From positions 1 to 64,000 of the forward strand of contig JAIPBD010000023.1 in assembly GCA_021739765.1 (NCBI GenBank): 64,000 nucleotides of DNA, in the 5' to 3' direction. Within the stretch, counting starts at the first letter, position 1. The number at the start of each line of letters is the position of its first letter. The stretch comes from Melioribacteraceae bacterium. Lineage in GTDB: Bacteria > Bacteroidota > Ignavibacteria > Ignavibacteriales > Melioribacteraceae. The translations under genes and the position numbers were made by a program. A model generated the notes under the pieces. The model had not been told where the DNA came from, ran no database searches, and saw only the letters and a program-made list of their open reading frames with translations. Below, in pieces: positions 1 to 64,000 of the stretch.

Positions 1-155
1 TAATATATCTATAATAGTCATTTATGGGATTACCTAACTTTCAGGGTGTTCTGTAATCAAATTTCACTTTGGATCCAATGTCTTTGCATAATAGTAACTT
101 TTATTTTCGTCTTTTGCCAATGTTTTTAAGTTTTCCAACATACATCTGTAAAGCT

Positions 156-629
156 TCAGACGGGAATGCTCTTGAAATCTTTCAGTGCATCTAAAATTTC
201 CAGCAGGTAGTAATTTTCATTGTTCACAGCTACATAGATTTTAATCGGTGTGACTTGTTTTGCACCAATTTTGGGGATTACCCGTTTTACTTTTCTGGTT
301 ACTTTCATGATTTTGGGCATGTGAATGATTAAGGCCATGCGATTGTATAATGATCCTTCGGTAGTGTATGCAATACGTTTAACATCTTGAAATGGGTATG
401 GTTTAAGCAGTTCTTCTTCTCTTGGTTTAAGCTCACCAATTTCAGATTGTTTTGGTTGATAGAATACTCTTGCCGTTGCCCTTTTGACAATCCCTTTTTA
501 GATTAAACACTCAATAGCTTTGGCGGCAGCATTGTATTCCGATTGGTCAATAGCGAGTCGCTGATACTTGAAGGTTGTTCCTTCCTTCATCCTATTGTTC
601 TTACGTTCTTTTTTCTCCTCTATCTTCAT
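156..629 (-). pseudogene. Broken DUF6088 (AbiEi-like) antitoxin gene
   Basis: Reading from the ATG at 629, one frame gives a protein starting MKIEEKKERKN with the block KPREEELLKPYPF and ending LDALKDFKSIPV, which I recognise as DUF6088, the type IV abortive-infection antitoxin family related to AbiEi. An in-frame TAA at 498-500 falls between CLI and KGIV, where the family normally has lysine, so a single A-to-T change explains it. The protein also stops at 156, well before the usual C-terminus, and no AbiEii nucleotidyltransferase toxin follows in 1-155. The frame is otherwise intact across 474 bases, so decay looks recent. Family assignment is from memory of the conserved blocks. Confidence 0.7.
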
Positions 630-763
630 TTACTGACGTTACCACTTAGTGAAAACAAAGAAAAGAAATTGTTGGGCTTTGTCTAGTATTTTTAGCAAAA
701 TAATTGACATGTTGGATTTGATTTCAGAAAAAAGCCAGAATATTAATGTGTCTTTAAATGTTT

Positions 764-890
764 GCCTAACAGTCTCGGTTTTAAGTAGTATCGTGGTTCA
801 GCACTAAACTCTGCAGGTGTACACCAAACTGAAAATCCGAAAGGATTTTCAAAAGTAGGTGAGAACAAGCAATTACTTTTAGCCTTGGGG
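764..890 (-). repeat. attC-like site (degenerate)
   Basis: On the minus strand this element follows the stop of the NTF2-like lipoprotein gene. It ends with GTTAGGC (764-770), the canonical integron core, and its outer arms, GGCTAAAAGTAAT and the complement of GGTTTTAAGTAGTATCG, can pair imperfectly. A small inner hairpin has GAAAATCC and GGATTTTC. The left half lacks a clean AAC box, so this is one of the weaker sites. Confidence 0.4.
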
Positions 891-896
891 CAGTTT

Positions 897-1826
897 TTAA
901 TTGTTGATTCCAAATTTCAGTTGTCGATTGTATTCTTCTGACGAGAAAGTCCCTTTTGAATCTTTAATCAGATTTTTTTCACTCATCGTCCAAAGCTCAA
1001 ATCCACTAACTTTCACTTTGTGGTTTTTCCCACTGGGGTCCGCGTCAGTTCCGGTTAAGGTCCAATGAAATTCTATTCCATTAGGTTTATGAACTAAACT
1101 GTCACAACTTACCTTCAGATCTGGAAATTTGGTCATAAAACTTTGTGCAACTTTGGAAATTGCGTTTCTTCCCAAAGCGGGTTCTCCATCGTTTATCTGT
1201 AAAACTCCGTCATCCTCAAAAAACATAGCAACAAACTCTGGTCGCTTACTACCCCAGACTTGTGCATAACCTTCTGCAAAAATGTTTATGTCAAATTTTA
1301 GTTTTTGTTTTGGTTGCTCATGAACTGACCAGGCAATACTAAACAGCTTCCATTCACCATTAGATTTTATTAGTGTGATATGATTAATTTCCCGTTTTCC
1401 CGGAACTCCAAACTGACTGATTACAGCATCGGCTTTAACCAATGCCATTCGATCTGTAACAATAATCTCGTAATCATCAACTATTTCTAAATATGGCTTG
1501 GATTGAGCGTTTTGATATATATCATAGATTTCTTCAACAGCCCACTGATTAGTCGTCCATAAACTATCATTAAAAGAGGTATTCCCGACAATTGCTCCTT
1601 CTAGAATCAACTCTTTCATTGCATTCACATTTTTGTTGCCCGCAGCAAAAAGAAGCTTTTCCACGAAATCCACTATTTCTTTATGGTCTTCGTTTAGCTC
1701 TGAACTTATTTTTTCTGATGCTGTTTGTTCAATTATTTTTGGTTTATTCGCATTGAATTGACAACCGAAAATCAGAAAAGAAAAGGTCAAAATCGAAATA
1801 ATGTTGTTACCGGGAATATTTGTCAT
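897..1826 (-). CDS. Lipoprotein with two NTF2/SnoaL-like domains
   Basis: The 309-residue protein has an N-terminal hydrophobic segment ending in a lipobox (LIFGC, cysteine near residue 22), so it should be a lipoprotein. Two successive domains resemble the NTF2-like/DUF4440 fold: residues about 45-170, with INHITLIKSNGEWKLFSIAW as the typical last strands, and about 175-300, with VFAEGYAQVWG-like helix, RPEFVAMFFEDDGVLQ and HKVKVSGFELWTM. Such domains are steroid-isomerase-like pockets or simple binding modules; no substrate can be inferred. It sits as a single-gene unit between a half-site (1831-1853) and an attC-like element (764-890). The ATG at 1826 is only five bases from the half-site. 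Confidence 0.75.
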   Translation of the reverse strand: MTNIPGNNIISILTFSFLIFGCQFNANKPKIIEQTASEKISSELNEDHKEIVDFVEKLLFAAGNKNVNAMKELILEGAIVGNTSFNDSLWTTNQWAVEEIYDIYQNAQSKPYLEIVDDYEIIVTDRMALVKADAVISQFGVPGKREINHITLIKSNGEWKLFSIAWSVHEQPKQKLKFDINIFAEGYAQVWGSKRPEFVAMFFEDDGVLQINDGEPALGRNAISKVAQSFMTKFPDLKVSCDSLVHKPNGIEFHWTLTGTDADPSGKNHKVKVSGFELWTMSEKNLIKDSKGTFSSEEYNRQLKFGINN

Positions 1827-1830
1827 TTAC

Positions 1831-1853
1831 TGTTATACATTGTTGTGCAACGT
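1831..1853 (-). repeat. attC-like half-site
   Basis: The only sequence between the YdeI gene stop (1861) and the next start (1826) reads, on the minus strand, CGTTGCACAACAATGTATAAC. The ACAACAATG-TATA part matches the left end of whole sites elsewhere (for example at 19,783 and 17,920), but the second arm is missing. Confidence 0.45.
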
Positions 1854-1860
1854 TTTTTAT

Positions 1861-2505
1861 TCATTTTTTTTCCAATTGTTTATGCGAACCATCACAATTC
1901 GGTTTTCGTCTTGAAAGTCCGCAAACACAGTCATTCAGACCATAACCATCCATAATTTTTTGCATATTTTTTTCAATTGTAGATGTTATCGTTCTGGATT
2001 GTTTTGGTTTTGCAAAATGTAAAAGATAACCTCGCTGTCTTCCAGCGGTCAGATTTTTGAACGCTTTTTCAAAGTCGGGATTTTCTTTAAACTTCTGTTC
2101 TAATTCTTCAGGTATTTCGAAGTCAGTAGTTTTTTTCTTCTCAACTTTCTTTCCCGATTTTTCAATTCCGATTGCTTCTTGGATATAATTTTTTAGAGTT
2201 GCTTCGAGTTCCTCAATTTCATGTAATTCTGTAAATCTGATTTGTCTTGCCGATTGGACGTTTTCAGTCTGTTGGATTAAGAGATTTTCGGGGTCTTTCA
2301 GCAATGCGCCTTTGTGAAATAAAATTGCACAATAGTCTTTAAATTCATGGATTAGTACAATATTTTTTCCGTTGTCAGTGTAGCACGGATGCATCCATTT
2401 GAATTCTTCTTTAAGTCCAGATTCAAGAATGATTCCACGAAGTTTGGTCAATTCCGCTTTCCACTTTTCAAGTCCATTTATGTATTTATTAACGTCTTCG
2501 TTCAT
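1861..2505 (-). CDS. YdeI/DUF1801-family protein with C-terminal CDGSH motif
   Basis: Residues 1-110 match the YdeI/DUF1801 family (IVLIHEFKDYCAILFHKGAL, QTENVQSARQIRFT), followed by the usual helical part (TPEELEQKFKENPDFEKAF-like, LTAGRQRGYLLHFAKPKQS). The last about 20 residues read CVCGLSRRKPNCDGSH, an exact fit to the CDGSH iron-sulfur consensus C-x-C-x2-S-x3-P-x-C-D-G-S-H, which binds a 2Fe-2S cluster in mitoNEET-type proteins. The function of YdeI proteins is unclear. The frame extends to a GTG at 2535, but that codon lies in an attC-like element, so I take the ATG at 2505 (MNEDVNKY). Next to it are a half-site downstream and a short site upstream, making it a single-gene unit. Confidence 0.8.
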   Translation of the reverse strand: MNEDVNKYINGLEKWKAELTKLRGIILESGLKEEFKWMHPCYTDNGKNIVLIHEFKDYCAILFHKGALLKDPENLLIQQTENVQSARQIRFTELHEIEELEATLKNYIQEAIGIEKSGKKVEKKKTTDFEIPEELEQKFKENPDFEKAFKNLTAGRQRGYLLHFAKPKQSRTITSTIEKNMQKIMDGYGLNDCVCGLSRRKPNCDGSHKQLEKK

Positions 2506-2531
2506 TGTTTTTGGGGATTCTGCTACCTGCT

Positions 2532-2579
2532 GCACAAAGGTTAAAAAAACGCCTGTTTTAATGGTGTTTATTTTGTGCT
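2532..2579 (-). repeat. Short attC-like site overlapping the upstream stop codon
   Basis: On the minus strand a 48-base dyad begins GCACAAAATAAACACC and ends GGCGTTTTTTTAACC then TTTGTGC, with a short A-rich loop. It closely resembles the short site at 24,090-24,143 (CACAACAATAAATAAACGCC and GGCGTTTATT). The hydrolase stop codon (2568-2570) lies inside it. Confidence 0.6.
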
Positions 2580-3866
2580 AGAAACAGTATTTATCCAATT
2601 TTCAATTGTTGTTAAATAATCAGGATGCAATTTAGACCAATAAGGAAAATCACTTTTCCCAATATTATTCATTGAATGAGAGGCTCCTTCCAATAAAACG
2701 GTTTTAAAATTATTATTGCCCGATTTTATCAGTGCTTCCGCGATAGTTTCATAACTATTTGCGGGTATTATTTCATCATTTGTTCCTTGTAGAATCAGAA
2801 TCGGTTGCTTTGCTGTTTCAAAGTAAGGTATTGGACTATAGAGTAGTTTTTTATCTGTTTGGACTTCATGCAGATTTGGTACCCAAATATTGGCAAACCA
2901 CGAATTAGATTTTTCATTATCTATAGCCTTTTCCAAATCAGTTCTGGATAGTTTTCCGGCTATAAATTCAAAAACCTTTCGTTGAAATTGAGTTGCCGCA
3001 TCAATTTCATTTCCGATTAGGTCTGCATTTCTATTTTTCCAATAATTTAAATCGCTTTCCAGTAAGGAAACGCCGGGACAACTTACTGCAATCCCATATT
3101 TCAAATTTTGCATTTTACTTAAAATATATGGAATTTTAGAAGCTCCTTGACTACTTCCTTTTATTCCTATTTTTTTGAGTGGAATTCCAGTCTTGTGAGA
3201 GAAATATTCTATAGCCCTGACATCATCTGCTGATAGTTCTTCAATTGTTGCAATATTCCAATTACCCTCAGAATTTCCGGTACCCCTTTTGTCATAATGA
3301 AATGTAGTAAATCCCATTTGAGCAAATAGTATGGCTTCCGCACGTGATGCACTTCGGTCTGAGTTTCCGGAAGAAGTCACAATTACAAAGGCATTCCCTT
3401 CATTGTTATCTGAATACCAAATAGTTCCATTTAGACTTAATCCACTTGATTCGAAACTAACGTCTTCACTTTTGGGCGCTTTGGTATTATCTAAAACTTC
3501 CTTCTCTAATGTGTACATGGTTGTAATGGTGTCCACAGTAAGTGACCCTTGAAGTTTGCTATAATTATCAATCCATTTGTTTTTGAAGGAGTAAGTGTAA
3601 AAATCGCTTTGTAACTTAAAATTTATTGAATCTCCGTTTACTTCAATATTTTGAAACGGAATTCGATTGGCATTTTGCTCCAAACTCGTAAAGAAAACAT
3701 TGAAACTTGCAGAATCTCGTTCTATTTCAAATAGTATGTTATCGGAAAAGTTACCATGTTTAAATATTCCGCTAAAGTTACCAGTCATTTCATCTCTTTT
3801 AATGCCCGAATTGGGATTACAAGAAAATATTCCAAATACCAGGAAAATGATAATTGTTTTTTTCAT
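2568..3866 (-). CDS. Alpha/beta-hydrolase lipoprotein
   Basis: From the ATG at 3866 (MKKTIIIFLVFGIFSC) the 432-residue protein starts with a lipoprotein signal peptide; an ATG 33 bases further up adds only charged residues before the signal and is unlikely. Residues about 20-130 form a beta-rich N-terminal domain. The rest is an alpha/beta hydrolase: HYDKRGTGNSEG, nucleophile elbow GIKGSSQGAS near residue 240, acid loop ILQGTNDEIIPAN, and catalytic histidine in GASHSMN. This layout matches secreted acyl-peptidase or esterase-like proteins of Bacteroidota. Substrate is unknown. It is followed by a short attC-like site that overlaps its stop codon. Confidence 0.8.
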   Translation of the reverse strand: MKKTIIIFLVFGIFSCNPNSGIKRDEMTGNFSGIFKHGNFSDNILFEIERDSASFNVFFTSLEQNANRIPFQNIEVNGDSINFKLQSDFYTYSFKNKWIDNYSKLQGSLTVDTITTMYTLEKEVLDNTKAPKSEDVSFESSGLSLNGTIWYSDNNEGNAFVIVTSSGNSDRSASRAEAILFAQMGFTTFHYDKRGTGNSEGNWNIATIEELSADDVRAIEYFSHKTGIPLKKIGIKGSSQGASKIPYILSKMQNLKYGIAVSCPGVSLLESDLNYWKNRNADLIGNEIDAATQFQRKVFEFIAGKLSRTDLEKAIDNEKSNSWFANIWVPNLHEVQTDKKLLYSPIPYFETAKQPILILQGTNDEIIPANSYETIAEALIKSGNNNFKTVLLEGASHSMNNIGKSDFPYWSKLHPDYLTTIENWINTVSSTK

Positions 3867-3895
3867 ATATAATTCTATAAATGTTTGTGTTTGAT

Positions 3896-3911
3896 GCATT
3901 GTTAGCCGCAG
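3896..3911 (-). repeat. attC-like half-site
   Basis: On the minus strand GCGGCTAACAATGC follows the stop of a propeller-gene remnant by ten bases. It matches the left box and spacer of whole sites (CTAACAATG), but the hydrolase gene's leader follows at once and no GTT arm is seen. Confidence 0.45.
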
Positions 3912-3919
3912 TCATTTTA

Positions 3920-4183
3920 TTATTTATTTGCTGTCATTTCAGTTACTACTTTTCCGTCATATTTCCAAATTCCATTTGTGCCCCCAAACCAAATATTGTC
4001 TTCGAAATCACCTAAAATGAATAACAGATCAGAAAAAGTCTTACCGTTGTAAATAAATTTAGAAAATTTTTGACCATCAAAGACACATAAATTCCCAAAT
4101 TGTGCTCCAAGCCAAAGATTACCATTTCTATCTTCATAAATGGCTCTTATTCTCTTACTACAAAGACCATCTGCTTCGTTTTT
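3920..4183 (-). pseudogene. 3' remnant of a two-component-regulator propeller protein
   Basis: One minus-strand frame, open from about 4183 to a TAA at 3920-3922, reads IRAIYEDRNGNLWLG then DFEDNIWFGGTNGIWKYDGK, two blades of the Reg_prop type found in the sensor domain of hybrid two-component proteins. There is no start codon and only about 88 residues, so this is the C-terminal end of a much larger gene. Its own 3' end and a half-site are kept, while the 5' side runs into the attC-like site at 4253. Confidence 0.6.
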
Positions 4184-4252
4184 ATTCGATAATTATTCGA
4201 AAATAATGGTTCGATATGAACTTATATTATACGATAGCGGTTCGGTAAAATG

Positions 4253-4385
4253 CCCTATAACGATCAAGTGTAAGATCAGTATCGGATTTCAAAGCGATTA
4301 CCTGTCCGTCAACACCAAAGTTTATTAAATCACTACCCTTCGATTTCCACTTCACTCGTGATTACTCGTGTATAATGTTGTAGCC
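4253..4385 (-). repeat. attC-like site overlapping the HxlR gene end
   Basis: On the minus strand the element begins GGCTACAACATTATACACGA and ends CGTTATAGGGC, with imperfectly complementary arms. The last 12 or so codons of the HxlR gene lie within its left arm. Confidence 0.6.
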
Positions 4386-4801
4386 AGTTTTTCTTTGTAG
4401 TTTTTCTCTAAATTTTTTGCAAAAGCTAATTTGTCATTTCTTAAAAATTCCATTTCTTTTCCATTTACAATGGTCGGATGGATGGCTCTAAGATGTTTAT
4501 CGCTCCAATTTGCAAGCTCTACAAGTAGGGGGGTTAAAGCCAATCCCTTATCGGTTAAAAGATAGAGGTTGGTCTTCTTATTATCCGGCCGTTGTGTTTT
4601 GATGATGATTCCAACTTCTTCCAGAACCTTGAGTTTGGCCGAAAGAATATTGGTAGCAATGGCTTCTTCACTTTCTGTAAAGTCTTTAAAGGTTTCTTTG
4701 CCTTCGACTAGCATTTGCTTTATGATTACCAACATCCACTTGTCACCTAAAACATCCAAGGCTGAAGTAAACGGGCAATTACATCTGAAAACTTTTTGCA
4801 T
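4352..4801 (-). CDS. HxlR-family transcriptional regulator
   Basis: The 149-residue protein has the HxlR winged-helix signature: cysteine near the N-terminus (CNCPFTSALDVLGDKW), then LVIIKQMLVEGKETFKDF and the recognition region ILSAKLKVLEEVGII with the wing YLLTDKGLAL. HxlR proteins are small DNA-binding repressors or activators, often redox or aldehyde responsive through the N-terminal cysteines. It is divergent from the SnoaL-like gene at 4902, and the 100-base gap is the likely shared control region. Its C-terminus (LATTLYTSNHE) is encoded inside an attC-like element, so the tail may have been acquired from that sequence. Confidence 0.85.
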   Translation of the reverse strand: MQKVFRCNCPFTSALDVLGDKWMLVIIKQMLVEGKETFKDFTESEEAIATNILSAKLKVLEEVGIIIKTQRPDNKKTNLYLLTDKGLALTPLLVELANWSDKHLRAIHPTIVNGKEMEFLRNDKLAFAKNLEKNYKEKLATTLYTSNHE

Positions 4802-4901
4802 ATCTTAACAATCTGTTGAATATTACTTGCAAAATGAAAGTTATTTTTCTATTTTTACTTGCGAAACAAAAGTAATAAATTTTAATCAGAAAGGAAAGTC
4901 A

Positions 4902-5786
4902 ATGAAAAAAGTAATCTGTGTTATTATGTTATCAGGTATTCTCGCTTCCTCTAGCATAGCGCAAACAAAATCAACAAGCGAGCTAAATCAATCAAAGGTA
5001 TCAACAATGAATAAAAAAGAAACAGTAGGTGCTTTCTTAGGTGCCGTTTTAAAGAACGACGCAGCAACAATGCGGGAACTGGCTAATGATAATTACATCC
5101 AGCACAATCCATTTATTCCAACCGGATTAGAATCTTTCATCCAGATGCTTCCTATTTTACAAGAAAACGGTACAACCGCTGAAAACATTCGCATGTTCCA
5201 GGATGGCAATTATGTGTTTATGCACAACATTTGGAGAAATGCCAAGCCTTTTGGAGCAGATGAGATGGTGTCGTTTGATATTATCCGATTAGATGATAAC
5301 GGCAAAGTAGCCGAACATTGGGATGCCATGACCCCATTGGTAAAAGAAACTGCAAGCGGAAGGACGCAGACTGATGGTCCGGCAACCGCATCAGACTTGG
5401 AAAATACCGAAGCAAACAAAGCGTTAGCTAAGGCGATGGTAGAAGATATTCTGATGGGCAAAAACCCGAATAAGATTGCCGATTATATCAGTTCCGAACA
5501 ATATGACCAACATAATCCTGGTATAAAAGATGGATTGGCCGGTATTGTAGAAGCGGTTGAACTTCTCACTTCTCAAAACAACATGTTTAAGTACACTAAA
5601 ATCCACAAAGTATTGGGTGAAGGAAACTTTGTACTTACTGTAAGCGAGGGCGAATGGAATGGTAAAAAGCAAGTCTTTTATGATTTGCTTCGATTTGAAA
5701 ATGGAAAAGCTGTGGAACATTGGGACGTTATTCAGCCTATCCCAACCGAAGGGTTAGCAAATAATAATGGAATGTTTGGATTTTAA
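4902..5786 (+). CDS. Secreted double SnoaL-like protein
   Basis: The start chosen is the ATG at 4902 (MKKVICVIMLSGILASS), preceded by AAGGAAAG and followed by a signal peptide ending IAQ; an upstream in-frame start at 4827 would bury the signal. The 294-residue product has two SnoaL-like (NTF2 fold) domains, about 35-155 and 170-285, each with the NYIQHNPFIPTG or QYDQHNPGIKDG block and an AEHWD or VEHWDVIQP end. These resemble predicted SnoaL-like aldol-condensation or ester cyclase proteins. It is one of the few plus-strand genes in the array and lies divergent from hxlR and just before a broken SDR gene, so the three probably formed a regulated pair or trio. Confidence 0.8.
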   Translation: MKKVICVIMLSGILASSSIAQTKSTSELNQSKVSTMNKKETVGAFLGAVLKNDAATMRELANDNYIQHNPFIPTGLESFIQMLPILQENGTTAENIRMFQDGNYVFMHNIWRNAKPFGADEMVSFDIIRLDDNGKVAEHWDAMTPLVKETASGRTQTDGPATASDLENTEANKALAKAMVEDILMGKNPNKIADYISSEQYDQHNPGIKDGLAGIVEAVELLTSQNNMFKYTKIHKVLGEGNFVLTVSEGEWNGKKQVFYDLLRFENGKAVEHWDVIQPIPTEGLANNNGMFGF

Positions 5787-5821
5787 GTTTATAAAGAATT
5801 AATAACTATTAAAAAGGTCAA

Positions 5822-6276
5822 AAATTAAGAATATAATTATCACTTGAAGCAGCAAAGATTTTGCAGATAAGGGCTATCAAGTTTTTGCTACCATGCGTAA
5901 TGCAATTGGAAAAAATACAGCAGTAAAAACTGAATTAGAAGCATATTCTGCCCACATCAAAGTTGTGGATATGGATGTTACCAACGAAACTTCCGTAAAA
6001 GAGGCGATAGATTGCATCCTTGCAGAAACAGGGAAAATCGATATATAAATCAACAACGCAGGTATTATGTACCTTGGTATTACGGAAGCTTTTGGAATAG
6101 TACAGGCGCACCAGCAGATGGAAACCAACTATTATGGTGCTATTAGAACGATGCAAGCGGTTTTACCTTCAATGCGTAAATCTGGTACCGGGCTAATTAT
6201 CAACACATCTTCGCTGGTGGGCCGTATGTCACCGCCGTTTTTCGGAACCTATACGGCTACCAAACATGCTTTATGA
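5822..6276 (+). pseudogene. Broken short-chain dehydrogenase/reductase
   Basis: The plus-strand frame reads KNIIIT, a stop, then DKGYQVFATMRN, VVDMDVTNETSV, a stop just before INNAG, then NYYGAIRTMQAVLP and TYTATKHAL. These are the SDR cofactor, NNAG and YxxxK (YTATK) segments. The glycine-rich TGxxxGxG loop is missing or deleted, one TAA interrupts the NNAG strand (about 6046), and the gene ends at 6276 right after the active-site region, where a normal SDR has another 80-100 residues. The truncation point abuts a half-site on the opposite strand. An HxlR-SDR pairing is common in Bacteroidota. Confidence 0.75.
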
Positions 6277-6279
6277 CTC

Positions 6280-6293
6280 AATGTTATGTGCAG
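6280..6293 (-). repeat. attC-like half-site
   Basis: Minus strand reads CTGCACATAACATTGAGT a few bases after the stop of the serine hydrolase gene. The CATAACATTG block parallels CTAACAATG of other sites, but no second arm follows; instead the truncated SDR begins in opposite orientation. Confidence 0.4.
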
Positions 6294-6299
6294 TTTTTA

Positions 6300-7997
6300 C
6301 TATTTAACTTTTTCAAAGAAAATATCTTTTGCTCGGCTACTTGAAACTTTGAAACCGATAACTTTTCCTAAATTATTTCTATGAAAACTAATTTCTCGAA
6401 ACGAACCTTTACTTCCAATAAAATAGTCTTTCATTACAGCCGTTAAGTTAAAATTACCCAGTCTTTGGTGATTTGCATATAGAATGTTTTCTTCAATATT
6501 AAAAGTATAATATGCATTCAATTCGGGACTAAAATAATTTCCGGTAAATTCTTCTAAAGAATTCATGGTATAATTTGCAGGAATGTATTTGTCAAATACA
6601 ATAACATATCCATCATCCAAGGTTACGTTCATCTGATTAGAAATAAAGGAGACTGAAGTGTATTCATCTGTTTGCATTTCAAATTCATTTTCTCCAACGG
6701 GAATAAGTGCAGTATTATCGTTGTTAGCTCGCATATAATACAACGTATCGTCTAATATCGCAATTTGTCTTGAATAATTATCATTGTAGTTCCAATAATA
6801 TCCTTCAAAAGATGCCAGTTCCTTCGTGTTTTTTTCAATCGGCTTTTTATGTGAAAGAATCGTTTTGGAATTAGAGATACTTTGTTCTTGTGAAAAGTAT
6901 TCTTGTAAACAAATGTCTGTCAATTGTCTTACTATTTTAGCACCATTTATATCTGAACGATTAATAGTTACTATAATGCTGATGTCTTGCTCAGGAAATC
7001 TGCCTAAATATGCTTGATAGCTAGCGTCCATACCGCTATGCTCAATTCTCGGTAAACCTTTATAAGTATTTACAAATTGACCAAGTGCATAACCAAATGA
7101 ATCACCATTATTTAACTTTCCTAAAGTGTTCATTTTTTGAAAGATATCTTCATTTCCAGTTGTTTCCTTTGTAAAGTTAATTGCCCACTTACTCAAATCT
7201 TCAATAGTTGTGGATAGATTTGTTGCTCCAACACTTGTGTTATTAAAAATATCTTCTAAATATTGGTCATCTCTTTTGTAATAAGAATTTGCCTTATTAT
7301 TTATTACGACACCTTCTTTATCAACAAATTGAGTATTGTTCATTCCTAAAGGAATAAAGATGTTTTGCTTCATATATTCAGCAAAGGATTTCTCAGAGAC
7401 TCGAGCTACTATTTCAGCTAAAAGGGTATAACCGGAATTGCAATACATATATTCTTCATTAGGCATAAAATTTAGCGATTGTTGTTTGTATATAAGGTCA
7501 AGTACTTGATTATTACTAATTATATCATCTAATCGCCATCCGGCAAGCCTCAGAAGATTCCATTGATCCTTTATTCCACTTGTATGATTTAGAAGGTTTC
7601 TGATTGTGATATTGTTACCAAATTCATTCATTTCAGGAATGTACTTTCTGATATTATGATCTAATGAAAGTTTCTCTTCTGCTTCCATTAACAAAATTGC
7701 AAAAGCTGTAAATTGTTTCGAAACTGAAGCTACATGAAAAGAAGTTTTGTCAGTTATAGGAATTTGATGTTCTAGATTTGCAAGTCCATATTCTTTTTGT
7801 ATTGCTAATTCATTTTGATGTACAATTCCTATAGCTATACCGGGTTTATTCAAATTATAATCTTTAAATAGACTGTCAATTTCCCCGACTATTCGGGATA
7901 AATTAAATTCATTTTCTTCACTATCCTGAGATCGAAGATTAGTTGTAAATATTAGCAAGCAAGTACATGCTATTAAGAGTTTGTTGAGATAATTCAT
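6300..7997 (-). CDS. Serine hydrolase, beta-lactamase/PBP class C family
   Basis: I start at the ATG at 7997 (MNYLNKLLIACTCLL), preceded by AAAGGAAAA; an ATG at 8018 is also in frame. After a signal peptide the protein shows the class C motifs: SVSK (S-x-x-K nucleophile, about residue 95), YCNSGY (Y-x-N, about 190) and HSGMD (the H/K-x-G motif, about 330). A C-terminal domain of some 180 residues (FEGYYWNY, FTGNYFSPELNAYYTF) resembles the lipocalin-like tails of Bacteroidota beta-lactamase-related proteins. It probably acts in the periplasm as an esterase or D-amino-acid peptidase rather than a true beta-lactamase. It is a single-gene unit. Confidence 0.85.
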   Translation of the reverse strand: MNYLNKLLIACTCLLIFTTNLRSQDSEENEFNLSRIVGEIDSLFKDYNLNKPGIAIGIVHQNELAIQKEYGLANLEHQIPITDKTSFHVASVSKQFTAFAILLMEAEEKLSLDHNIRKYIPEMNEFGNNITIRNLLNHTSGIKDQWNLLRLAGWRLDDIISNNQVLDLIYKQQSLNFMPNEEYMYCNSGYTLLAEIVARVSEKSFAEYMKQNIFIPLGMNNTQFVDKEGVVINNKANSYYKRDDQYLEDIFNNTSVGATNLSTTIEDLSKWAINFTKETTGNEDIFQKMNTLGKLNNGDSFGYALGQFVNTYKGLPRIEHSGMDASYQAYLGRFPEQDISIIVTINRSDINGAKIVRQLTDICLQEYFSQEQSISNSKTILSHKKPIEKNTKELASFEGYYWNYNDNYSRQIAILDDTLYYMRANNDNTALIPVGENEFEMQTDEYTSVSFISNQMNVTLDDGYVIVFDKYIPANYTMNSLEEFTGNYFSPELNAYYTFNIEENILYANHQRLGNFNLTAVMKDYFIGSKGSFREISFHRNNLGKVIGFKVSSSRAKDIFFEKVK

Positions 7998-8062
7998 TTT
8001 TTCCTTTGTTAACTTCATATTTGTCTAAACTATTTTAATTGGGATAAGGGTTGGAAAATAGA

Positions 8063-8190
8063 GCACATAAAACCGTCTCGGCTAAAAGTGGTACGGGATT
8101 TCATGTCACGCCACTACCGCCTACCGTAAAGTTTATTTGATGTAATCGCTTTCATATCAGCGCTTTACCCCGCATTATGTATCGCCAAGG
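8063..8190 (-). repeat. attC-like site
   Basis: On the minus strand the element starts CCTTGGCGATACATAATGCGG and ends CGAGACGGTTTTATGTGC; ACATAA-GCGG and CCG-TTATGT can pair. Its interior contains GTGACATGAAATCCC, similar to GTTTGACATGAAACC in the site at 15,364-15,497. Confidence 0.5.
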
Positions 8191-8203
8191 TTACCAATCG
8201 TAT

Positions 8204-9376
8204 TTATTCACTCTTGTTTAATTCTTTTATTTTCATTCTGGCGTGTTCATTGCGTGGGTTTAGTTCAAGTGATATTTTATAATTTTCGATTGCTTTTTGA
8301 GTATCACCTAATGTTTCATAGGCTTCTCCCAAGCTATCATAAGAATTAGATGATTTAGGGTAATTTTCAACATTCAAGATAAAGTATTCTAATGCATTGG
8401 ATTTGTCTTTATCATTTCCACTTTGTAGCAATCTATAACCTAATTGGTTTACAAGATATTCAGGTGGTCGAAAATCCCATGAAAGTCGTTCAGAAAGTGC
8501 CTGAAAATGTTTAGTAAGTTGCTCTTTATCTTCCACCTCACGATAGGAAATTCCATAGCCTTCAAAAATTGCAGAGATTCCATTATAAAAAGCAATGATT
8601 GGAACTGAGCTATGATTTTCATTATCGAAGTATTCTAATTTTGCCGGTAATTCACCTTTGCATTTACTATTCAATGCTTCATAAAATCGTACATGGCGAT
8701 CACGATTTCTGATATTCCTTTTGCCCCAATTGGCAGTAGCCATGTAAATGAATCTTTCAAATGATTGTTCAGTCAAGGAATCTAACTTTTTATCCATGGT
8801 TTCTGAATCCCACGTTCCAAAACTTGGGTCAACCGCAATAAATGAATTGAAAAGTGTCTTTTCTTTCATATATGCATGAGTGGCCAACAAACCTCCCAAT
8901 GAATGGCCAAAAAGTATTCGATAGGGTGCAGTCCTAAACTTTTGATCCAACTCAGTTAAAAGTTCATTTTCCAAAAAGCTAAGAAAACTATCTCCACCGC
9001 CTGTATTATTCTCTCTAACGGTAATGATTTTGTCTGGTGTGTAGTCTCTTCTTCTATCAACATTTTGAATAGCAACCACAATCATCTCTGGAATTTTCCG
9101 GCTTCTATATACATCAGAACTCATGTAGTTTACGATTCCTGATATAGACTTAAAGTGCGAATTCCCATCAAGTAAAATAAGTACCGGATATCTCTTATAG
9201 GATGATCCTTTATCATCGTATGAATCGGGAAGATTAATCCAATATTCTCTGTCCTCATTCAAAATATCAGACCTAAGTGAATGTTTTGTACCGATTACAA
9301 TTTGTCCGACATCTTGTGATTTTACCTGATTAAGCCCTATTAGCAGTAGTAGTAGTACAATGATATTTTTACTCAT
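8204..9376 (-). CDS. Secreted esterase (esterase-D-like) with C-terminal TPR
   Basis: The 390-residue protein has a signal peptide (MSKNIIVLLLLLIGLNQVKSQ) and a putative-esterase fold: REYWINLPDSYDD, VLILLDGNSHF, nucleophile elbow FGHSLGGLLATHA near residue 160, VDPSFGTWD and a histidine in DNENHSSVP. This is the family of IroE/BesA-like siderophore esterases and esterase D. Residues about 330-385 add one or two tetratricopeptide repeats (SYDSLGEAYETLGDTQKAIE), a common extension in Bacteroidota members. Natural substrate unknown. It is a single-gene unit flanked by attC-like sites. Confidence 0.85.
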   Translation of the reverse strand: MSKNIIVLLLLLIGLNQVKSQDVGQIVIGTKHSLRSDILNEDREYWINLPDSYDDKGSSYKRYPVLILLDGNSHFKSISGIVNYMSSDVYRSRKIPEMIVVAIQNVDRRRDYTPDKIITVRENNTGGGDSFLSFLENELLTELDQKFRTAPYRILFGHSLGGLLATHAYMKEKTLFNSFIAVDPSFGTWDSETMDKKLDSLTEQSFERFIYMATANWGKRNIRNRDRHVRFYEALNSKCKGELPAKLEYFDNENHSSVPIIAFYNGISAIFEGYGISYREVEDKEQLTKHFQALSERLSWDFRPPEYLVNQLGYRLLQSGNDKDKSNALEYFILNVENYPKSSNSYDSLGEAYETLGDTQKAIENYKISLELNPRNEHARMKIKELNKSE

Positions 9377-9397
9377 TCTGTTGATTCCTATTTTATT

Positions 9398-9573
9398 GGC
9401 AACATTGTATTTATGAGTAGTAGCGGAGTTTAAAGCGGTTTTGTTTCAAGTTACCAAATAGCCAAAGCTTCACTTTATCTAAACAGTCAAATCGGCAGAT
9501 TTGGCAGAATTGATTAAAACTACTAAGGCCCAAATACCCACAGAAACCGGTATTACTTACACAAATTTGCCGG
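9398..9573 (-). repeat. attC-like site (long)
   Basis: Arms on the plus strand, GGCAACATTGTATTTATG (9398-) and the complement of CAAATTTGCCGG (to 9573), pair with bulges over about 28 bases; GAGTAGTAGCGG opposes CCGGTATTACTTAC. This places the ..AAC/GTT.. boxes at the ends, with a long interior of about 120 bases. Confidence 0.6.
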
Positions 9574-9602
9574 TAGTAATTATTTATTTATTGCGCTTAA
9601 TG

Positions 9603-10031
9603 TCAGACACTTATTCTTGTCATCGTAATAAAAATAAGCAAGAGTGTTAAGATTCCAACAACAGTTGTATATATTCCAACTTTCTTTGATTTAGTCCATC
9701 CGGATAATGAAATCATAACCGACAGAGAGAATAACCCGGTCATAAAGGCTATTATTCCAATCATTCGAGGAATTAAAAAGTCATCTGCCGTAACATTCTT
9801 TAAATATCCTCCAGGTGTGGTCATCATTGATATTTGTATCATTGCAAAAACTGAAACTAAAAAACACCCGGCTGATAAAGTCGCAGATTTCAATATTCGA
9901 TTAAAGATCTTGTCGTTTTTATCAGACACCAGTAAATTCGCCACAACTGTAATTGAGAATCCACTTAATAATGAGCTAATCAGAATAGTTTGTTTTGCTA
10001 ATTCATTCCAATATTCTAGAGTAATTTCCAT
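9603..10031 (-). CDS. Small four-helix membrane protein, unknown
   Basis: The 142-residue protein has four predicted transmembrane stretches: ILISSLLSGFSITVVANLL, ATLSAGCFLVSVFAMIQI, MIGIIAFMTGLFSLSVMISL and VGIYTTVVGILTLLLIFITM. I do not recognise a family and no catalytic motif is evident. Small hypothetical membrane proteins are typical cassette cargo. Downstream lies the long attC-like site (9398-9573); upstream is only a half-site and a broken NmrA-like gene. Confidence 0.65.
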   Translation of the reverse strand: MEITLEYWNELAKQTILISSLLSGFSITVVANLLVSDKNDKIFNRILKSATLSAGCFLVSVFAMIQISMMTTPGGYLKNVTADDFLIPRMIGIIAFMTGLFSLSVMISLSGWTKSKKVGIYTTVVGILTLLLIFITMTRISV

Positions 10032-10111
10032 TTCAGTTTTAGTATTTAATTTTCAAAAATCAGTGTAAAGTTTTAACTTTATTTTAGTTCCTTCAAACTT
10101 GCTCTTTTATT

Positions 10112-10128
10112 ACCGGCAACAGTATATT
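10112..10128 (-). repeat. attC-like half-site
   Basis: Minus strand AATATACTGTTGCCGG matches the right end of the whole site at 9398 (AATACAATGTTGCC). The left arm is absent, and the tail of the deleted NmrA-like gene lies directly before it. Confidence 0.4.
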
Positions 10129-10137
10129 TTCCATTTC

Positions 10138-10547
10138 TTATTCGGAAACTACCGGTGTTTTTCCGATTAGTTCATTTCTTTTTCAGTTTCGGCAACTCCC
10201 TAAGCAGCACATACTATAATTCTTTCAAGTCCGTTTTTCTCGGACAGTGAGATTAGATTTTTCATTATGTCCGATAAAAAAGTTGACGGCGTCCTTAATT
10301 TCGACCAAGGAAAGTCTGATTTTCGGGAAATGTTTAAGGCACTTATTATTCCTTTGCAATCTTTTATTGCGTTTTCCAATTCCGAGATATGTTCAGGCGA
10401 GTCTTTGAAGACTCTCAGATTGTTATTGTTTTCCTTGATTTTTTTCGGTTCTCGAACCAAACAATTTACTTCGTAACCTTGATTTAGGGCTTCTTCCAGA
10501 ATTAATTTTCCAGTTCTCCCAGTTGCTCCTAATAGCAGTATTTTCAT
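10138..10547 (-). pseudogene. NmrA-like NAD(P)-binding protein, nonsense mutation plus internal deletion
   Basis: From the ATG at 10547 the protein begins MKILLLGATGRTGKLILEEA (GxxGxxG NAD(P) site) and continues to ERIIVCAA, then a TAG at 10200. The frame after the stop reads GVAETEKEM, where the family has W-G-V-x-E-T, so TGG became TAG. A few bases later a shifted frame gives ELIGKTPVVSE and a stop (10138), which is the usual C-terminal end of these proteins. So about 70-80 residues are missing between them. The longer upstream start at 10625 runs into the attC-like site and is unlikely. Confidence 0.7.
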
Positions 10548-10571
10548 TCTTAAGTTCGATGTTTTTATATT

Positions 10572-10703
10572 GTTGTCAACATTTTGGCTATGGCTCGTTG
10601 CGGAAAATCGGCTAAGATTTTCCACCTCAACCGAAAGATAGCAAATTGCAATGAATTACGTTGAAGGAATTCAGCCGCAATCAGATATACACGTTGTTAC
10701 CGG
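10572..10703 (-). repeat. attC-like site
   Basis: Minus strand begins CCGGTAACAACGTG and ends AAAATGTTGAC. Arms GTATATCTGATTGCGG and CCGCAACGAGCCATAGCC pair imperfectly. It separates the broken NmrA-like gene from the gene remnant at 10720. Confidence 0.5.
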
Positions 10704-10719
10704 TAGTTTTTTATTTTCG

Positions 10720-10842
10720 TTAATACTTTTCTTTGTCACTCAATTCGATTTTTCCATTCAATTTCAATACTTTATAATTGAGTAATTCGATATATTTGTT
10801 ATAATTCTTTAAGCTTCTGCCGTCAAAGTTGAATTTTCGTAT
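10720..10842 (-). pseudogene. 3' remnant of an unknown gene
   Basis: A minus-strand frame without a start codon reads FNFDGRSLKNYNKYIELL then LNGKIELSDKEKY and a TAA at 10720-10722. It looks like the C-terminal 40 residues of a real protein, placed directly before an attC-like site as a cassette gene would be, but I cannot name the family. Another frame upstream is interrupted. Confidence 0.35.
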
Positions 10843-10904
10843 TGGTCAGTCCGGAATAAAGCAAGATTACTTTTTCGTTTTCTAACATATTGTTTTGGTC
10901 AAAA

Positions 10905-11403
10905 TTATTGGCAGCCATTGTTGTAGGCAGATATTATTTCTTTTTCCATAAATTGAAAAGGATATTCTCTTTCGCGAAAATTAGCATTTCCACGAAAAAT
11001 ATACTTTCGTTTTTCATAAAAATTAATCACTCGATTACTTTGACTATAAGCATCTAATCTTATCGAAGAATAGATGTTGTATCTTGTGAAGTTTTCAGCA
11101 AAATCCATTAATTTTTTTGCGTTGCCTTCTCCTTGATATTCTGGGTTAACCTCTAATCTTTGAATAACCAATATTTTTGAGTCGCTAAATTTCCAATTCA
11201 CGGTTTGATATTCAGCTTTTTTCTTCGCTAATGTTGATTGCACCAATTATTTTATTGTCGTTTTTTAAAACGAAGTGAATATTTTTTCTTAAATCACTTT
11301 CAATTATTGAGCGGGTTGGATAATTGTCAGTCCATCGGGAAATACGGTTATTCTCTAATTCATTTTTGCCTTTCAAGTAGATTTGAAAGAGGTGGTTTAT
11401 CTC
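10905..11403 (-). pseudogene. GNAT acetyltransferase, frameshifted and lacking its start
   Basis: The C-terminal frame (10905-11246) carries the acetyl-CoA loop of GNAT enzymes: VIQRLEVNPEYQGEGNAKKL, then RLDAYSQSNRVINFYEKRKY. The N-terminal frame reads NHLFQIYLKGKNELE, SRWTDNYPTRSIIESDL and HFVLKNDNKIIGAINISEEK and switches at a run of six A bases (GAAGAAAAAAGC, about 11,225-11,236). Repairing the shift gives an uninterrupted GNAT domain. There is no start codon: the N-terminal frame begins directly after the nitrilase stop at 11404, with no attC-like site between, so a deletion probably removed both. Sequencing error at the A-run is possible for the shift. Confidence 0.65.
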
Positions 11404-12153
11404 TTATAATGTTCGTTTTTCAATTTTCAGCTGTTCTTTTGCAGTCTGTTCTGTTTTAGTGTCATAAATCAGTAATCCTTGACTGTTGTCATTTAGATGG
11501 TCAATCAATTTACCTTTGTCGTTCCAAATAGCACTTTGACCAACGCTCATAAAATTATCGCAATGACCAACGCAGTTTGACATCAAAATAGGCGTTTTAA
11601 ATTCGTTTGCTATTTGAGGAAAGTGCTTGTATGTTTTTTCAATTCCACCTTTTGGTTTGGCTACACTTGCTATATAAATGTTGGGGTCTTGGTCCCTCGC
11701 ATTCAAGAAATGCTCTCGCTGTAGTGTTTCATAACATATGCCTATGGCAATTTTTATCCCTTTAATGTTCAAGAAAGTTTGTTTATTGCCGCAAACAAAA
11801 TACGGCAGTTCGTCAGAATGAAGCATTTGTTTGGAATAAACAGATATTTCTCTTTTGGGTTGAAAAATTAGCATGCTTATATGTATTGCATCACTTGCTT
11901 TTGTTGGCATGCCAACACCAATAGTTATTTCATTTTGGTCGGATATTTCTTGAAATGGATTAAAAATGCTATTTCTTATGTCTGTGGCTAATTCTTTGGC
12001 TAATTTAGGCTCGTAATTTGTTATTGATAATTCAGGTGAGATTATTAGGTCAGATTTAAAATTTATTGCACGTTCAATTAATTCCAAGTGATTTTTGATG
12101 TTCGCTTGAATTTTTCCTTTTTCAGATTTTGTTTGTGCAATGCAAATTTTCAT
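11404..12153 (-). CDS. Carbon-nitrogen hydrolase (nitrilase superfamily)
   Basis: The 249-residue protein carries the Glu-Lys-Cys triad of the nitrilase/amidase superfamily: PELSITNY (Glu, about residue 41), YSKQMLHSDE (Lys, about 107) and IGICYETL (Cys, about 139). Members cleave non-peptide C-N bonds of amides or nitriles in the cytoplasm; specificity cannot be told. Length is a little short of the usual 260-280. The end (KEQLKIEKRTL) runs straight into the broken GNAT gene, so the last residues may not be native. Upstream is the attC-like site at 12,156, only three bases before the ATG. Confidence 0.8.
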   Translation of the reverse strand: MKICIAQTKSEKGKIQANIKNHLELIERAINFKSDLIISPELSITNYEPKLAKELATDIRNSIFNPFQEISDQNEITIGVGMPTKASDAIHISMLIFQPKREISVYSKQMLHSDELPYFVCGNKQTFLNIKGIKIAIGICYETLQREHFLNARDQDPNIYIASVAKPKGGIEKTYKHFPQIANEFKTPILMSNCVGHCDNFMSVGQSAIWNDKGKLIDHLNDNSQGLLIYDTKTEQTAKEQLKIEKRTL

Positions 12154-12155
12154 TT

Positions 12156-12289
12156 CTATAACGTGGTCTGGTGTATGAGCAGTAGAGGATTTATATTCAC
12201 AACTTTTCGGAAAACAAGATACTTAATTAAATGCAAAAACGGCTTGGATTAGCACCCAAACCGCACCTGCCCGTCTCGCCGTGTTAGCT
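12156..12289 (-). repeat. attC-like site
   Basis: Minus strand begins GCTAACACGGCGAGACGGGC and ends CTGCTCATACACCAGACCACG followed by TTATAG. The GGCGAGACGGGCAG and CTGCTCATACACCAGACC arms pair with bulges; boxes are CTAAC and GTTATAG. It sits seven bases after the second SDR gene. Confidence 0.65.
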
Positions 12290-12296
12290 AACGTTT

Positions 12297-13109
12297 TTAC
12301 TTTTCCAATTGCTTATTCATCATATCAAAGAAGTCTTCGTCCGTCATTTTCTTTCTGCTATCCAACAGGAAATCGGCATCATCTCCAGCTCGATATCTCA
12401 ATTGATTAGTACCGTCTGTTACAGCGTTATAAATGACTTCTGCCACTAAATTGGGCGGTGAAACCGTATTGTTTGGATTTTGCCATTGTTTCATTAATGC
12501 TCCAATTAGTGGTTGGTAATCTTCAATATCCCCGGCTTGAAAATCGAAAGAACGTCCGCCAAAATCAGTCGCTATGAATCCTGGTTCTACAATTTTGACT
12601 TTTACACCAATTTCTTTCATTTCATAGTGTAATGATTCTGAAATGCCTTCAACGGCAAACTTGGTGCCATGATAAAGTGAACCCAGCGCAAAAGTCATTT
12701 GTCCACCAATTGATGAAATATTGACAATAACTCCACTTCGATTTTTCCTGAAATGTGGAATAATTGCTTTGGTAACATCCATCAAACCAATCACATTGGT
12801 ATTGAATTGCCGAACAATATTTTCCCGTGGGAACGTTTCTAATGGCCCATATGCTCCGTAACCTGCATTGTTTACAAGTGCATCAATTTTGCCAAATTTT
12901 GAAATGCCGTTTTGAATGGTTTGATTGATCGATTCTAAATCAAGAACATCCAATTTCTCTAAGTGGACGTTTACCAATTCTCGTAATTCTGTATCCTTTT
13001 CAGGTGAACGCATTGTAGCTATAACGTTCCATCCTTGTTGATGACAATGGATGGCTGTCGCTTTGCCAATTCCACTACTTGCACCTGTTATCAATATTGT
13101 CTTGCTCAT
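12297..13109 (-). CDS. Short-chain dehydrogenase/reductase (SDR) 1
   Basis: A 270-residue classical SDR with the cofactor loop ITGASSGIGKATA, the D residue loop VLDLES, NNAGYGAYG, and the catalytic S (VNISSIGG) and YHGTK (Y-x-x-x-K) near residues 140-157. Such enzymes use NAD(P)H to interconvert alcohols and carbonyls. It starts one base after the stop of SDR 2 and is thus translationally linked to it. The two SDRs are related but not identical copies. They form a unit with the AraC regulator at 14116. Confidence 0.9.
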   Translation of the reverse strand: MSKTILITGASSGIGKATAIHCHQQGWNVIATMRSPEKDTELRELVNVHLEKLDVLDLESINQTIQNGISKFGKIDALVNNAGYGAYGPLETFPRENIVRQFNTNVIGLMDVTKAIIPHFRKNRSGVIVNISSIGGQMTFALGSLYHGTKFAVEGISESLHYEMKEIGVKVKIVEPGFIATDFGGRSFDFQAGDIEDYQPLIGALMKQWQNPNNTVSPPNLVAEVIYNAVTDGTNQLRYRAGDDADFLLDSRKKMTDEDFFDMMNKQLEK

Positions 13110-13110
13110 T

Positions 13111-13986
13111 TTAATCCTTGTTTAAGGTTAGCAGATTGTCCACACCGTTTGCTGTATAGATTGCTTTTGTGGTTTCGTTCAATGCATCGTTGTAGTTTTC
13201 GATTGGTACTTTTAGACCTGAAAAGTCAACCACAGTTCTAAATGGCTTTTCGCCAAAAGTTGTATTTACCAATTTCACAACTGCTTCAGCCACTCTTTCT
13301 GGTCGTTGTTCAGGGATAGATTCTACATAAGCCACATAGCCATTAATTGATGTTTCGGGAAGACTTGCCATTTCGCCATACTGATTCATTCTTTCCGTAT
13401 CGCTTGGTGTTATCATTCCACTCATAAAGCCCGTAGAAAATCCGCCCGGTTCTACTATACAAGATTCAATTCCAAATCCTGAAAGTTCTGCTCGATAACC
13501 TTCTGCTAAAGATTCTAAAGCGTATTTAGAAGCAGAATAAGAGGCAAGAAATGGGGTTGTGACTCTACCTATGCAGCTTGAAGTGTGAATGATCGTTCCT
13601 TTGCCTTGTTGTCTCAAGTGTGGCAGAACCGCTCTCATCAGTCGTTGAACACCAAATACGTTTACATCAAACATTCTTTGAATATCATCAACGGTAAAAC
13701 ATTCAAGGATTCCATTTGCACCGACACCGGCATTGTTAAAAACGGTATCCAAACCTCTCATTATCTCAATGGCAGAACTTACACCTGAATTAACGCTTTC
13801 TTCTGTGGTTACATCCATTTCAACCAAAACAACACCTTTTGCCTTTAACTCATTGGCAATTGATTCATTTTTTCCTTGTATAGAACGCATTGTTCCTACA
13901 ACTTGATGCCCGTTTTCTGCCAGTTGAATACAAGCCAAACTACCAAAAGCACCACTTGCTCCTGTAACTAATATTTTATGTTTCAT
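13111..13986 (-). CDS. Short-chain dehydrogenase/reductase (SDR) 2
   Basis: A 291-residue SDR with VTGASGAFGSLA at the N-terminus, NNAGVGANG, IHTSSCIGR and the active-site YSASK near residue 155, plus the substrate-loop region VEPGGFSTGF. The first gene of a two-gene operon: its stop is followed one base later by the ATG of SDR 1. Its leader (13987-14090) holds two copies of a motif that also precedes the araC-type gene, so that regulator is likely to control it. Confidence 0.9.
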   Translation of the reverse strand: MKHKILVTGASGAFGSLACIQLAENGHQVVGTMRSIQGKNESIANELKAKGVVLVEMDVTTEESVNSGVSSAIEIMRGLDTVFNNAGVGANGILECFTVDDIQRMFDVNVFGVQRLMRAVLPHLRQQGKGTIIHTSSCIGRVTTPFLASYSASKYALESLAEGYRAELSGFGIESCIVEPGGFSTGFMSGMITPSDTERMNQYGEMASLPETSINGYVAYVESIPEQRPERVAEAVVKLVNTTFGEKPFRTVVDFSGLKVPIENYNDALNETTKAIYTANGVDNLLTLNKD

Positions 13987-14040
13987 CTCTTTTTGATTTT
14001 TAATGATTGATGAAACAAATATCCTGTAGATATGGGTGTT

Positions 14041-14085
14041 GGTTTAACACAAAAAGGGGAAGGTTAAACACAAATCGCATAAACA
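14041..14085 (-). promoter_or_regulatory. Operator-like repeats upstream of the SDR operon
   Basis: On the plus strand GGTTTAACACAAAA (14041-14054) and GGTTAAACACAAATCGCATA (14062-) are two direct copies 21 bases apart, 55-100 bases before the SDR 2 start. A third copy, CTTAACACAAATCGCTGAAT, lies upstream of the AraC gene (15,063). Two helical turns between copies is the arrangement expected for an AraC-family activator. Confidence 0.6.
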
Positions 14086-14110
14086 AAAAAAGGAAGCTGT
14101 TTTGCTTCCT
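14084..14110 (-). terminator. Rho-independent terminator of the AraC-family gene
   Basis: On the minus strand six bases after the AraC stop codon there is GGAAGC-AAAACA-GCTTCC followed by a run of seven T, a compact intrinsic terminator. It separates the regulator from the SDR pair. Confidence 0.8.
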
Positions 14111-14115
14111 TTTCT

Positions 14116-15015
14116 CTAGTTCAATTGTCTGTATTCTTGAGGTGTTTTGCCTGTTTTTTGTTTGAATAGCCTTCCGAAATAATGAGGATAATTAAAACCA
14201 AGAGTATAGGCGATTCCGCCGATTGAATCGGTCGAACTTAATAGTAAATGTTTTGCTTTGTCGACCAGAAAATCATTGATATGATCTTTAGCAGAACGCC
14301 CTGTTTCTTTTGTTAAAAGATCGCTCAAATAACTGGCAGATAAATAGCAGTTGTCTGCTAAATATTGGATAGTAGGTTGTCCTTTTTCAATCAGTTGATT
14401 ATCCAAATAATATTCCTTTAGAAGTAACTCAACTTTGGCAACAACATCAATATGACTTGCAGTACGTGTATTGAACTGTCTTTCATAAAATCGTTTGCTG
14501 TAATTAAGTAACAATTCAATATTAGAAACTAGTACTTGTTGACTGTGATTGTCAATTCGCTCTTTAATTTCATCTTGAATCAGCTGAACAATTTGATTGA
14601 GCGTATTTTGCTCATTTTCGGAAAGGTGCAACGCTTCGTGAACTTCGTAATTAAAGAAGTTGTAAGAGTCAATTTTTGAACCGAGAGGCATATTTCTGAT
14701 AAGATCTGGATGAAAATATAGCATCCAGCCTTTAACTTGATTCAGTTCTTGTGGTTTCTTAACCGTAATGATTTGATTCGGTGCTGTGAAAATCAAAACA
14801 CCATCATCAAAGTCATAAGAATTTCGTCCGTAATCTATTCCGCAACTTGAATCTTTTAGAGCAATGCAGTACAAATCAGAAGAAAAACGTTTTCCTACGG
14901 TTTCTTCTCCATAAGCGAGTTTTTGAGTGTCGAGTATGGTAATTAAAGGGTGTGTTGGCTTATCCAAGCCAAAGACAGCTCTAATTTCCGTTATAGATTT
15001 TGAATGAATAATCAT
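14116..15015 (-). CDS. AraC-family transcriptional regulator
   Basis: The 299-residue protein has a cupin-like N-terminal sensor half (RFSSDLYCIALKDSSCGIDYG, FTAPNQIITVKKPQEL, MLYFHPDLI) and a C-terminal AraC DNA-binding domain with both helix-turn-helices: YLSASYLSDLLTKETGRS and IGGIAYTLGFNYPHYFGRLF then KTGKTPQEYRQ. It has its own terminator. The same repeat (CTTAACACAAATCGC) lies in its own leader and upstream of the SDR operon just downstream, so I infer that it regulates itself and the SDR pair. Confidence 0.9.
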   Translation of the reverse strand: MIIHSKSITEIRAVFGLDKPTHPLITILDTQKLAYGEETVGKRFSSDLYCIALKDSSCGIDYGRNSYDFDDGVLIFTAPNQIITVKKPQELNQVKGWMLYFHPDLIRNMPLGSKIDSYNFFNYEVHEALHLSENEQNTLNQIVQLIQDEIKERIDNHSQQVLVSNIELLLNYSKRFYERQFNTRTASHIDVVAKVELLLKEYYLDNQLIEKGQPTIQYLADNCYLSASYLSDLLTKETGRSAKDHINDFLVDKAKHLLLSSTDSIGGIAYTLGFNYPHYFGRLFKQKTGKTPQEYRQLN

Positions 15016-15060
15016 CTCGCCAATTTTATTTTTTTCAAAACTACAATGCTTTTCTGAAGT

Positions 15061-15083
15061 TACTTAACACAAATCGCTGAATG
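15061..15083 (-). promoter_or_regulatory. Operator-like repeat upstream of the AraC gene
   Basis: CTTAACACAAATCGCTGAAT lies 46-68 bases before the AraC start. The 13-base core AACACAAATCGC plus flank is shared with the repeat at 14,062 before the SDR genes. Confidence 0.55.
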
Positions 15084-15105
15084 AATAACACGTTTCAGTT
15101 TTAAT

Positions 15106-15122
15106 GGTAGCTAACGGTTGTT
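15106..15122 (-). repeat. attC-like half-site
   Basis: Minus strand AAAACAACCGTTAGCTACC carries the right-hand GTTAGC box only. It directly follows the premature end of the nucleotidyltransferase gene at 15123. Confidence 0.4.
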
Positions 15123-15302
15123 TTATGAAGTAGGCAACCCTATTTTGTCGTTAAACTCAACCATTATATCAACATCGCTTTCAGGAGTCAACTCATTTCG
15201 GGCATAGGAAGCAAAAATTGCCATTGACCTGATTGGATACTCACTAAACAAATGGGATTTATGTTTATTAAGATTCAATTTAATTTCTTGAATTGTTTTC
15301 AT
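15123..15302 (-). CDS. Truncated MNT-type nucleotidyltransferase (antitoxin-like)
   Basis: From the ATG at 15302 (MKTIQEIKLNLNKHK) the 59-residue product contains the minimal nucleotidyltransferase motif MAIFASYARNELTPESDVDIMVEF. Family members usually have G-S-x-A-R-G, so Gly is replaced by Ala here. MntA-type proteins are about 95-100 residues and neutralise HEPN toxins by adding AMP; this one ends at KIGLPTS, about 35-40 residues early, exactly at a half-site, and no HEPN gene is adjacent. It may be a dead remnant. An in-frame ATG at 15362 would begin in the attC-like element and is not used. Confidence 0.6.
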   Translation of the reverse strand: MKTIQEIKLNLNKHKSHLFSEYPIRSMAIFASYARNELTPESDVDIMVEFNDKIGLPTS

Positions 15303-15363
15303 AATTCTAATTTGCATCTTTTTATTAAACCAAATGGTTGAAAACGGATTGAATCTTACCATT

Positions 15364-15497
15364 GACCCTGACGGTAAATAGTATGAGTAGTTGCAGAGTG
15401 CGTGGTGGTTTCATGTCAAACCGCTTTGCCGTTTGCGTTGGATGCGATCCTTGATATACAGCTTTATCACTGCCATTACTTATACAAAATGTGGGGC
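15364..15497 (-). repeat. attC-like site
   Basis: Minus strand begins GCCCCACATTTTGTATAAGT and ends GCAACTACTCATACTATTTA then CCGTCAGGG. The arms TTTTGTATAAGTAATGGCAG and CTGCAACTACTCATACTATT pair over about 20 bases with bulges, the usual attC layout. Confidence 0.65.
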
Positions 15498-15502
15498 TTT
15501 CG

Positions 15503-17764
15503 TTATTTATTGTTCCATACAGGAATGTTAAAGCAACTTGATGTATGAATATTTAATTCTAATGGAACATTGGCATCATATATTGACTCTTCGCTAACCT
15601 CTTCTCCGGTACCATAATTAATTTGACCGTAACTATTTTTATTGCCATTAATAACGATGACAATCTTACTTCCCTTGGACATTTTTTTACTAACGATTCT
15701 TGTGTTGTCAAAAACTAACTTAATCAAGTTGTTAGGAGTTAATAATGCTCGTTTTTCTCTGTTAGCAGCATAACTTGCCCTGCCTATATAATAACTAAGA
15801 TGGAAGTATTTTTCCTCAGGAGTTAGTTCATAAAGATTGACTCCAAAATCAAAATCTTTTTTATTGGAGATGATATTTAACTCACCCGAAAAAGAGCCAT
15901 TTATAATCGTCTCCTTTTGCAAGGGTTCACTTATAAATACCAAGCCATCTTTCAGATTGATGCTATCCTTAACAATCGGCCAAGGATAATAATCGGAATT
16001 GTTCATATTTGACCTATCCGCAAAGTCAATACTAAGGTTAAGTGGGCTTTCATTTTTAGGCTTATCGCTAACCAAATTGTGGCTAAGACCAGCTCTACTT
16101 TCGTTTAAGAAATAAACAAGTGAGCTATTACTCATTTCTTCAAACGAGCCTTTATTTATCCATTTATTTGCCCCCATTATCTGGAAATTCACTTTATCTT
16201 GAAGGATGTCTGGCTTTTCTTTTCCCTTTAAAATGTAATCAAACCAATCAAAAACTAAATCATGTTGAATGTTAATACCGGCAACTGAGTCAATCTGGTA
16301 TCCTCTTAAAAAAGGGGAAGACCTGAACTGCGCGCCCCAGTGGTCATAAGGTCCAACAAGCAAAAAGTGGTTTGCATCAGGATTATATTTTAAATGCTCG
16401 TTATAATAATACATGGCTCCCCGCTGTGAATCGTCATAATACCCCGTTATGGTAAGTATTGGAATATCAATATGAGTGAACTCATCTTTATACGGAATCA
16501 TACTTTGCCAATACAAATCGTAGGAAGGATGCTTAATCCATTCCTTAAAGAGGTCATTATTAGAACCACTTAGACTGTCCATTTTGTTGTATTGTACGCC
16601 GGATTTAAACCAATCAGATTGTAGATTACTCCATCGATCTCTGTCAAAATAAGTTTTACTGTCTAAGAATTTATTATTGGCTACATACCAGTACCAACTG
16701 TAAGAAAAGTTAAGAAAAACATTATTTTCCATTGGAACATCTATTCCCGGAGCAATGGCAACTGAAGGCACAATTGTTTTTAAAGCCGGGTGAACTTTTT
16801 CTTTCATGGATGCCCATTGCGTGAAACCTCCATAACTACCGCCATACATTCCGACCTTGCCGTCACTCCAAGCTTGTTTGCTAATCCAGTCAATTACCGC
16901 GTATACATCTGAATGCTCATGTGTGTAAGGCTCAATTTTGCTTTTGCTCGACCGTTTGCCTCGTGATGTAGCGAAAACACCAACATATCCTTTCGATGCT
17001 GCCAAAATTGCATCCTGAAGGTTTGAGGGATCAGCATAAATTGTGAAATACAGAACAGCAGACATCGGAACTGCTTCTTTTTTACGCACAACAATAGCCG
17101 AAATCTCAGCACCATCTTTAGTGGTAATTAAAACGTTCTCATCTATCAGATATCTTTTGTTTTCATCCTCCTTTATCTTTTCAAAAACAATAGGTTCCGT
17201 AACGTTATAAACGTAGTATAGAAAATAATCTTTCAATAAAGCCAAAGCTTGCTCAAACGAAATGTTGCCTGCATCAAGTTTTTCATAATTGGTATTAAAG
17301 CGGTTTGTAAACTGTGCTACGCCATCATACGTAGTGAAACTCAGGTTTATCGAATAGGCTTGCTCATCGGAACAGGTTTGTAAATAATCTAAAAATACCG
17401 AAGAATAAGCTTCTATAAACGAGCTGCCAGAATCGAGTTGTTTGATTTTTGCTTTTGCATAGGTTTCGTATTGGATGAATTGGGGTAGGTTTTGCTCTGT
17501 TGTTAGCCCTTTCCTTAGAGATTGAATGGTTTTGATAGAAGCTGGATATTTTTCGGCAAGCATTTCTATTCTGAAAAGATCATTTCCATCTACCGTGTTT
17601 TCAGATTCCTCACTTTTCAGTAAAAAGTCTTTTGCCAAACTTCGCATGTTTTCAGCAAGGTCTATAGTGTCTGTTAACGAGACCTTCTGAAACTGTAAAT
17701 TCTGCGCCCTCAATGATTGACTAGCAAGTATCGATATAAGTAAAATAAAAGTTGTTTTTTTCAA
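15503..17764 (-). CDS. CocE/NonD-family secreted hydrolase (X-Pro dipeptidyl-peptidase S15 type)
   Basis: The 753-residue protein starts with a signal peptide (MKKTTFILLISILASQSLRAQ), has a helical N-terminal region of about 200 residues, then the S15/CocE catalytic domain: NVLITTKDGAEISAIVVRK, VFATSRGKRSS, the Asp-Val-Tyr-Ala-Val-Ile-Asp-Trp helix, nucleophile GGSYGGFTQWA near residue 308, acid loop TGYYDDSQRG and histidine in GPYDHWG. A C-terminal jelly-roll (about 550-750; FSGELNIISN, YIGRASY) is typical of the family. It likely cleaves acyl or X-Pro peptide bonds in the periplasm. Single-gene unit between attC-like sites. Confidence 0.85.
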   Translation of the reverse strand: MKKTTFILLISILASQSLRAQNLQFQKVSLTDTIDLAENMRSLAKDFLLKSEESENTVDGNDLFRIEMLAEKYPASIKTIQSLRKGLTTEQNLPQFIQYETYAKAKIKQLDSGSSFIEAYSSVFLDYLQTCSDEQAYSINLSFTTYDGVAQFTNRFNTNYEKLDAGNISFEQALALLKDYFLYYVYNVTEPIVFEKIKEDENKRYLIDENVLITTKDGAEISAIVVRKKEAVPMSAVLYFTIYADPSNLQDAILAASKGYVGVFATSRGKRSSKSKIEPYTHEHSDVYAVIDWISKQAWSDGKVGMYGGSYGGFTQWASMKEKVHPALKTIVPSVAIAPGIDVPMENNVFLNFSYSWYWYVANNKFLDSKTYFDRDRWSNLQSDWFKSGVQYNKMDSLSGSNNDLFKEWIKHPSYDLYWQSMIPYKDEFTHIDIPILTITGYYDDSQRGAMYYYNEHLKYNPDANHFLLVGPYDHWGAQFRSSPFLRGYQIDSVAGINIQHDLVFDWFDYILKGKEKPDILQDKVNFQIMGANKWINKGSFEEMSNSSLVYFLNESRAGLSHNLVSDKPKNESPLNLSIDFADRSNMNNSDYYPWPIVKDSINLKDGLVFISEPLQKETIINGSFSGELNIISNKKDFDFGVNLYELTPEEKYFHLSYYIGRASYAANREKRALLTPNNLIKLVFDNTRIVSKKMSKGSKIVIVINGNKNSYGQINYGTGEEVSEESIYDANVPLELNIHTSSCFNIPVWNNK

Positions 17765-17790
17765 TTTATTGGTCTTTGATTTTTAATGAT

Positions 17791-17920
17791 GCTTAACATT
17801 TAGTAAATGCAAAGTAGGCGATTGTGGGCTAAAAACCTATCAAACAGTTACGATTTTGAAGCGGGCTGCAACCCATGAATTTACTACTATCTCGGCTATT
17901 TTGTATATACATTGTTAGTC
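17791..17920 (-). repeat. attC-like site (type A, twin of 28,002-28,132)
   Basis: Minus strand begins GACTAACAATGTATATACAA and ends CATTTACTAAATGTTAAGC. Arms AAAATAGCCGA and TCGCCTACTTTGC pair. Bases 17,808-17,874 match 28,020-28,086 at 61 of 67 positions by my count. Confidence 0.8.
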
Positions 17921-17938
17921 TTTCGTTTTTTTATGTAA

Positions 17939-18745
17939 TTATTCTTCAACAACTTCAATAATCTTTTCAGTTAATTTATCAACCGAATTATCGAGATTTT
18001 CTATACTCCCCAGTATACGACTCAGTTCAAAGAACCGAATAACATACATATTTGCATAGGTACGATTATTTTTATAGGCATCTATTTGAACATGGAAATA
18101 GCTGATGTTTCTCTTGAAATTGGGAAGTTTACGCGCTATTTGCCTTTCTGTTTCCTTTAAGTCAACATGTTGTCCTTTTAACCACATATCCAAAAGACTG
18201 TGATGGTCCATTGTATAAGGAAGTTCTATATTGTTCCAATAGGTTTCAAATGCAGAAATCCTTTTATCTAAGTCATTTAGTTGGCTTTGATATTCCGAAA
18301 CGCTTCTTTTTATCGAATCAGATGCGATTTCACTGTAACCACCAGATGAAACCAATTCGCTTAATGAAGTTGTGGCAACCGAATTAATAGATATTGGGCC
18401 AAGATCATTTTGCGAGTGTAGAAAATAAGTCTCTAAATCAGCTATTTCGTAATCTGGATTACTCAATGAATCGATATGATGAAGTGAATTGCTAATTTGA
18501 TTTCTGACAGTATTCATGTTCTTTGTAATGATCACCTTATTGGACTTGAGTTCCTCCAGCAATGAGTTTAAATTCTTTGAATTTCTTAGTTCTATTTTTT
18601 TAATCTCATTTGCATTATTTATCTGTAAAGCAATCAAAATTCCTATTACAACTAAAACAATTTCTCCAAGGGCATAAATCAAATAATTACTGAATTTGTT
18701 TTCAGAGAGCAGTTTTTGTCTAATTTTTCTAAAGAATTTTATCAT
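17939..18745 (-). CDS. DUF6090-family membrane protein
   Basis: The N-terminus MIKFFRKIRQKLLSENKFSN followed by the single membrane helix YALGEIVLVVIGILIALQIN is the hallmark of DUF6090, a family frequent in Flavobacteria and other Bacteroidota with no known function. The remaining about 220 residues are largely helical and charged, probably on the periplasmic side, with coiled-coil potential around residues 55-160. Single-gene unit between two well-formed attC-like sites. Confidence 0.8.
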   Translation of the reverse strand: MIKFFRKIRQKLLSENKFSNYLIYALGEIVLVVIGILIALQINNANEIKKIELRNSKNLNSLLEELKSNKVIITKNMNTVRNQISNSLHHIDSLSNPDYEIADLETYFLHSQNDLGPISINSVATTSLSELVSSGGYSEIASDSIKRSVSEYQSQLNDLDKRISAFETYWNNIELPYTMDHHSLLDMWLKGQHVDLKETERQIARKLPNFKRNISYFHVQIDAYKNNRTYANMYVIRFFELSRILGSIENLDNSVDKLTEKIIEVVEE

Positions 18746-18770
18746 TGGCTAGATCTTGTTTATTAATGAA

Positions 18771-18904
18771 GGCTAACGGTTTGAATATGGTGCGTTTGGC
18801 ATTACAACACTCCAAACTTTCAGGTTACTACAATATTTCTTAATTGCCATCATCTTCATTTTTAGCACTATCTGCCAAATGCACCATATTTTTTGTTGTA
18901 GGGC
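18771..18904 (-). repeat. attC-like site (best stem)
   Basis: Minus strand begins GCCCTACAACAAAAAATATG and ends CCATATTCAAACCGTTAGCC. The inner arms AATATGGTGCATTTGGCA and TGCCAAACGCACCATATT match at 17 of 18 positions, and the ends are CTACAAC and GTTAGCC. This is the clearest attC-like fold in the window. Confidence 0.85.
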
Positions 18905-18927
18905 GTTTTCATTCACTCTCTTTTCAT

Positions 18928-19629
18928 TTATTGTCGAAATTGAATAACAAAAAATAGAAATTGTATTCCGTCATAAAGAGCGTGAGATATGATTAACGGC
19001 AACAATCTGCGATACTTATAAAAATAAAAACTTATTATTACACTTTTAAGTCCTATGGAAATTATTCCAGCAGTTCCTTGGTATAAATGTGCTACTCCGA
19101 TTAGTGTAGAAGCCAAAAATATTACAGCAATTTGCCAATTTTTATTTTCGTTTACATTCCACAAGCATTTTAGTAAAAACACTCTTGATAATTCTTCAAA
19201 AAGTGCAATACCAATCCACAAAACAGGTCCAAACCAAACAAGCATTAACAAAGGGTTGTTTGACAAATCAACCATTGTATTAATCAATTCGGTATTAGGC
19301 GGATTATGATTAGGTATCCATTGATAAAGAGTTACTCTTTCTATAAAGAACATTGCGAAATATATAGCAGTCAATCCTATACCAATCAAGATGTCCCAAT
19401 ACCAAATCCCTTTACCTGAATTAAATGTTTCTTTAAATGTATCTTTTATCAAGTATTTATTGAGATACATAATCAAAAGACTTATTCCACCACCAAAAAC
19501 CAAAGGATAGACAGTCATATCAGTTGTCGAAAAATTTTCTGTTTGTGTCAGTCTATACCAAATCATTATGATATTGATTGGTAAAATTGCAATGCTGATT
19601 GCTAAAATATTTCGTAATATTTTATTCAT
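18928..19629 (-). CDS. CPBP-family intramembrane metalloprotease-like protein
   Basis: The 233-residue protein has six or more membrane helices and the three CPBP (CAAX protease/bacteriocin-processing) motifs in the right order: FEELSRVFLLK (paired glutamates, about residue 146), GVAHLYQG (histidine, about 183) and ISHALYDGIQ (H-x-x-x-D, about 219). Motif 1 is normally EExxxR and here the Arg is one place earlier (EELSR), so activity is not certain. CPBP proteins cleave in the membrane; roles include bacteriocin self-immunity. Single-gene unit. Confidence 0.8.
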   Translation of the reverse strand: MNKILRNILAISIAILPINIIMIWYRLTQTENFSTTDMTVYPLVFGGGISLLIMYLNKYLIKDTFKETFNSGKGIWYWDILIGIGLTAIYFAMFFIERVTLYQWIPNHNPPNTELINTMVDLSNNPLLMLVWFGPVLWIGIALFEELSRVFLLKCLWNVNENKNWQIAVIFLASTLIGVAHLYQGTAGIISIGLKSVIISFYFYKYRRLLPLIISHALYDGIQFLFFVIQFRQ

Positions 19630-19649
19630 AATTCTCAGTTTCTTTAAAT

Positions 19650-19783
19650 GCCCTACAACGGTGAGTATAAGAATAGTAGCCGATTGCGTGACACTTTCCT
19701 GTCAAATTACACAAAAGTTGGAGCGGGCTACAACCATTGATTTTACTCCAGAACCGGCTATAATTTTTATGCATTGTTGTAAG
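19650..19783 (-). repeat. attC-like site
   Basis: Minus strand begins CTTACAACAATGCATAAAAA and ends CTTATACTCACCGTTGTAG. Arms TATAAAAATTATAGCCG-like and CGGCTACTATTCTTATA pair well. The interior GGTTGTAGCCCGCT is shared with the sites at 17,791 and 28,002. Confidence 0.8.
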
Positions 19784-19789
19784 TAGTTT

Positions 19790-20752
19790 TTACTGCAATT
19801 TTGTCAACCATCTTATTGAGTTTAAAAATAAATCTGCATTATCACAATCGGGATCATGAATAGTTACAGGAATTTTCTCACCGTCAATAAGCAAATCTAA
19901 GCTTCTGAATATTCCTTGATCTGTACAAACTATAACTCTACCCGCTCCGAAATTAAACCCAATCATTCCAGCATAAGAATCGGAAGATTCTTCGATATCT
20001 ATGCTTCCATCATGAGTAGGAGTGAAATTAATTGTATTCTTTGGAAAGGGCAGAATATTGTCTTCCGGATTTCTAAAAATAGCTGCTCCGCATAAAAACT
20101 TTATCGTGTCTGGCAGGATGTCATTTGAAAGTCTGGAAGCTATAACAGGGTGGTTAATATTAATCATTCCGTTTTTTGAAGTCATTAAAAAGTGACTGCA
20201 TAACCCACAATTATGCCCCGGGAAATTTGGATGATATGCATAACCATCTCTGAATTTTATACTAAATGCTTCTAAAAGTGGTAAAGCACCACTACCTCCC
20301 GGGAAATGACTTAAAAACAAAAAGAGACTTCCCCCCTCATACACATATTTGGTAATGTCAATAACCTCTGCATCACTCAAAGGTGATTTATACATCACCT
20401 CTTTTTTTTCACCGCTTTCCAATATGATTTTATCATTCGGCATACCATGCAAAACAAGCATGTCTGGCTTGGTTTCTTTAAGATTTATTGAATCCAGTGT
20501 GTTGTGGGTAAAAAGGACATTAAAACCATCTTCACGCATAATTCTTAACATTTCACGTGCTGTCTCCTTTCCATAGGAGAGTGAATAGATAGTATTATGT
20601 GCTTGGTCTATTAGAATCTTTTTATGGTGGGTATCTTTGAGCGATTTAAATTGATATTGAAAAATTGTATCAAATTCTGCTTCGACAGTTCCTTGTCCAA
20701 AGGATATATTTCCGATCATTATCAATATGACGATTCCAAGATTTATTTTCAT
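19790..20752 (-). CDS. Secreted glutamine-amidotransferase-fold (ThuA/DUF4350-like) protein
   Basis: I start at the ATG at 20752 (MKINLGIVILIMIGNISFGQ, a signal peptide), preceded by AAAGGTAAACATC; the longer frame to 20788 overlaps the upstream gene. The 320-residue protein begins with KKILIDQAHNTIYSL, then GKETAREMLRIMREDGFNV and DMLVLHG, YVYEGGSLFLFLSHFPG, and ends AGRVIVCTDQGIFRS and NADLFLNSIRWL. This pattern fits class-I glutamine-amidotransferase-like domains of the ThuA/DUF4350 group that lack a clear catalytic triad. Last gene of the TetR-headed operon, 17 bases after DUF2568. Function unknown. Confidence 0.65.
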   Translation of the reverse strand: MKINLGIVILIMIGNISFGQGTVEAEFDTIFQYQFKSLKDTHHKKILIDQAHNTIYSLSYGKETAREMLRIMREDGFNVLFTHNTLDSINLKETKPDMLVLHGMPNDKIILESGEKKEVMYKSPLSDAEVIDITKYVYEGGSLFLFLSHFPGGSGALPLLEAFSIKFRDGYAYHPNFPGHNCGLCSHFLMTSKNGMININHPVIASRLSNDILPDTIKFLCGAAIFRNPEDNILPFPKNTINFTPTHDGSIDIEESSDSYAGMIGFNFGAGRVIVCTDQGIFRSLDLLIDGEKIPVTIHDPDCDNADLFLNSIRWLTKLQ

Positions 20753-20769
20753 GATGTTTACCTTTAAAA

Positions 20770-21138
20770 TTATTTTGTAAGTAGCCAATATACGCGGTGA
20801 TATGAAAAACCATAATGCACTAACACAACCGCTGCAAGCGCCAAACTCAAGTAATTTGATTCCATATTGTATAATGCCAAGGTGGCAAAACCAAAAAATA
20901 AAAATTCAATACAAAGCCTTACTAATCCTGAAATGGGAACGGGAGCATTGCCCGATCGGCTGGGGTCATTAGGCACAGCAAATGTTCCCCAAATCACAGC
21001 TGCGATATCCGGCAAGCTAATAGCGAAAACATATCTTTCCCAGTTGTCACTTTGTTTCCATCCCCAAATTCCTATTATTGCTAATGAAAAGATTTCAAGT
21101 AGAAAACGCACTGCCAGATTAATCGGATTAGAGCTCAT
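20770..21138 (-). CDS. DUF2568 (YrdB-like) membrane protein
   Basis: 122 residues with four membrane helices and the family block FAVPNDPSRSG followed by PVPISGLVRLCIEFLFFG. YrdB/DUF2568 proteins are small integral membrane proteins of unknown role. Part of the TetR-headed operon. Confidence 0.8.
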   Translation of the reverse strand: MSSNPINLAVRFLLEIFSLAIIGIWGWKQSDNWERYVFAISLPDIAAVIWGTFAVPNDPSRSGNAPVPISGLVRLCIEFLFFGFATLALYNMESNYLSLALAAVVLVHYGFSYHRVYWLLTK

Positions 21139-21157
21139 GTCTTTAATATTTTTATAC

Positions 21158-21676
21158 TCACTTTTGTTGTCCTTCTACCCTTGTTTTTAGTGCTTTATTC
21201 ATTGAAATAAACCCTTCTTTGGTATCTTCACCAATCATTTTCATCAATAGTCCGGAGAAAAGTCCAGTAAAATTTTCACCTTGTATAAATCGGGTCTGAT
21301 TAGGAGTGACTTCTTCCAGAATGAAATAGTGTTCTCCATCAAAAATTCCTTTAATACCTAACTTTCCCTTCCATCTAAACTCCTGCCTAAACTGATTTTT
21401 GAGTACAATAGGTTTGAAATCCATAGGATCATTTCCTTCAGTTTGAAGAGTGGTTTTCAGAAAATCTCCTGTTTTGGTTGAACCGGATATCTTTATTATA
21501 AACGGATTCCACGCCGGATAAGCCTCATGATTCATTAAAACATTCCAAACTTCATCTGAAGGTGCATCAATTAAAATTTCAGATTTCAGACTTCGTGTTG
21601 TAAATATATTCAGGATTACTAATACAAACACTGTTGCCAGCAATACAACCGTTGCTACTTTAATTATTTTTTTCAT
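21158..21676 (-). CDS. Membrane-anchored SRPBCC (START-like) protein
   Basis: The 172-residue protein has an N-terminal membrane anchor (VATVVLLATVFVLVILNI) and then an SRPBCC/polyketide-cyclase-like domain: SEILIDAPSDEVWNVLMNHE, YPAWNPFI, FRWKGKLGIKGIFDGEHYF and the long C-terminal helix after ENFTGLFSGLL. These domains form a deep hydrophobic pocket for lipids or aromatic compounds. It lies 19 bases before DUF2568 and three bases after the membrane-protein gene at 21680, so co-transcription is likely. Confidence 0.8.
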   Translation of the reverse strand: MKKIIKVATVVLLATVFVLVILNIFTTRSLKSEILIDAPSDEVWNVLMNHEAYPAWNPFIIKISGSTKTGDFLKTTLQTEGNDPMDFKPIVLKNQFRQEFRWKGKLGIKGIFDGEHYFILEEVTPNQTRFIQGENFTGLFSGLLMKMIGEDTKEGFISMNKALKTRVEGQQK

Positions 21677-21679
21677 TTT

Positions 21680-22309
21680 TTATTCTTTTCTGATATGGTT
21701 GGCTAAACAAATCGTACCAGTTGAGAATAATAATATACCAACAGTTCTTATAGGAAATAATACTCCAATACCGAACAAAGGGACACCAATTATAAGTAAC
21801 CATATTGGTAACTTTGGAAATGATTTTGCTTTTAAAGCAGAGATTCCAAAAATCATATAACCAACTGCTAAAATTGCTCCGGAAATTACTAGTCCAGAAA
21901 CTACAAGAGTATCACCGCTTACTAATTCACCCTGTACGTCAAGAAGCCTGGGATTAATTTTAGCTGCCGCTGGCCAAATTATTGTTTCATAATATTGAAT
22001 ACAAGTATACAAGATGAGGCCTGATGTAGTTACCATCATTCCTATAAATCCTGGAAGTTTGAAACTATTTGCATACTTTAAATAAAATCCCGGGAAACCC
22101 AAAGTCAATAATAAGACTGAACATAATCCGATTACATTAACAAACACCCAGTTGCTATCAAGGATTAAATTCTGAAAAGAATCCGCTGCATCATCAATTG
22201 GGAGTAAGATTGGCATTAAAAACCACCATACTAATAATCCTGTTCCTCCTATTGAACTTATGGTTGCTTCTATTCTAATAATCGTGGTAATATTCATTTG
22301 TTTTATCAT
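21680..22309 (-). CDS. Multi-pass membrane protein, unknown
   Basis: The 209-residue protein has six to seven hydrophobic helices (for example SIGGTGLLVWWFLMPILL, VNVIGLCSVLLLTLGFPG, GLVISGAILAVGYMIFGI, IWLLIIGVPLFGIGVLF). I do not recognise a named family. ATGs at 22309 and 22297 are both possible; neither has a strong ribosome-binding site. Member of the TetR-headed operon. Confidence 0.7.
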   Translation of the reverse strand: MIKQMNITTIIRIEATISSIGGTGLLVWWFLMPILLPIDDAADSFQNLILDSNWVFVNVIGLCSVLLLTLGFPGFYLKYANSFKLPGFIGMMVTTSGLILYTCIQYYETIIWPAAAKINPRLLDVQGELVSGDTLVVSGLVISGAILAVGYMIFGISALKAKSFPKLPIWLLIIGVPLFGIGVLFPIRTVGILLFSTGTICLANHIRKE

Positions 22310-22333
22310 GGTGATATTATTTATGATGCATAA

Positions 22334-23128
22334 CTATTTATTTACATAAAAACGCATGTCAAATATGATATTTGTACAATAAAAGCCTGACTTTTCAATT
22401 GCTTTTCTTGCGGCGACATTTTCTAATGTAGTTGAACAAATAGGTTTTCTGTTTACCTCCAACACCCTGTTTACCTGCATTTGCAACACTTTTGTGGCAA
22501 TTCCTTTTCCCTGAAAATCTCTGTTTACTATAATTCCTAAATCTGCTATTTCAGGTTGAGAATCACTTATTCTGCATTCGCTCGTTGCGATAATGATATC
22601 TGCTTCTTTTACAATGAATATTTCTTTTCTTGAAACAAGGTTTTCCGTATAACCAAAAGTATCATCCATACCAACTTGCTCTTTTAAAAACGATTTAACA
22701 GCAGGAATATCATCGCTTGTCAATAGCTCTAACTGCAAGGTTGGATCAAAATCAAGTTTCGTATTTGTATGTTCAAAACAAAAGGTATTTGTCTTAACGG
22801 TTTTTGAAAGTGATAAACACGTATTAAATGAAATCGGCTCACTGGAACTCAAACGTGCAGAAGTAATTAATTCTGAATCGATTAAAGTGGTAATCACATG
22901 TTCCATTTTGGAATTAAACTTCTCTAATAAAAATAGTTGTAATAAACATTTTTCGCTATTAACACAACAGTATCCGATTGTTTTATGATCAATTTCAATG
23001 AGGTAATGTTGAGATGAAGCAATGTAAAGTTGTTCCCACATGGCATCAATTGGTGCGGTTAATTTTTGATAGAGCTCGGACCTTAATTGAGTTATAACTT
23101 CTGTATTATTTGTTTTTATAAAATTCAT
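22334..23128 (-). CDS. GNAT-family acetyltransferase (two-lobed)
   Basis: The 264-residue protein has a degenerate N-terminal lobe (residues 1-125, IEIDHKTIGYCCVNSEKCLL) and a canonical C-terminal GNAT domain: IATSECRI, ADLGIIVNRDFQGKGIATKVL (the R/Q-x-x-G-x-G/A acetyl-CoA loop, about residue 205) and CSTTLENVAARKAIEKSGF. It overlaps the TetR gene by four bases, so the two are translationally coupled. Substrate unknown. Confidence 0.85.
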   Translation of the reverse strand: MNFIKTNNTEVITQLRSELYQKLTAPIDAMWEQLYIASSQHYLIEIDHKTIGYCCVNSEKCLLQLFLLEKFNSKMEHVITTLIDSELITSARLSSSEPISFNTCLSLSKTVKTNTFCFEHTNTKLDFDPTLQLELLTSDDIPAVKSFLKEQVGMDDTFGYTENLVSRKEIFIVKEADIIIATSECRISDSQPEIADLGIIVNRDFQGKGIATKVLQMQVNRVLEVNRKPICSTTLENVAARKAIEKSGFYCTNIIFDMRFYVNK

Positions 23129-23667
23129 CGCTGTGTGTATTTCTTTATAATAAGTTCTTTAATTTGGTTTAGTGGGAAATCTTCATAAATCCCAAGGTAG
23201 TTGAGCGCAATTCCATCCAGTTCCGCAATAAACATGTGGCTCTTTACCAATGAATCTGTAGTATCAATCTTATCAAAAATGCTTTTCGTAGCTTCCAGTA
23301 TAAATGTTGACCTTTCTTTTATTAGGTCATTTAAAACGTCTCTGGTAGCTGGTTGGACCATCATATTCAAATTAAACTGGAAAAACATTTTGTCTGCCTC
23401 CAATTGCAAAAAGAATGATTCTAAAAGTTCAACCAATTGTTCCCGGGGAGATTGATTTGTTTTGTCAATGCTGTTTATTTCAACAATCAGTCTGGTTGTT
23501 CTCAGGAAAATCTCTCTCAGTAAACCATTCTTTGATTTAAAATGATGCGAAATCAGTCCTTTTGAAACATTGGCTGTTTCACAAACCACCGATAGGGGGG
23601 TGTTTTCAAATCCTCTTTCGGCGAATAATTTTGTGGCTATTTCTATCAGTTGTTCTTTCTTGTCCAT
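23125..23667 (-). CDS. TetR-family repressor heading a six-gene operon
   Basis: The 180-residue protein starts with a TetR helix-turn-helix: IEIATKLFAERGFENTPLSV then VCETANVSKGLISHHFKSK. The rest is an all-helical ligand domain. It is the first gene of a tight run (TetR, GNAT, membrane protein, SRPBCC, DUF2568, ThuA-like), with a palindrome-like element right upstream at 23,691-23,712. I infer autorepression and release by an unknown, probably hydrophobic, ligand. Confidence 0.9.
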   Translation of the reverse strand: MDKKEQLIEIATKLFAERGFENTPLSVVCETANVSKGLISHHFKSKNGLLREIFLRTTRLIVEINSIDKTNQSPREQLVELLESFFLQLEADKMFFQFNLNMMVQPATRDVLNDLIKERSTFILEATKSIFDKIDTTDSLVKSHMFIAELDGIALNYLGIYEDFPLNQIKELIIKKYTQR

Positions 23668-23690
23668 AATTATAATTCCACTTTGTAAAA

Positions 23691-23712
23691 ACTGACCGTA
23701 CGTGCAGTCGGT
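23691..23712 (-). promoter_or_regulatory. TetR operator-like palindrome
   Basis: ACTGACCGTACGTGCAGTCG then GT is a 22-base imperfect palindrome (16 of 22 positions symmetric) 24 bases before the TetR start. GACyG-n-CrGTC half-sites are usual for TetR proteins. It is well placed to overlap the promoter. Confidence 0.65.
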
Positions 23713-24089
23713 TGTAAATATACGAATAAAAATCTATTCTGCAAGAGAAGTTATTTATTTGGGATGATTTTTAGGAATACGTTGATTGATAATCATTAAG
23801 CACATAAAATAAATATTCATAAAAGAAGTATTTAATAATATTAAAAAAGAAAAGTGTTAATCTTTAAACGGGATGCAGGCAAGCCGAAAACAACTCTTTT
23901 GCAAAGCTTGGGTTGAGGGTTGGTTTATGCGACTTTGCAAATGTGCCAAATGAACATTGCAGAAAAAATTAAAAATGCGGGAGGGGTAAAAATTTAAACT
24001 TGAGTCGGATTAAGTGGCTGGAATTTCAATCCGTCAAAGAGCTCTTTCCATTGTCTGCTTTTTTCGCAGCACGGTCGTTTTTCAGGCTT
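23713..24089 (-). other. Non-coding/remnant stretch between two cassette units
   Basis: No intact gene. It holds a long hairpin-type repeat (23,868-23,960) and, at 23,994-24,090, a frame reading KPEKRPCCEKSRQWKELFDG and LKFQPLNPTQV with a stop but no clear start. The short frame sits exactly where a cassette gene would be, between an attC-like site and the hairpin repeat. I cannot name it. Confidence 0.4.
23868..23960 (-). repeat. Hairpin-type attC-like element
   Basis: The arms CTCTTTTGCAAAG (23,894-23,906) and CTTTGCAAATGTG (23,933-23,945) pair around a 26-base loop. On the minus strand TTTGGCACATTTGCAAAG opens the element and CTTGCCTGCATCCCG follows it. The terminal boxes are not clear, so its membership in the attC-like family is tentative. 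Confidence 0.4.
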
Positions 24090-24143
24090 GCCAACGTACT
24101 GAATAAACGCCGGTTTTAAGGGCGTTTATTTATTGTTGTGAGC
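24090..24143 (-). repeat. Short attC-like site
   Basis: Minus strand: GCTCACAACAATAAATAAACG through CC, loop CTTAAAACC, then GGCGTTTATT and CAGTACGTTGGC. A near-perfect 10-base stem with CACAAC and GTTGGC ends. Same design as 2,532-2,579. Confidence 0.75.
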
Positions 24144-24267
24144 TGTTATATTCCTTAATAATTTTCATTTATTCACTAAATCACTTTTGTTTCCGTAAAG
24201 GAACCAAAAACTCAGATTCCATACATAGCATAGTTTATTTTTATTCGTAAGATTGGATTTTTATGAA

Positions 24268-24882
24268 TTAGAACGAAAAACCGATTGAGAATTCACCATA
24301 AAACGGGGACATGAATTCATATTCCTTTTCAAATTGATCAAGTGTCGATTCGATAGAGTTGCCAGTCGGATTTGCCTCCCTATTATTTATATCAATTCCA
24401 TAGCCCAATGAAAAGACAATATTAAAACCACTATTCCAGACCCATCGTTTTCCGGCGTTCAGTCCAATAGAATAAGATTGTAGGGTAAGGTCGAACTTTT
24501 TTGAATTTAGCTCACCACTTCCTTCGTAGATTCTATATCTAGTGTAAGCTCCAAGAAATATAGAATTTATATCCTCAGACAAATACCTTCGGTAATTCAA
24601 TGTAAAACCTATTCCACTTGACTCTATCGAAGCGTCTGTGTAAGTGTTAGGAACATCTTCATAGTCGAAGCGAGCAACAATTCCATTCTTCGGACTAATC
24701 AGATATTCATAATTAATCGAATAAAATCCGAAAATTGGGGCGATAGGACATATATTAATAGAATGCTTGAATTCACTGATTGGCGAATTTGATTTAGATG
24801 AAGAAGATTCTTCTTCCACTTGAGCAACCACATGACTGCTTAGGAAAATGCAGATAGATAATACTGTTAAAATTGTTTTCAT
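24268..24882 (-). CDS. Outer-membrane beta-barrel-like protein (DUF3575-like)
   Basis: The 204-residue protein has a signal peptide ending VVAQ, a serine-rich linker (EEESSSSKSNS), then alternating amphipathic strands and a C-terminal aromatic end (YGEFSIGFSF) typical of eight-stranded outer-membrane barrels. Blocks SINICPIAPIFGFYSINYEY and GKRWVWNSGFNIVFSLGYG resemble DUF3575 proteins. No specific role can be given. It is the last of a group of four genes headed by a TolB-TPR-AraC regulator with no attC-like site between them. Confidence 0.65.
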   Translation of the reverse strand: MKTILTVLSICIFLSSHVVAQVEEESSSSKSNSPISEFKHSINICPIAPIFGFYSINYEYLISPKNGIVARFDYEDVPNTYTDASIESSGIGFTLNYRRYLSEDINSIFLGAYTRYRIYEGSGELNSKKFDLTLQSYSIGLNAGKRWVWNSGFNIVFSLGYGIDINNREANPTGNSIESTLDQFEKEYEFMSPFYGEFSIGFSF

Positions 24883-24971
24883 ATTTAAACCTTTTTTAAA
24901 TTATTACTGTAATCGTTTTATCGTCTTTATATACCGCTCGGTATTGTAGCTGGTATTCTATTTTTTACCGC

Positions 24972-25223
24972 CTATTGAATCAATTTTATCATAGTATTAG
25001 AAGTTTTATCTGTGATGATCTCCATTATTCTTCCAGGCGATTGATAGTTTGTATCCGAGTATAACGCTTTCTCTTTTGTGCAGGGAGCAAGCTTAAGTTT
25101 CATGGCATAACTTCTTTCGATTGTTTCTTCAAAAGTCCAGGATTGGTCAAATTCCGCAGTTAGTTCATATCGTTCCCTTTTGCCGGATATGCTATTTGTT
25201 GTTTTGTACTTATTCTCTGACAA
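24972..25223 (-). CDS. Small unknown protein, possibly a 3' gene fragment
   Basis: The 83-residue product starts only with TTG (25223). Open frame continues upstream (DKSGFTILGL) to a TAG close to the end of the preceding gene, so it may be the C-terminal end of a longer lost gene. The sequence SGKRERYELTAEFDQSWTFE and SPGRIMEIITDKTSNTMIKL is soluble and mixed; no family recognised. Confidence 0.4.
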   Translation of the reverse strand: MSENKYKTTNSISGKRERYELTAEFDQSWTFEETIERSYAMKLKLAPCTKEKALYSDTNYQSPGRIMEIITDKTSNTMIKLIQ

Positions 25224-25259
25224 GCCAAGTATCGTAAATCCTGATTTGTCAGACTAAGT

Positions 25260-25910
25260 TTAAAATGTTACCCCTATGTAAATCTGTGGCTCAAAAAGAA
25301 AGTAGTTTCTCCATTTATCGTCTAACTGCTTAAATCCATCAGGAGCATTGTTATCAAACATCCAATACATACAATTAATCTGTGGTTCTATAAAAAATCG
25401 TTTTTCCTCACCAAATGCGATATGGTAGCCAAGATGAAACGAAGTATAAAGTTTAAAATCATTTCCAATTTCTTTACCGGCTAGATCCAAATAGGTTTGA
25501 AATTGCGGCAGAACTTCAACAGTTGCAAATAGTCCTTTCCAAAGCATGCGTTGGTACGTTATGCCTATCCCTATTTCCCACACATGTCCCGGATAGAATT
25601 CACTTTCTGTCTCGAGCTTATCCAAAAGACCATCCCACCATGTGATTCCCATAGGTTGAAACAATCGCCAGGAGGCAAATTTCACTCCTATGATGTTCTT
25701 ATTATCCAGGTTGCGTTTTATATGAAGCTCTAAATGTTGTGTACTTGTTCGATCGTCCCAGGAATCCACGATAAGTCCTTCAGGAACAAAATAAGGTAAA
25801 CTTACCCTCCACTTGTGGGCTACTTCGGTTTCTTTACTCTCTGGTGAGTTCGTTTGAGCAAAAGTACTATGTATGTAAAAAAATAAAAAAAATGTCAATA
25901 GAGTTTTCAT
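25260..25910 (-). CDS. Secreted outer-membrane-like protein, unknown
   Basis: The 216-residue protein has a signal peptide (MKTLLTFFLFFYIHSTFAQ) and beta-barrel-like alternation (HLELHIKRNLDNKNIIGVKF, YTSFHLGYHIAFGEEKRFFI, FEPQIYIGVTF), with a C-terminal phenylalanine typical of outer-membrane barrels. Not assigned to a named family. It follows a transcriptional regulator gene by about 220 bases on the same strand and may be its target. Confidence 0.65.
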   Translation of the reverse strand: MKTLLTFFLFFYIHSTFAQTNSPESKETEVAHKWRVSLPYFVPEGLIVDSWDDRTSTQHLELHIKRNLDNKNIIGVKFASWRLFQPMGITWWDGLLDKLETESEFYPGHVWEIGIGITYQRMLWKGLFATVEVLPQFQTYLDLAGKEIGNDFKLYTSFHLGYHIAFGEEKRFFIEPQINCMYWMFDNNAPDGFKQLDDKWRNYFLFEPQIYIGVTF

Positions 25911-26127
25911 GATAATACTACTCCGTTTTTTTGAAAATTCCGATTTCTACAAAGCACCTCCCGTTATTTTTATTTCATTTAGTAAAGAGGAAAGAAATCA
26001 TCATCCGATGATTATTTACTCTGCTTTATCGAATTGATGATGCAAAGATGGAGTAGAAAGGAAGGTTTATCGTCCTGAAATGTAATTGCGGACTTCATAG
26101 TGAGATTTGGGACTTTTTTAAAAAGGC

Positions 26128-27933
26128 TTAAATTTGATTAGACCTCAACCAAGCTTTTGGTGTCATCCCTTCGATTTTTTTAAAGAAGGCATTAAATACC
26201 GATTTAGAATTAAACCCGCTTTCATGAGCTAGCGCTAAAAGGGTAAGGTGGCTGTTTGCAGGATTTAGGGCATTCTCTTTGAAGTTCTCCAATCGAAAAC
26301 AATTGATGTAATCATTGAAATTTTGGCCAATTCGTTCATTTAGCAACCAGGAAAGTTTGTTGCTGCTAATATTCATGTTTTTAGCTAACTCGCGCAAGGA
26401 TAACGAAGGATTTTGAAACCACGTTTCTTCCTTCATTCCTTTTTCTATAATGTCTAATGCTATGTCGATTTCAGCATCTGACATTAAAGCTTTAGAAGGG
26501 GTGATTTGTATTTGTATTTCGGGATTAGGTGGCAATAATTCTACTCGGAAAGCAGCTTCTACTAAATCCTGAAATCGCTTTAGCCGGCGCAAAGGTTTAA
26601 GCAGCGGAATATTCATAAAGTTTATGATTTGACCGGTACGCATATTGATGTTTTCTTCCAAAAAGTCCAATGCCATTTCGTGTTTCCCCAAATGGACCAA
26701 CAAAAAAAGTTGCCAGGGAAAAAGCGCTTCCCCAATCTCTTTTTTTATCATTAAACTAACCCTGCTGATATCAACATCGATCTTATCTTCCGGATTTACC
26801 AATTTGTATAATACCCGGCATTCTTCTGGTCTCTCTGCCAAAGGAGTTTTATCTAAGAAATCATTTAGTTTTTCGTAATCTTTTGTAAGAATTAAGCACA
26901 GTTGTTTTAGTGCAATAGGATGAGTAAAATCCGGATTGATGCTCAATGAGGTCTCTATACATTCCAGTGCTTTTGTATAGTCCTCTTTTAAATAATAAAT
27001 ATTTGCTTTGGTGAAATAATGATTTGGAGACAGAGGGTTTATTTTTAAAATATTATCGGCATGCCATAGTGCTTGTTCGAAATATCCTATTGCTGTGTAC
27101 AATTCGCATAAACCTTCTTCTGCTTCCGTATAGGATGGATTAAGTTCTATTGCTTTTTGAAAAAATTTATGCCCATTGATGAAATCCCATTGACCCCAAA
27201 ATAGTAGTGTCGCTTTACCAAAATACCCTATATAGGATTGTTTGTCCAGCTTAAAACCTTTGCTAAGGTTCTCTTCTGACAACTGTAATAATCCTTTGTT
27301 ATTTGTCCATGATCCATACATGGCATAACTATACACCAAACCAAAGTAAGGTAAAGCAAATGAGGGGTCTATCGATATACATTGTTCATAGAGTTCTATT
27401 GCATTTGCGATTCCTTGTCCATCCCACATTAAATGCTGATGACGACCTTTAAGATAAAGGTTGTAGGCCTCAATATTTTTTGTAGTCGCTTCAACTAGAT
27501 GTTCTTGAATATTGAGGTGACCAAAATTTTCTCGAATCTGGTCAGCAATGTGTAAACTTATTTCATCTTGTAGTGCAAATATGTCTTCCAAATCCCGATC
27601 GAAATTTTTTGACCAGAAGTGAGTGCCGTCATTAGTACTGATTAACTGCGCTGTAATACGAACCCTGTTTTTGGCTTTCCGGACGCTCCCCTCCAAAACT
27701 GTACTAACCCCTAACTTATCACCAATGGTTCGTACATCTATATTTTTATTCTTAAATGCAAAAGAGGATGTGCGGGCAATGACTTTCAAGCCCTTTACCG
27801 TGGTGAGGGCGTTGATTATTTCTTCAGTAATGCCATCGCTGAAGTATTCGTTCTCCGGGTCGGTACTCATATTAACAAAAGGGAGAACCGCAATGGATTT
27901 ATTGGATGATGATATGGGTATATGGGTGCTCAT
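26128..27933 (-). CDS. TolB-like/TPR/AraC fusion regulator
   Basis: Three parts are visible in 601 residues. Residues 10-140 form the TolB-like N-terminal domain found in CadC- or adenylate-cyclase-linked proteins (SIAVLPFVNMSTDPENEYFS, DGITEEIINALTTVKGLKVI, LGVSTVLEGSVRKAKNRVRI). Residues about 160-370 are TPR repeats (ELNPSYTEAEEGLCELYTAIG, ECIETSLSINPDFTHPI). Residues about 480-600 are an AraC-type DNA-binding domain (LSLRELAKNMNISSNKLSWL, HESGFNSKSVFNAFFKKIEG, TPKAWLRS). No transmembrane helix is evident, so it is likely cytosolic. It probably regulates the outer-membrane-like genes that follow. Confidence 0.85.
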   Translation of the reverse strand: MSTHIPISSSNKSIAVLPFVNMSTDPENEYFSDGITEEIINALTTVKGLKVIARTSSFAFKNKNIDVRTIGDKLGVSTVLEGSVRKAKNRVRITAQLISTNDGTHFWSKNFDRDLEDIFALQDEISLHIADQIRENFGHLNIQEHLVEATTKNIEAYNLYLKGRHQHLMWDGQGIANAIELYEQCISIDPSFALPYFGLVYSYAMYGSWTNNKGLLQLSEENLSKGFKLDKQSYIGYFGKATLLFWGQWDFINGHKFFQKAIELNPSYTEAEEGLCELYTAIGYFEQALWHADNILKINPLSPNHYFTKANIYYLKEDYTKALECIETSLSINPDFTHPIALKQLCLILTKDYEKLNDFLDKTPLAERPEECRVLYKLVNPEDKIDVDISRVSLMIKKEIGEALFPWQLFLLVHLGKHEMALDFLEENINMRTGQIINFMNIPLLKPLRRLKRFQDLVEAAFRVELLPPNPEIQIQITPSKALMSDAEIDIALDIIEKGMKEETWFQNPSLSLRELAKNMNISSNKLSWLLNERIGQNFNDYINCFRLENFKENALNPANSHLTLLALAHESGFNSKSVFNAFFKKIEGMTPKAWLRSNQI

Positions 27934-28001
27934 TTTCTATTATACTTTTTCGGGGTTTCTTCGAACTGACATTGAATTTTCAATGATTAGGCTTTTGTTT
28001 G

Positions 28002-28132
28002 GTTACAACGTTTAATATATGCAAAATAGGCGATTGCGGGCTTAAAACCTATCAAACCGTTACAATTTTGAAGCGGGCTACAACCCTTGAACAATCATCT
28101 ATCCTGGAATTTTTTATACCGCGTGTTATACA
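28002..28132 (-). repeat. attC-like site (type A, twin of 17,791-17,920)
   Basis: Minus strand begins TGTATAACACGCGGTATAAA and ends TTTTGCATATATTAAACGTT then GTAAC. Interior shares 61 of 67 bases with 17,808-17,874. Confidence 0.75.
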
Positions 28133-28136
28133 CAGA

Positions 28137-29696
28137 TTATTTCACAACATTTATAATTTTTAAGTTTTCGTCTAATAAATTTAAGTAATACTGATTCCCA
28201 TTCTCTATAAGTATTGCCGGTAATTCTTTATTTGAAGGAGAAGGAGTTGAATTTATGTTTGTTAATTGGATATCATTAAATTCCCTTATATGTACTCCAT
28301 ACTTAAAATAGTTCTCAGTTACATTTCCCCACTTTATTACAACATCGTTTAATCTCAGATTTTTAACAAATTGGGCATATAATGCTGAAATATCAGCAGA
28401 AAACAATTGATTACTTCCTAATGCACCACGTAAATCTATATTCCCTCCTGCAACTTCATTTAGTTTGCTTTCACTTAGTGTAAATTTTAAATTATTAAAA
28501 TAAATGTCTTCAATAATGCTTTCTTCTGAACCATAAATAAGGATTCCCGTTTCTCCATTACATGTTATATCTCGAAAGGTTACATTTTTAATCTTTCCCA
28601 AACTAATTTTATTGTTACCACGAACTGCTGATATATGAATTGGTTCGCCATTTCCCCACCAGTCACCGGTATGTAGGCGTGTGCTAATAAAAACCTGCGA
28701 AAAGGTAATATTTTCGACTGAACCTTCGTCTCGAACGAAAATACCAATACCTCGGTTCGAATTTGTAATATTAATATTGCTAATGTGAATATTCCTAATA
28801 GTATTTTGATCTAAAAATCCTATTCGAATGCCACTTGAGCGTGATTGCAGATTGCAGTTTGTAATGGTAATATTATCAGAAACGTGGCGTAGGTTATGGT
28901 ATCCGGGCAATTCAAAGTGGTATGAGTATCCAGTAATTGCAATTGCATCGTCGCCGGTGCGAATGTCGCAATCGGAAATAATTACATTATTGCACGATGT
29001 TATATCAATTCCATCGCTGTTGGGGGTCTCTAAGCTTGTCCATACTTTTAGTCCGGAAGCTATTACACCATCGCAATCTGCAAAATGTAAAGTCCAGAAA
29101 GGAGATTTAATAAGTTGAACATCCCGAACCAATACATTCTTGCATTCAGAAAAAATAATCATTTGTCTGGGCCTGTCGGGTTTGGGGACAACAGGACCAT
29201 CGCCTATTCCCGATTCTACTTTACGATAATTCTCTTTCTGTCTGGTAAATTCACTCCCACCCCATTCGATTTTTTTTGCTTGGTCCCAAATAAAAAATTC
29301 TTCTTCATTTCCATTGATTGCCCCTTGACCTGTTATCGAGACATTTTTAGCTTTATAAGTATAAATTATTCCATAATGTGATGGCGTATCAAATATTGGC
29401 GATTTATAGTATTTATAGTCAGAAATTTTTGAACTGCCCTTTAGTTCTGCACCTGCTTCGAGGTATAAATTGATATTGGATTTCAACTCAATAGTGCCGG
29501 TAATAAATATGCCTGCTGGGATATAAACGGTGCCTCCGCCAAGAACAGCGCAGGAATCTATTGCTTGTTGTATAAAATTTGTGTTAACGGTTGAATTATC
29601 GGGTTTTGCCCCGAAATCAACAATGTTTAATTTTTGAGCAAGACTATTGCTAATAATTGCAACTAATAAAATACTTGATAATGTAAATACCTTCAT
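28137..29696 (-). CDS. Glycoside hydrolase family 28 (polygalacturonase-like)
   Basis: The 519-residue protein has a signal peptide (MKVFTLSSILLVAIISNSLAQ), the N-terminal strand NIVDFGAKPDN, and a right-handed beta-helix. GH28 active-site motifs are present: NSDGIDITSC (N-x-D), IRTGDDAIAI (DD), and SRSSGIRIGF where polygalacturonases have G-H-G, so specificity may differ; GH28 includes exo-enzymes, rhamnogalacturonases and xylogalacturonases. It should act on pectic polysaccharides outside the cytoplasm. A single-gene unit and an unusual cargo for an integron-like array. Confidence 0.85.
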   Translation of the reverse strand: MKVFTLSSILLVAIISNSLAQKLNIVDFGAKPDNSTVNTNFIQQAIDSCAVLGGGTVYIPAGIFITGTIELKSNINLYLEAGAELKGSSKISDYKYYKSPIFDTPSHYGIIYTYKAKNVSITGQGAINGNEEEFFIWDQAKKIEWGGSEFTRQKENYRKVESGIGDGPVVPKPDRPRQMIIFSECKNVLVRDVQLIKSPFWTLHFADCDGVIASGLKVWTSLETPNSDGIDITSCNNVIISDCDIRTGDDAIAITGYSYHFELPGYHNLRHVSDNITITNCNLQSRSSGIRIGFLDQNTIRNIHISNINITNSNRGIGIFVRDEGSVENITFSQVFISTRLHTGDWWGNGEPIHISAVRGNNKISLGKIKNVTFRDITCNGETGILIYGSEESIIEDIYFNNLKFTLSESKLNEVAGGNIDLRGALGSNQLFSADISALYAQFVKNLRLNDVVIKWGNVTENYFKYGVHIREFNDIQLTNINSTPSPSNKELPAILIENGNQYYLNLLDENLKIINVVK

Positions 29697-29716
29697 TTTG
29701 GTTGCTTTTTAATTTG

Positions 29717-29736
29717 TGTATACATTGTTAGGGCAT
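29717..29736 (-). repeat. attC-like half-site
   Basis: Minus strand GCCCTAACAATGTATACAC, 10-28 bases after the PIN-toxin gene stop. It has the strongest match to the integron left box (GCCCTAAC) but no right arm before the GH28 gene. Confidence 0.5.
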
Positions 29737-29744
29737 CGTGCTTT

Positions 29745-30245
29745 CTAGAATGTTTCTCCTATTTGTCTAAACATTTCTATAGTATTTATATACTTAATGC
29801 CAAATTCATTACACGGTTCGGGTATCTTAATTCTATTCTTTCTATTTAGGTCACTTACTTCCTGTGTCACAATTGTAATGTTATCTTTTTCTGATAAAGC
29901 ATAAGCAACAATAAATGCATCGGCTTCGTCAGCATCAAGAAATTCAGTTAAAGCTTTTGGGAGATAATGGTCAGACTTTGAAATAGCCCATTCTGTGATT
30001 TGCGAATATTCTTGCATTTTTAGTGATGAGTCTTTGAAGAAATTATCAGGCAAATTAATTTTACACCAATTTTCTAATTCGTCATTTTTGTCAAAAAGCT
30101 CATTTTTAACTTTGTCAATGCTAAAAATAGTTCCAGAATCTGCTAACATCTTGATTTTATTCCAAAATCCGGTTGCAATATCGAGCGGATATAAAGCTCT
30201 ATGAGCTTGAATGAAAAAATTGCTATCCACTAAATACGTTTGCAT
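29745..30245 (-). CDS. DUF4411 PIN-domain toxin-like protein
   Basis: 166 residues with PIN-domain acidic positions: TYLVDSNFFIQAHR (Asp, residue 7), KVKNELFDKNDELENW (Glu, about 49) and DADEADAFIVAYAL (Asp cluster, about 115-122). The family is DUF4411, PIN-like RNases typically paired with an upstream ImmA/XRE protein. Start codon overlaps the upstream stop by one base (30245), so the two are coupled. Predicted to cleave RNA and be held in check by its partner. PIN toxin systems are a known way of stabilising integron arrays. Confidence 0.8.
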   Translation of the reverse strand: MQTYLVDSNFFIQAHRALYPLDIATGFWNKIKMLADSGTIFSIDKVKNELFDKNDELENWCKINLPDNFFKDSSLKMQEYSQITEWAISKSDHYLPKALTEFLDADEADAFIVAYALSEKDNITIVTQEVSDLNRKNRIKIPEPCNEFGIKYINTIEMFRQIGETF

Positions 30246-31378
30246 TATTTATTCAGGTGTTTATTGAAAAAATTGTCAAATGTATCTCCTTTCATGCTAG
30301 TAAGTTTATAAGCATCCCTATAAAGAAGGTCGCCAGACTTTACCGCACGTTCTATATGATGTGCAAAAGTTACACTTAATCTTTTCTTTGCTGTGGCATA
30401 GAAATCTCCACCAGAACCTTGAGATTTTTTCTTTTCAAATTCTCTATTCCCATATTCCTCATAAAACTTAAAGAACTCTGCTTTTGTAATTTTTCCTAAA
30501 TCTAAAGCCCTGCGAGCAATTACAATTTCGCTAACTTTAAAATGTCTGGAATATTTACTTAATTCAGAAATTCCTTGCCATATTTCGTCTAGAGCAATCC
30601 TTGGAACTAAAAATTCAGCAGCAATTTGGTCACAAAGTCTCTCAATAGGGTCATCTGCTGGTTGAAGTTTTCTAAAATCGAATCCTGCACTGTGTCCAGT
30701 CCAAATATGAGCCAATTCATGGACAATTGTAAACATTTGCGCAGATTTGCTATCAGCGTTATTTACAAACATAAATGGAGCATAATCGTCAACAAGTACA
30801 AATCCTCTACATTCTTCAACGTCAATCGGACGACTAGTGTTATTTTCGACAATCCCATTAAATACGGTTATAATCCCATTATCCTCTATTATTTCAACTA
30901 GATGATTTAAAGAGTCTTCCCATGTTCTGAAGCTACTAGCCCAATTCTTTTCTAAACCTAAGACATTTCTTATATCACGAACAATCTTTTCAACTTCATT
31001 GATTTTATTAAACGCTCCAACGAATGTCAGTTTATCAAATTCGTTATCTTTTAAATATTCTCTCAACCAGTCTTGGCGCTGAACCATAAACTGAATCGTA
31101 TCATATACATTGACACTTATTTTTTCAGCCCGATTTCCATTACTTCGGAAATAGGGAATCGGTATTTTTTCAATTGGAGGTTTTTGTAAAAACAGATATC
31201 CAAAAGGAAGATGAACTTTCTTAGAGAAAGCTTCAAGTTGCTTAATTGTCGGTTTTTTTGTCCCATCAATCCAGTCAACAATTTTAGGTAATTTGGTAGA
31301 AAATTCATGCAAATCATATCCTGCTCGGGAAATAGCCCAAGTAAGCATATCTGCATTTATATTTACCTCTGTTCTCAT
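30245..31378 (-). CDS. XRE-ImmA metallopeptidase (antitoxin partner of the PIN protein)
   Basis: 377 residues. Residues 1-60 carry an XRE-like helix-turn-helix (LPKIVDWIDGTKKPTIKQLEAF), then an ImmA/IrrE-type domain with the zinc motif MFTIVHELAHIWTGH (H-E-x-x-H, about residue 218) and the third ligand region CDQIAAEFLVP. Such proteins act as antitoxins that are degraded or cleave a repressor, or regulate transcription of the pair. It is the first gene of the array on the minus strand, coupled to the PIN gene. Upstream at 31,385-31,396 TAGATTTG matches the -7 box of Bacteroidota promoters. Confidence 0.85.
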   Translation of the reverse strand: MRTEVNINADMLTWAISRAGYDLHEFSTKLPKIVDWIDGTKKPTIKQLEAFSKKVHLPFGYLFLQKPPIEKIPIPYFRSNGNRAEKISVNVYDTIQFMVQRQDWLREYLKDNEFDKLTFVGAFNKINEVEKIVRDIRNVLGLEKNWASSFRTWEDSLNHLVEIIEDNGIITVFNGIVENNTSRPIDVEECRGFVLVDDYAPFMFVNNADSKSAQMFTIVHELAHIWTGHSAGFDFRKLQPADDPIERLCDQIAAEFLVPRIALDEIWQGISELSKYSRHFKVSEIVIARRALDLGKITKAEFFKFYEEYGNREFEKKKSQGSGGDFYATAKKRLSVTFAHHIERAVKSGDLLYRDAYKLTSMKGDTFDNFFNKHLNK

Positions 31379-31735
31379 TTTACAAATCTACAAATTAAAA
31401 GTCTTGTTCTAAAATTAGTTGTTAAGTTTTTGATGTTTTGCAAGTCTCTCCTGGTATGTGCCACAAAGTTCTTAAGAGGCGAATTGCGTTTATCACTTAA
31501 ATTATCAAATAATGTATGAAAAAACAAGAAATTCAAGATTAGAGGCCAGATAAGTATTCCAACCAATTTCTATTATTTCGTCTACTTTCATTATCTCGTA
31601 AACTAATTATTTCGAATACAGTTTTAAGTAAAAAAGAATAAGCATCGATTTCTCCTACCCAATTTCCCCCTTCCGAATTCGCTTATCAATCTATAAATTG
31701 CACATTGTTACTCTCAAACTTGATATGATAATTCA
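31379..31735. other. Boundary stretch between array and chromosomal genes
   Basis: No convincing gene in 357 bases. Minus-strand frames of 63 and 28 residues (NSPLKNFVAHTRRDLQNIK; MKVDEIIEIGWNTYLASNLE) could be parts of one decayed gene, but I recognise neither. GAGTAACAATGTGCAATTTA (minus strand, near 31,700) resembles the left box of the attC-like sites. An integron integrase or attI would be expected here, given the orientation of the genes, but none is seen. Confidence 0.4.
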
Positions 31736-32998
31736 ATGCTGAAATCCATAAAAATATTCACTGTCCTATTTTTTGTATTCTTCAAAATCCACGCTCAATC
31801 CAAAATTCTAATTCCGATGGATCTTAATCAAACCGATCATCTCAAAGCATATGGTATAACATTCAACGCGCTAAAGGAAAATGTTGTTGCCGACTGGCTT
31901 TTAAATTACCGGGGCGGTTCGTTTATGTTGGAATATGACCAAAGAGTCGCTATGCAATGCCGGTTAAAAGGTGTTTCGGTAGAGATTATTTCTCAATCGC
32001 AAGCGGTGGATATTTATTCACTGGTTCAGAGCGAAGACCAAAATATGGAAGTCGTTCGTCTTGAAAAAGCTCCGAAAATAGCGGTTTATGTTCCCCCGGG
32101 ATTTCAACCTTGGGATGACGCGGTTACGCTCGCGATGGAATACGCCGAAGTTGAGTACGAAAAAATATGGATCGAGGAAATCCTTCGAGGCGATCTTGAG
32201 CTTTACGATTGGCTCCATCTTCATCATGAAGATTTTTCGGGTCAATACGGTAAGTTTTATGCAAACTATCGAAATACAAACTGGTATGTAGTTCAGCAAG
32301 ATTTGTACGAAAAGGAAGCGGAAAAACTTGGTTTCAAAAAAGTAAGTAACATGGAAAAGGCCGTAGTAAAAACAATTACGGAATATATGGGGAGAGGCGG
32401 TTTCCTATTTGCGATGTGTTCAGCAACCGATACCTACGATATAGCGCTTTCCGCTTTAAATGTTGATATCGTCGATAAAATGTACGATGGAGACGCGCCC
32501 GATCCGAACGCTCAGGAAAAATTGGATTTTACATCTACGTTGGCGTTCGAAAAATTTAAGCTGGATATGAATCCTTACGTCTATGAATACAGCGACATTG
32601 ATATTCAACCGGCAGAAATTGGGAATGAGCAAAACGATTATTTTACCTTGTTCGATTTTTCCGCTAAATATGATCCGGTTCCGACAATGTTGGTTCAAAA
32701 TCATGTTAATGTTGTTCGAGGATTTATGGGTCAAACAACAATGTTTCGAAAGGAATTAATCAAAAATTCGGTGAAAATTTTGGGTGAAAGGGGAGGCAGT
32801 AATCAAGTAAAGTACATTCATGGAAATTTTGGGCGTGGAACTTTTACTTTCTACGGCGGACATGATCCCGAGGATTATCGCCATGCGGTAGGCGATCCTC
32901 CGACGGATTTAACATTGCACAAAAACTCACCCGGTTACCGGCTTATATTGAATAATATTCTATTCCCCGCGGCGAAAAAGAAGAAGCAAAAAACGTAA
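31736..32998 (+). CDS. Secreted protein of unknown function, often labelled asparagine synthetase B
   Basis: The 420-residue protein has a signal peptide ending IHAQ and the opening block KILIPMDLNQTDHLKAYGI followed by VVADWLLNYRGGSFMLEYDQ. I recall this family as annotated asparagine synthetase B in Bacteroidota and Ignavibacteria, but no AsnB catalytic motif (N-terminal Cys, ATP pyrophosphatase SGGLDS) is present. Segments GGFLFAMCSATDTYDIALSA and HGNFGRGTFTFYGGHDPEDY suggest a ThuA or glutamine-amidotransferase-like fold. It is the first plus-strand gene after the array boundary. Confidence 0.7.
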   Translation: MLKSIKIFTVLFFVFFKIHAQSKILIPMDLNQTDHLKAYGITFNALKENVVADWLLNYRGGSFMLEYDQRVAMQCRLKGVSVEIISQSQAVDIYSLVQSEDQNMEVVRLEKAPKIAVYVPPGFQPWDDAVTLAMEYAEVEYEKIWIEEILRGDLELYDWLHLHHEDFSGQYGKFYANYRNTNWYVVQQDLYEKEAEKLGFKKVSNMEKAVVKTITEYMGRGGFLFAMCSATDTYDIALSALNVDIVDKMYDGDAPDPNAQEKLDFTSTLAFEKFKLDMNPYVYEYSDIDIQPAEIGNEQNDYFTLFDFSAKYDPVPTMLVQNHVNVVRGFMGQTTMFRKELIKNSVKILGERGGSNQVKYIHGNFGRGTFTFYGGHDPEDYRHAVGDPPTDLTLHKNSPGYRLILNNILFPAAKKKKQKT

Positions 32999-33032
32999 AA
33001 TTTCAGCAACTTTTTTAAGAATCGGACATCAC

Positions 33033-33707
33033 ATGAGAATGAAAGAAATCAGTTTTAGAAATTCGGAAGAGAAGATTGGAATCGGGAAAATTGTTTGTGT
33101 CGGGAGAAACTATGCCAAACATGCGGCAGAGCTTGGAAACGAAGTTCCAAAATTTCCGATAATCTTTATAAAACCCTCGTCAACAGTAATATTTTCTGGT
33201 GAAAGTGTTGTTCATCCCGATTATTCAGACGATCTCCATCACGAAGTTGAACTTGTTATTTTAATCGGGAAAGACGTTAAGGATGCGGATAACATTTCAG
33301 CCGAAGACGCGATTTACGGTTATGGTGTGGGGTTGGATATGACTTTGCGCGATCTTCAAAATCAATTTAAGGATAAAGGAGAGCCTTGGACTCTTGCCAA
33401 AGTGTTTGATACTGCTGCCGTACTTTCGAATTTCGTAAAAAAGGAAGAATACAATTCAGAGTTGAATGAAAAGATTTGGCTAAAAGTAAATGGCGAAATC
33501 AAACAAAGTTCTTCTCTTAACAATATGGTATTTAATCCGGTGGAGATAATTAAGTTTATTTCAAAAAGAATGACTCTGGAAAAGGGAGATTTAATAATGA
33601 CCGGAACTCCGGAAGGAGTTAGTAGAGTTGTTCCCGGTGATTCTATTGAAGCCGGAATTGAAAATATCGGTGAATTGAAAACAAATATTATTCATAAAAA
33701 TAATTAA
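33033..33707 (+). CDS. Fumarylacetoacetate hydrolase (FAH) family protein
   Basis: The 224-residue protein is the FAH fold: KIVCVGRNYAKHAAELGN, IIFIKPSSTVI, the metal-binding HHEVELVILIGKDV, GYGVGLDMTLRDLQ and IMTGTPEGV. The family covers fumarylpyruvate hydrolases, 2-oxopent-4-enoate isomerases and oxaloacetate decarboxylases; I cannot choose among them. ATG 33033 and 33039 are both possible. It is followed at 21 bases by fmdB-like and then a rhodanese gene, a likely operon. Confidence 0.9.
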   Translation: MRMKEISFRNSEEKIGIGKIVCVGRNYAKHAAELGNEVPKFPIIFIKPSSTVIFSGESVVHPDYSDDLHHEVELVILIGKDVKDADNISAEDAIYGYGVGLDMTLRDLQNQFKDKGEPWTLAKVFDTAAVLSNFVKKEEYNSELNEKIWLKVNGEIKQSSSLNNMVFNPVEIIKFISKRMTLEKGDLIMTGTPEGVSRVVPGDSIEAGIENIGELKTNIIHKNN

Positions 33708-33727
33708 AAGATAAATTCGGAGGAAAA

Positions 33728-33976
33728 ATGCCCATCTTTGAATACAAATGTCAGGAATGCGATACAAAATTCGATTTTTTACATAAATCGGTTAATAATA
33801 TTCAATCCGTAAACTGTCCTTCCTGCAATTCAGAAAACGCAAAAAAATTACTTTCAACTTTTAGTTCGGTCGGTGAATCTTCAGGAGATTTCGGCGGTTC
33901 TTGTTCAGATGGAAGCTGTGCAATTCCATCGGCTCCGGTCGGAGGTTGCGCAAGCGGAATGTGTGGACTAAATTAA
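33728..33976 (+). CDS. FmdB-family zinc-ribbon protein
   Basis: 82 residues, with the FmdB zinc ribbon MPIFEYKCQECDTKFDFLHK then VNCPSCNSENAKKLLS (two C-x-x-C knuckles). The C-terminal part is a Ser/Gly/Cys-rich tail with four further cysteines (CSDGSCAI and CASGMCGLN), seen in many Bacteroidota homologues. A clear GGAGGAAA ribosome-binding site precedes it. Confidence 0.9.
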   Translation: MPIFEYKCQECDTKFDFLHKSVNNIQSVNCPSCNSENAKKLLSTFSSVGESSGDFGGSCSDGSCAIPSAPVGGCASGMCGLN

Positions 33977-34004
33977 CCATCCATTTAAACATGCAAAGGA
34001 GAGT

Positions 34005-34388
34005 ATGAAAAACTTACTTAAAATATTTTCGATGATAATGTTCTTTAATCTGATCAGTTGCGCTCAGCAAAGTGACGAGTTCAACATGACGGTTGTAGAG
34101 CTTGACAATAAAATGAAAACTGATTCGACTTTGGTGATTTTGGATGTAAGAACAGCCCCTGAGTTAACAGGTCCGCTTGGCCGAATCGAAGGTGTAATTA
34201 ACATTCCTGTCCAGGAATTGCAGCAAAGATTATCCGAGTTGGAAAATTATAAAACAAATAATATTGCCGTTATATGCAGATCGGGAAATCGTTCACGAAC
34301 CGCTACTTCAATTCTAAACTCCGCGGGCTACAACGCAAAAAATGTAATTGGCGGAATGAAAGAGTATAACAAATTACCTAAAAATTAG
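34005..34388 (+). CDS. Rhodanese-domain lipoprotein
   Basis: The 127-residue protein has a lipoprotein signal (FFNLISCAQQ) and a single rhodanese domain: LVILDVRTAPELTGPLGRIE, GVINIPVQEL and the active-site loop VICRSGNRSRTA (catalytic cysteine about residue 96). It probably transfers sulfane sulfur or binds a partner on the periplasmic side. Last gene of the FAH-FmdB-rhodanese run; it converges with the TonB-dependent receptor gene. Confidence 0.88.
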   Translation: MKNLLKIFSMIMFFNLISCAQQSDEFNMTVVELDNKMKTDSTLVILDVRTAPELTGPLGRIEGVINIPVQELQQRLSELENYKTNNIAVICRSGNRSRTATSILNSAGYNAKNVIGGMKEYNKLPKN

Positions 34389-34392
34389 GATA

Positions 34393-36618
34393 TCAATAGT
34401 TAAATAACATTTTATAAGTTAATCTTATATTTCTTCCTGCTTCCGGGATAATTGATTTTACGCGTGAAAGATGATTACGGTATTCCTTGTTAAAAATATT
34501 ATCGATACCAAGCGAAAAACTGTGAATCATGTTTGAGTTTGTAAATGAATATTGAGTTGATTGATTGAGAATTAAGTAACCCACGGTTGGTTTTTCAAAG
34601 TCATCAACTCGTTTTTGCGCCGAAGCTCCTTCGGCGGATAATGATAAATTAAAATCCCCAATGTTGAAACGCGTCCCCAAGTTTACCTTAAAAGGCGGAA
34701 TTTGGGGGAGTGGTTTTTTTACATCTGAATTTTCACCGTATGTGTATGAACCACCGCCGTAAAAAGAAAAGTTGCCGGAAGGTTTCCAATCAAATTGAAA
34801 TTCTACTCCCTGAATAACAGCATTAATTCCTTCTGTTTTGTACACAGGTAAAAAAGTAGAATAATTGAGCTCGCCTGAATTACGTGCGATTATGTAACTG
34901 CTCAAGTCATTCCGGAAAATATTGAGATTAAAAAACAAATTTTCAAAATCATGATAGATAAATAATTCGGTCCCGATCCCGCTTTCTGATTCTAATTCCG
35001 GGTTTCCAATTTCAAACGAGTAGGCCGCGAGATGAGGTCCTTCGGAGAACAACTCTTCAATTGTCGGAACACGCGAAGATTTGCTGATGTTCGCTCCGAT
35101 ATGAACTATATCTGAAATGTCATAAAGCAGCGATCCTGAAAGAGAAAATGTATTGAATGATTTTTCTCTGATGTAGCCTATGTTTGAGTTTGGTTTTTCA
35201 TAGTCGGGTGTAATAATATCAAAATTATATCTTGCCGAAGCTTCAAAATGGAAATCATTGTATTCAAAATGTTCGAACCAATAAACGGAAATATTTAAAG
35301 AATTGGTTGGCGGTGTAAATACAAATCCGCCAATTTCAAATTCTCTTTGCTCGAATGAAACGCCATAGATTCCGTTGTGAAATTGAAAAAAATCTTTGTG
35401 ATGAATTTCGATTCTTCCCAGATATGTTATTATTCTAAACTCCGATCCGAGAGCACCGCTTGATTCAAATTCCTTGTGGCGATAGTAATTTCGGCTCAAA
35501 TCAACAGAAAGTTTTTCATAAAATCTGCTGGAAAATTTATAATCGAACTTTAGATTGAATCGCCTTTTCACCATTTCGATATTTACACCATTTGGATGCG
35601 CTCCGACAAAACCTCCGGGTACACCGTAGTTTAAGTCAAATTCTCTAAATGAACCGCCGATCACTCCCCATTTATTTATCCAGCTTGTGCCGAGGGAAGT
35701 GTTAAAATTCTCCGAATCGGAATTTTTAAGTTTCCCCGTCGGAGTGGTCAGATCATTTGTGATACGGCGACTGATTTCCGCCCGGGTTACAAAATTGCCG
35801 ATAGGGATTTTAATATTAGCCGCGCCGAGATAGCCTGAATTTGCGGATTCGCCATAACCACCAATAGAGCCGACAATTCCACTCGGAATTTCATCCGGGA
35901 TTTCATTGCGGACTATATTGACAATTCCGCCAATTGTGGTCGGGGTTTGCAATAGAATTTTTGGTCCTCGCAAAACTTCGATTCTGTCGATGGAAAAAGG
36001 CTCGACTGTAACCGCGTGATCGGGTGAAGTGCCGGAAAGATCAATTGTTTTTTCGCCATCTTCACTAATCAAAACACGATCGCCGCCCAATCCGCGAATT
36101 ACCGGGCGCGCGGGGGCGGGACCCATTGAACGGATTGCAAGTCCCGCTTCATTTTTAAGTGTTGACGCAAGCGTATTTCCCAGGTTTTTATCCAGTTCAC
36201 GACCTTTCAAAACTCCCGCTGCTTCTTGTAGTTCATCAAATTTTGATTCGGTATGAATACCCGAAACAATTACCGGCGCAATTTCTATCGAATTCGGTTC
36301 GAGGTATATAATTAACTCGCCGGACTCTTGGGTATTGAAATTGTAATCGATTGTCCTAACTTTATAAGAAATATGGGTGACTTCGATTTGATAACTGCCA
36401 CCCGAAATTTTGCCGAATACAAATTCACCCGAATTTGAAGTGACTTCGTAATATGGTGTTTCAAGAATTTTTACAACAGCGGATTCAACCGGCAAATTGG
36501 ATTCGGCGTCTATTACAATCCCTCTTATCGTCCCTTCAAAATGGAAAACATTCCCGGGAGATGAGCTGAACAAGCTCGTGGAAATAGTTAAAAAGCTAAT
36601 TACGAAATATTTAAGCAT
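34393..36618 (-). CDS. TonB-dependent receptor, ZnuD-like (metal uptake)
   Basis: The 741-residue protein has a signal peptide, a CarboxypepD-regulatory-like domain (residues 30-110, GTIRGIVIDAESNLPVESAVV), a plug domain (NTLASTLKNEAGLAIRSMGP and RPVIRGLGGDRVLISEDG) and a 22-stranded barrel ending YKMLFNY. The plug segment SPDHAVTVEPFSIDRIEVLRG resembles ZnuD/CirA-type receptors, and PGGFVGAHPNGV is typical of the ZnuD extracellular loop region. I infer zinc or another divalent metal. It follows two small genes that also suggest metal handling. The ligand is not proven. Confidence 0.75.
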   Translation of the reverse strand: MLKYFVISFLTISTSLFSSSPGNVFHFEGTIRGIVIDAESNLPVESAVVKILETPYYEVTSNSGEFVFGKISGGSYQIEVTHISYKVRTIDYNFNTQESGELIIYLEPNSIEIAPVIVSGIHTESKFDELQEAAGVLKGRELDKNLGNTLASTLKNEAGLAIRSMGPAPARPVIRGLGGDRVLISEDGEKTIDLSGTSPDHAVTVEPFSIDRIEVLRGPKILLQTPTTIGGIVNIVRNEIPDEIPSGIVGSIGGYGESANSGYLGAANIKIPIGNFVTRAEISRRITNDLTTPTGKLKNSDSENFNTSLGTSWINKWGVIGGSFREFDLNYGVPGGFVGAHPNGVNIEMVKRRFNLKFDYKFSSRFYEKLSVDLSRNYYRHKEFESSGALGSEFRIITYLGRIEIHHKDFFQFHNGIYGVSFEQREFEIGGFVFTPPTNSLNISVYWFEHFEYNDFHFEASARYNFDIITPDYEKPNSNIGYIREKSFNTFSLSGSLLYDISDIVHIGANISKSSRVPTIEELFSEGPHLAAYSFEIGNPELESESGIGTELFIYHDFENLFFNLNIFRNDLSSYIIARNSGELNYSTFLPVYKTEGINAVIQGVEFQFDWKPSGNFSFYGGGSYTYGENSDVKKPLPQIPPFKVNLGTRFNIGDFNLSLSAEGASAQKRVDDFEKPTVGYLILNQSTQYSFTNSNMIHSFSLGIDNIFNKEYRNHLSRVKSIIPEAGRNIRLTYKMLFNY

Positions 36619-36620
36619 GA

Positions 36621-37097
36621 TTAATTGCCTGAAACTTTTACTGGGATTTCGCCCGATCGAAAGTCAGGGTGATCGTTATGCATAATAAATAATTCTATTG
36701 ACGTGATTCCTTCTTGTATTCCGTCAAGATGAAATTCAAACCCTCCTTCTTCACCTTCATGCTGCCAAACGGAAACGAGTGTAGGATTCTCGATTTCCCA
36801 TGCAAATGAAGTCCCGGATTCGGTAGGCGGTTCAATTAATTCTTCGTTTTCATCATAGAACTGAACATTTATTCCGTCGGTTCTTGCTCCGGCAGCGACG
36901 AATAAAGTATCGATCGTTTCTCCTCTAAGAATTGATGCTACTTTAATGCCGGATTGACTTAAATAAACACCTATTGCTTCGTAATGTTCTGATTGTGGTT
37001 CAACCGGATCGTCTTCACAACCGGAAAATATAGTTGATATTAAAACAAATAAAATTAAAGCGATAAAATTAAATAAATTATTTCTCTTGTAAGGCAT
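36621..37097 (-). CDS. Lipoprotein preceding the metal-type receptor
   Basis: The 158-residue protein has a lipoprotein signal (LISTIFSGCEDD) and a beta-rich domain with repeats EHYEAIGVYLSQSGIKVASI and GITSIELFIMHNDHPDFRSG. The C-terminal histidine/aspartate cluster (HNDHPDF) could bind metal. It ends three bases before the TonB-dependent receptor gene. I know of no named family. Confidence 0.7.
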   Translation of the reverse strand: MPYKRNNLFNFIALILFVLISTIFSGCEDDPVEPQSEHYEAIGVYLSQSGIKVASILRGETIDTLFVAAGARTDGINVQFYDENEELIEPPTESGTSFAWEIENPTLVSVWQHEGEEGGFEFHLDGIQEGITSIELFIMHNDHPDFRSGEIPVKVSGN

Positions 37098-37139
37098 AAA
37101 TGCTCCATAAATTTTGATTGATAAAATGACAGTTTTTTA

Positions 37140-37496
37140 TCAAACGAGGGGAGGAGCTCTTAGCTTTAAGGATAGAATTTGGGAGGATTTTGTAACTGAT
37201 GTGTAAATGTAGCTTAATTGATCGGAATGAAAATTAATTGCAAATGCCGCACCATCAACTATTTCAGAAGCGTTAAATGATGGAGCGTTGGTGTAAATCG
37301 GGCAAGCTTCGATTGAAGATACATTGTTGTCTGATGGTTTTTCACTTCGAACTTCGGTTTTACCGTGGTAGCAAATCTCAATGGAATGAAAGTGATAAGC
37401 AACTATGCTGAACGCGAAAAGGTAACTTACCATCAAGATTGTGGAAACGGATTTTGAATAATATTTGTAAAATCTATTCATTCTCCAAATAAACAA
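37140..37496 (-). CDS. Small secreted/membrane protein, DUF2946-like
   Basis: The 118-residue protein starts with a membrane segment (TILMVSYLFAFSIVAYHFHS), contains HFHSIEICYHGK (histidines and cysteine), and ends LKLRAPPLV. Such small proteins with an ...RAPP end often sit upstream of metal-related TonB-dependent receptors in Bacteroidota. Possible periplasmic metal sensor or chaperone. Alternate start M at 37,481 (MNRFYKYYSKS). First gene of a three-gene operon. Confidence 0.6.
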   Translation of the reverse strand: MFIWRMNRFYKYYSKSVSTILMVSYLFAFSIVAYHFHSIEICYHGKTEVRSEKPSDNNVSSIEACPIYTNAPSFNASEIVDGAAFAINFHSDQLSYIYTSVTKSSQILSLKLRAPPLV

Positions 37497-37580
37497 AAAT
37501 ATTTTGTCAATTAAAATGTTATAAGAAATGGGGAGATTAACATTGTGACCGCTTTCACCTTGATTTTAACTTAACTTTTA

Positions 37581-38663
37581 ATGAATTTCAGTAATACTAA
37601 TAACAAAATTTCTAGAAAAATGATCTCTTACAAGAAATTCCCACCGACTCTTTCAATTTTATTATTTCTTTCGATCTCCATAAACGCACAAACTGTTATC
37701 GGTAAATATGCCGGAGAATTGTTGGCGATTGGTGTCGGAGGACGAGCACTCGGGATGGGCGGCGCGCATACGGCCGTTGCAAATGATGTAACAGCCGGAT
37801 ATTGGAATCCCGCCGGTTTGGCAAGCCTCGATTATCCTCAAGTTGCGCTTATGCATGAGGAACATTTCGGTAATCTGGTAAATTATAACTATGCCGGAGT
37901 TGCTATTCCTTATGGTACCGATTACAGTATCGGTTTGAGTGTAATGCGTTTAAGTGTGGACGCAATACCCGATACCAGAGAGGCATTGATCGATCGTAAT
38001 ACAGGTTCAATTATTTATAATATTTATAATCCCGCCGCTTTGATCGATCCGAGCAAAGTGAAAGAATTTAATAATACCGATTGGGCTTTCTATCTGACTT
38101 TTGCGACAAGATATTACGATGACCTTGATCTTGGGGTAAATGTAAAAGTGATTCAAAGAAATATTGCGGAATATACGGCTACGGGAATCGGATTTGATAT
38201 CGGAGCTGTTTACCACATGTCGGATAAATTGTTGCTCGGTGCAAACATTCAAGATGTTACAACAACTTTGGTTGCGTGGAGTACGGGGCGAAACGAACTT
38301 ATTTCGCCGACGGCAAAAATTGGAGCCGCATATAAATTGGAATTTTTGGGCGGAATAATTACCCCTGCGATGGATCTCGATCTTAGATTTGAGGGAAGAG
38401 AATTTGCGTCGATGTTTAATATCGGTCCGATAAGTTTTGATTTGCATACCGGATTGGAATACGATTACAATGATTTATTTATGGTTCGCGGCGGTTATAA
38501 TGATGTTAAACAATTTACGGTTGGAGCAGGAATTAAACTTCCAAAGCTAAATATTGATTATTCATTCGCCCGTCAAACTGATTCCGAAATTAATCGTTTG
38601 CCCGATACACATCGAATTTCGTTGATTTTGACGCTCGAACAAGACAAATATAAACGAGACTGA
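37581..38663 (+). CDS. PorV/PorQ-family outer-membrane protein
   Basis: The 360-residue protein has a signal peptide and the family opening GVGGRALGMGGAHTAVANDV followed by TAGYWNPAGLASLDYPQVAL, typical of PorV/PorQ (UPF0164). It then shows regular barrel strands ending YSFARQTDSEINRLPDTHRI and SLILTLEQ. PorV is a partner of the type IX secretion machinery that helps transfer cargo to the surface; this fits the T9SS-type tail of the nuclease at 59,795. M at 37,620 (MISYKKFPPT) is an alternative start. Confidence 0.8.
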   Translation: MNFSNTNNKISRKMISYKKFPPTLSILLFLSISINAQTVIGKYAGELLAIGVGGRALGMGGAHTAVANDVTAGYWNPAGLASLDYPQVALMHEEHFGNLVNYNYAGVAIPYGTDYSIGLSVMRLSVDAIPDTREALIDRNTGSIIYNIYNPAALIDPSKVKEFNNTDWAFYLTFATRYYDDLDLGVNVKVIQRNIAEYTATGIGFDIGAVYHMSDKLLLGANIQDVTTTLVAWSTGRNELISPTAKIGAAYKLEFLGGIITPAMDLDLRFEGREFASMFNIGPISFDLHTGLEYDYNDLFMVRGGYNDVKQFTVGAGIKLPKLNIDYSFARQTDSEINRLPDTHRISLILTLEQDKYKRD

Positions 38664-38670
38664 TTTCGAT

Positions 38671-39222
38671 TTGAAAACACTCATTAGTCTTGTTCTTATT
38701 GTAATCCTTTCCGCTTGCTCCGCGTCCAAAATTGATCAGTATTCTTCGATGCTGACAAACACAACTGTATTCTCCGTTGATAAAACACTCTCCGCTAAGG
38801 CACCTATTGGCTGGTTTTCTGCTGTTGAAAATGAATCAAATTCCACCGACTTGTGGTTGGTCGAAAATGATTTTAACGCTTCAATGAGTTTATTCAAAAT
38901 AAATCTCGACCAAAAAACAAATACTAAAGTGCAAGTCGAAGGAAGGAAAATTGTCATCGATCTTATAAAAACAATCAAAAAGGCAGAAAATAACTCCAAG
39001 ATTATTTACTTAAACGGAATCACAGATTTTTCAATTTATGGCCGGGACTATTCGTCTTTTATGTACAAAGATCAGGACGAGAATTTTGTGAGAACAGTTG
39101 TCTTTTTCCACGGTTCACATTTTTACGATTTTAGTCTCGTTATAAAAAAATCTACTATCTCGCAGGACCTTCTTCAAAATTATTTCGATAAACAGGACGC
39201 TGTTTTATTTTCTTTAAAATAA
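38671..39222 (+). CDS. Lipoprotein, unknown
   Basis: Starts with TTG at 38671 (MKTLISLVLIVILSACSAS, a lipoprotein signal) seven bases after the PorV-like stop. 183 residues; no recognised domain, a mixed alpha/beta pattern (IKTIKKAENNSKIIYLNGIT, FVRTVVFFHGSHFYDFSL). Possibly an accessory to the preceding outer-membrane protein. Confidence 0.7.
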   Translation: MKTLISLVLIVILSACSASKIDQYSSMLTNTTVFSVDKTLSAKAPIGWFSAVENESNSTDLWLVENDFNASMSLFKINLDQKTNTKVQVEGRKIVIDLIKTIKKAENNSKIIYLNGITDFSIYGRDYSSFMYKDQDENFVRTVVFFHGSHFYDFSLVIKKSTISQDLLQNYFDKQDAVLFSLK

Positions 39223-39288
39223 ATTATTTTCCTACGGCAACATTTTCTCATCATAAGCATCTTTACTATTAACAAATACATTTAGTTA

Positions 39289-39810
39289 ATGGACAACAGC
39301 AACAAAATAATCGAGTTCACTCTTGTTTATAACAAACACAAACAGGCTGTTTATAACTATGTTCTTAAAATGATCGGAAACAAAATGCAGTGTGAAGATA
39401 TAGTACAAAATGTATTTCTGAAGTTGTTTGAGAATCTGGATAACATTAAGAATAAATCGAGCGTTAATTTCTGGATATTCAGCACGGCGCGCAATGAAGT
39501 TTACGGTTTGTATCGCGCCAAAAAAGTTCGTGTCGATCAATTTGGAGTTGCAGATACCGAGGATATTGAACTCGAGTCTGAAAGAAACTTGGTTGAAAAC
39601 TACGAAATGAAAGAATTAAAAGAATTGATAATGAAAGAACTTGACTCATTACCGGAAGATCAAAAAGATGTTTATCTCTTGAAGGAGTACGGGGGGTTCT
39701 CTTATAAAGAGATTGCCGGAATTTCCGGGGTTAGCGAAGATTTAGTAAAAAGTCGTTTGTTCAAAACAAGACAAAAATTGATTAAAAGGATTTCCAAAAA
39801 GGTGGCCTAA
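39289..39810 (+). CDS. ECF-type RNA polymerase sigma factor
   Basis: The 173-residue protein has the sigma-70 region 2 (KHKQAVYNYVLKMIGNKMQC, EDIVQNVFLKLFENLDNIKN) and region 4 helix-turn-helix (LPEDQKDVYLLKEYGGFSYKE then ISGVSEDLVKSRLFKTRQK). It ends one base before its anti-sigma partner (39811). A one-member extracytoplasmic sigma unit probably controlling envelope genes nearby. Confidence 0.9.
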   Translation: MDNSNKIIEFTLVYNKHKQAVYNYVLKMIGNKMQCEDIVQNVFLKLFENLDNIKNKSSVNFWIFSTARNEVYGLYRAKKVRVDQFGVADTEDIELESERNLVENYEMKELKELIMKELDSLPEDQKDVYLLKEYGGFSYKEIAGISGVSEDLVKSRLFKTRQKLIKRISKKVA

Positions 39811-40281
39811 ATGATGGATCATAAATTAGAAATAATGATAAATGAATATTTCGATGGCGAACTACAGAAAGAAAAAGAACCGTTCCTTTTTACTCAACTT
39901 TCGCAAAATAATGAAGCGCGGGAATATTTTAAGAAATTGCATTCTGTTGAATCGGCTGTAAAAGATAACCTCGAAGAATTTCCAACTGAACTGGAGAATT
40001 CGATTTTTTCAGCAATCTCGGAGAAGTCCACAATTGAACCAAAAGTAGATTTTTGGGCGAGATATGGCAATGCCGCATTCGCTTATGCATTTTCAATTTT
40101 AATGCTTGCGGCGTCAGTTTTTCTTTATACAAACTCGGTTAAGTATGAAGAACGTTTGCAACAAACAACAATAAGAGTTGAACAACAAAATGAAATGATA
40201 AATTTATTGATCAACGGTTTACCGGAAACCAAAATTGAAGATAAATTTGATGATCAAATTATCATACAATCAAATTTGTGA
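39811..40281 (+). CDS. Anti-sigma factor-like membrane protein
   Basis: The 156-residue protein has an N-terminal zinc-less anti-sigma-type domain (EIMINEYFDGELQKEKEPFL) and a single membrane helix (AFAYAFSILMLAASVFLYT), then a short periplasmic tail with coiled-coil character (EERLQQTTIRVEQQNEMINL). It directly follows the sigma gene, the usual sigma/anti-sigma order. Its stop overlaps a GTG of the next gene, but that gene's ATG at 40,290 is preferred. Confidence 0.8.
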   Translation: MMDHKLEIMINEYFDGELQKEKEPFLFTQLSQNNEAREYFKKLHSVESAVKDNLEEFPTELENSIFSAISEKSTIEPKVDFWARYGNAAFAYAFSILMLAASVFLYTNSVKYEERLQQTTIRVEQQNEMINLLINGLPETKIEDKFDDQIIIQSNL

Positions 40282-40289
40282 GGAAATAT

Positions 40290-41123
40290 ATGAAAAAGCT
40301 AATATTTATAATTGTTATTCCTTTACTCTTTTTTGCTTGCCAGGAGAGCGGAAAGATCGAGAGAGTAAGTGATCCTTACAGTATATATAAACACAGCAAC
40401 TATCTGGATGCTTACCCGGAATTAGATGGAAAGGAAGAAAAAATACTTGAAGATGTTCTCGGAATTGTGGAGAAGAATTTCTCATCGCCGAATCAAGAAA
40501 TATATTACACAATGTCGATTAGCTTCTTTATTGGGGAGGATGGCAATATTGATAAGGTGATGTTTCATAAAATTGAAGAAGAAGTAGCCGGTGCAATTGT
40601 AAATCCCGAAATCGAAAATCTATTTAATGAATTTTTGAGATTTTTTGAAAATATTCGATTTACACCCGGTAAAATAAAAGGAGAAGCAGTTAAATCGGCA
40701 TTTAGTTGGTCAGGGATTTTCCATGTTGATAAAAACGGTGAGGGAAAACTAAAAACCGATAACAAAAATGCAAATCGGTATGGCTTATTCAAATCACTTC
40801 CGACTGTTCCCCAAAATGGTGATGATTTCTTTGTGGCTGTCGAACAGATGCCTTCTCCAATCGGTGGAATTTCGGCCATCCAACAAAAAATTAAGTATCC
40901 CGAAGAGGCGAAACTTAATGGAGTTCAAGGACGCGTTTTTATTAAAGCATTTATTGATGAAACCGGCAATGTTGTAAGAACAGAAATAATTAGAGGAATC
41001 GGTGCAGGTTGTGATGAAGTTGCACGGAAAGCAGTAGAAGAAACTAAGTTTAATCCAGGAAAACAGCGAGGTAAAGCAGTTAAAACACAAGTGTCAATTC
41101 CAATTCTATTTAAACTAAACTAA
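40290..41123 (+). CDS. TonB C-terminal domain lipoprotein
   Basis: From ATG 40290 (MKKLIFIIVIPLLFFACQES) the product is a lipoprotein with a middle domain of unknown type and a C-terminal TonB-like domain (KIKYPEEAKLNGVQGRVFIK, FIDETGNVVRTEIIRGIGAG, FNPGKQRGKAVKTQVSIP). The family (TonB_C / energy-transducer) usually spans the periplasm from the inner membrane; here the lipobox suggests anchoring in a membrane. Part of a sigma/anti-sigma operon. Confidence 0.8.
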   Translation: MKKLIFIIVIPLLFFACQESGKIERVSDPYSIYKHSNYLDAYPELDGKEEKILEDVLGIVEKNFSSPNQEIYYTMSISFFIGEDGNIDKVMFHKIEEEVAGAIVNPEIENLFNEFLRFFENIRFTPGKIKGEAVKSAFSWSGIFHVDKNGEGKLKTDNKNANRYGLFKSLPTVPQNGDDFFVAVEQMPSPIGGISAIQQKIKYPEEAKLNGVQGRVFIKAFIDETGNVVRTEIIRGIGAGCDEVARKAVEETKFNPGKQRGKAVKTQVSIPILFKLN

Positions 41124-41135
41124 AAGGGGGGATTT

Positions 41136-41501
41136 ATGAAAATCCAAAAACAACTGATCGTATTTACGTTGGTACTTTTTCTTGGCGCACAATTAACATT
41201 TGCACAAGAGAAGGAAATTGAAAAAATGCCAACTCCAAAAGGGGGAATAAAAGCATTGATGGAAAATGTTGAATATCCTGAAGAAGCGAAAAAAGAGAAC
41301 ATTCAGGGTAAAGTTATTGTCGAAGCTGTTATTGGGGTTGATGGGAAAGTTGAATCAGCAACAATATTGAAAAGTGAAAACTCAGCATTGGATAACGCGG
41401 CGTTGACAGCTGTTAAAAAAACATTGTTTGAACCCGGAATGGATAAAGGCAAAACGGTAAAAGCTAAAGTCGTAATTCCAATTAAATTTAAACTTAAGTA
41501 G
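41136..41501 (+). CDS. Secreted TonB-domain protein
   Basis: 121 residues: signal peptide ending TFAQ, then a single TonB C-terminal domain (KALMENVEYPEEAKKENIQG, KVIVEAVIGVDGKVESATIL, MDKGKTVKAKVVIPIKFKL). It has no membrane anchor of its own, unlike canonical TonB. The gene lies 12 bases after the preceding TonB-like gene and is followed by a strong terminator. Confidence 0.85.
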   Translation: MKIQKQLIVFTLVLFLGAQLTFAQEKEIEKMPTPKGGIKALMENVEYPEEAKKENIQGKVIVEAVIGVDGKVESATILKSENSALDNAALTAVKKTLFEPGMDKGKTVKAKVVIPIKFKLK

Positions 41502-41513
41502 AATTACTGAATT

Positions 41514-41584
41514 GAGGTTGTCTTACAAAGCTAATTTTGTAATTGTTGAATCAAAATTAGGTTTTGGGGACAACCTCTTTTTTA
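41514..41584 (+). terminator. Terminator after the sigma/TonB-domain operon
   Basis: GAGGTTGTC (41514) pairs with GACAACCTC (41569) followed by a run of seven T; an inner stem CTAATTTTG/CAAAATTAG sits between. It ends two bases after the opposite receptor gene's stop, so it may serve both strands. Confidence 0.85.
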
Positions 41585-43396
41585 TAAACCAACCGAATAT
41601 TTTATTCCTGCGCTAATCCATCTTCCCGGTAATTTAACACCAATAATATCCTCGTAAGTGCTGTTAAACAAATTCGTCGCTTTTAATGATAGAGTGAATT
41701 TTTCAAAACTTTTGGAAAGTGAAATATCAGCAAGAATTTGAGTTTCCGTATTGATTCTTTCTTCGCTTCTTAGAATAAATTTATATCCGATTTCAGCCGG
41801 AAATTGACCATCGAATCCGACAACCAAATGAGAGCTCAAATGATCGAGCAAATACCTTGAATTTAGTAAACCAATGTTTTTATTCAAGTTTACGTAAACA
41901 TAATTCATATCTATTTTTTTTATCAGATCGGAATTGAGAAGTCGAGCAAAATTTACGGTAACAGATAAATCAACTCCCGTTGTATTTAACGCGGCGATAT
42001 TTCTTGCTTCCCAAGCATCTGTTGGATTTGTGCGCACATAGTCGATTAAGTTTTTACCTTGGTAATAAAAAACACTTCCTCGCCCCGAAAAGTATTTTGA
42101 AAAATGGCTGATTCCGAATTCAAGGTTTTTTGTTTCTTCGTTTTCAAGGATCGGGTTTCCGTTTAAAGTTGGCGAAGTGTAATACAACTCCGTAAATGTT
42201 GGTACTCGGAAGGCTTCACCGTACGAAAAGAAAATACGAACGGGATTTATCAGATATCCGATATCGAAACCCGGGTTGTATTTCCATCCGATGTCTGAAT
42301 AATCGAAAGCATAAACTCCGGCGACAATATTTAAATTTCTGATTGGCTCAAGTTTTTGCTCGAAAAAAATACCGGTATTTTCCCTTTTCCAGTTACCTAA
42401 GTTCGTACTTTGGATTTGATCTGAAAGCAGCTCCAAACCAAGAGTTGTTTTTCCCATTTTCCCCGAGTAAGTTGCTTGAATCTCATACGAATATGAATCG
42501 GTCTCGTGTAAATTTCTATAGAAGGAGACTCGTTCATAATCGAGAATGTAATCATCTTTATTTTCACGCCAGGAAACTTTTGCATTGAAATCAAAATCGC
42601 CAATGGAAGTATTGCCGATCAAGTTGATAAATTTAGTGTGAGTTTCTTCCAACTGGTTTGGAAACACAGGTGTGTAGAATGAATTAGCTCCGAATTTTTT
42701 ACGGACAGTTCCAATGAAAAAATTCAAATTGGATTTTCCGAAATTCGCGGTAAGTTTATTTGAAAATTTAAGTATATCAAATGCTGTATTATGAATATAT
42801 CCATCAGATTTACTTTTTGAAACAGACGCCCGGTTCGTAAATATTGAGAAATTATAATTTAATCCGGCGGAGTATTTGTAGTAATTATTTTGTCCGCCAA
42901 CTACGTTAAAATCAAAACCATTCAATCTTTGCGTTTTTGTAATAAAGTTTACAACTCCATTAAACGCATTTGGTCCGAAAATTCGCGATCCTTGTCCTTT
43001 TAGGATCTCTATTCTTTCAATATCCGAATCAATAATCGGTAAATTTAAGTTGTGGTGACCTGTCTGCGAATCGGATATTTTAATTCCATCGATCATTATT
43101 AAAGTATGTTCAAAAGAACCACCCCGAATTGAAATATCGGATTGCACCTCGTTTGTACCGCGTTGTTTTAAATCAACTCCGGCATGGTATTGAAGGACAT
43201 CCTGCAAATTATCGGAAGGTGAGCTCGTTAAATCTGAGCTGTTGATAATATCAATTGTACGATTAACGGTAGATAATTCTTGCGGATTCCTTGAGGCTGA
43301 TACAACGATACTATCAAGTTGAGTAGTAAGTGATTGAGAAAAAACAAAATCACTAAGTATAAACAAAAGGATAAGAGAATAATTTAGTTTAATCAT
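41582..43396 (-). CDS. TonB-dependent receptor, BtuB-like
   Basis: The 604-residue protein has a signal peptide, a TonB-box-like segment after it (LDSIVVSASRNPQEL), plug domain (DNLQDVLQYHAGVDLKQRGT, SIRGGSFEHTLIMIDGIKIS, IERIEILKGQGSRIFGPNAF) and a barrel ending WISAGIKYSVGL. Length and plug are closest to BtuB/vitamin B12-type receptors; the ligand is unknown. It lies opposite to the TonB-domain genes, which could supply energy to it. Confidence 0.8.
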   Translation of the reverse strand: MIKLNYSLILLFILSDFVFSQSLTTQLDSIVVSASRNPQELSTVNRTIDIINSSDLTSSPSDNLQDVLQYHAGVDLKQRGTNEVQSDISIRGGSFEHTLIMIDGIKISDSQTGHHNLNLPIIDSDIERIEILKGQGSRIFGPNAFNGVVNFITKTQRLNGFDFNVVGGQNNYYKYSAGLNYNFSIFTNRASVSKSKSDGYIHNTAFDILKFSNKLTANFGKSNLNFFIGTVRKKFGANSFYTPVFPNQLEETHTKFINLIGNTSIGDFDFNAKVSWRENKDDYILDYERVSFYRNLHETDSYSYEIQATYSGKMGKTTLGLELLSDQIQSTNLGNWKRENTGIFFEQKLEPIRNLNIVAGVYAFDYSDIGWKYNPGFDIGYLINPVRIFFSYGEAFRVPTFTELYYTSPTLNGNPILENEETKNLEFGISHFSKYFSGRGSVFYYQGKNLIDYVRTNPTDAWEARNIAALNTTGVDLSVTVNFARLLNSDLIKKIDMNYVYVNLNKNIGLLNSRYLLDHLSSHLVVGFDGQFPAEIGYKFILRSEERINTETQILADISLSKSFEKFTLSLKATNLFNSTYEDIIGVKLPGRWISAGIKYSVGL

Positions 43397-43411
43397 ATTG
43401 GTCTTTTTTGA

Positions 43412-43438
43412 TAAAAAGAAACCCCGTCAAGCGGGGTT
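43412..43438 (-). terminator. Terminator of the dxr-rseP operon
   Basis: Minus strand AACCCCG-CTTGA-CGGGGTT followed by TCTTTTTAT, 26 bases after the rseP stop. Confidence 0.85.
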
Positions 43439-43463
43439 CTAAAATTGAATATTTCCGGGTTTC

Positions 43464-44819
43464 TTATCGCATAAAAATATCGGCGTAAATAATAAATGCC
43501 ATCAGAGCCATAAGAATTACAAAACCGGTATTTTGAATTGCAATTTTAACTTTAAGCGGTAATTCTCTTCTTAATATTCCTTCAATCGATATAATTACGA
43601 AATGACCACCATCTAAAACCGGGAAGGGAAGAATATTTAATATCGCTAAACTTAAACTGAGTTGGGCCAGAAAATATAAAAAGTTGACCATTCCGGTATC
43701 AGCGGATTTTGCCGCAAATTCCGCTATTCTTACAGGACCCCCGAAAGCTCTGTTAAAAGGCATTTCTCCGGTAATTACATTTTTTAGCATAGAGTATGTA
43801 ACTCCGGTGATATAAACCACATCCGAAAGACTTTTGCCCAATGACTCAAAAAATCCAAAAGAAACAATCTCTTTTGGTCCGGTATACATTTCTCCAAGTG
43901 AAACGCCTATTAGACCTTCCATTCCTGGTGTAACACTGGTTTTAATTGTATCCTCATTTCGAACAAGTACAACGGGAAGTTCAACTTCGGGATTAGCGGA
44001 GACAATTTTTATCAAATCACCGCTCGATTTTAATACTTCACTGTTTAGCTCAACGAAAATGTCACCGGCCTCAATTCCCGCATCTTCGGCGGGCGAGTTG
44101 GGTAATACATCTAATATTATCGGTCGTTGAAAATCGTAGCTTAAGAAGAATTTACCTTCTGCCACTTTTTCGAACTGGTTTTTAGAAACTGAAATTGATT
44201 CAATATTACCATTTCTTTCAGCTTTAAAATCCAAACTGGAAAGCGCGTTATCGATAAGAACTTTGCTTCTTAGTTCATCCCATGATTCTACTGATTCGCC
44301 ATTCACACTTAAAATTTTATCATGAGATTCGAAACCGAGCTGATCAGCGGCAGTTCCTTCCTCAACAATGCCGATTTGCGTGGTTTTTATTACTTGTTTG
44401 CCTTGATCAAAATTAATTCCCCAGAAAATCAAAATTGTCAAGGTTAAATTCATCATTACACCGGCTGTAATAACAAATAATTTCTGGTATGTTGGTTTCG
44501 CTCTGAATTCGTATGGTTTAGGTTCTGCTTCCGCAAATTTGGTATCAAAACTTTCATCAACCATGCCGGCAATTTTTACATAACCACCAAGTGGTAATGC
44601 GCATAAACGATAATCAGTATGACCCTGCATATCGAAATCTTCGGGCATGTCGCCCCACGTAAAACCATTTACTTGATTCCACCCGAAAAGTCTTTTTCCA
44701 AAACCAATCGCAAAAACATCTGTTTGCATTTTGCAAATTCTTGCGGCAGCGAAATGCCCGAATTCATGCACAAAAACAAGAATTGCTATAGTTATTATAA
44801 AATAAAAAATCTGATCCAT
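43464..44819 (-). CDS. rseP: RIP zinc metalloprotease RseP
   Basis: The 451-residue site-2 protease has the zinc motif VHEFGHFAAARI (H18-E-x-x-H22) in the first membrane helix, the second ligand motif PVLDGGHFV near the C-terminus, and two PDZ domains between (GTAADQLGFESHDKILSVNG; NSPAEDAGIEAGDIFVELNS). RseP cleaves anti-sigma factors and signal-peptide remnants in the inner membrane, here possibly the anti-sigma protein at 39,811. Its start codon overlaps the dxr stop by one base. Confidence 0.95.
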   Translation of the reverse strand: MDQIFYFIITIAILVFVHEFGHFAAARICKMQTDVFAIGFGKRLFGWNQVNGFTWGDMPEDFDMQGHTDYRLCALPLGGYVKIAGMVDESFDTKFAEAEPKPYEFRAKPTYQKLFVITAGVMMNLTLTILIFWGINFDQGKQVIKTTQIGIVEEGTAADQLGFESHDKILSVNGESVESWDELRSKVLIDNALSSLDFKAERNGNIESISVSKNQFEKVAEGKFFLSYDFQRPIILDVLPNSPAEDAGIEAGDIFVELNSEVLKSSGDLIKIVSANPEVELPVVLVRNEDTIKTSVTPGMEGLIGVSLGEMYTGPKEIVSFGFFESLGKSLSDVVYITGVTYSMLKNVITGEMPFNRAFGGPVRIAEFAAKSADTGMVNFLYFLAQLSLSLAILNILPFPVLDGGHFVIISIEGILRRELPLKVKIAIQNTGFVILMALMAFIIYADIFMR

Positions 44820-45976
44820 TAAACTTCCTCTCCAAACTTAAATTTAGTCGCAAAATCCCTTGTTTGACGATCGCACTCAAAAATGGTTTCTAGATCAGGG
44901 GATTTATGATTGTTAATACTCTCAATTGCATGAGAAATCATCTTGGGAATATATGAAAATTTTATCTCTCCTTTAAGGAATTTATCCACCGCTATTTCGT
45001 TAGCCGCGTTGAGAATACAAGGAGCGGTTCCCCCTTCTTGCATCGCGTCAAAGGCCAGCTGCAAACACTTAAATTTGTTTAGATCGGGTTCGAAAAATGT
45101 TAAACTGCCAATCTTAACAAAATCGGTTTGAATAAAATTGCTGGTAAATCTATTAGGATAAGAAAGCGCATATTGAATAGGCAGTTTCATATCCGGCACA
45201 CTTAATTGAGCTTTTATCGAACTATCGCAAAATTCAACCATTGAGTGAATTATCGATTGAGGATGAATCACGACGTCAATTTTATCTCTTCCCAAATTAA
45301 AAAGCCAGTGCGCCTCGATCACCTCAAGACCTTTGTTCATCATGCTGGCTGAGTCAATAGTAATTTTACTGCCCATTGACCAATTCGGATGATCCAAAGC
45401 TTGCTCTACAGTTACAGAATCGAACTCGTCTTTGGAAGTATTCAGGAAAGGACCACCTGAGGCTGTTAATATTATCCTTCGAATTTCCTTTTGCGATTCT
45501 CCGATTAATGCTTGAAAAATGGCACTGTGCTCAGAATCGACAGGCAATAATTCGGCATTATGTTTCTTACAAAGATCGATTACCAATTCGCCGGCTACCA
45601 CTAAAGTTTCTTTGTTCGCGAGAGCAATTCTTTTTCCTCTTTTTATTCCTTCGATCGTAGGAGCTAAACCGGCAAAACCAACAAGCGCCGAAAGTAGAAT
45701 ATCATACTCGCAATATTTTGTAACTTCGATTAATCCTTCATCGCCCGATAAAATTTTGCATTTAGCACCGACTAATTCCTGTAATTCAGCTTTTTTGGAC
45801 TTATCACGTATCACTGCGAATTTAGGGTTGAACTCATTGATTTGATCTAAGAGCAATCCTACATTTGAGTTTGCCGTAATTGCTTCCACTTCAAATTCAT
45901 CGGGGAATTCTCTAACGACATTGAGGGTATTCACCCCAATAGAACCGGTTGATCCCAGTAAAAGAATTTTTTTCAT
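44819..45976 (-). CDS. dxr: 1-deoxy-D-xylulose-5-phosphate reductoisomerase
   Basis: The 385-residue protein matches DXR: NADPH loop LLGSTGSIGVNTLNVVREFP, ALVGFAGLAPTIEGIKRGKR, the metal/substrate segment LLPVDSEHSAIFQAL, SASMMNKGLEVIEAHWLFN and GGTAPCILNAANEIAV. It converts DXP to MEP, the committed step of the non-mevalonate isoprenoid pathway. Followed directly by rseP, a widespread gene order. Confidence 0.97.
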   Translation of the reverse strand: MKKILLLGSTGSIGVNTLNVVREFPDEFEVEAITANSNVGLLLDQINEFNPKFAVIRDKSKKAELQELVGAKCKILSGDEGLIEVTKYCEYDILLSALVGFAGLAPTIEGIKRGKRIALANKETLVVAGELVIDLCKKHNAELLPVDSEHSAIFQALIGESQKEIRRIILTASGGPFLNTSKDEFDSVTVEQALDHPNWSMGSKITIDSASMMNKGLEVIEAHWLFNLGRDKIDVVIHPQSIIHSMVEFCDSSIKAQLSVPDMKLPIQYALSYPNRFTSNFIQTDFVKIGSLTFFEPDLNKFKCLQLAFDAMQEGGTAPCILNAANEIAVDKFLKGEIKFSYIPKMISHAIESINNHKSPDLETIFECDRQTRDFATKFKFGEEV

Positions 45977-45988
45977 TTGAATCTTATC

Positions 45989-46453
45989 CTAGCCGAAATA
46001 TCGATGCGTTACAGCAAAGAGAAAGTTCAAAATCACAAGGACATTGATCGTTGTCTCGATTTTAAAGTATTTCTTTAATTGGGAATCAAACTTTTCGCCG
46101 CTGCCAATTTTGGATTTTATGGCTTTTGCCGCAGGGATTAAGCTTGATACAAGCAGCGCCAATATTGCAAGAATTATTATTTGTTTACTGACTAACCAGT
46201 GGTTTGCCGAAAACTGGAAGAATTGATAACCTGAGTTCATTAAGACTAAAGCAACGCCGGTTAGGATTATGCCGCCAACGCCGATATGCGAAATTACACT
46301 GCCGAGTTTTAAGTAATTTTTAATTAAAATGATCCGCTCAGCCGAATCAGTAGTTCCGAGAGCCTTTTTGCTAATCATCCCGATTGGCAAAAGAATTAAC
46401 CACATCCCAGCAAATAATATATGTAATGTTACTATTGTCGGATAGTATTGCAT
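45989..46453 (-). CDS. CopD-like four-helix membrane protein
   Basis: Start chosen at 46453 (MQYYPTIVTLHILFAGMWLI); an ATG 21 bases upstream adds charged residues and lies close to the ribosome-binding site AGGAG. Four membrane helices and conserved histidines (TLHIL, VISHIGVGG, TVTHRYFG) fit the CopD/DUF2269-like group of heme- or copper-linked membrane proteins. Just upstream of dxr by 12 bases on the same strand. Confidence 0.7.
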   Translation of the reverse strand: MQYYPTIVTLHILFAGMWLILLPIGMISKKALGTTDSAERIILIKNYLKLGSVISHIGVGGIILTGVALVLMNSGYQFFQFSANHWLVSKQIIILAILALLVSSLIPAAKAIKSKIGSGEKFDSQLKKYFKIETTINVLVILNFLFAVTHRYFG

Positions 46454-46513
46454 TGAATTTCTCCTTTTATTCAAACATCAAAGTTAATTATAATAACAAT
46501 AATTCGGGAGAAA

Positions 46514-47215
46514 CTATTCCATAAGTGGGGATAAAAGATTGGCGTATTCGCGGAGACCATCTTCATCTAAACTAAAAGAGACCGAGTCGGCAAAGTTATT
46601 TAATCCAACCAGCGCGTTAATACTTGTGTCTTTCATTTCAACATCAGCAATCTTGGAGGCGATATTCAAATTTGTTTTTAATATTTCTTCATAAATGTGT
46701 TTTAACCCAACCATATCAAAATCCGGCTTCTCACCAAGTTTTAGCTTTGCTATTTGTGCGAGAGAATACATCGCGAATACACGAAATTCTGTTTCTTCAA
46801 GTGATGCAAAAGGGAGATGGTATCTGACGAGTGGTTTTAGTTTTCCGAGAACCGGGCAGCCGCTTGTAGTCATCAGAATTCCTACAAAGCTGCTTACGCC
46901 ATCCTGAACTGATGAATCTTTAAAGTAATTTCGATCGGATGATTCTACGTAAATTCTTACTTCTTCATAGGATGGAATATCACTGAAGAATTCGATTATA
47001 TCAACGAGGTTTGTAGCCACCGGGCAGTGTTTAACTTCGTTTGAATCCAATGGGCAATTCGAACATTTAAAATTCTCGAGTAAAGTCCATTCCGGCAAAT
47101 TATCATTTTCATCTTTAATGATATTTAAAGAATCGGATTCGATTTTAATTTCGAACTCTTTTTCGATGCTTTCATTAAAAACGAATTTGTATTTGTAGAC
47201 TAAAATTTTTTCCAT
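46514..47215 (-). CDS. Conserved hypothetical protein with cysteine cluster
   Basis: 233 residues, soluble. The region around residue 50 carries FKCSNCPLDSNEVKHCPVAT, three cysteines and a histidine that could bind a metal, and a second Cys in TTSGCPVLGKLKPLVRYHLP. The C-terminal half is helical. I recall similar proteins as a DUF of unknown function in bacteria but cannot assign a number with confidence. Confidence 0.7.
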   Translation of the reverse strand: MEKILVYKYKFVFNESIEKEFEIKIESDSLNIIKDENDNLPEWTLLENFKCSNCPLDSNEVKHCPVATNLVDIIEFFSDIPSYEEVRIYVESSDRNYFKDSSVQDGVSSFVGILMTTSGCPVLGKLKPLVRYHLPFASLEETEFRVFAMYSLAQIAKLKLGEKPDFDMVGLKHIYEEILKTNLNIASKIADVEMKDTSINALVGLNNFADSVSFSLDEDGLREYANLLSPLME

Positions 47216-47312
47216 GACAATTCTCAGTTAATTTCTGGTGTCAAAGTAAAAATTGATAAGAATAAATACTGTGACTGCTGGCAACGGTGTATTCTGCATC
47301 AACTGAATAAAG

Positions 47313-48254
47313 TTAAAAAAGTATTTTGTCTTTTGCTGAATTATACTGTGATATTAATCTTTGCATCAGTTCCGAGGTGGATGGAATATCATTGATTAAA
47401 CCTGCTCCCTGACCGGCTTCCAACATTCCCTCTTCAAGGTCGCCTTCAAAGATTCCTTTCATTTCTCTTTTGTTTCCGAGCAGCTCAGAAATGGATTCGA
47501 TGGGCGCTCCCGAGTTTTCAAGCAAATAAGCTTTTTCCGCCAGCGGATTTTTTAACATCCGAGTTAAGCCGATTTTTTTAAATACAAGAAGAGTTGAATT
47601 ATCTTTGGCATCGCAAACCGCATTTTTGTAATTAATATGTGCCGAAGATTCCCGAGTCACCGCAAATCGAGTTCCGATTTGAACTCCTTCTGCTCCCAAT
47701 GTGAAAGCTGCTAATATTCCTCTTCCATCAGCTATTCCGCCGGCAGCAATAATCGGAATTTTAATGTTGTCGACTAATTGGGGTATTAAAGAAAACGTGC
47801 TTATTTCGTCCAGACCATTATGTCCGCCGGCCTCAACTCCTTCACCAACAACCGCGTCACAACCGGCCGCTTCAGCCTTAAACGCGAATTTAAGGGATGG
47901 AACAACATGAACAACTGTCATCCCGTTTTCTTTGAATCTATTGATGTACTTCCCGGGATGCCCGGCAGAAGTAAAAACAATTTTGATTTTTTGCTCAATT
48001 GTTACATCGATTAAATCAGATACATCTTTTCGTAATAAGGGAATATTAACACCGAACGAATTATCGGTTGCTTGTTTGCATTTGGTGATATGCTCTCGCA
48101 ATAGGTCAGGTTTCATCGAACCCGCGCCGATGAGTCCGAGACCACCATTGTTAGAAACCGCGGATGCGAGTTTCCATCCGGATACCCAAACCATTCCCGC
48201 TTGTATGATGGGAAGTTTTATTCCAAATAATTTTGTTATCCTATTTGAATTCAT
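47313..48254 (-). CDS. Nitronate monooxygenase (2-nitropropane dioxygenase family)
   Basis: Start chosen at ATG 48254 (MNSNRITKLFGIKLPIIQAG); the frame is open further up to 48,407, but that part would overlap the divergent gene. The 313-residue TIM-barrel flavoprotein has PIIQAGMVWVSGWKLASAVS, GCDAVVGEGVEAGGHNG (catalytic His region) and IIAAGGIADGRGILAAFTLG, GVQIGTRFAVTRESSA. It binds FMN and oxidises nitronates, or acts as an enoyl reductase FabK-like; NMO is the closer match. Confidence 0.88.
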   Translation of the reverse strand: MNSNRITKLFGIKLPIIQAGMVWVSGWKLASAVSNNGGLGLIGAGSMKPDLLREHITKCKQATDNSFGVNIPLLRKDVSDLIDVTIEQKIKIVFTSAGHPGKYINRFKENGMTVVHVVPSLKFAFKAEAAGCDAVVGEGVEAGGHNGLDEISTFSLIPQLVDNIKIPIIAAGGIADGRGILAAFTLGAEGVQIGTRFAVTRESSAHINYKNAVCDAKDNSTLLVFKKIGLTRMLKNPLAEKAYLLENSGAPIESISELLGNKREMKGIFEGDLEEGMLEAGQGAGLINDIPSTSELMQRLISQYNSAKDKILF

Positions 48255-48354
48255 GTCGTTTTTTTTTGTGTTAATTAATAATATGGCTGTAAAATTGAAT
48301 AAGGTTAGGTTATTGGTTAAATTTAAAATCTTATTTAAAATGGAAATATAATAA

Positions 48355-49332
48355 ATGCGTGCAATTATTCCCGTAGCCGGATTTGGAACGAGGCTTAAAC
48401 CACACACTCATTCATTACCAAAAGTATTGGTGAATGTTGGAGGTAAACCTATTCTCGGTCATATTCTTGACAAATTATTGAGTGAAGATATATTTAAAGC
48501 GACTTTTGTTGTTGGGCATTTGGGTGATAAAATACGTGAATATGTAAAAACAACGTACCCATCGCTGCAAGCTGATTATATTGAACAAACCGAAATGCTG
48601 GGATTAGGTCATGCGATTTATACAGCGATTCCAACTTTTGACGATGATGACATTTTTATAATCCTAGGTGATACTGTTTTTGATGTTGACCTAAGCAAAG
48701 TACTAAAAGAGAAAAAAAATGCTCTTGGTGTAAAAGAAATTGAAGATCCTCGGAGATTCGGAGTCGCGGTAGTTGAAAATGGTAAAATTACAAAGTTGGT
48801 AGAAAAACCGGAAAAACCGGTTTCTCATCTTGCTTTGGTTGGTTTGTATTACATTTCTAAAAAGCAGTCGTTAATTGATTCATTGAATGAGTTGGTTGAA
48901 AACAATATTAAAACTCGAGGTGAATTTCAGCTGACAGATGCTTTACAATTGATGATTGAAAAAGGGGATGATATTTACACTTTCCCGGTCGAAGGTTGGT
49001 ACGATTGCGGTAAACCCGAGACTCTTTTAAGCACGAATCAATTCCTTTTATCGCAATATAAAACCGTTTATAAGCTAGACAATGTAATTATCAATCATCC
49101 GGTTTATATTTCGCCCAGTGCAAAAATCAGTAATTCGGTTATTGGACCAAACGCTACGATTAGTGAGGATTGTGTAATTGAGGATAGTAACATTCGCAAT
49201 TCTATAATTAGTCAAGGCGCGAAAGTTATTATGTCGATGCTGGAAAATTCTATTATTGGAAACAATGCCTTCGTAAGAGGGAATTTTAAACGATTAAATG
49301 CCGGTGATTCATCGGAGATCGAATTTTATTAA
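48355..49332 (+). CDS. Sugar-phosphate nucleotidyltransferase with left-handed beta-helix
   Basis: 325 residues: N-terminal pyrophosphorylase signature MRAIIPVAGFGTRLKPHTHS then LPKVLVNVGGKPIL, LGDTVFDVDLSK (metal Asp), VEKPEKPVSHLALVGLYYI and VEGWYDCGKPETLLSTN. C-terminal residues about 245-305 are hexapeptide repeats (ISPSAKISNSVIGPNATISE). Members make dTDP-glucose or UDP/GDP-sugars; the exact sugar cannot be told. It is followed by metK at 25 bases. Confidence 0.88.
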   Translation: MRAIIPVAGFGTRLKPHTHSLPKVLVNVGGKPILGHILDKLLSEDIFKATFVVGHLGDKIREYVKTTYPSLQADYIEQTEMLGLGHAIYTAIPTFDDDDIFIILGDTVFDVDLSKVLKEKKNALGVKEIEDPRRFGVAVVENGKITKLVEKPEKPVSHLALVGLYYISKKQSLIDSLNELVENNIKTRGEFQLTDALQLMIEKGDDIYTFPVEGWYDCGKPETLLSTNQFLLSQYKTVYKLDNVIINHPVYISPSAKISNSVIGPNATISEDCVIEDSNIRNSIISQGAKVIMSMLENSIIGNNAFVRGNFKRLNAGDSSEIEFY

Positions 49333-49356
49333 AACTTATTACTTAATGGAGAATAA

Positions 49357-50505
49357 ATGTCCTATTTATTTACATCAGAATCTGTTTCTGAAGGGCATCC
49401 GGATAAAGTATCCGATGCAATTTCCGACGGTGTATTAGACGCAATTTTTAAACAAGATCCGGAGGCTAGAGTTGCCTGCGAAACCTTTGTAACGACGGGT
49501 TTGGTTGTAGTTGGCGGTGAAGTCAGCACCACAGCTTATATAGATGTTGAAACAGTTGTACGAGATACAATTCGAAAAATCGGCTATACAAAAGCGGAAT
49601 ATAAATTTGATTCGGAATCTTGCGGAGTGTTAAATGCTTTGCATTCTCAATCGCCCGATATAGCGATGGGAGTTGATACCGGTGGAGCCGGTGACCAAGG
49701 AATTATGTTTGGTTACGCGTGCGATCAAACACCCGAATTAATGCCGATGCCGATTGTTTATGCTCACAAATTGGTTAAGAAACTTGCGGATATACGAAAG
49801 AAGAAAAATTCGCCAATGCCCTATTTAAGACCAGATTCTAAATCTCAGGTAACCGTTGAATATGATGAAAATCATAAACCGGTCAGAGTTGATGCCGTTG
49901 TTGTTTCTACTCAACACGACGCGAAAGTTAAGCAGAGCAAAATCAAAAAAGATATTATCGAACAAGTTGTTAAAAAAGTAATTCCTTCAAAATACATCGA
50001 TGCCAACACTAAGTATTTTGTGAATCCTACCGGGCGATTTGAGATCGGTGGTCCGCACGGTGATAGCGGATTAACGGGACGGAAAATTATCGTAGATACT
50101 TATGGCGGTTGGGCGCCTCATGGCGGCGGAGCGTTTTCGGGCAAAGATCCTTCGAAAGTTGATAGAAGCGCTACTTATGCGGCCAGACACATTGCAAAGA
50201 ATGTTGTAGCGGCGAAATTAGCCAGTGAATGTTTGGTTCAAGTAGCGTACGCGATTGGTGTGGCCGAACCGGTTTCAATTTTTATAGATACAAAAGGTTC
50301 CGGTGTAATTAGTGATGAAGAAATTTCAAATATGATCAAAAAAGAAGTTGATCTTACTCCGGCCGGAATTATTAAAAGACTAAATTTAAAACAACCTATT
50401 TATCAATTGACTTCATCTTATGGTCATTTCGGTAGAAAGGAAAAATCATTCAGTTGGGAACAATTAGACCTTGTACCAACGTTTAAGAAATACATATCAA
50501 AATAA
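49357..50505 (+). CDS. metK: S-adenosylmethionine synthetase
   Basis: The 382-residue protein has all MetK motifs: [20 protein letters not shown], the [16 protein letters not shown] hexapeptide region, the P-loop-like [20 protein letters not shown] and [20 protein letters not shown]. It makes SAM from methionine and ATP. Ribosome-binding site GGAG lies before the ATG. ahcY follows after 15 bases, so SAM production and SAH recycling are linked. Confidence 0.98.
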
Positions 50506-50520
50506 AGGAAAGAAAGATTA

Positions 50521-51843
50521 ATGAGCGATACACAAGTAAAAACAGAATATATCCCTTATAAAGTAAAAGATATTTCATTGGCTTCATGGGGAAGAAAAGA
50601 GATCGAATTAGCCGAAGCAGAGATGCCTGGATTAATGTCATTAAGAGAAGAATACGCGGCAGAACAACCTTTAAAAGGAGCGAGAATTGCCGGTTGTTTA
50701 CACATGACAATTCAAACAGCTGTATTGATTGAAACTTTGAAAGAATTGGGTGCGGAAGTAACCTGGTCTTCTTGCAATATTTTTTCAACACAAGATCATG
50801 CCGCAGCCGCGATTGCCGCAGCAGGAATTCCGGTTTATGCTTGGAAAGGAATGAACGCGGAAGAATTCGATTGGTGCATTGAACAAACATTATTTTTCGG
50901 CGAAGATAGAAAACCCTTGAACATGATTCTTGACGATGGCGGCGACCTGACAAATATGGTTTTGGATAAATACCCTGAACTTGTTGCTGAAATTAAAGGA
51001 TTATCGGAAGAAACAACAACCGGTGTTCACAGATTGTATGAAAGAGTAGAAAACGGAACTCTTCCGATGCCTGCTATTAACGTCAACGATTCTGTTACTA
51101 AATCAAAATTTGATAATAAATATGGATGCCGTGAATCATTAGTTGACGCTATAAGAAGAGCAACCGATTTAATGATGGCCGGAAAAGTTGCAGTAGTTGC
51201 CGGTTACGGAGATGTCGGCAAAGGATCCGCAGAATCCTTGGCAAATTCCGGAGTTAGAGTAATTGTTTCCGAAGTCGATCCGATTTGCGCGTTACAAGCG
51301 GCAATGGAAGGATTTGAAGTTAAAAAATTCTTAACCGCCGTTCGCGAAGCTGATATTGTAGTAACAGCAACGGGTAATAAAGACATCGTTACAGAAGAGG
51401 CATTCAGATTGTTAAAAGACAAAGCTGTTGTTTGTAATATTGGTCATTTCGATAACGAAATTGATATGGCTTGGTTAAACGGAAATTATGGCGATACAAA
51501 AGTTGAAATCAAAGCTCAAGTTGATAAATATACAATCGACGGAAAAGACATAATTGTTTTGGCGGAAGGTCGTTTGGTCAATCTTGGTTGCGCTACCGGA
51601 CATCCTTCTTTTGTAATGTCAAACTCCTTTACAAATCAAACATTGGCTCAAATTGAATTATGGAAAAACTCGGACAAATACGAAAACAAAGTATATATGC
51701 TTCCGAAGCATTTAGATGAAAAAGTTGCAATGCTTCATCTGGCAAAAATCGGTGTTGAACTCGATGAACTGAGCGAAGAACAAGCAAAATATATTGGTGT
51801 TAAGGTAAACGGCCCATTCAAACCGGAATACTACAGATACTAA
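50521..51843 (+). CDS. ahcY: Adenosylhomocysteinase
   Basis: 440 residues: [43 protein letters not shown]-binding [36 protein letters not shown] and the C-terminal [11 protein letters not shown] that completes the active site in the neighbouring subunit. It hydrolyses SAH to adenosine and homocysteine. Follows metK directly; a hairpin at 51,859 may end the operon. Confidence 0.98.
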
Positions 51844-51858
51844 AACTGATTAGATCTT

Positions 51859-51883
51859 CAAGTGGGTGTTTCGCACCCACTTG
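51859..51883 (+). terminator. Hairpin after ahcY
   Basis: CAAGTGGGTG-TTTCG-CACCCACTTG, a perfect 10-bp stem 16 bases after the ahcY stop. The following run (CTTATTCTTAAATT) is T-rich but broken, so termination efficiency is uncertain. Confidence 0.7.
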
Positions 51884-51995
51884 CTTATTCTTAAATTGCC
51901 CCAACCATTTTTTATAATCCTTATTGTTATTATCTTTCATTCACCGATGAAGTTACTATCAAAAAAAATATTTATCAGTCATTTTAGGAGTCATT

Positions 51996-52367
51996 ATGAA
52001 TTTAGGTGCCTTCTCTGTTAGTCTTGCCGTAAAAAATATTAACGAATCAAAAGAATTCTACGAAAAACTTGGATTTACAGTTTTTGGTGGAGACATCTCT
52101 CAAAAATGGTTGATAATGAAAAATGGACAGACAATAATTGGACTATTTGAAGGAATGTTCACCGAGAACATTTTAACTTTTAACCCGGGTTGGACACAAA
52201 ATGCAGAAACATTAGCAAGTTATACTGATGTTAGAGAAATCCAAAAGGTCTTGAAATTAGAAGGTGTAGAGATCCTAAATGAAGTTGACGAATCAGGAAG
52301 GGGACCGGGAAGTTTTTCAATTATTGATCCTGACGGAAATGCTATTTTAATCGATCAACACGTTTAG
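51996..52367 (+). CDS. VOC (glyoxalase/bleomycin-resistance) family protein
   Basis: The 123-residue protein begins NLGAFSVSLAVKNINESKEF then YEKLGFTVFGGD, and ends SFSIIDPDGNAILIDQH, the typical vicinal-oxygen-chelate pattern. Metal ligand positions are partially kept (E or H on the last strand). Function (resistance, isomerase, dioxygenase) is not determinable. Ribosome-binding site TAGGAG precedes the ATG. Confidence 0.85.
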   Translation: MNLGAFSVSLAVKNINESKEFYEKLGFTVFGGDISQKWLIMKNGQTIIGLFEGMFTENILTFNPGWTQNAETLASYTDVREIQKVLKLEGVEILNEVDESGRGPGSFSIIDPDGNAILIDQHV

Positions 52368-52388
52368 TGTGATATTTGCCTTCTGTGT

Positions 52389-53405
52389 TTAAAATCGACC
52401 GGCAATTTCGGAACCACACGTAAAACATTTTCCGTCATTGATTTTGTTATCGAGAATCGAATGCCAATCACGGATAATTAACGGTTCATTGCAATTCGGG
52501 CAATAAGTTGTTTGTCCTTCAATATTTCGCACATTTCCCACGTAGCAGTATTTTATTCCCGCCGATTCCGCAATTGATTTTGCCTTATCAAGTGTGGTTA
52601 CGGGTGTTCGCGCTTTATCCAACATTTTAAAATCGGGATGGAACGCGGTAAAATGCAATGGAATGTTGTCTCCTAAATTACTTACTATCCATTCAGACAT
52701 ATTTTGAAGCTCTTCATCTGAATCATTTTCATCGGGAATTAGAAGGGTTGTAATTTCGAACCATATATCAGTTTCATGTTTCATCCAAACCAAAGTATCG
52801 AGCACATCATCAAGATGGGAGTATGTAACTTTCTTATAGAAATTTTCACTGAAGGCTTTTAAATCTACGTTCGCGGCGTCGATAAATTGATAAACATCTT
52901 CCCGGGCTTGTTTATCGATGTAACCTGCAGTAACCATCACAGTTTTGATATTCTCTTCACGTGCAATTTTTGAAATGTCAATCACATATTCGCCAAAAAT
53001 TGTCGGGTCGTTATATGTAAAAGCAATAGAAGGGACATTATGTCTCTTTGCTAAAGCAACAACCGCTTCCGGCGAAACTTCCAATGCATTTAGCTGATCA
53101 ATTTTGGCTTTACTGATTGACCAATTCTGACAGAATTTGCAGCCCAAATTACATCCGGCTGTGCCGAAACTTAATATTTGCGAACCGGGATAAAAGTGAG
53201 ATAAGGGCTTTTTTTCTATTGGATCAATTGCGAATCCGGTCGGATGACCATATCCCGTTGAATAAAGAACGTTGTCAATATTCTCCCGGATATAGCAAAA
53301 CCCTTTTTGACCTTCCCCTATTGTGCAGTATCTCGGGCAGAGTGTACAGAGAATCTTACCATTTTCCTGTGGTTCCCACCATTTTGCTTCTTTAAAATTA
53401 GGCAT
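52389..53405 (-). CDS. amrS: AmmeMemoRadiSam-type radical SAM protein
   Basis: 338 residues with the radical SAM cluster motif GTAGCNLGCKFCQNW (C85-x3-C89-x2-C92) and an N-terminal cysteine cluster (CTLCPRYCTIGEGQKGFC) plus a C-terminal zinc-ribbon-like part (YCPNCNEPL, KCFTCGSE). This matches the AmrS/AmmeMemoRadiSam (MEMO1-associated, formerly PflA-like) family. No AMMECR1 or Memo gene is seen in the window; its substrate is unknown. Confidence 0.85.
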   Translation of the reverse strand: MPNFKEAKWWEPQENGKILCTLCPRYCTIGEGQKGFCYIRENIDNVLYSTGYGHPTGFAIDPIEKKPLSHFYPGSQILSFGTAGCNLGCKFCQNWSISKAKIDQLNALEVSPEAVVALAKRHNVPSIAFTYNDPTIFGEYVIDISKIAREENIKTVMVTAGYIDKQAREDVYQFIDAANVDLKAFSENFYKKVTYSHLDDVLDTLVWMKHETDIWFEITTLLIPDENDSDEELQNMSEWIVSNLGDNIPLHFTAFHPDFKMLDKARTPVTTLDKAKSIAESAGIKYCYVGNVRNIEGQTTYCPNCNEPLIIRDWHSILDNKINDGKCFTCGSEIAGRF

Positions 53406-53415
53406 AACATTTTAT

Positions 53416-54840
53416 TTAGATTATTACGTAGCGTGTCCAATTTCGTCTGCCTTCTTCGCCTACGGGCGCGCCGGCAGTTACAATAATAACGTCTTTTTGT
53501 TTTACAAGATTTTCTTCCGTTAATAATTTTATGGCTGCGGCAGTTGCATTCTCTTCTTCCTTAATATCCTTAAAGAATAAAGGCATAATTCCCCAATGCA
53601 AATTTAAATTATTCAAAGTATTGAACCGGTTTGATATCGCGATAACTGGCGCCTCCGGATGATATTTAGAAATCACCCTTGCTTTTCTTCCGTATTCCGT
53701 AAATACAACAATTGCGGCCGCGTTTGTTTGTCTGGACATATTGGAAAGCGCTTTACCATGCGAATCGAACAAGTTATCGGGTAAGTTTTTCGGAATTTTA
53801 TGTTCAATTTTTACCTTAAATTCCGGATGACTCTCTGCGCTTCGAACGATATCATTCATTCTTTTCACAGCTTCAACCGGATAAGCACCGACCGAAGTTT
53901 CACCGCTTAGCATAACTACATCAGTTCCATCCCAAACCGCGTTTGCAATATCAGTCGCTTCAGCTCGAGTCGGAACCGGATTGGAAATCATAGATTCAAG
54001 CATCTGAGTTGCGGTTATAACCATTTTACCTACCGCTTTGGTTTTGCTGATAATGGTTTTCTGAATAATCGGAACATCATGCGCTTCCATTTCAACACCG
54101 AGATCACCTCTGGCAACCATTATTCCATCTGAAACTTCGAGAATTTCGTCAAAATTATCTACTGCTTCGGGTTTCTCAATCTTTGCGATAATAGGAATAT
54201 TATAACCCTGCTTTTTAATCCAATTTCTCAGCTTTACGACATCTTCGGCTTGTCTTACAAACGACAGTGCAACAAAATCAATTCCGTTTTCTAGCGCGAA
54301 TTTAAGATCATTAAAATCCTTTCGTGTTACAGATGTAGTCGTCAGTTTCATTCCGGGAAGATTCATCCCTTTCTTGGGTTTTAATAATCCACCTTCGATT
54401 ATTTCACAAATTACGGAATGATCAGTTTTTTCAAGTACTTTTAATTCAATCAATCCATCATCAATTAAAATTCGATCACCAATTTCAGCATCGGTACTCA
54501 ATCTGTTATATGAGGTACAAATTATATTTTTATTGCCTTTAATTTGCTTTGTCGTAATCTCGATTTTTTCACCTTTTTTAAGAGGAATAATTTTTTCCTC
54601 CAATTCACCGACACGAATTTTTGGCCCTTGTAAATCAATTAAAATTGAAATTGGCAGAGATTTTTTTATTCTTACTTCATTTATTCGATGAAAAATCTTT
54701 TGGTAAACTTCATAAGATCCATGCGAAAAATTTAGTCTGAATGCATCAATTCCTGCATCAATCAGAGCACTCATAACTTCCGGACTTTCCGATGCCGGAC
54801 CAAGTGTACAAAGAATTTTTGTTTTAGCGAAGTTTCTCAA
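53416..54840 (-). CDS. pyk: Pyruvate kinase
   Basis: 474 residues: KTKILCTLGPASESPEVMSA, DLQGPKIRVGELEEK, the pyruvate-kinase signature region ALSFVRQAEDVVKL and IPIIAKIEKPEAVDNFDEIL, MVARGDLGVEMEAHDVP and TATQMLESMISNPVPTRAEA. It converts PEP and ADP to pyruvate and ATP. C-terminal domain 350-470 is intact. It lies in a minus-strand run between amrS and the Lon-like protease. Confidence 0.98.
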   Translation of the reverse strand: MRNFAKTKILCTLGPASESPEVMSALIDAGIDAFRLNFSHGSYEVYQKIFHRINEVRIKKSLPISILIDLQGPKIRVGELEEKIIPLKKGEKIEITTKQIKGNKNIICTSYNRLSTDAEIGDRILIDDGLIELKVLEKTDHSVICEIIEGGLLKPKKGMNLPGMKLTTTSVTRKDFNDLKFALENGIDFVALSFVRQAEDVVKLRNWIKKQGYNIPIIAKIEKPEAVDNFDEILEVSDGIMVARGDLGVEMEAHDVPIIQKTIISKTKAVGKMVITATQMLESMISNPVPTRAEATDIANAVWDGTDVVMLSGETSVGAYPVEAVKRMNDIVRSAESHPEFKVKIEHKIPKNLPDNLFDSHGKALSNMSRQTNAAAIVVFTEYGRKARVISKYHPEAPVIAISNRFNTLNNLNLHWGIMPLFFKDIKEEENATAAAIKLLTEENLVKQKDVIIVTAGAPVGEEGRRNWTRYVII

Positions 54841-54851
54841 ATTATTCTCCT

Positions 54852-57305
54852 TTACTTCTTTTTTGTAATTTTTCGTTTCCTACCGGGTGCTGGGGGTTTA
54901 ATAATATTTTTCATCTCTTTTAATTTTTTCTCAACTTGACCGTAGATTGTATTTAGCTGATAATGACCGGATTGAGTTAATTTCCCGGCATTTTTCCCGG
55001 TTAAAACTTCTATGGCTTCATCAACGGTGATAACCGGATAAATATGAAATTCTTTTTTGCGAACAGCTTCAACTACATCATCTTTCAGCATCAAGTCTTT
55101 AACATTTTGTACAGGAATAATTACGCCTTGATTTTTGTTTAGTTTCCTGGCTTTGCATATTTCAAAGAAACCTTCAATTTTTTCATTTACTCCGCCTATC
55201 GGTTGTACGTCTCCCTTTTGATTCAAAGATCCTGTAACGGCAATTGATTGTTTAATTGGAACGCCTGATAAACTAGAGATGAGCGCACAAATCTCCGCAA
55301 CTGAAGCACTATCACCATCAATATTGCCATATCCCTGCTCAAATACAATACTCGCGTTAAAAGAAAGCGGAATTTTTTGTCCAAACTTTTCACGAAAATA
55401 TCCTGTAATTATCAGCATGCCTTTATTGTGGGAATTCCCACTCAATCCGGATTCGCGCTCAACATTAATAATATTACCATTTCCAAGTGAAACGCTGGCG
55501 GTAATTCTGGTTGGTTTTCCGAACGCGAAAAAGCCGTTTGCATAAACCGCTAATCCATTTATTTGACCAACTCTGCTCCCTTCGGTATCAATCATTATCA
55601 CATCTTCATGAATCATTTCTAATGATTTTGTTTCATACAATCCATAACGTTCCTTCGCGGATTTATCAGCTTCGTTTACATGATAAGCGGAAACAGATTT
55701 TTCACCATCGTCCTTTGCAATAAAACTTGCCTCTCTGGCGAGGTCGGCTATATAAGCGAATCTTGTTGTCAGTTTATTTTTTTCTCCCGCATAACGAGCT
55801 CCTAATTCAACTAATCGGGCAATTGCGGTTTTGTCGAATTTTATAAGATCTTCCTTTTCAACAAGATTTCGGATCACATTGGAATACTGGCGAATGGCAT
55901 TTTCGCTTTTTTTCATCTCATAATCGAATTCGGCTTTTATCTTAAAAATCTTATTAAAATCGTCTTCATAGCCAAAAAGCATTGAATAGATTTTATTATT
56001 GCCGATCATAATAATTTTTGTATTTACAGCTATTGGTTCCGGTTTTAATACACTGGGAAGGAATTGCAGAGCATTGCCAAAATCTTGAATTTCTAATTTT
56101 CCATAAAGCAACACCCGTTTTAATGATTTCCAAACTCCTGGTTCCGAAAACGCATCCATCGCGTTGATTACAAGATATCCTCCATTTGCTCTGAGAACCG
56201 AACCGGATCTGATTCTTGAAAAATCAGCGTACCAACCGCCCGATCCATCGGTATATTTTTCTATTGTACCGAATAAATTACTGTAGGTCGGAGTGGTTTC
56301 AATTATAACCGGACATTCCTTTGTTGATTTATTATCAAGAACAATATTTACTTCATAAACTTTAAAGAAATCGGAGTGGTCGTTTTCTGATACTTTAGCG
56401 GGTTTATTTCCTTTAAATATTTCCAAGCTGTCAAAAATATGATTGATAACATCCGCGAGATAATTGGAAACTTCACCGGATTTATAATCTTTTCGTAACT
56501 CATCGAAAGTGACGGTAATAAGATCATTTACCGCTGATTGCTCTAATTTCAGAACTTTTTCTTGATATTCTTGGCTTAATTTATATCCGGTTTTGAAAAC
56601 TATTTTAAGTTCATCAAGATAAGCTGAATATTTCTCGGTAAGTTTTTCAGCCTCTTTTTCGGTAATTTTTTTTGATTTTACATACTCATCAATTTGTTGA
56701 ATCATAACCGGTTCGTCATCAATTATGGCAAGAATTTCCGGGCGGGCTATTTCATCTACTTTTACTTGTCCGAGTGTCAGTTTATCCTTTTTCAATTTTT
56801 TCTCGAAATCAGTCATCAATTTCCTCTGTTTCGATTGGAATTCATTTAGGATTTTTTGTCTTCGAGTTATGAAAGGTTCATTTTCTAAAAGCTGTGGAAT
56901 ATTTTCCCTAAGGTATTTAATTGAATTTGATAAATCTTTGCTGAATTTAGCGGCTAAACCGGCGGGAAAAGTCAGCAATAGAGGGCGATCATGATCCGTG
57001 AAATTATTGACATACGCGTAATCATTTAAAGTTGGGCAGGATGGACTAATTGTTTTTAGTACTTTCCGCACTGTGGTAAATTTTCCGGTTCCCGATAATC
57101 CGGTTATAAAAATATTATAGCCGGGACTTTTGATTTCCACACCCATTTTGATGGCTTTCATCGCCCTTTCCTGGCCGACAATTTCATCTAACGGTTTCGA
57201 TTTATCCGTTGTCTCATCTTCGAATATTTCAGGATCGCAAATCCATTTTAATCCTTCGGGTTTTAGTTCAATATGTTTGCCAGCTTTTAAGATTGCCATC
57301 TTCAT
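54852..57305 (-). CDS. Lon-like ATP-dependent protease (LonB-type, soluble)
   Basis: 817 residues. N-terminal AAA-type ATPase region with Walker A GLSGTGKFTTVRKVLKTISP (a GKF variant rather than GKT/S), a coiled-coil/helical insertion (about 180-290), and a C-terminal S16 peptidase domain with the catalytic dyad: GDSASVAEICALISSLSGV (Ser about 683) and GVNEKIEGFFE (Lys about 726). No transmembrane helix is visible. This is the LonB/COG1067 type annotated as AAA family protein. It degrades damaged or regulatory proteins. Confidence 0.9.
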   Translation of the reverse strand: MKMAILKAGKHIELKPEGLKWICDPEIFEDETTDKSKPLDEIVGQERAMKAIKMGVEIKSPGYNIFITGLSGTGKFTTVRKVLKTISPSCPTLNDYAYVNNFTDHDRPLLLTFPAGLAAKFSKDLSNSIKYLRENIPQLLENEPFITRRQKILNEFQSKQRKLMTDFEKKLKKDKLTLGQVKVDEIARPEILAIIDDEPVMIQQIDEYVKSKKITEKEAEKLTEKYSAYLDELKIVFKTGYKLSQEYQEKVLKLEQSAVNDLITVTFDELRKDYKSGEVSNYLADVINHIFDSLEIFKGNKPAKVSENDHSDFFKVYEVNIVLDNKSTKECPVIIETTPTYSNLFGTIEKYTDGSGGWYADFSRIRSGSVLRANGGYLVINAMDAFSEPGVWKSLKRVLLYGKLEIQDFGNALQFLPSVLKPEPIAVNTKIIMIGNNKIYSMLFGYEDDFNKIFKIKAEFDYEMKKSENAIRQYSNVIRNLVEKEDLIKFDKTAIARLVELGARYAGEKNKLTTRFAYIADLAREASFIAKDDGEKSVSAYHVNEADKSAKERYGLYETKSLEMIHEDVIMIDTEGSRVGQINGLAVYANGFFAFGKPTRITASVSLGNGNIINVERESGLSGNSHNKGMLIITGYFREKFGQKIPLSFNASIVFEQGYGNIDGDSASVAEICALISSLSGVPIKQSIAVTGSLNQKGDVQPIGGVNEKIEGFFEICKARKLNKNQGVIIPVQNVKDLMLKDDVVEAVRKKEFHIYPVITVDEAIEVLTGKNAGKLTQSGHYQLNTIYGQVEKKLKEMKNIIKPPAPGRKRKITKKK

Positions 57306-57444
57306 CTCTCAATAAATTGCTTAAAGATACTGTTGTATGAAAATAATATAAAATCAGCTTTATAAAAAATAACGAATGTATTTGAGAGATGAATTACAGT
57401 TTCATTTCATCAAAAGTATTTAATAAATTAAATAACTGTTATTA

Positions 57445-58035
57445 ATGGATGATTTTATGCTTGATTTTTTTCAATCGATTGATGAATCGATTTTCTTTTT
57501 TATAAACCACACTTTGTCAAATCCTTTGTTCGATAAATTTTTTCCTTTTATCACCGATGTTCACAACTGGTATCTAGTCTACGTTTTATTATTAGGAACC
57601 GTTCTTGTAAAAGGAGGCAGGATTGGAAGAATAGCGGTAATTATGTCATTGTTTATGATCGCATTCTCCGATCAGTTTAGCAGCAATTTGCTGAAGAATA
57701 CCTTTGAAAGAATCAGACCTTGTAATGCATTGGAGAATGTAAATATTTTAGCCGGTTGTACAGGCTCTTATTCATTCCCTTCTTCTCACGCTGTTAACAA
57801 TTTTGCCGTGGCAATGTTTTTTTATGCGTTTTATCCGAATTTGAAAAAGATTTTATTTATCACCGCCGCTATAATTGCCATTTCACGACCGTACGTAGGA
57901 GTTCACTATCCTTTTGATATTGTAATGGGAGCGTTGATCGGGACTGGAATCGGTTATATTTTCTCAGTTTTAGCAATGAAATTAAATGAACAAATAAATC
58001 GAAAATTCCCCTCGAAGGAAATGGTTTCAGAATGA
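57445..58035 (+). CDS. PAP2-superfamily membrane phosphatase
   Basis: 196 residues with multiple membrane helices and the three acid-phosphatase motifs: KNTFERIRP (K-x6-RP), YSFPSSHAVN (PSxH) and SRPYVGVHYPFD (SR-x5-H-x3-D). Likely dephosphorylates undecaprenyl pyrophosphate or another lipid phosphate. It overlaps the AMP nucleosidase start by four bases (58032), so the pair is coupled. Confidence 0.9.
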   Translation: MDDFMLDFFQSIDESIFFFINHTLSNPLFDKFFPFITDVHNWYLVYVLLLGTVLVKGGRIGRIAVIMSLFMIAFSDQFSSNLLKNTFERIRPCNALENVNILAGCTGSYSFPSSHAVNNFAVAMFFYAFYPNLKKILFITAAIIAISRPYVGVHYPFDIVMGALIGTGIGYIFSVLAMKLNEQINRKFPSKEMVSE

Positions 58036-58805
58036 AGACAAAATTAGATATCGCAAAAAATTGGCTTCCCCGTTATACCGGTGCGCAGCTGGATGAAATA
58101 GGAGATTACCTGCTTCTAACGAATTTCCCCAATTACGTAACAAAATTTGCGGAGAATTTTAATTGTGATGTAATGGGACAAGGAAGAACTATGCAATGCG
58201 CAACAAATTCGGAGGGTTTATCTATTATTAATTTCGGAATGGGATCGGCAAATGCCGCAACAATTATGGATTTATTAATCGCTAAAGATCCACGAGGGAT
58301 ACTTTTTCTTGGGAAGTGCGGCGGATTAAAAACATCTACCGAAATCGGGCATTTTATTTTACCCATAGGCGCAATAAGAGGGGAAGGAACCAGTAATGAT
58401 TATCTTCCGCCGGAAGTCCCCGCTCTACCTTCATTCAAACTCCATAAATTTGTATCAGATAAAATTCTTCAACATCATCATGAATATAGAACGGGGGTTG
58501 TGTATACAACAAACAGAAGAGTTTGGGAATGGGACGCGGAATTCAAAGATTATCTTCGTAAAGTCGGTGCTATTGGAATTGATATGGAAACAGCGACAAT
58601 ATTCCTCGTCGGTTATGCGAATCAAATTGCCCGTGGCGCGTTGCTTTTGGTTTCCGACTTACCTATGCTTCAGACAGGAATAAAAACCGCGGAATCAGAT
58701 AAAGAAGTGACCAAGAATTTTGTTGATCTGCATCTGCAAATTGGTATTGAAGCAATGATGGAGATTGGTGATAAAGGTGAACAAATAAAACATTTCACTT
58801 TTTAA
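58032..58805 (+). CDS. AMP nucleosidase (short form)
   Basis: 257 residues of the purine nucleosidase/phosphorylase fold: GMGSANAATIMDLLIAKDPR, LFLGKCGGLKTSTEIGHFIL, and the catalytic-site region IGIDMETATIFLVGYANQ and LLLVSDLPM. This is the short AMP nucleosidase of Bacteroidota (about 258 residues), which releases adenine and ribose 5-phosphate from AMP. Adenosine from ahcY could feed adenylate pools. The gene overlaps the PAP2 stop by four bases. Confidence 0.85.
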   Translation: MKTKLDIAKNWLPRYTGAQLDEIGDYLLLTNFPNYVTKFAENFNCDVMGQGRTMQCATNSEGLSIINFGMGSANAATIMDLLIAKDPRGILFLGKCGGLKTSTEIGHFILPIGAIRGEGTSNDYLPPEVPALPSFKLHKFVSDKILQHHHEYRTGVVYTTNRRVWEWDAEFKDYLRKVGAIGIDMETATIFLVGYANQIARGALLLVSDLPMLQTGIKTAESDKEVTKNFVDLHLQIGIEAMMEIGDKGEQIKHFTF

Positions 58806-58822
58806 ATAAGATTGGAGTGATA

Positions 58823-59248
58823 GTGAAAGCAATATTATTTATAACTGTATTTTTTCTGGCTTTCGGAATTTTGGCTCAGGAGATTGACGAAAACACTAAA
58901 CTGAAAAATACACTTACAACAATTTTCAAATTGAGTGCCGAGAAAAAATATGCCGAAGCCGGTAAATTATTTGTGTACGAAGGTGAGGATCAAACCAGAA
59001 ATCTAAAATCTGTTTTGGATTTCGCTAAAAAGGAAGACAAGAAAACAATTCAGCGAATCTGTAAAAAGATTGACGCATTTGTAAAATTGAGCGATAACTA
59101 CGAAATTGAAAATATCACCGATGAAGTAAAAGCCGGGCGGACAACAAAAATAATTAAGGTGAACTTTATATCCGGTGATCAAGTTCTCGGTACGAACTTT
59201 CACTTCGTCAGCTTAAACGAAAAATATCTCCTAATTGATTTAAAATAG
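58823..59248 (+). CDS. Secreted hypothetical protein
   Basis: I choose GTG at 58823 (MKAILFITVFFLAFGILAQ; GGAG lies six bases upstream), rather than GTG 58817. The product has a signal peptide and about 120 residues of helical then beta character (FKLSAEKKYAEAGKLFVYEG, NFISGDQVLGTNFHFVSL). The DUF4878/NTF2-like pattern is possible. No firm assignment. Confidence 0.65.
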   Translation: MKAILFITVFFLAFGILAQEIDENTKLKNTLTTIFKLSAEKKYAEAGKLFVYEGEDQTRNLKSVLDFAKKEDKKTIQRICKKIDAFVKLSDNYEIENITDEVKAGRTTKIIKVNFISGDQVLGTNFHFVSLNEKYLLIDLK

Positions 59249-59256
59249 TTTCTTTT

Positions 59257-59685
59257 ATGATAAGTGAAAAAATCCAATCTGTTGATAAGTATTTTATTAT
59301 CCTCTTTGCGATTCAGCTAATATTAATTGTCCTATCCTATTTCAACTATGATTCCGCAACTTTTTCTCTGGAAAAATTTGATACCAATCTTTCACAAATC
59401 TCAATTATTCTTAATTCCGCGTTCTCAATTTATCTTTCCCGATATTTGTTCAGTAAAAATACAATACCTGAAAAGTTCGGTAATGAGACACAGAAAATTG
59501 AAGGTTTTATCAATGGATCAAAACAGAGGCTGCTGGTTCTGTTTTGTGGCAATATTATCAACATTATTATCTCAATAATTGACCCAAATTTTACTTTTAT
59601 CCTTATATCATTATTAATCCTCGTGCTCTTTTTTATTTATCGCCCATCTGAAAAACTATTTGTTTCAACTTTCCCTAAATTTTAA
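59257..59685 (+). CDS. Membrane hypothetical protein
   Basis: 142 residues with four probable membrane segments (FIILFAIQLILIVLSYFNY, ILNSAFSIYLSRYLF, LLVLFCGNIINIIISII, FILISLLILVLFFIY). No family recognised. Eight bases after the preceding gene. Confidence 0.6.
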   Translation: MISEKIQSVDKYFIILFAIQLILIVLSYFNYDSATFSLEKFDTNLSQISIILNSAFSIYLSRYLFSKNTIPEKFGNETQKIEGFINGSKQRLLVLFCGNIINIIISIIDPNFTFILISLLILVLFFIYRPSEKLFVSTFPKF

Positions 59686-59794
59686 CTAATAAATTGAGGG
59701 ACTAACCTCGCCGTTATTCTTATAATTGGTTTTAAATAGATGACGAAATTCTGATTATTCCAAGATTCTTCAAAGCAAAATAGGACTAAGAAAA

Positions 59795-61558
59795 TTGAAA
59801 AAATTATTTAGCATTCTTGTTTTTCTAATAATTATCAGCTCAAATTCAAATGGGCAAAGCATAGTAATCGATGAGAATTTTTCGGATTGGCAGGGAATTG
59901 ATCCTCTATATGTTGATGACCAAAATGACGAAGGGAACGGCAATGTTGATTTCAAAATGCTCAAAATCACTAACGATGATCGGTTCGTTTATTTCTACTT
60001 GGAACTTAAGGAGGAACTCATTCTCCAGCAATATAATGATATTAGCATTTTAATCGATACTGATAATAACCCTAATTCAGGCATAAAGAAAAACGGAATC
60101 GGTTATGATTTTAGTTATAACCTGGGCAGAAGATCGGGTGAATTTATTTACAACATTAAATTGGAGATAAACTCTTATGATGTTGGGTTGGTAAATGCTC
60201 CGACCGTAAGTTCAAATGTTTTTGAATTTGTTATAAGAAAGGAAACGATTGTAAGCGGAGTAAATCTATTTCGCGCAGATACAATAGCTGTTATCATTCA
60301 AAGTTCGGAAAGCAATGGTGATCAAATCCCGGAGGCACGGGAAATCGTCAAATATGGTTTTAACCAAAATAATTCATTCCAACCCGCAAAGTATCAGCTG
60401 ACAAAAAATCCCGATGATGATTTCAGAATTATGAATTACAATGTGTTGCGGGATAATCTGTTCGAGCAGAATGTGAAAGAAAATTTTCGAAGAATATTGC
60501 AAATGGTTGATCCGGATATAATCGGCTTCAATGAGATTTATAATCATTCGGGAAGTCAAACAGCTTCCTTAATCGAAGAATTTCTTCCATCAGGCAATGG
60601 AGAGCAATGGTACAGCGGAGATGTTGGGAACGATAATTTGATCGTGAGTCGATTTCCCATTTTGAAACAAACCAACATAGATGGAAATGCGGCGTATTTG
60701 CTTGATTTACCTGATTACGAAATGCTGGTGATTGTTGCCCATCCGCCATGCTGTGAAAATGAGGAAAGTCGACAAAAAGAAATTGATAAGATAATGGCAT
60801 TTGTTCGCGATTCTAAAAATGGGAGCAATTTTAATATTGCCAAATACACTCCAATCATAATTCAAGGTGATATGAATCTGGTAGGATTAAAAGAACAACA
60901 AAATACACTTCTTTCGGGTGATATTTTTTATGAGTCTTTATTTGGTCCCGACTTTACCCCCGACTTGGATGGACATAACTTTGTGGACGCAAAGCCGATA
61001 AATCCCGGTTCTCCAACAACATTTACCTGGTACTCGGATTATTCTTCCTTCAGTGCCGGACGATTAGATTATATTGTTTATTCGGGATCAGTTTTGGAAA
61101 TGACAAATTCGTTTGCACTCCATTCTGATTTCCTACCGGCGGATACTCTCACCAATTATAATTTAAAGCGGGATGATACAATCCTGGCTTCGGATCATTT
61201 ACCGGTTGTTGCCGATTTTTATTTTAGAAGCGTAACATCAACTTCAAAAAAAGATCATTCGCCAATAAAGATCAATTTAAAACAGAATTACCCTAATCCG
61301 TTCAATCCGACTACGAAAATTCAATTTACTGTTCCGAGCAACCGGGATATGAAAGGGGCAGGATTCGAGGCTCAATTTGTCTCACTGAAGATTTACAACT
61401 TGCTGGGAGAAAATGTTGCAACTATAGTAAGCGAAAAGATGCACCCGGGAAATTATGAAGTTGATTTTAATGCCGAAAATTTACCGAGTTCAATTTATTT
61501 CTACACTCTTTCAATTGGAAATAATGTTCTAAGCAAAAAAATGATTTTGTTGAGATAG
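59795..61558 (+). CDS. Secreted endonuclease/exonuclease/phosphatase-family protein with T9SS-type tail
   Basis: Starts with TTG (MKKLFSILVFLIIISSNSNG, signal peptide). Residues about 21-190 form a DOMON/CBM9-like beta domain (IDENFSDWQGIDPLYVDD). Residues about 210-480 are an EEP domain: DFRIMNYNVLRDNLFE, IIGFNEIYNH (Glu), PIIIQGDMNLVG and ASDHLPVVADF (catalytic His). The C-terminal 80 residues carry the type IX secretion sorting pattern QNYPNPFNPTTKIQFT ending KMILLR. It likely is a surface-attached nuclease or phosphodiesterase. Confidence 0.88.
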   Translation: MKKLFSILVFLIIISSNSNGQSIVIDENFSDWQGIDPLYVDDQNDEGNGNVDFKMLKITNDDRFVYFYLELKEELILQQYNDISILIDTDNNPNSGIKKNGIGYDFSYNLGRRSGEFIYNIKLEINSYDVGLVNAPTVSSNVFEFVIRKETIVSGVNLFRADTIAVIIQSSESNGDQIPEAREIVKYGFNQNNSFQPAKYQLTKNPDDDFRIMNYNVLRDNLFEQNVKENFRRILQMVDPDIIGFNEIYNHSGSQTASLIEEFLPSGNGEQWYSGDVGNDNLIVSRFPILKQTNIDGNAAYLLDLPDYEMLVIVAHPPCCENEESRQKEIDKIMAFVRDSKNGSNFNIAKYTPIIIQGDMNLVGLKEQQNTLLSGDIFYESLFGPDFTPDLDGHNFVDAKPINPGSPTTFTWYSDYSSFSAGRLDYIVYSGSVLEMTNSFALHSDFLPADTLTNYNLKRDDTILASDHLPVVADFYFRSVTSTSKKDHSPIKINLKQNYPNPFNPTTKIQFTVPSNRDMKGAGFEAQFVSLKIYNLLGENVATIVSEKMHPGNYEVDFNAENLPSSIYFYTLSIGNNVLSKKMILLR

Positions 61559-61583
61559 TTTCATTCAAACGAAAAAGCTCACA

Positions 61584-62186
61584 TCAGTTTTTAGCACGCT
61601 GACTTAAAATTTCCTTGCTGTAATTTTGAAGAAGACGTTTCTCAACAGAATTTATCGGGTAATTCTCTTTATCCATTAAATAATCCAGTGGAATTCCATC
61701 AAGAATCGCCCCCAGAATGTATGCTTCCGCTTTAGGATTTGGAAGGCCGATTTTACGGAACAACTTTTCCATTTTACTTATAACGAGTACAACGATATCA
61801 TGCGTTACAGTTTTTGCCATTTCAGCCATTTCGATTTGCGTCAGGAAGCTGAGATATAATCTCCAATACTCCTCGTTTTGTTTTATTTGATTAATTGTTC
61901 CCTTAATCAGCAATTCAATAATTTTATATGGGTCATCGTAAGTGTCGAAGATTACTGTCATCTCTTTGAATGGTTCCTCAAACGATTTAAGGACACTTTC
62001 TGCCAAATCCTTTTTGCCGGAAAAATAATTATACGCAAGGCCTTTGCTGATTCCGGCCTTCTTTGCGATATCACTCATTGATGAACCGTGAAATCCTTTA
62101 TGAGCAAAAACCACCAATGCGGCATCCCGAATTTGTTTCCTGGTCTTCTGTTTTATCTCTTCGTTTTGTTCTTGTGTTCGAGGCAT
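61584..62186 (-). CDS. TetR-family repressor of the LolA/permease operon
   Basis: ATG at 62186 (MPRTQEQNEEIKQKTRKQIR) is chosen: the longer frame to 62330 contains the operator sites. The 200-residue protein has the TetR helix-turn-helix (DAALVVFAHKGFHGSSMSDI, AKKAGISKGLAYNYFSGKKD). It is divergent from a LolA-like/ABC permease pair, and matching palindromes lie just before its own start and just before the other gene. Confidence 0.88.
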   Translation of the reverse strand: MPRTQEQNEEIKQKTRKQIRDAALVVFAHKGFHGSSMSDIAKKAGISKGLAYNYFSGKKDLAESVLKSFEEPFKEMTVIFDTYDDPYKIIELLIKGTINQIKQNEEYWRLYLSFLTQIEMAEMAKTVTHDIVVLVISKMEKLFRKIGLPNPKAEAYILGAILDGIPLDYLMDKENYPINSVEKRLLQNYSKEILSQRAKN

Positions 62187-62194
62187 ATTTTTAT

Positions 62195-62212
62195 TGACTA
62201 AATGTTCAGTCA
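62195..62212 (-). promoter_or_regulatory. TetR operator, site 1
   Basis: TGACTAAATGTTCAGTCA, an 18-base near-palindrome, nine bases before the TetR start. Same sequence family as site 2. Confidence 0.8.
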
Positions 62213-62311
62213 TAAATCTAATTAGAAAAATAATTCCCCGCAACCGGAGAATTATTATTACCAAAAATAAAACCTTATCGCTTGACAGACGTCTATTTAA
62301 ATAGTAATTTT

Positions 62312-62329
62312 TGACTGAACGTTTAGTCA
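62312..62329 (+). promoter_or_regulatory. TetR operator, site 2
   Basis: TGACTGAACGTTTAGTCA, an 18-base palindrome with one mismatched pair, 22-39 bases before the LolA-like ATG (62351) and 99 bases from site 1. A TTGACA at 62,282 could be the -35 element. Confidence 0.8.
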
Positions 62330-62350
62330 TTCTAAAAGAATGAGGAGAAA

Positions 62351-63094
62351 ATGAAAAAATTTAGCTTACTCTTAATTTTGTTTTTACCGGTAATTAACCT
62401 ATATGCTCAAACAGCAAATGAAATAATAGCCAGGGCGGAGAATATACTTAAAGGTGAATCAGCACACGGTACAATTGAAATGGAAATTGTTACACCTGAT
62501 TATGAACGAACCCTAAAGATGGAAAGTTGGTGGGTTGGGAATGAAAAGGCTTTGATCGTGATCGAAAAACCGAGAAGGGAGGCCGGCAATAAGACGTTGA
62601 AAATCGGAAACGAAATGTGGAATTATCTTAGAAACACGGAAACAACGATCAAAATCCCGCCTTCGATGATGTTGCAATCATGGAATGGTTCAGATTTTAC
62701 AAACGACGATCTCGTAAGGGAATCGAACCTTGAAGATGATTACGAACAATCGATAATTGCGGATGAAGAAGTTGACGGCGAAATGTGTTGGAAAATATTG
62801 TTGGTGCCGAAACCCGACGCACCGGTGGTCTGGGGTAAATTGCATTACTGGGTGCGCAAATCGGATTACATTCCCGCTGTTGTTGAATACTATGATGAAA
62901 AAGGAAAGCTGATGCGTTATATGGAATTTTCGGAAATAGCTCAATTTGGCGGACGTAAGTTACCAGCAAAGTGGGCAATGATCGACAATCTTAAAAAGGG
63001 GAACTCAACAACTCTTAAAGTTCTAGACATGGCATTTGACGTAAAAATTCCAGAGAGGAAATTCTCCTTCCAAGAATTAGAAAGAGGAAACTAA
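62351..63094 (+). CDS. Outer-membrane lipoprotein-sorting (LolA/LppX-like) protein
   Basis: 247 residues: signal peptide ending LYAQ, then a beta-half-barrel domain of the outer membrane lipoprotein-sorting type, with DYERTLKMESWWVGNEKALI, NEMWNYLRNTETTIKIPPSM and KILLVPKPDAPVVWGKLHYW. Such proteins commonly pair with MacB/FtsX permeases in Bacteroidota and Ignavibacteria. Ribosome-binding site GAGGAG precedes it. Confidence 0.85.
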   Translation: MKKFSLLLILFLPVINLYAQTANEIIARAENILKGESAHGTIEMEIVTPDYERTLKMESWWVGNEKALIVIEKPRREAGNKTLKIGNEMWNYLRNTETTIKIPPSMMLQSWNGSDFTNDDLVRESNLEDDYEQSIIADEEVDGEMCWKILLVPKPDAPVVWGKLHYWVRKSDYIPAVVEYYDEKGKLMRYMEFSEIAQFGGRKLPAKWAMIDNLKKGNSTTLKVLDMAFDVKIPERKFSFQELERGN

Positions 63095-63095
63095 A

Positions 63096-63980
63096 TTGAA
63101 AATGATTTTAAAATTAGCTTGGCGAAATATTTGGCGAAATAAAAGAAGATCGATTCTTACTTTGCTCGCCGTTACCTTCGCTACATTTGCCGCAATCTCC
63201 ATGCGTGGTGTACAGATCGGAACCTACGCTGTAAATATTAAAAATGCCGTTGAATTATTTTCGGGGTATATGCAAATCCAACATCCTCAATACCTGGAGA
63301 CTCCTTCCGTAAGTAAAAATTTCACGATTGATAAGGATATGAGAGAATTCCTTGAAACGAATGAATTGATACAAGGATACGCGGAAAGGATAAACGCAGA
63401 GGGATTGATAAGTTTTAAAGATAATTCCATGGGTGCAATGATTTTCGGAATTAATCCAGCCCAGGAAAAAAGAACGACCAACATTCTCACAAAATTAAAT
63501 GCCGGCAAATTTTTTGAATCTGATACTTCGCTCAATATAGTTATTGGAAACAAATTGTTAAAAAATCTTAAAGCGGAAATCGGCGACCATGTTGTTGTAT
63601 TGGCACAAGGATTTGACGGCTCACTCGGAAACCTCAAATTCAAAATAACCGGAACAGTTAAAATGGGTTTCGGGGCATTCGATGGAATGGCTGTTTTTAT
63701 GGGAACGGAAACCGCGCGCGAATTGCTCGGAATGTACGGACGAGTCCACTCCATCGCCATTGCGCTTGAATCACTTGATGATATTGAACAGGTAAAAGCC
63801 GATTATAATTCAAAAGTAAAAAATGATAGAGCCACAATTCTTTCTTGGGAAGAAGTGATGCCTGATCTGAAACAAGGAATTGAATTAGATAACGTAAGCG
63901 GAATTTTTTTCCTTCTGATTCTGATACTTATCGTTGCGTTTTATATCGCCGCGTTTAGTTTGAGAATTCCCGGCGTTTAG
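63096..63980 (+). CDS. FtsX/MacB-type ABC transporter permease (partial or truncated)
   Basis: N-terminus MILKLAWRNIWRNKRRSILT then LLAVTFATFAAISMRGVQIG is the MacB/LolC-type permease start, followed by a periplasmic domain (about 50-250) and the second membrane helix (IFFLLILILIVAFYIAAF). The frame stops at 63,978-63,980, where a full permease would continue with at least two further helices; a 22-base tandem duplication (63,951-63,990) lies at this point. Either the gene is broken or the end of the window is an assembly artefact. The ATPase subunit would be outside the window. Confidence 0.75.
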   Translation: MKMILKLAWRNIWRNKRRSILTLLAVTFATFAAISMRGVQIGTYAVNIKNAVELFSGYMQIQHPQYLETPSVSKNFTIDKDMREFLETNELIQGYAERINAEGLISFKDNSMGAMIFGINPAQEKRTTNILTKLNAGKFFESDTSLNIVIGNKLLKNLKAEIGDHVVVLAQGFDGSLGNLKFKITGTVKMGFGAFDGMAVFMGTETARELLGMYGRVHSIAIALESLDDIEQVKADYNSKVKNDRATILSWEEVMPDLKQGIELDNVSGIFFLLILILIVAFYIAAFSLRIPGV

Positions 63981-64000
63981 TTTGAGAATTTTTACTTTGG

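Follow-up and report, generated by a model that had tools for sequence, protein, structure and literature searches.

A probable integron-type cassette array without a detected integrase in a Melioribacteraceae genome, and the patch-less integrase found beside its relatives

The left 31.4 kb of the window, that is, of the whole 64,000-nucleotide stretch of Melioribacteraceae DNA analysed here, is very probably an old cassette array of the integron type that is missing its integrase; in relatives, such arrays bring together IntI-lite, an attI-like site (seen in Flavobacteriia) and gene-plus-site units in one orientation. IntI-lite is our label for an IntI-related tyrosine recombinase without the IntI-specific additional domain, hence patch-less. 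The system behind the window is apparently an integron variant undescribed so far (the titles and abstracts covered, those of freely accessible journal papers, gave no description of a patch-less integron integrase or of these arrays). To judge from the relatives of the window, an integron-like platform is widespread in which the integrase lacks the domain used so far to recognise integron integrases.

Attachment sites and cargo of the window

The covariance model R2 identifies 11 attC-like sites in the window between 4.2 and 28.1 kb, one of them marginal, all sharing one orientation, with genes on the minus strand and the plus strand as the folding strand. From right to left, they lie at 28,002-28,133 (88.2 bits), 24,088-24,144 (a short site of 57 bp, 21.9 bits, E 0.0085), 19,652-19,785 (129.2 bits), 18,770-18,904 (64.6 bits), 17,790-17,922 (119.6 bits), 15,365-15,499 (72.1 bits), 12,155-12,291 (the marginal one, 18.4 bits, E 0.055), 10,573-10,704 (27.0 bits, E 0.00057), 9,396-9,574 (30.2 bits, E 0.00011), 8,066-8,198 (39.4 bits) and 4,254-4,385 (58.1 bits, reaching into the end of an HxlR regulator gene). 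The matches at 17,790, 19,652, 28,002 and 15,365 are by construction, because these sites belong to the alignment A7 on which R2 was trained; the other seven stand outside it, and the site at 15,365 is also matched by a model, R1, from the training of which it was absent (40.9 bits). All five dyad elements that the initial annotation had proposed as attC-like are matched by R2, three of them being in its training. An Rfam scan at gathering thresholds gave no match, and between 31.4 and 64 kb R2 found nothing better than E 5. Nine of the 11 sites start at most 35 bp from a minus-strand stop codon, when random placing yields 0.75 on average and never reached nine in 10,000 trials; the exceptions, at 10,573 and 24,088, are away from any gene end. 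Two probable half-sites with the R'' side only, both in the minus-strand sense, were recognized by eye, one at 29,700-29,744 behind the DUF4411 gene (repeat family D8, common with 17,897-17,931), the other at 1,833-1,868 (repeat family D9, common with 19,767-19,802).

The cargo, at 897-31,378, comprises 28 open reading frames considered, 27 of them on the minus strand, where the initial annotation had placed almost all genes, the exception being the plus-strand gene at 4,827-5,786. Pfam scans of the 28 array proteins display a diverse collection, for example SnoaL, S9 and X-Pro peptidases, beta-lactamase-fold, SDR, AraC, TetR, GNAT and GH28 proteins, together with DUF4411 accompanied by an IrrE-type peptidase. 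The best-preserved cassette gene, at 18,928-19,629 on the minus strand, codes for a CAAX prenyl endopeptidase-like protein (PF02517), and the GTT flank of the site at 19,652-19,785 makes the start of this cassette.

On the right, the array is bordered by a core chromosomal gene (31,736-32,998, plus strand) present in 55 of 58 genomes of the family, this one included. In 11 of 15 relatives, a gene that we take from its sequence to be ClpX sits upstream of this core gene. Here it is located on another contig, C7, so that the array head coincides with a break in synteny, which is not to claim an insertion between the two genes. C7 was also considered as a candidate for the rest of the array, its tail, and rejected, as it has a single weak site, though it carries the ClpX gene. 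No end overlaps were found among contigs C27, C35, C1 and C18.

A family of folded sites with a strand bias

With covariance models, sites of the same family as those of the window are recovered from Ignavibacteria (class inferred) as well as from cultured Flavobacteriia, and the sites of a given locus all point the same way. In 83 sites the stem covaries strongly, with 92.7% of cells paired as compared with 70.7% after shuffling and 36-55% after sliding, and 370 double changes versus 118, figures to be read with an alignment fitted to the model and loci that are not independent. The bounding pairs of the R'' box (...AAC) and the R' box (GTT...) are conserved in 77-79 of the 83 sites. The folding strand counts 255 G.T cells versus 35 C.A, 79 of the 83 sites lean to it by G.T count, and in 66 the strand opposite to the genes has the better folding energy. 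By contrast with canonical attC sites, this family has no conserved extrahelical base in its L arm, and its strand asymmetry is carried by conserved G.T pairs: in the L'' arm, the insert columns of the long stem are filled in at most 4 of the 83 sites, in this model-fitted alignment, while single folds of some sites display other bulges. A home-made dyad scanner lacked the power to find long sites and, because of its symmetry, returned identical hits on both strands; of its hits, only the two at the locus L160 were used.

Integrases beside the arrays of relatives

The usual neighbour of these arrays is IntI-lite: all 48 loci scored, with 132 sites in total, have it on the head side. One further locus, G203:C53, scored by hand, makes an exception: its IntI-lite lies 9.6 kb from a site, on the side opposite to the expected one, and the head side is occupied by a canonical intI. 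In G073:C116, too, a site is headed by a canonical intI, and the genome G164 has a second IntI-lite inside an array. Conversely, 48 of 80 named IntI-lite loci are without a site at E 0.01, 20 of these having at least 1.5 kb behind the gene. At the genome level, R1 sites are associated with IntI-lite (24 of 55 genomes vs 44 of 240, p 1.5e-4).

In the window's genome neither IntI nor IntI-lite was seen. A search with TIGR02249 returned no canonical IntI over cut-off (best 81 bits, vs 265), Pfam identified no recombinase among 30 window proteins, two recombinase models had no match on contig C27, and by eye no attI-like dyad was seen at the right, or head, end of the array; the genome does have Xer-like recombinases. 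The early observation that no tyrosine recombinase is seen in the window stands, as does the expectation of an array head near 31.4 kb. In relatives the head side is where the integrase sits, and this side corresponds to the right end here. With neither integrase in the genome, the window is read as an ageing array of the CALIN type (at least two attC sites with no integrase nearby), as had been suggested: it has 11 sites, with no integrase in the contig and none found in the genome. The other suggestion, an integrase beyond the left edge, is not favoured, given the head-side position in all 48 scored relatives (with the one hand-scored exception), though an integrase might still lie in a gap before the contig start. 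Since the genome is devoid of both integrases, it is the relatives that link IntI-lite to the window.

Would the window, then, be an ordinary CALIN, in which a canonical IntI, since lost, once moved the attC sites, IntI-lite being just a frequent neighbour? Canonical intI genes are over cut-off in 53 of 295 genomes of the class, two of them (G203:C53 and G073:C116) have a site on the same contig with the integrase head-side, and canonical integrons are already reported from Ignavibacteriae (PMC9024848). However, the association of R1 sites with canonical intI is not significant at the genome level (14 of 55 vs 39 of 240, p 0.12), and when R2 was applied to the neighbourhoods of 14 canonical intI genes, 11 had no site at E 0.1, two had one each and one had a weak one, a control that is itself weak because 4 of the 11 (L158, L161, L162, L164) have their gene some 300 bases or less from the end of a contig. 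Furthermore, at L160, where a canonical intI is flanked by two sites of the canonical type, these sites carry two extra bases in one of the arms that are absent from the site family of the window. An ordinary CALIN is therefore, in our view, rather improbable.

A patch-less relative of IntI

The IntI-specific domain is absent in 110 of 110 IntI-lite rows and present in 20 of 20 canonical IntI; the distance from KDR to HxLRH is 53-58 in all 110 of the former and 95 in all 20 of the latter. IntI-lite is nonetheless nearer to IntI (161 bits) than to an own Xer-like protein (92 bits), and its best match in the PDB is IntI4 (2A3V). In a tree, a split with support 100 puts it together with canonical IntI and separates both from the two own Xer-like proteins; there, canonical IntI makes one clade among IntI-lite lineages, while a single IntI-lite clade is compatible with the data (p-AU 0.49). 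The site family is mostly accompanied by a patch-less relative, not by canonical IntI, and a search for intI does not report this integrase.

Xer acts through dif-like sites. Some mobile elements exploit Xer, and the XerC and XerD of the cell might likewise move the sites of the window, the genome of which has Xer-like recombinases and no integron integrase that we could find. IntI-lite is indeed similar in length to XerA/XerC/XerD-type recombinases and scores 218.8 bits with NF040815 (cut-off 220), but it differs from them in heading cassette arrays and in clustering with canonical IntI. XerC and XerD are universal, yet the arrays of relatives are headed by IntI-lite, and action through dif-like sites would leave folded sites with a G.T bias unexplained; we consider movement by XerC and XerD very unlikely.

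Signs of cassette exchange

Behind the integrase, a dyad followed by GTT was seen by eye in 12 of 13 inspected loci of the Flavobacteriia type (one, L229, is weak; L263 has none). In Maribacter, similarity is lost and cassettes change directly behind this attI-like dyad, beside a conserved platform. The 5' end of a cassette pairs with its own R'' box in 56 of 73 close pairs vs 1 of 73, the pattern that opening of a circle at G|TT would leave. In the window itself this signature is clear in one of seven scored cassette pairs; in the CAAX cassette the start GTTGTAGGGC is complementary to the end GCCCTACAAC at 7 of 8 scored positions. To be sure, the sites are palindromic and placed after stop codons, but fixed intergenic palindromes without gene exchange, REP- or terminator-like, which the initial annotation had named as what would undo its proposal, are contradicted by the circle signature, by the single orientation at each locus, by the head-side integrase and by cassettes changing beside a conserved platform, and scarcely deserve further consideration.

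For the integron-type array, we propose that each gene-plus-site unit would move in circular form, with the G|TT of the R' box as the point of opening and closure. Folding would concern the strand opposite to the genes and give an R stem of 5 bp, then an asymmetric spacer, then a longer stem (17-18 bp), the conserved G.T pairs letting this strand fold better than its complement; these pairs would choose the strand and may replace, in this role, the extrahelical bases that canonical attC sites have. IntI-lite, probably the enzyme acting on these sites to judge from sequences, would exchange one strand with attI, on a substrate presumably single-stranded.

Place among known systems

The arrays resemble integrons of the sedentary chromosomal type (IntI, attI and attC) in their gene-plus-site units of one orientation, AAC and GTT boxes, folding strand opposite to the genes, G|TT boundary, head integrase and, in Flavobacteriia, a candidate attI; they differ in that IntI-lite lacks the additional domain. 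This domain is said to be essential for integron function (PMC8138268), and surveys select integron integrases by it (PMC9668308, PMC2426708); patch-less platforms would therefore be booked as integrase-less or overlooked. The window is like a CALIN in its 11 sites with no integrase found, but the same arrays in relatives do have an integrase, which searches requiring the IntI-specific domain, such as that of PMC9668308, would miss. The IntI-lite gene reads toward the array in Maribacter and others, an orientation also reported for Treponema integrons (PMC3607928), whereas it is divergent at other IntI-lite loci.

On balance, we lean towards Bacteroidota having a second, abundant kind of integron, with a patch-less integrase and a strand choice lodged in conserved G.T pairs, not in extrahelical bases; canonical IntI may stem from such an enzyme by gain of the domain. 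If IntI-lite is active, cassette exchange at folded sites needs neither the "essential" domain nor extrahelical bases. This would also give a handle on the evolution of IntI from Xer-like enzymes, and cultured marine Flavobacteriia would offer a large reservoir of mobile genes. As for viral contigs, a protein scan found nothing there, while an exact-pattern scan returned nine stretches, of which eight look by eye like chance matches and one, L016, is a true site.

A partly decayed array and its sites

The left 31.4 kb of the window is a partly decayed cassette array without integrase, derived from an integron variant whose integrase is patch-less, of which there is apparently no description in the literature searched by title and abstract. 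The array runs up to the left end of its contig, C27 (65,625 bases), in a genome of 4.54 Mb, 37 contigs and 99.8% completeness. A first covariance model of the attC-like site, R1, was trained on three elements of the window plus one from a viral contig of IMG/VR (L016), and it finds sites in 55 of 295 genomes of the class, the present one counted (E 0.001). From the alignment of 83 of these matches (E up to 0.0002) a second model, R2, was derived. In the window it detects 11 sites, of which one is marginal; each lies on the plus strand and left of 31.4 kb, and the set includes every one of the five elements singled out as attC-like by the initial annotation (17,791–17,920, 18,771–18,904, 19,650–19,783, 24,090–24,143 and 28,002–28,132). 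Six further R2 sites (E 0.02 or better) lie elsewhere in the genome, at C35:48859, C1:424191, C6:56620, C6:55991, C18:101713 and C7:10426. The most typical site of all those found is that of the 43 kb IMG/VR contig (L016:2525–2658), flanked by a 176-aa ORF and by a 483-aa gene which we take, from its appearance, to be TIR plus TPR. Another locus, L176:12929–14809, has four 96-nt sites, three of them spaced 233 bases, with the look of mini-cassettes that leave scarcely any space for a gene.

On the strand opposite the genes, the site opens with TAACG, a 4-nt spacer and an arm of 15 + 1 + 2 bases. There follow a terminal loop, some 72 nt long and containing conserved stretches, then the other arm, a spacer of 2 nt and finally TGTTA. 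The AAC/GTT box pairs are kept in 79, 77 and 78 of the 83 sites. The alignment was fitted to the covariance model, which biases the pairing and covariation figures in its favour: the long stem is variable and covarying, with changes on both sides in 16 of 17 pairs and 93% of cells paired; an extra stem position (columns 41/185) is C-G in 35/83 sites and G-C in 31/83; over the whole structure, 92.7% of cells are paired versus 70.7% when shuffled and 36–55% when slid, with 370 double changes versus 118 in the control. The fold is also asymmetric between the strands. G.T occupies two stem pairs in 75/83 and 78/83 sites and a third in 53/83, always in the same direction; over whole-stem cells of the folding strand there are 255 G.T versus 35 C.A, G.T being in excess on that strand in 79 sites, even in three and fewer in one. 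The strand opposite to the genes also folds better in 66 of the 83 sites, the other strand doing so in 17 (DNA parameters, p 5.6e-8). In this model-fitted alignment, letters occur in insert columns of the long stem in 4/83 sites at most; two canonical-type sites adjoining a canonical intI in the same class (L160:15309–15368 and 16512–16571), located with our own dyad scanner, have two extra bases in one arm.

A patch-less relative of IntI

Near the arrays of relatives is a tyrosine recombinase whose core measures about 275 aa. We call it IntI-lite, as it is related to IntI and lacks its specific additional domain. With one canonical IntI of the class it shares 35% identity (161 bits), and the 44 gap positions of that alignment fall mostly at IntI's own domain; identity is 29% (92 bits) with one of the two Xer-like proteins of the present genome, which are presumably XerC and XerD. 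With the NCBIfam models, the L077 protein scores 217 bits for integron integrase (cut-off 265) and 218.8 for the XerA type (cut-off 220). The distance from KDR to HxLRH is 95 residues in all 20 canonical IntI, selected via the integron-integrase model, and 53–58 in 110/110 IntI-lite rows, at least two pairs of which are likely duplicates (L117/L246 and L217/L222). Smyshlyaev et al. found the insertion 'not fully conserved' within the integron-like subgroup, and their passages on the matter do not tie subgroup proteins without the full insertion to arrays (PMC8138268). A quick tree was made of 72 rows (20 canonical IntI, 50 of the 110 IntI-lite and two Xer-like); in it, canonical IntI form one clade (100) inside IntI-lite, beside four IntI-lite rows (95); a single clade of all IntI-lite is not rejected (p-AU 0.49).

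IntI-lite matches at E 1e-45 occur in 77/295 class genomes, 68 of which were counted, nine with a best E of 1e-46 to 1e-48 being excluded by a line set post hoc. R1 sites associate with IntI-lite (24/55 versus 44/240 genomes, p 1.5e-4), not significantly with canonical intI (14/55 versus 39/240, p 0.12), both figures being uncorrected for kinship. Canonical intI is common in the class (53/295 genomes above the curated cut-off). Among 14 canonical intI neighbourhoods, R2 finds one site each in L152 and L154 and a weak one in L165 (30 bits), and none in the other 11 at E 0.1, a weak control since four of the genes (L158, L161, L162 and L164) lie some 300 bases or less from the end of a contig. 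Of the best 80 of 146 named relatives, 73 have titles that name Bacteroidota, broadly taken; seven do not, namely Acinetobacter (3), Acetivibrio and bins of Paceibacterota, Desulfobulbaceae and Treponema. The Acinetobacter relative (235 aa; L217, L222 and L214) comes from records that include the chromosome of A. portensis JNE5 and a plasmid whose record name credits it with NDM-1, and the stretches read there hold no attC-like site of the window type.

Polarity and cassette turnover

Sites occupy one strand per locus, save for weak second-strand echoes of the same sites, and IntI-lite stands on the head side, the array end where an integrase is expected, in 48/48 scored loci (18 of the class and 30 named, with 132 sites), several of them close relatives. 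This score omits L216 and L246 (contigs already among the class loci) and four cases where the integrase is also on the head side: L252 and L274, with sites at E 0.02, G121, with 28 kb between integrase and sites, and L070, with a truncated integrase. There are two exceptions: in G203:C53, IntI-lite lies on the wrong side of the site, at a distance of 9.6 kb, a canonical intI being on the head side (48/49 if added), and G164 has a second IntI-lite inside the array. Among the named loci (the best 80 of 146), a site at E 0.01 is present in 32; of the 48 without, 28 have less than 1.5 kb behind the integrase and 20 have more. The integrase gene points away from the cassettes in some loci and toward them in others, the latter as described for Treponema integrons (PMC3607928).

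Behind the integrase of Maribacter lies an attI-like dyad whose arms vary between species yet remain complementary, followed by CAATTGTT. By eye, dyad and GTT are present in 12 of the 13 Flavobacteriia-type loci read (weak in L229, absent from L263). Between Maribacter huludaoensis M208 (L223) and Maribacter MAG-157 (L226), 10.86 kb align with 97.5% identity. Their similarity ends 12 nt past GTT, L226 having just about 220 bases beyond; it ends at the same place in the pairs L237/L255 and L223/L254. Elsewhere, at L248:12168–17155, a two-cassette block stands in tandem, the copies, 2,437 bases apart, being identical at 2,543/2,550 bases and their right edges diverging immediately past CCGTT.

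If cassettes were once circles, opened at G|TT, the 5' end of each would pair with the R'' box of the next site, and pairing with the flank beyond that site would not be expected. In 168 sites from 43 loci, a subset of those detected, the 8 nt that precede AAC were matched against the 8 nt that follow GTT in either the previous site or the same one. Hand counting gives 125 consecutive pairs among these sites: 109, in which both motifs were present within 18 nt, entered the score, and the remaining 16, including three from the window, did not. For the 73 pairs spaced by less than 1,500 bp, the average match is 6.04/8 with the previous site versus 2.73/8 with the own site, and matches of at least 6/8 number 56 versus 1 (66 versus 2 over all 109 pairs); shuffled partners give a mean of 2.44 and a maximum of 2.98 in 1,000 shuffles.

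The window array in its genome

IntI-lite matches are absent from C27. Taken by itself the array is a CALIN, one of the two options of the initial annotation. The best matches in the genome are the XerD-like (138 bits) and XerC-like (108) proteins and a broken recombinase on C4 (97), followed by weaker ones. Two further recombinase matches, one with two stop codons, lie within 3.5 kb at C4:299724–303194, possibly a mobile-element remnant. The core gene at 31,736, which marks the right border of the array, is found in 55 of 58 family genomes, the present one counted. In 15/15 relatives read, no array gene lies in the stretch of roughly 18 kb before its orthologue, on the upstream side, an SDR paralogue in L297 excepted. 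Upstream of the core gene, 11 of these 15 have a gene which we take to be ClpX; here that gene is on another contig (C7:23913–25163), so that synteny is broken at the array head.

The CAAX-protease cassette of the window has a clear circle signature (start GTTGTAGGGC, end GCCCTACAAC). The other six scored window pairs reach 5, 5, 4, 3, 2 and 2 of 8, which suggests that most of the array is old or is missing intermediate sites. Probable half-sites, seen by eye at 1,833–1,868 and 29,700–29,744, agree with this, and loss of sites that left such remnants would account for the multi-gene units of the array. The stretch 5780–6300 has no long ORF and resembles, by eye, a decayed dehydrogenase coding sequence; it adjoins a SnoaL-like gene (4,827–5,786) on the plus strand, against the array.
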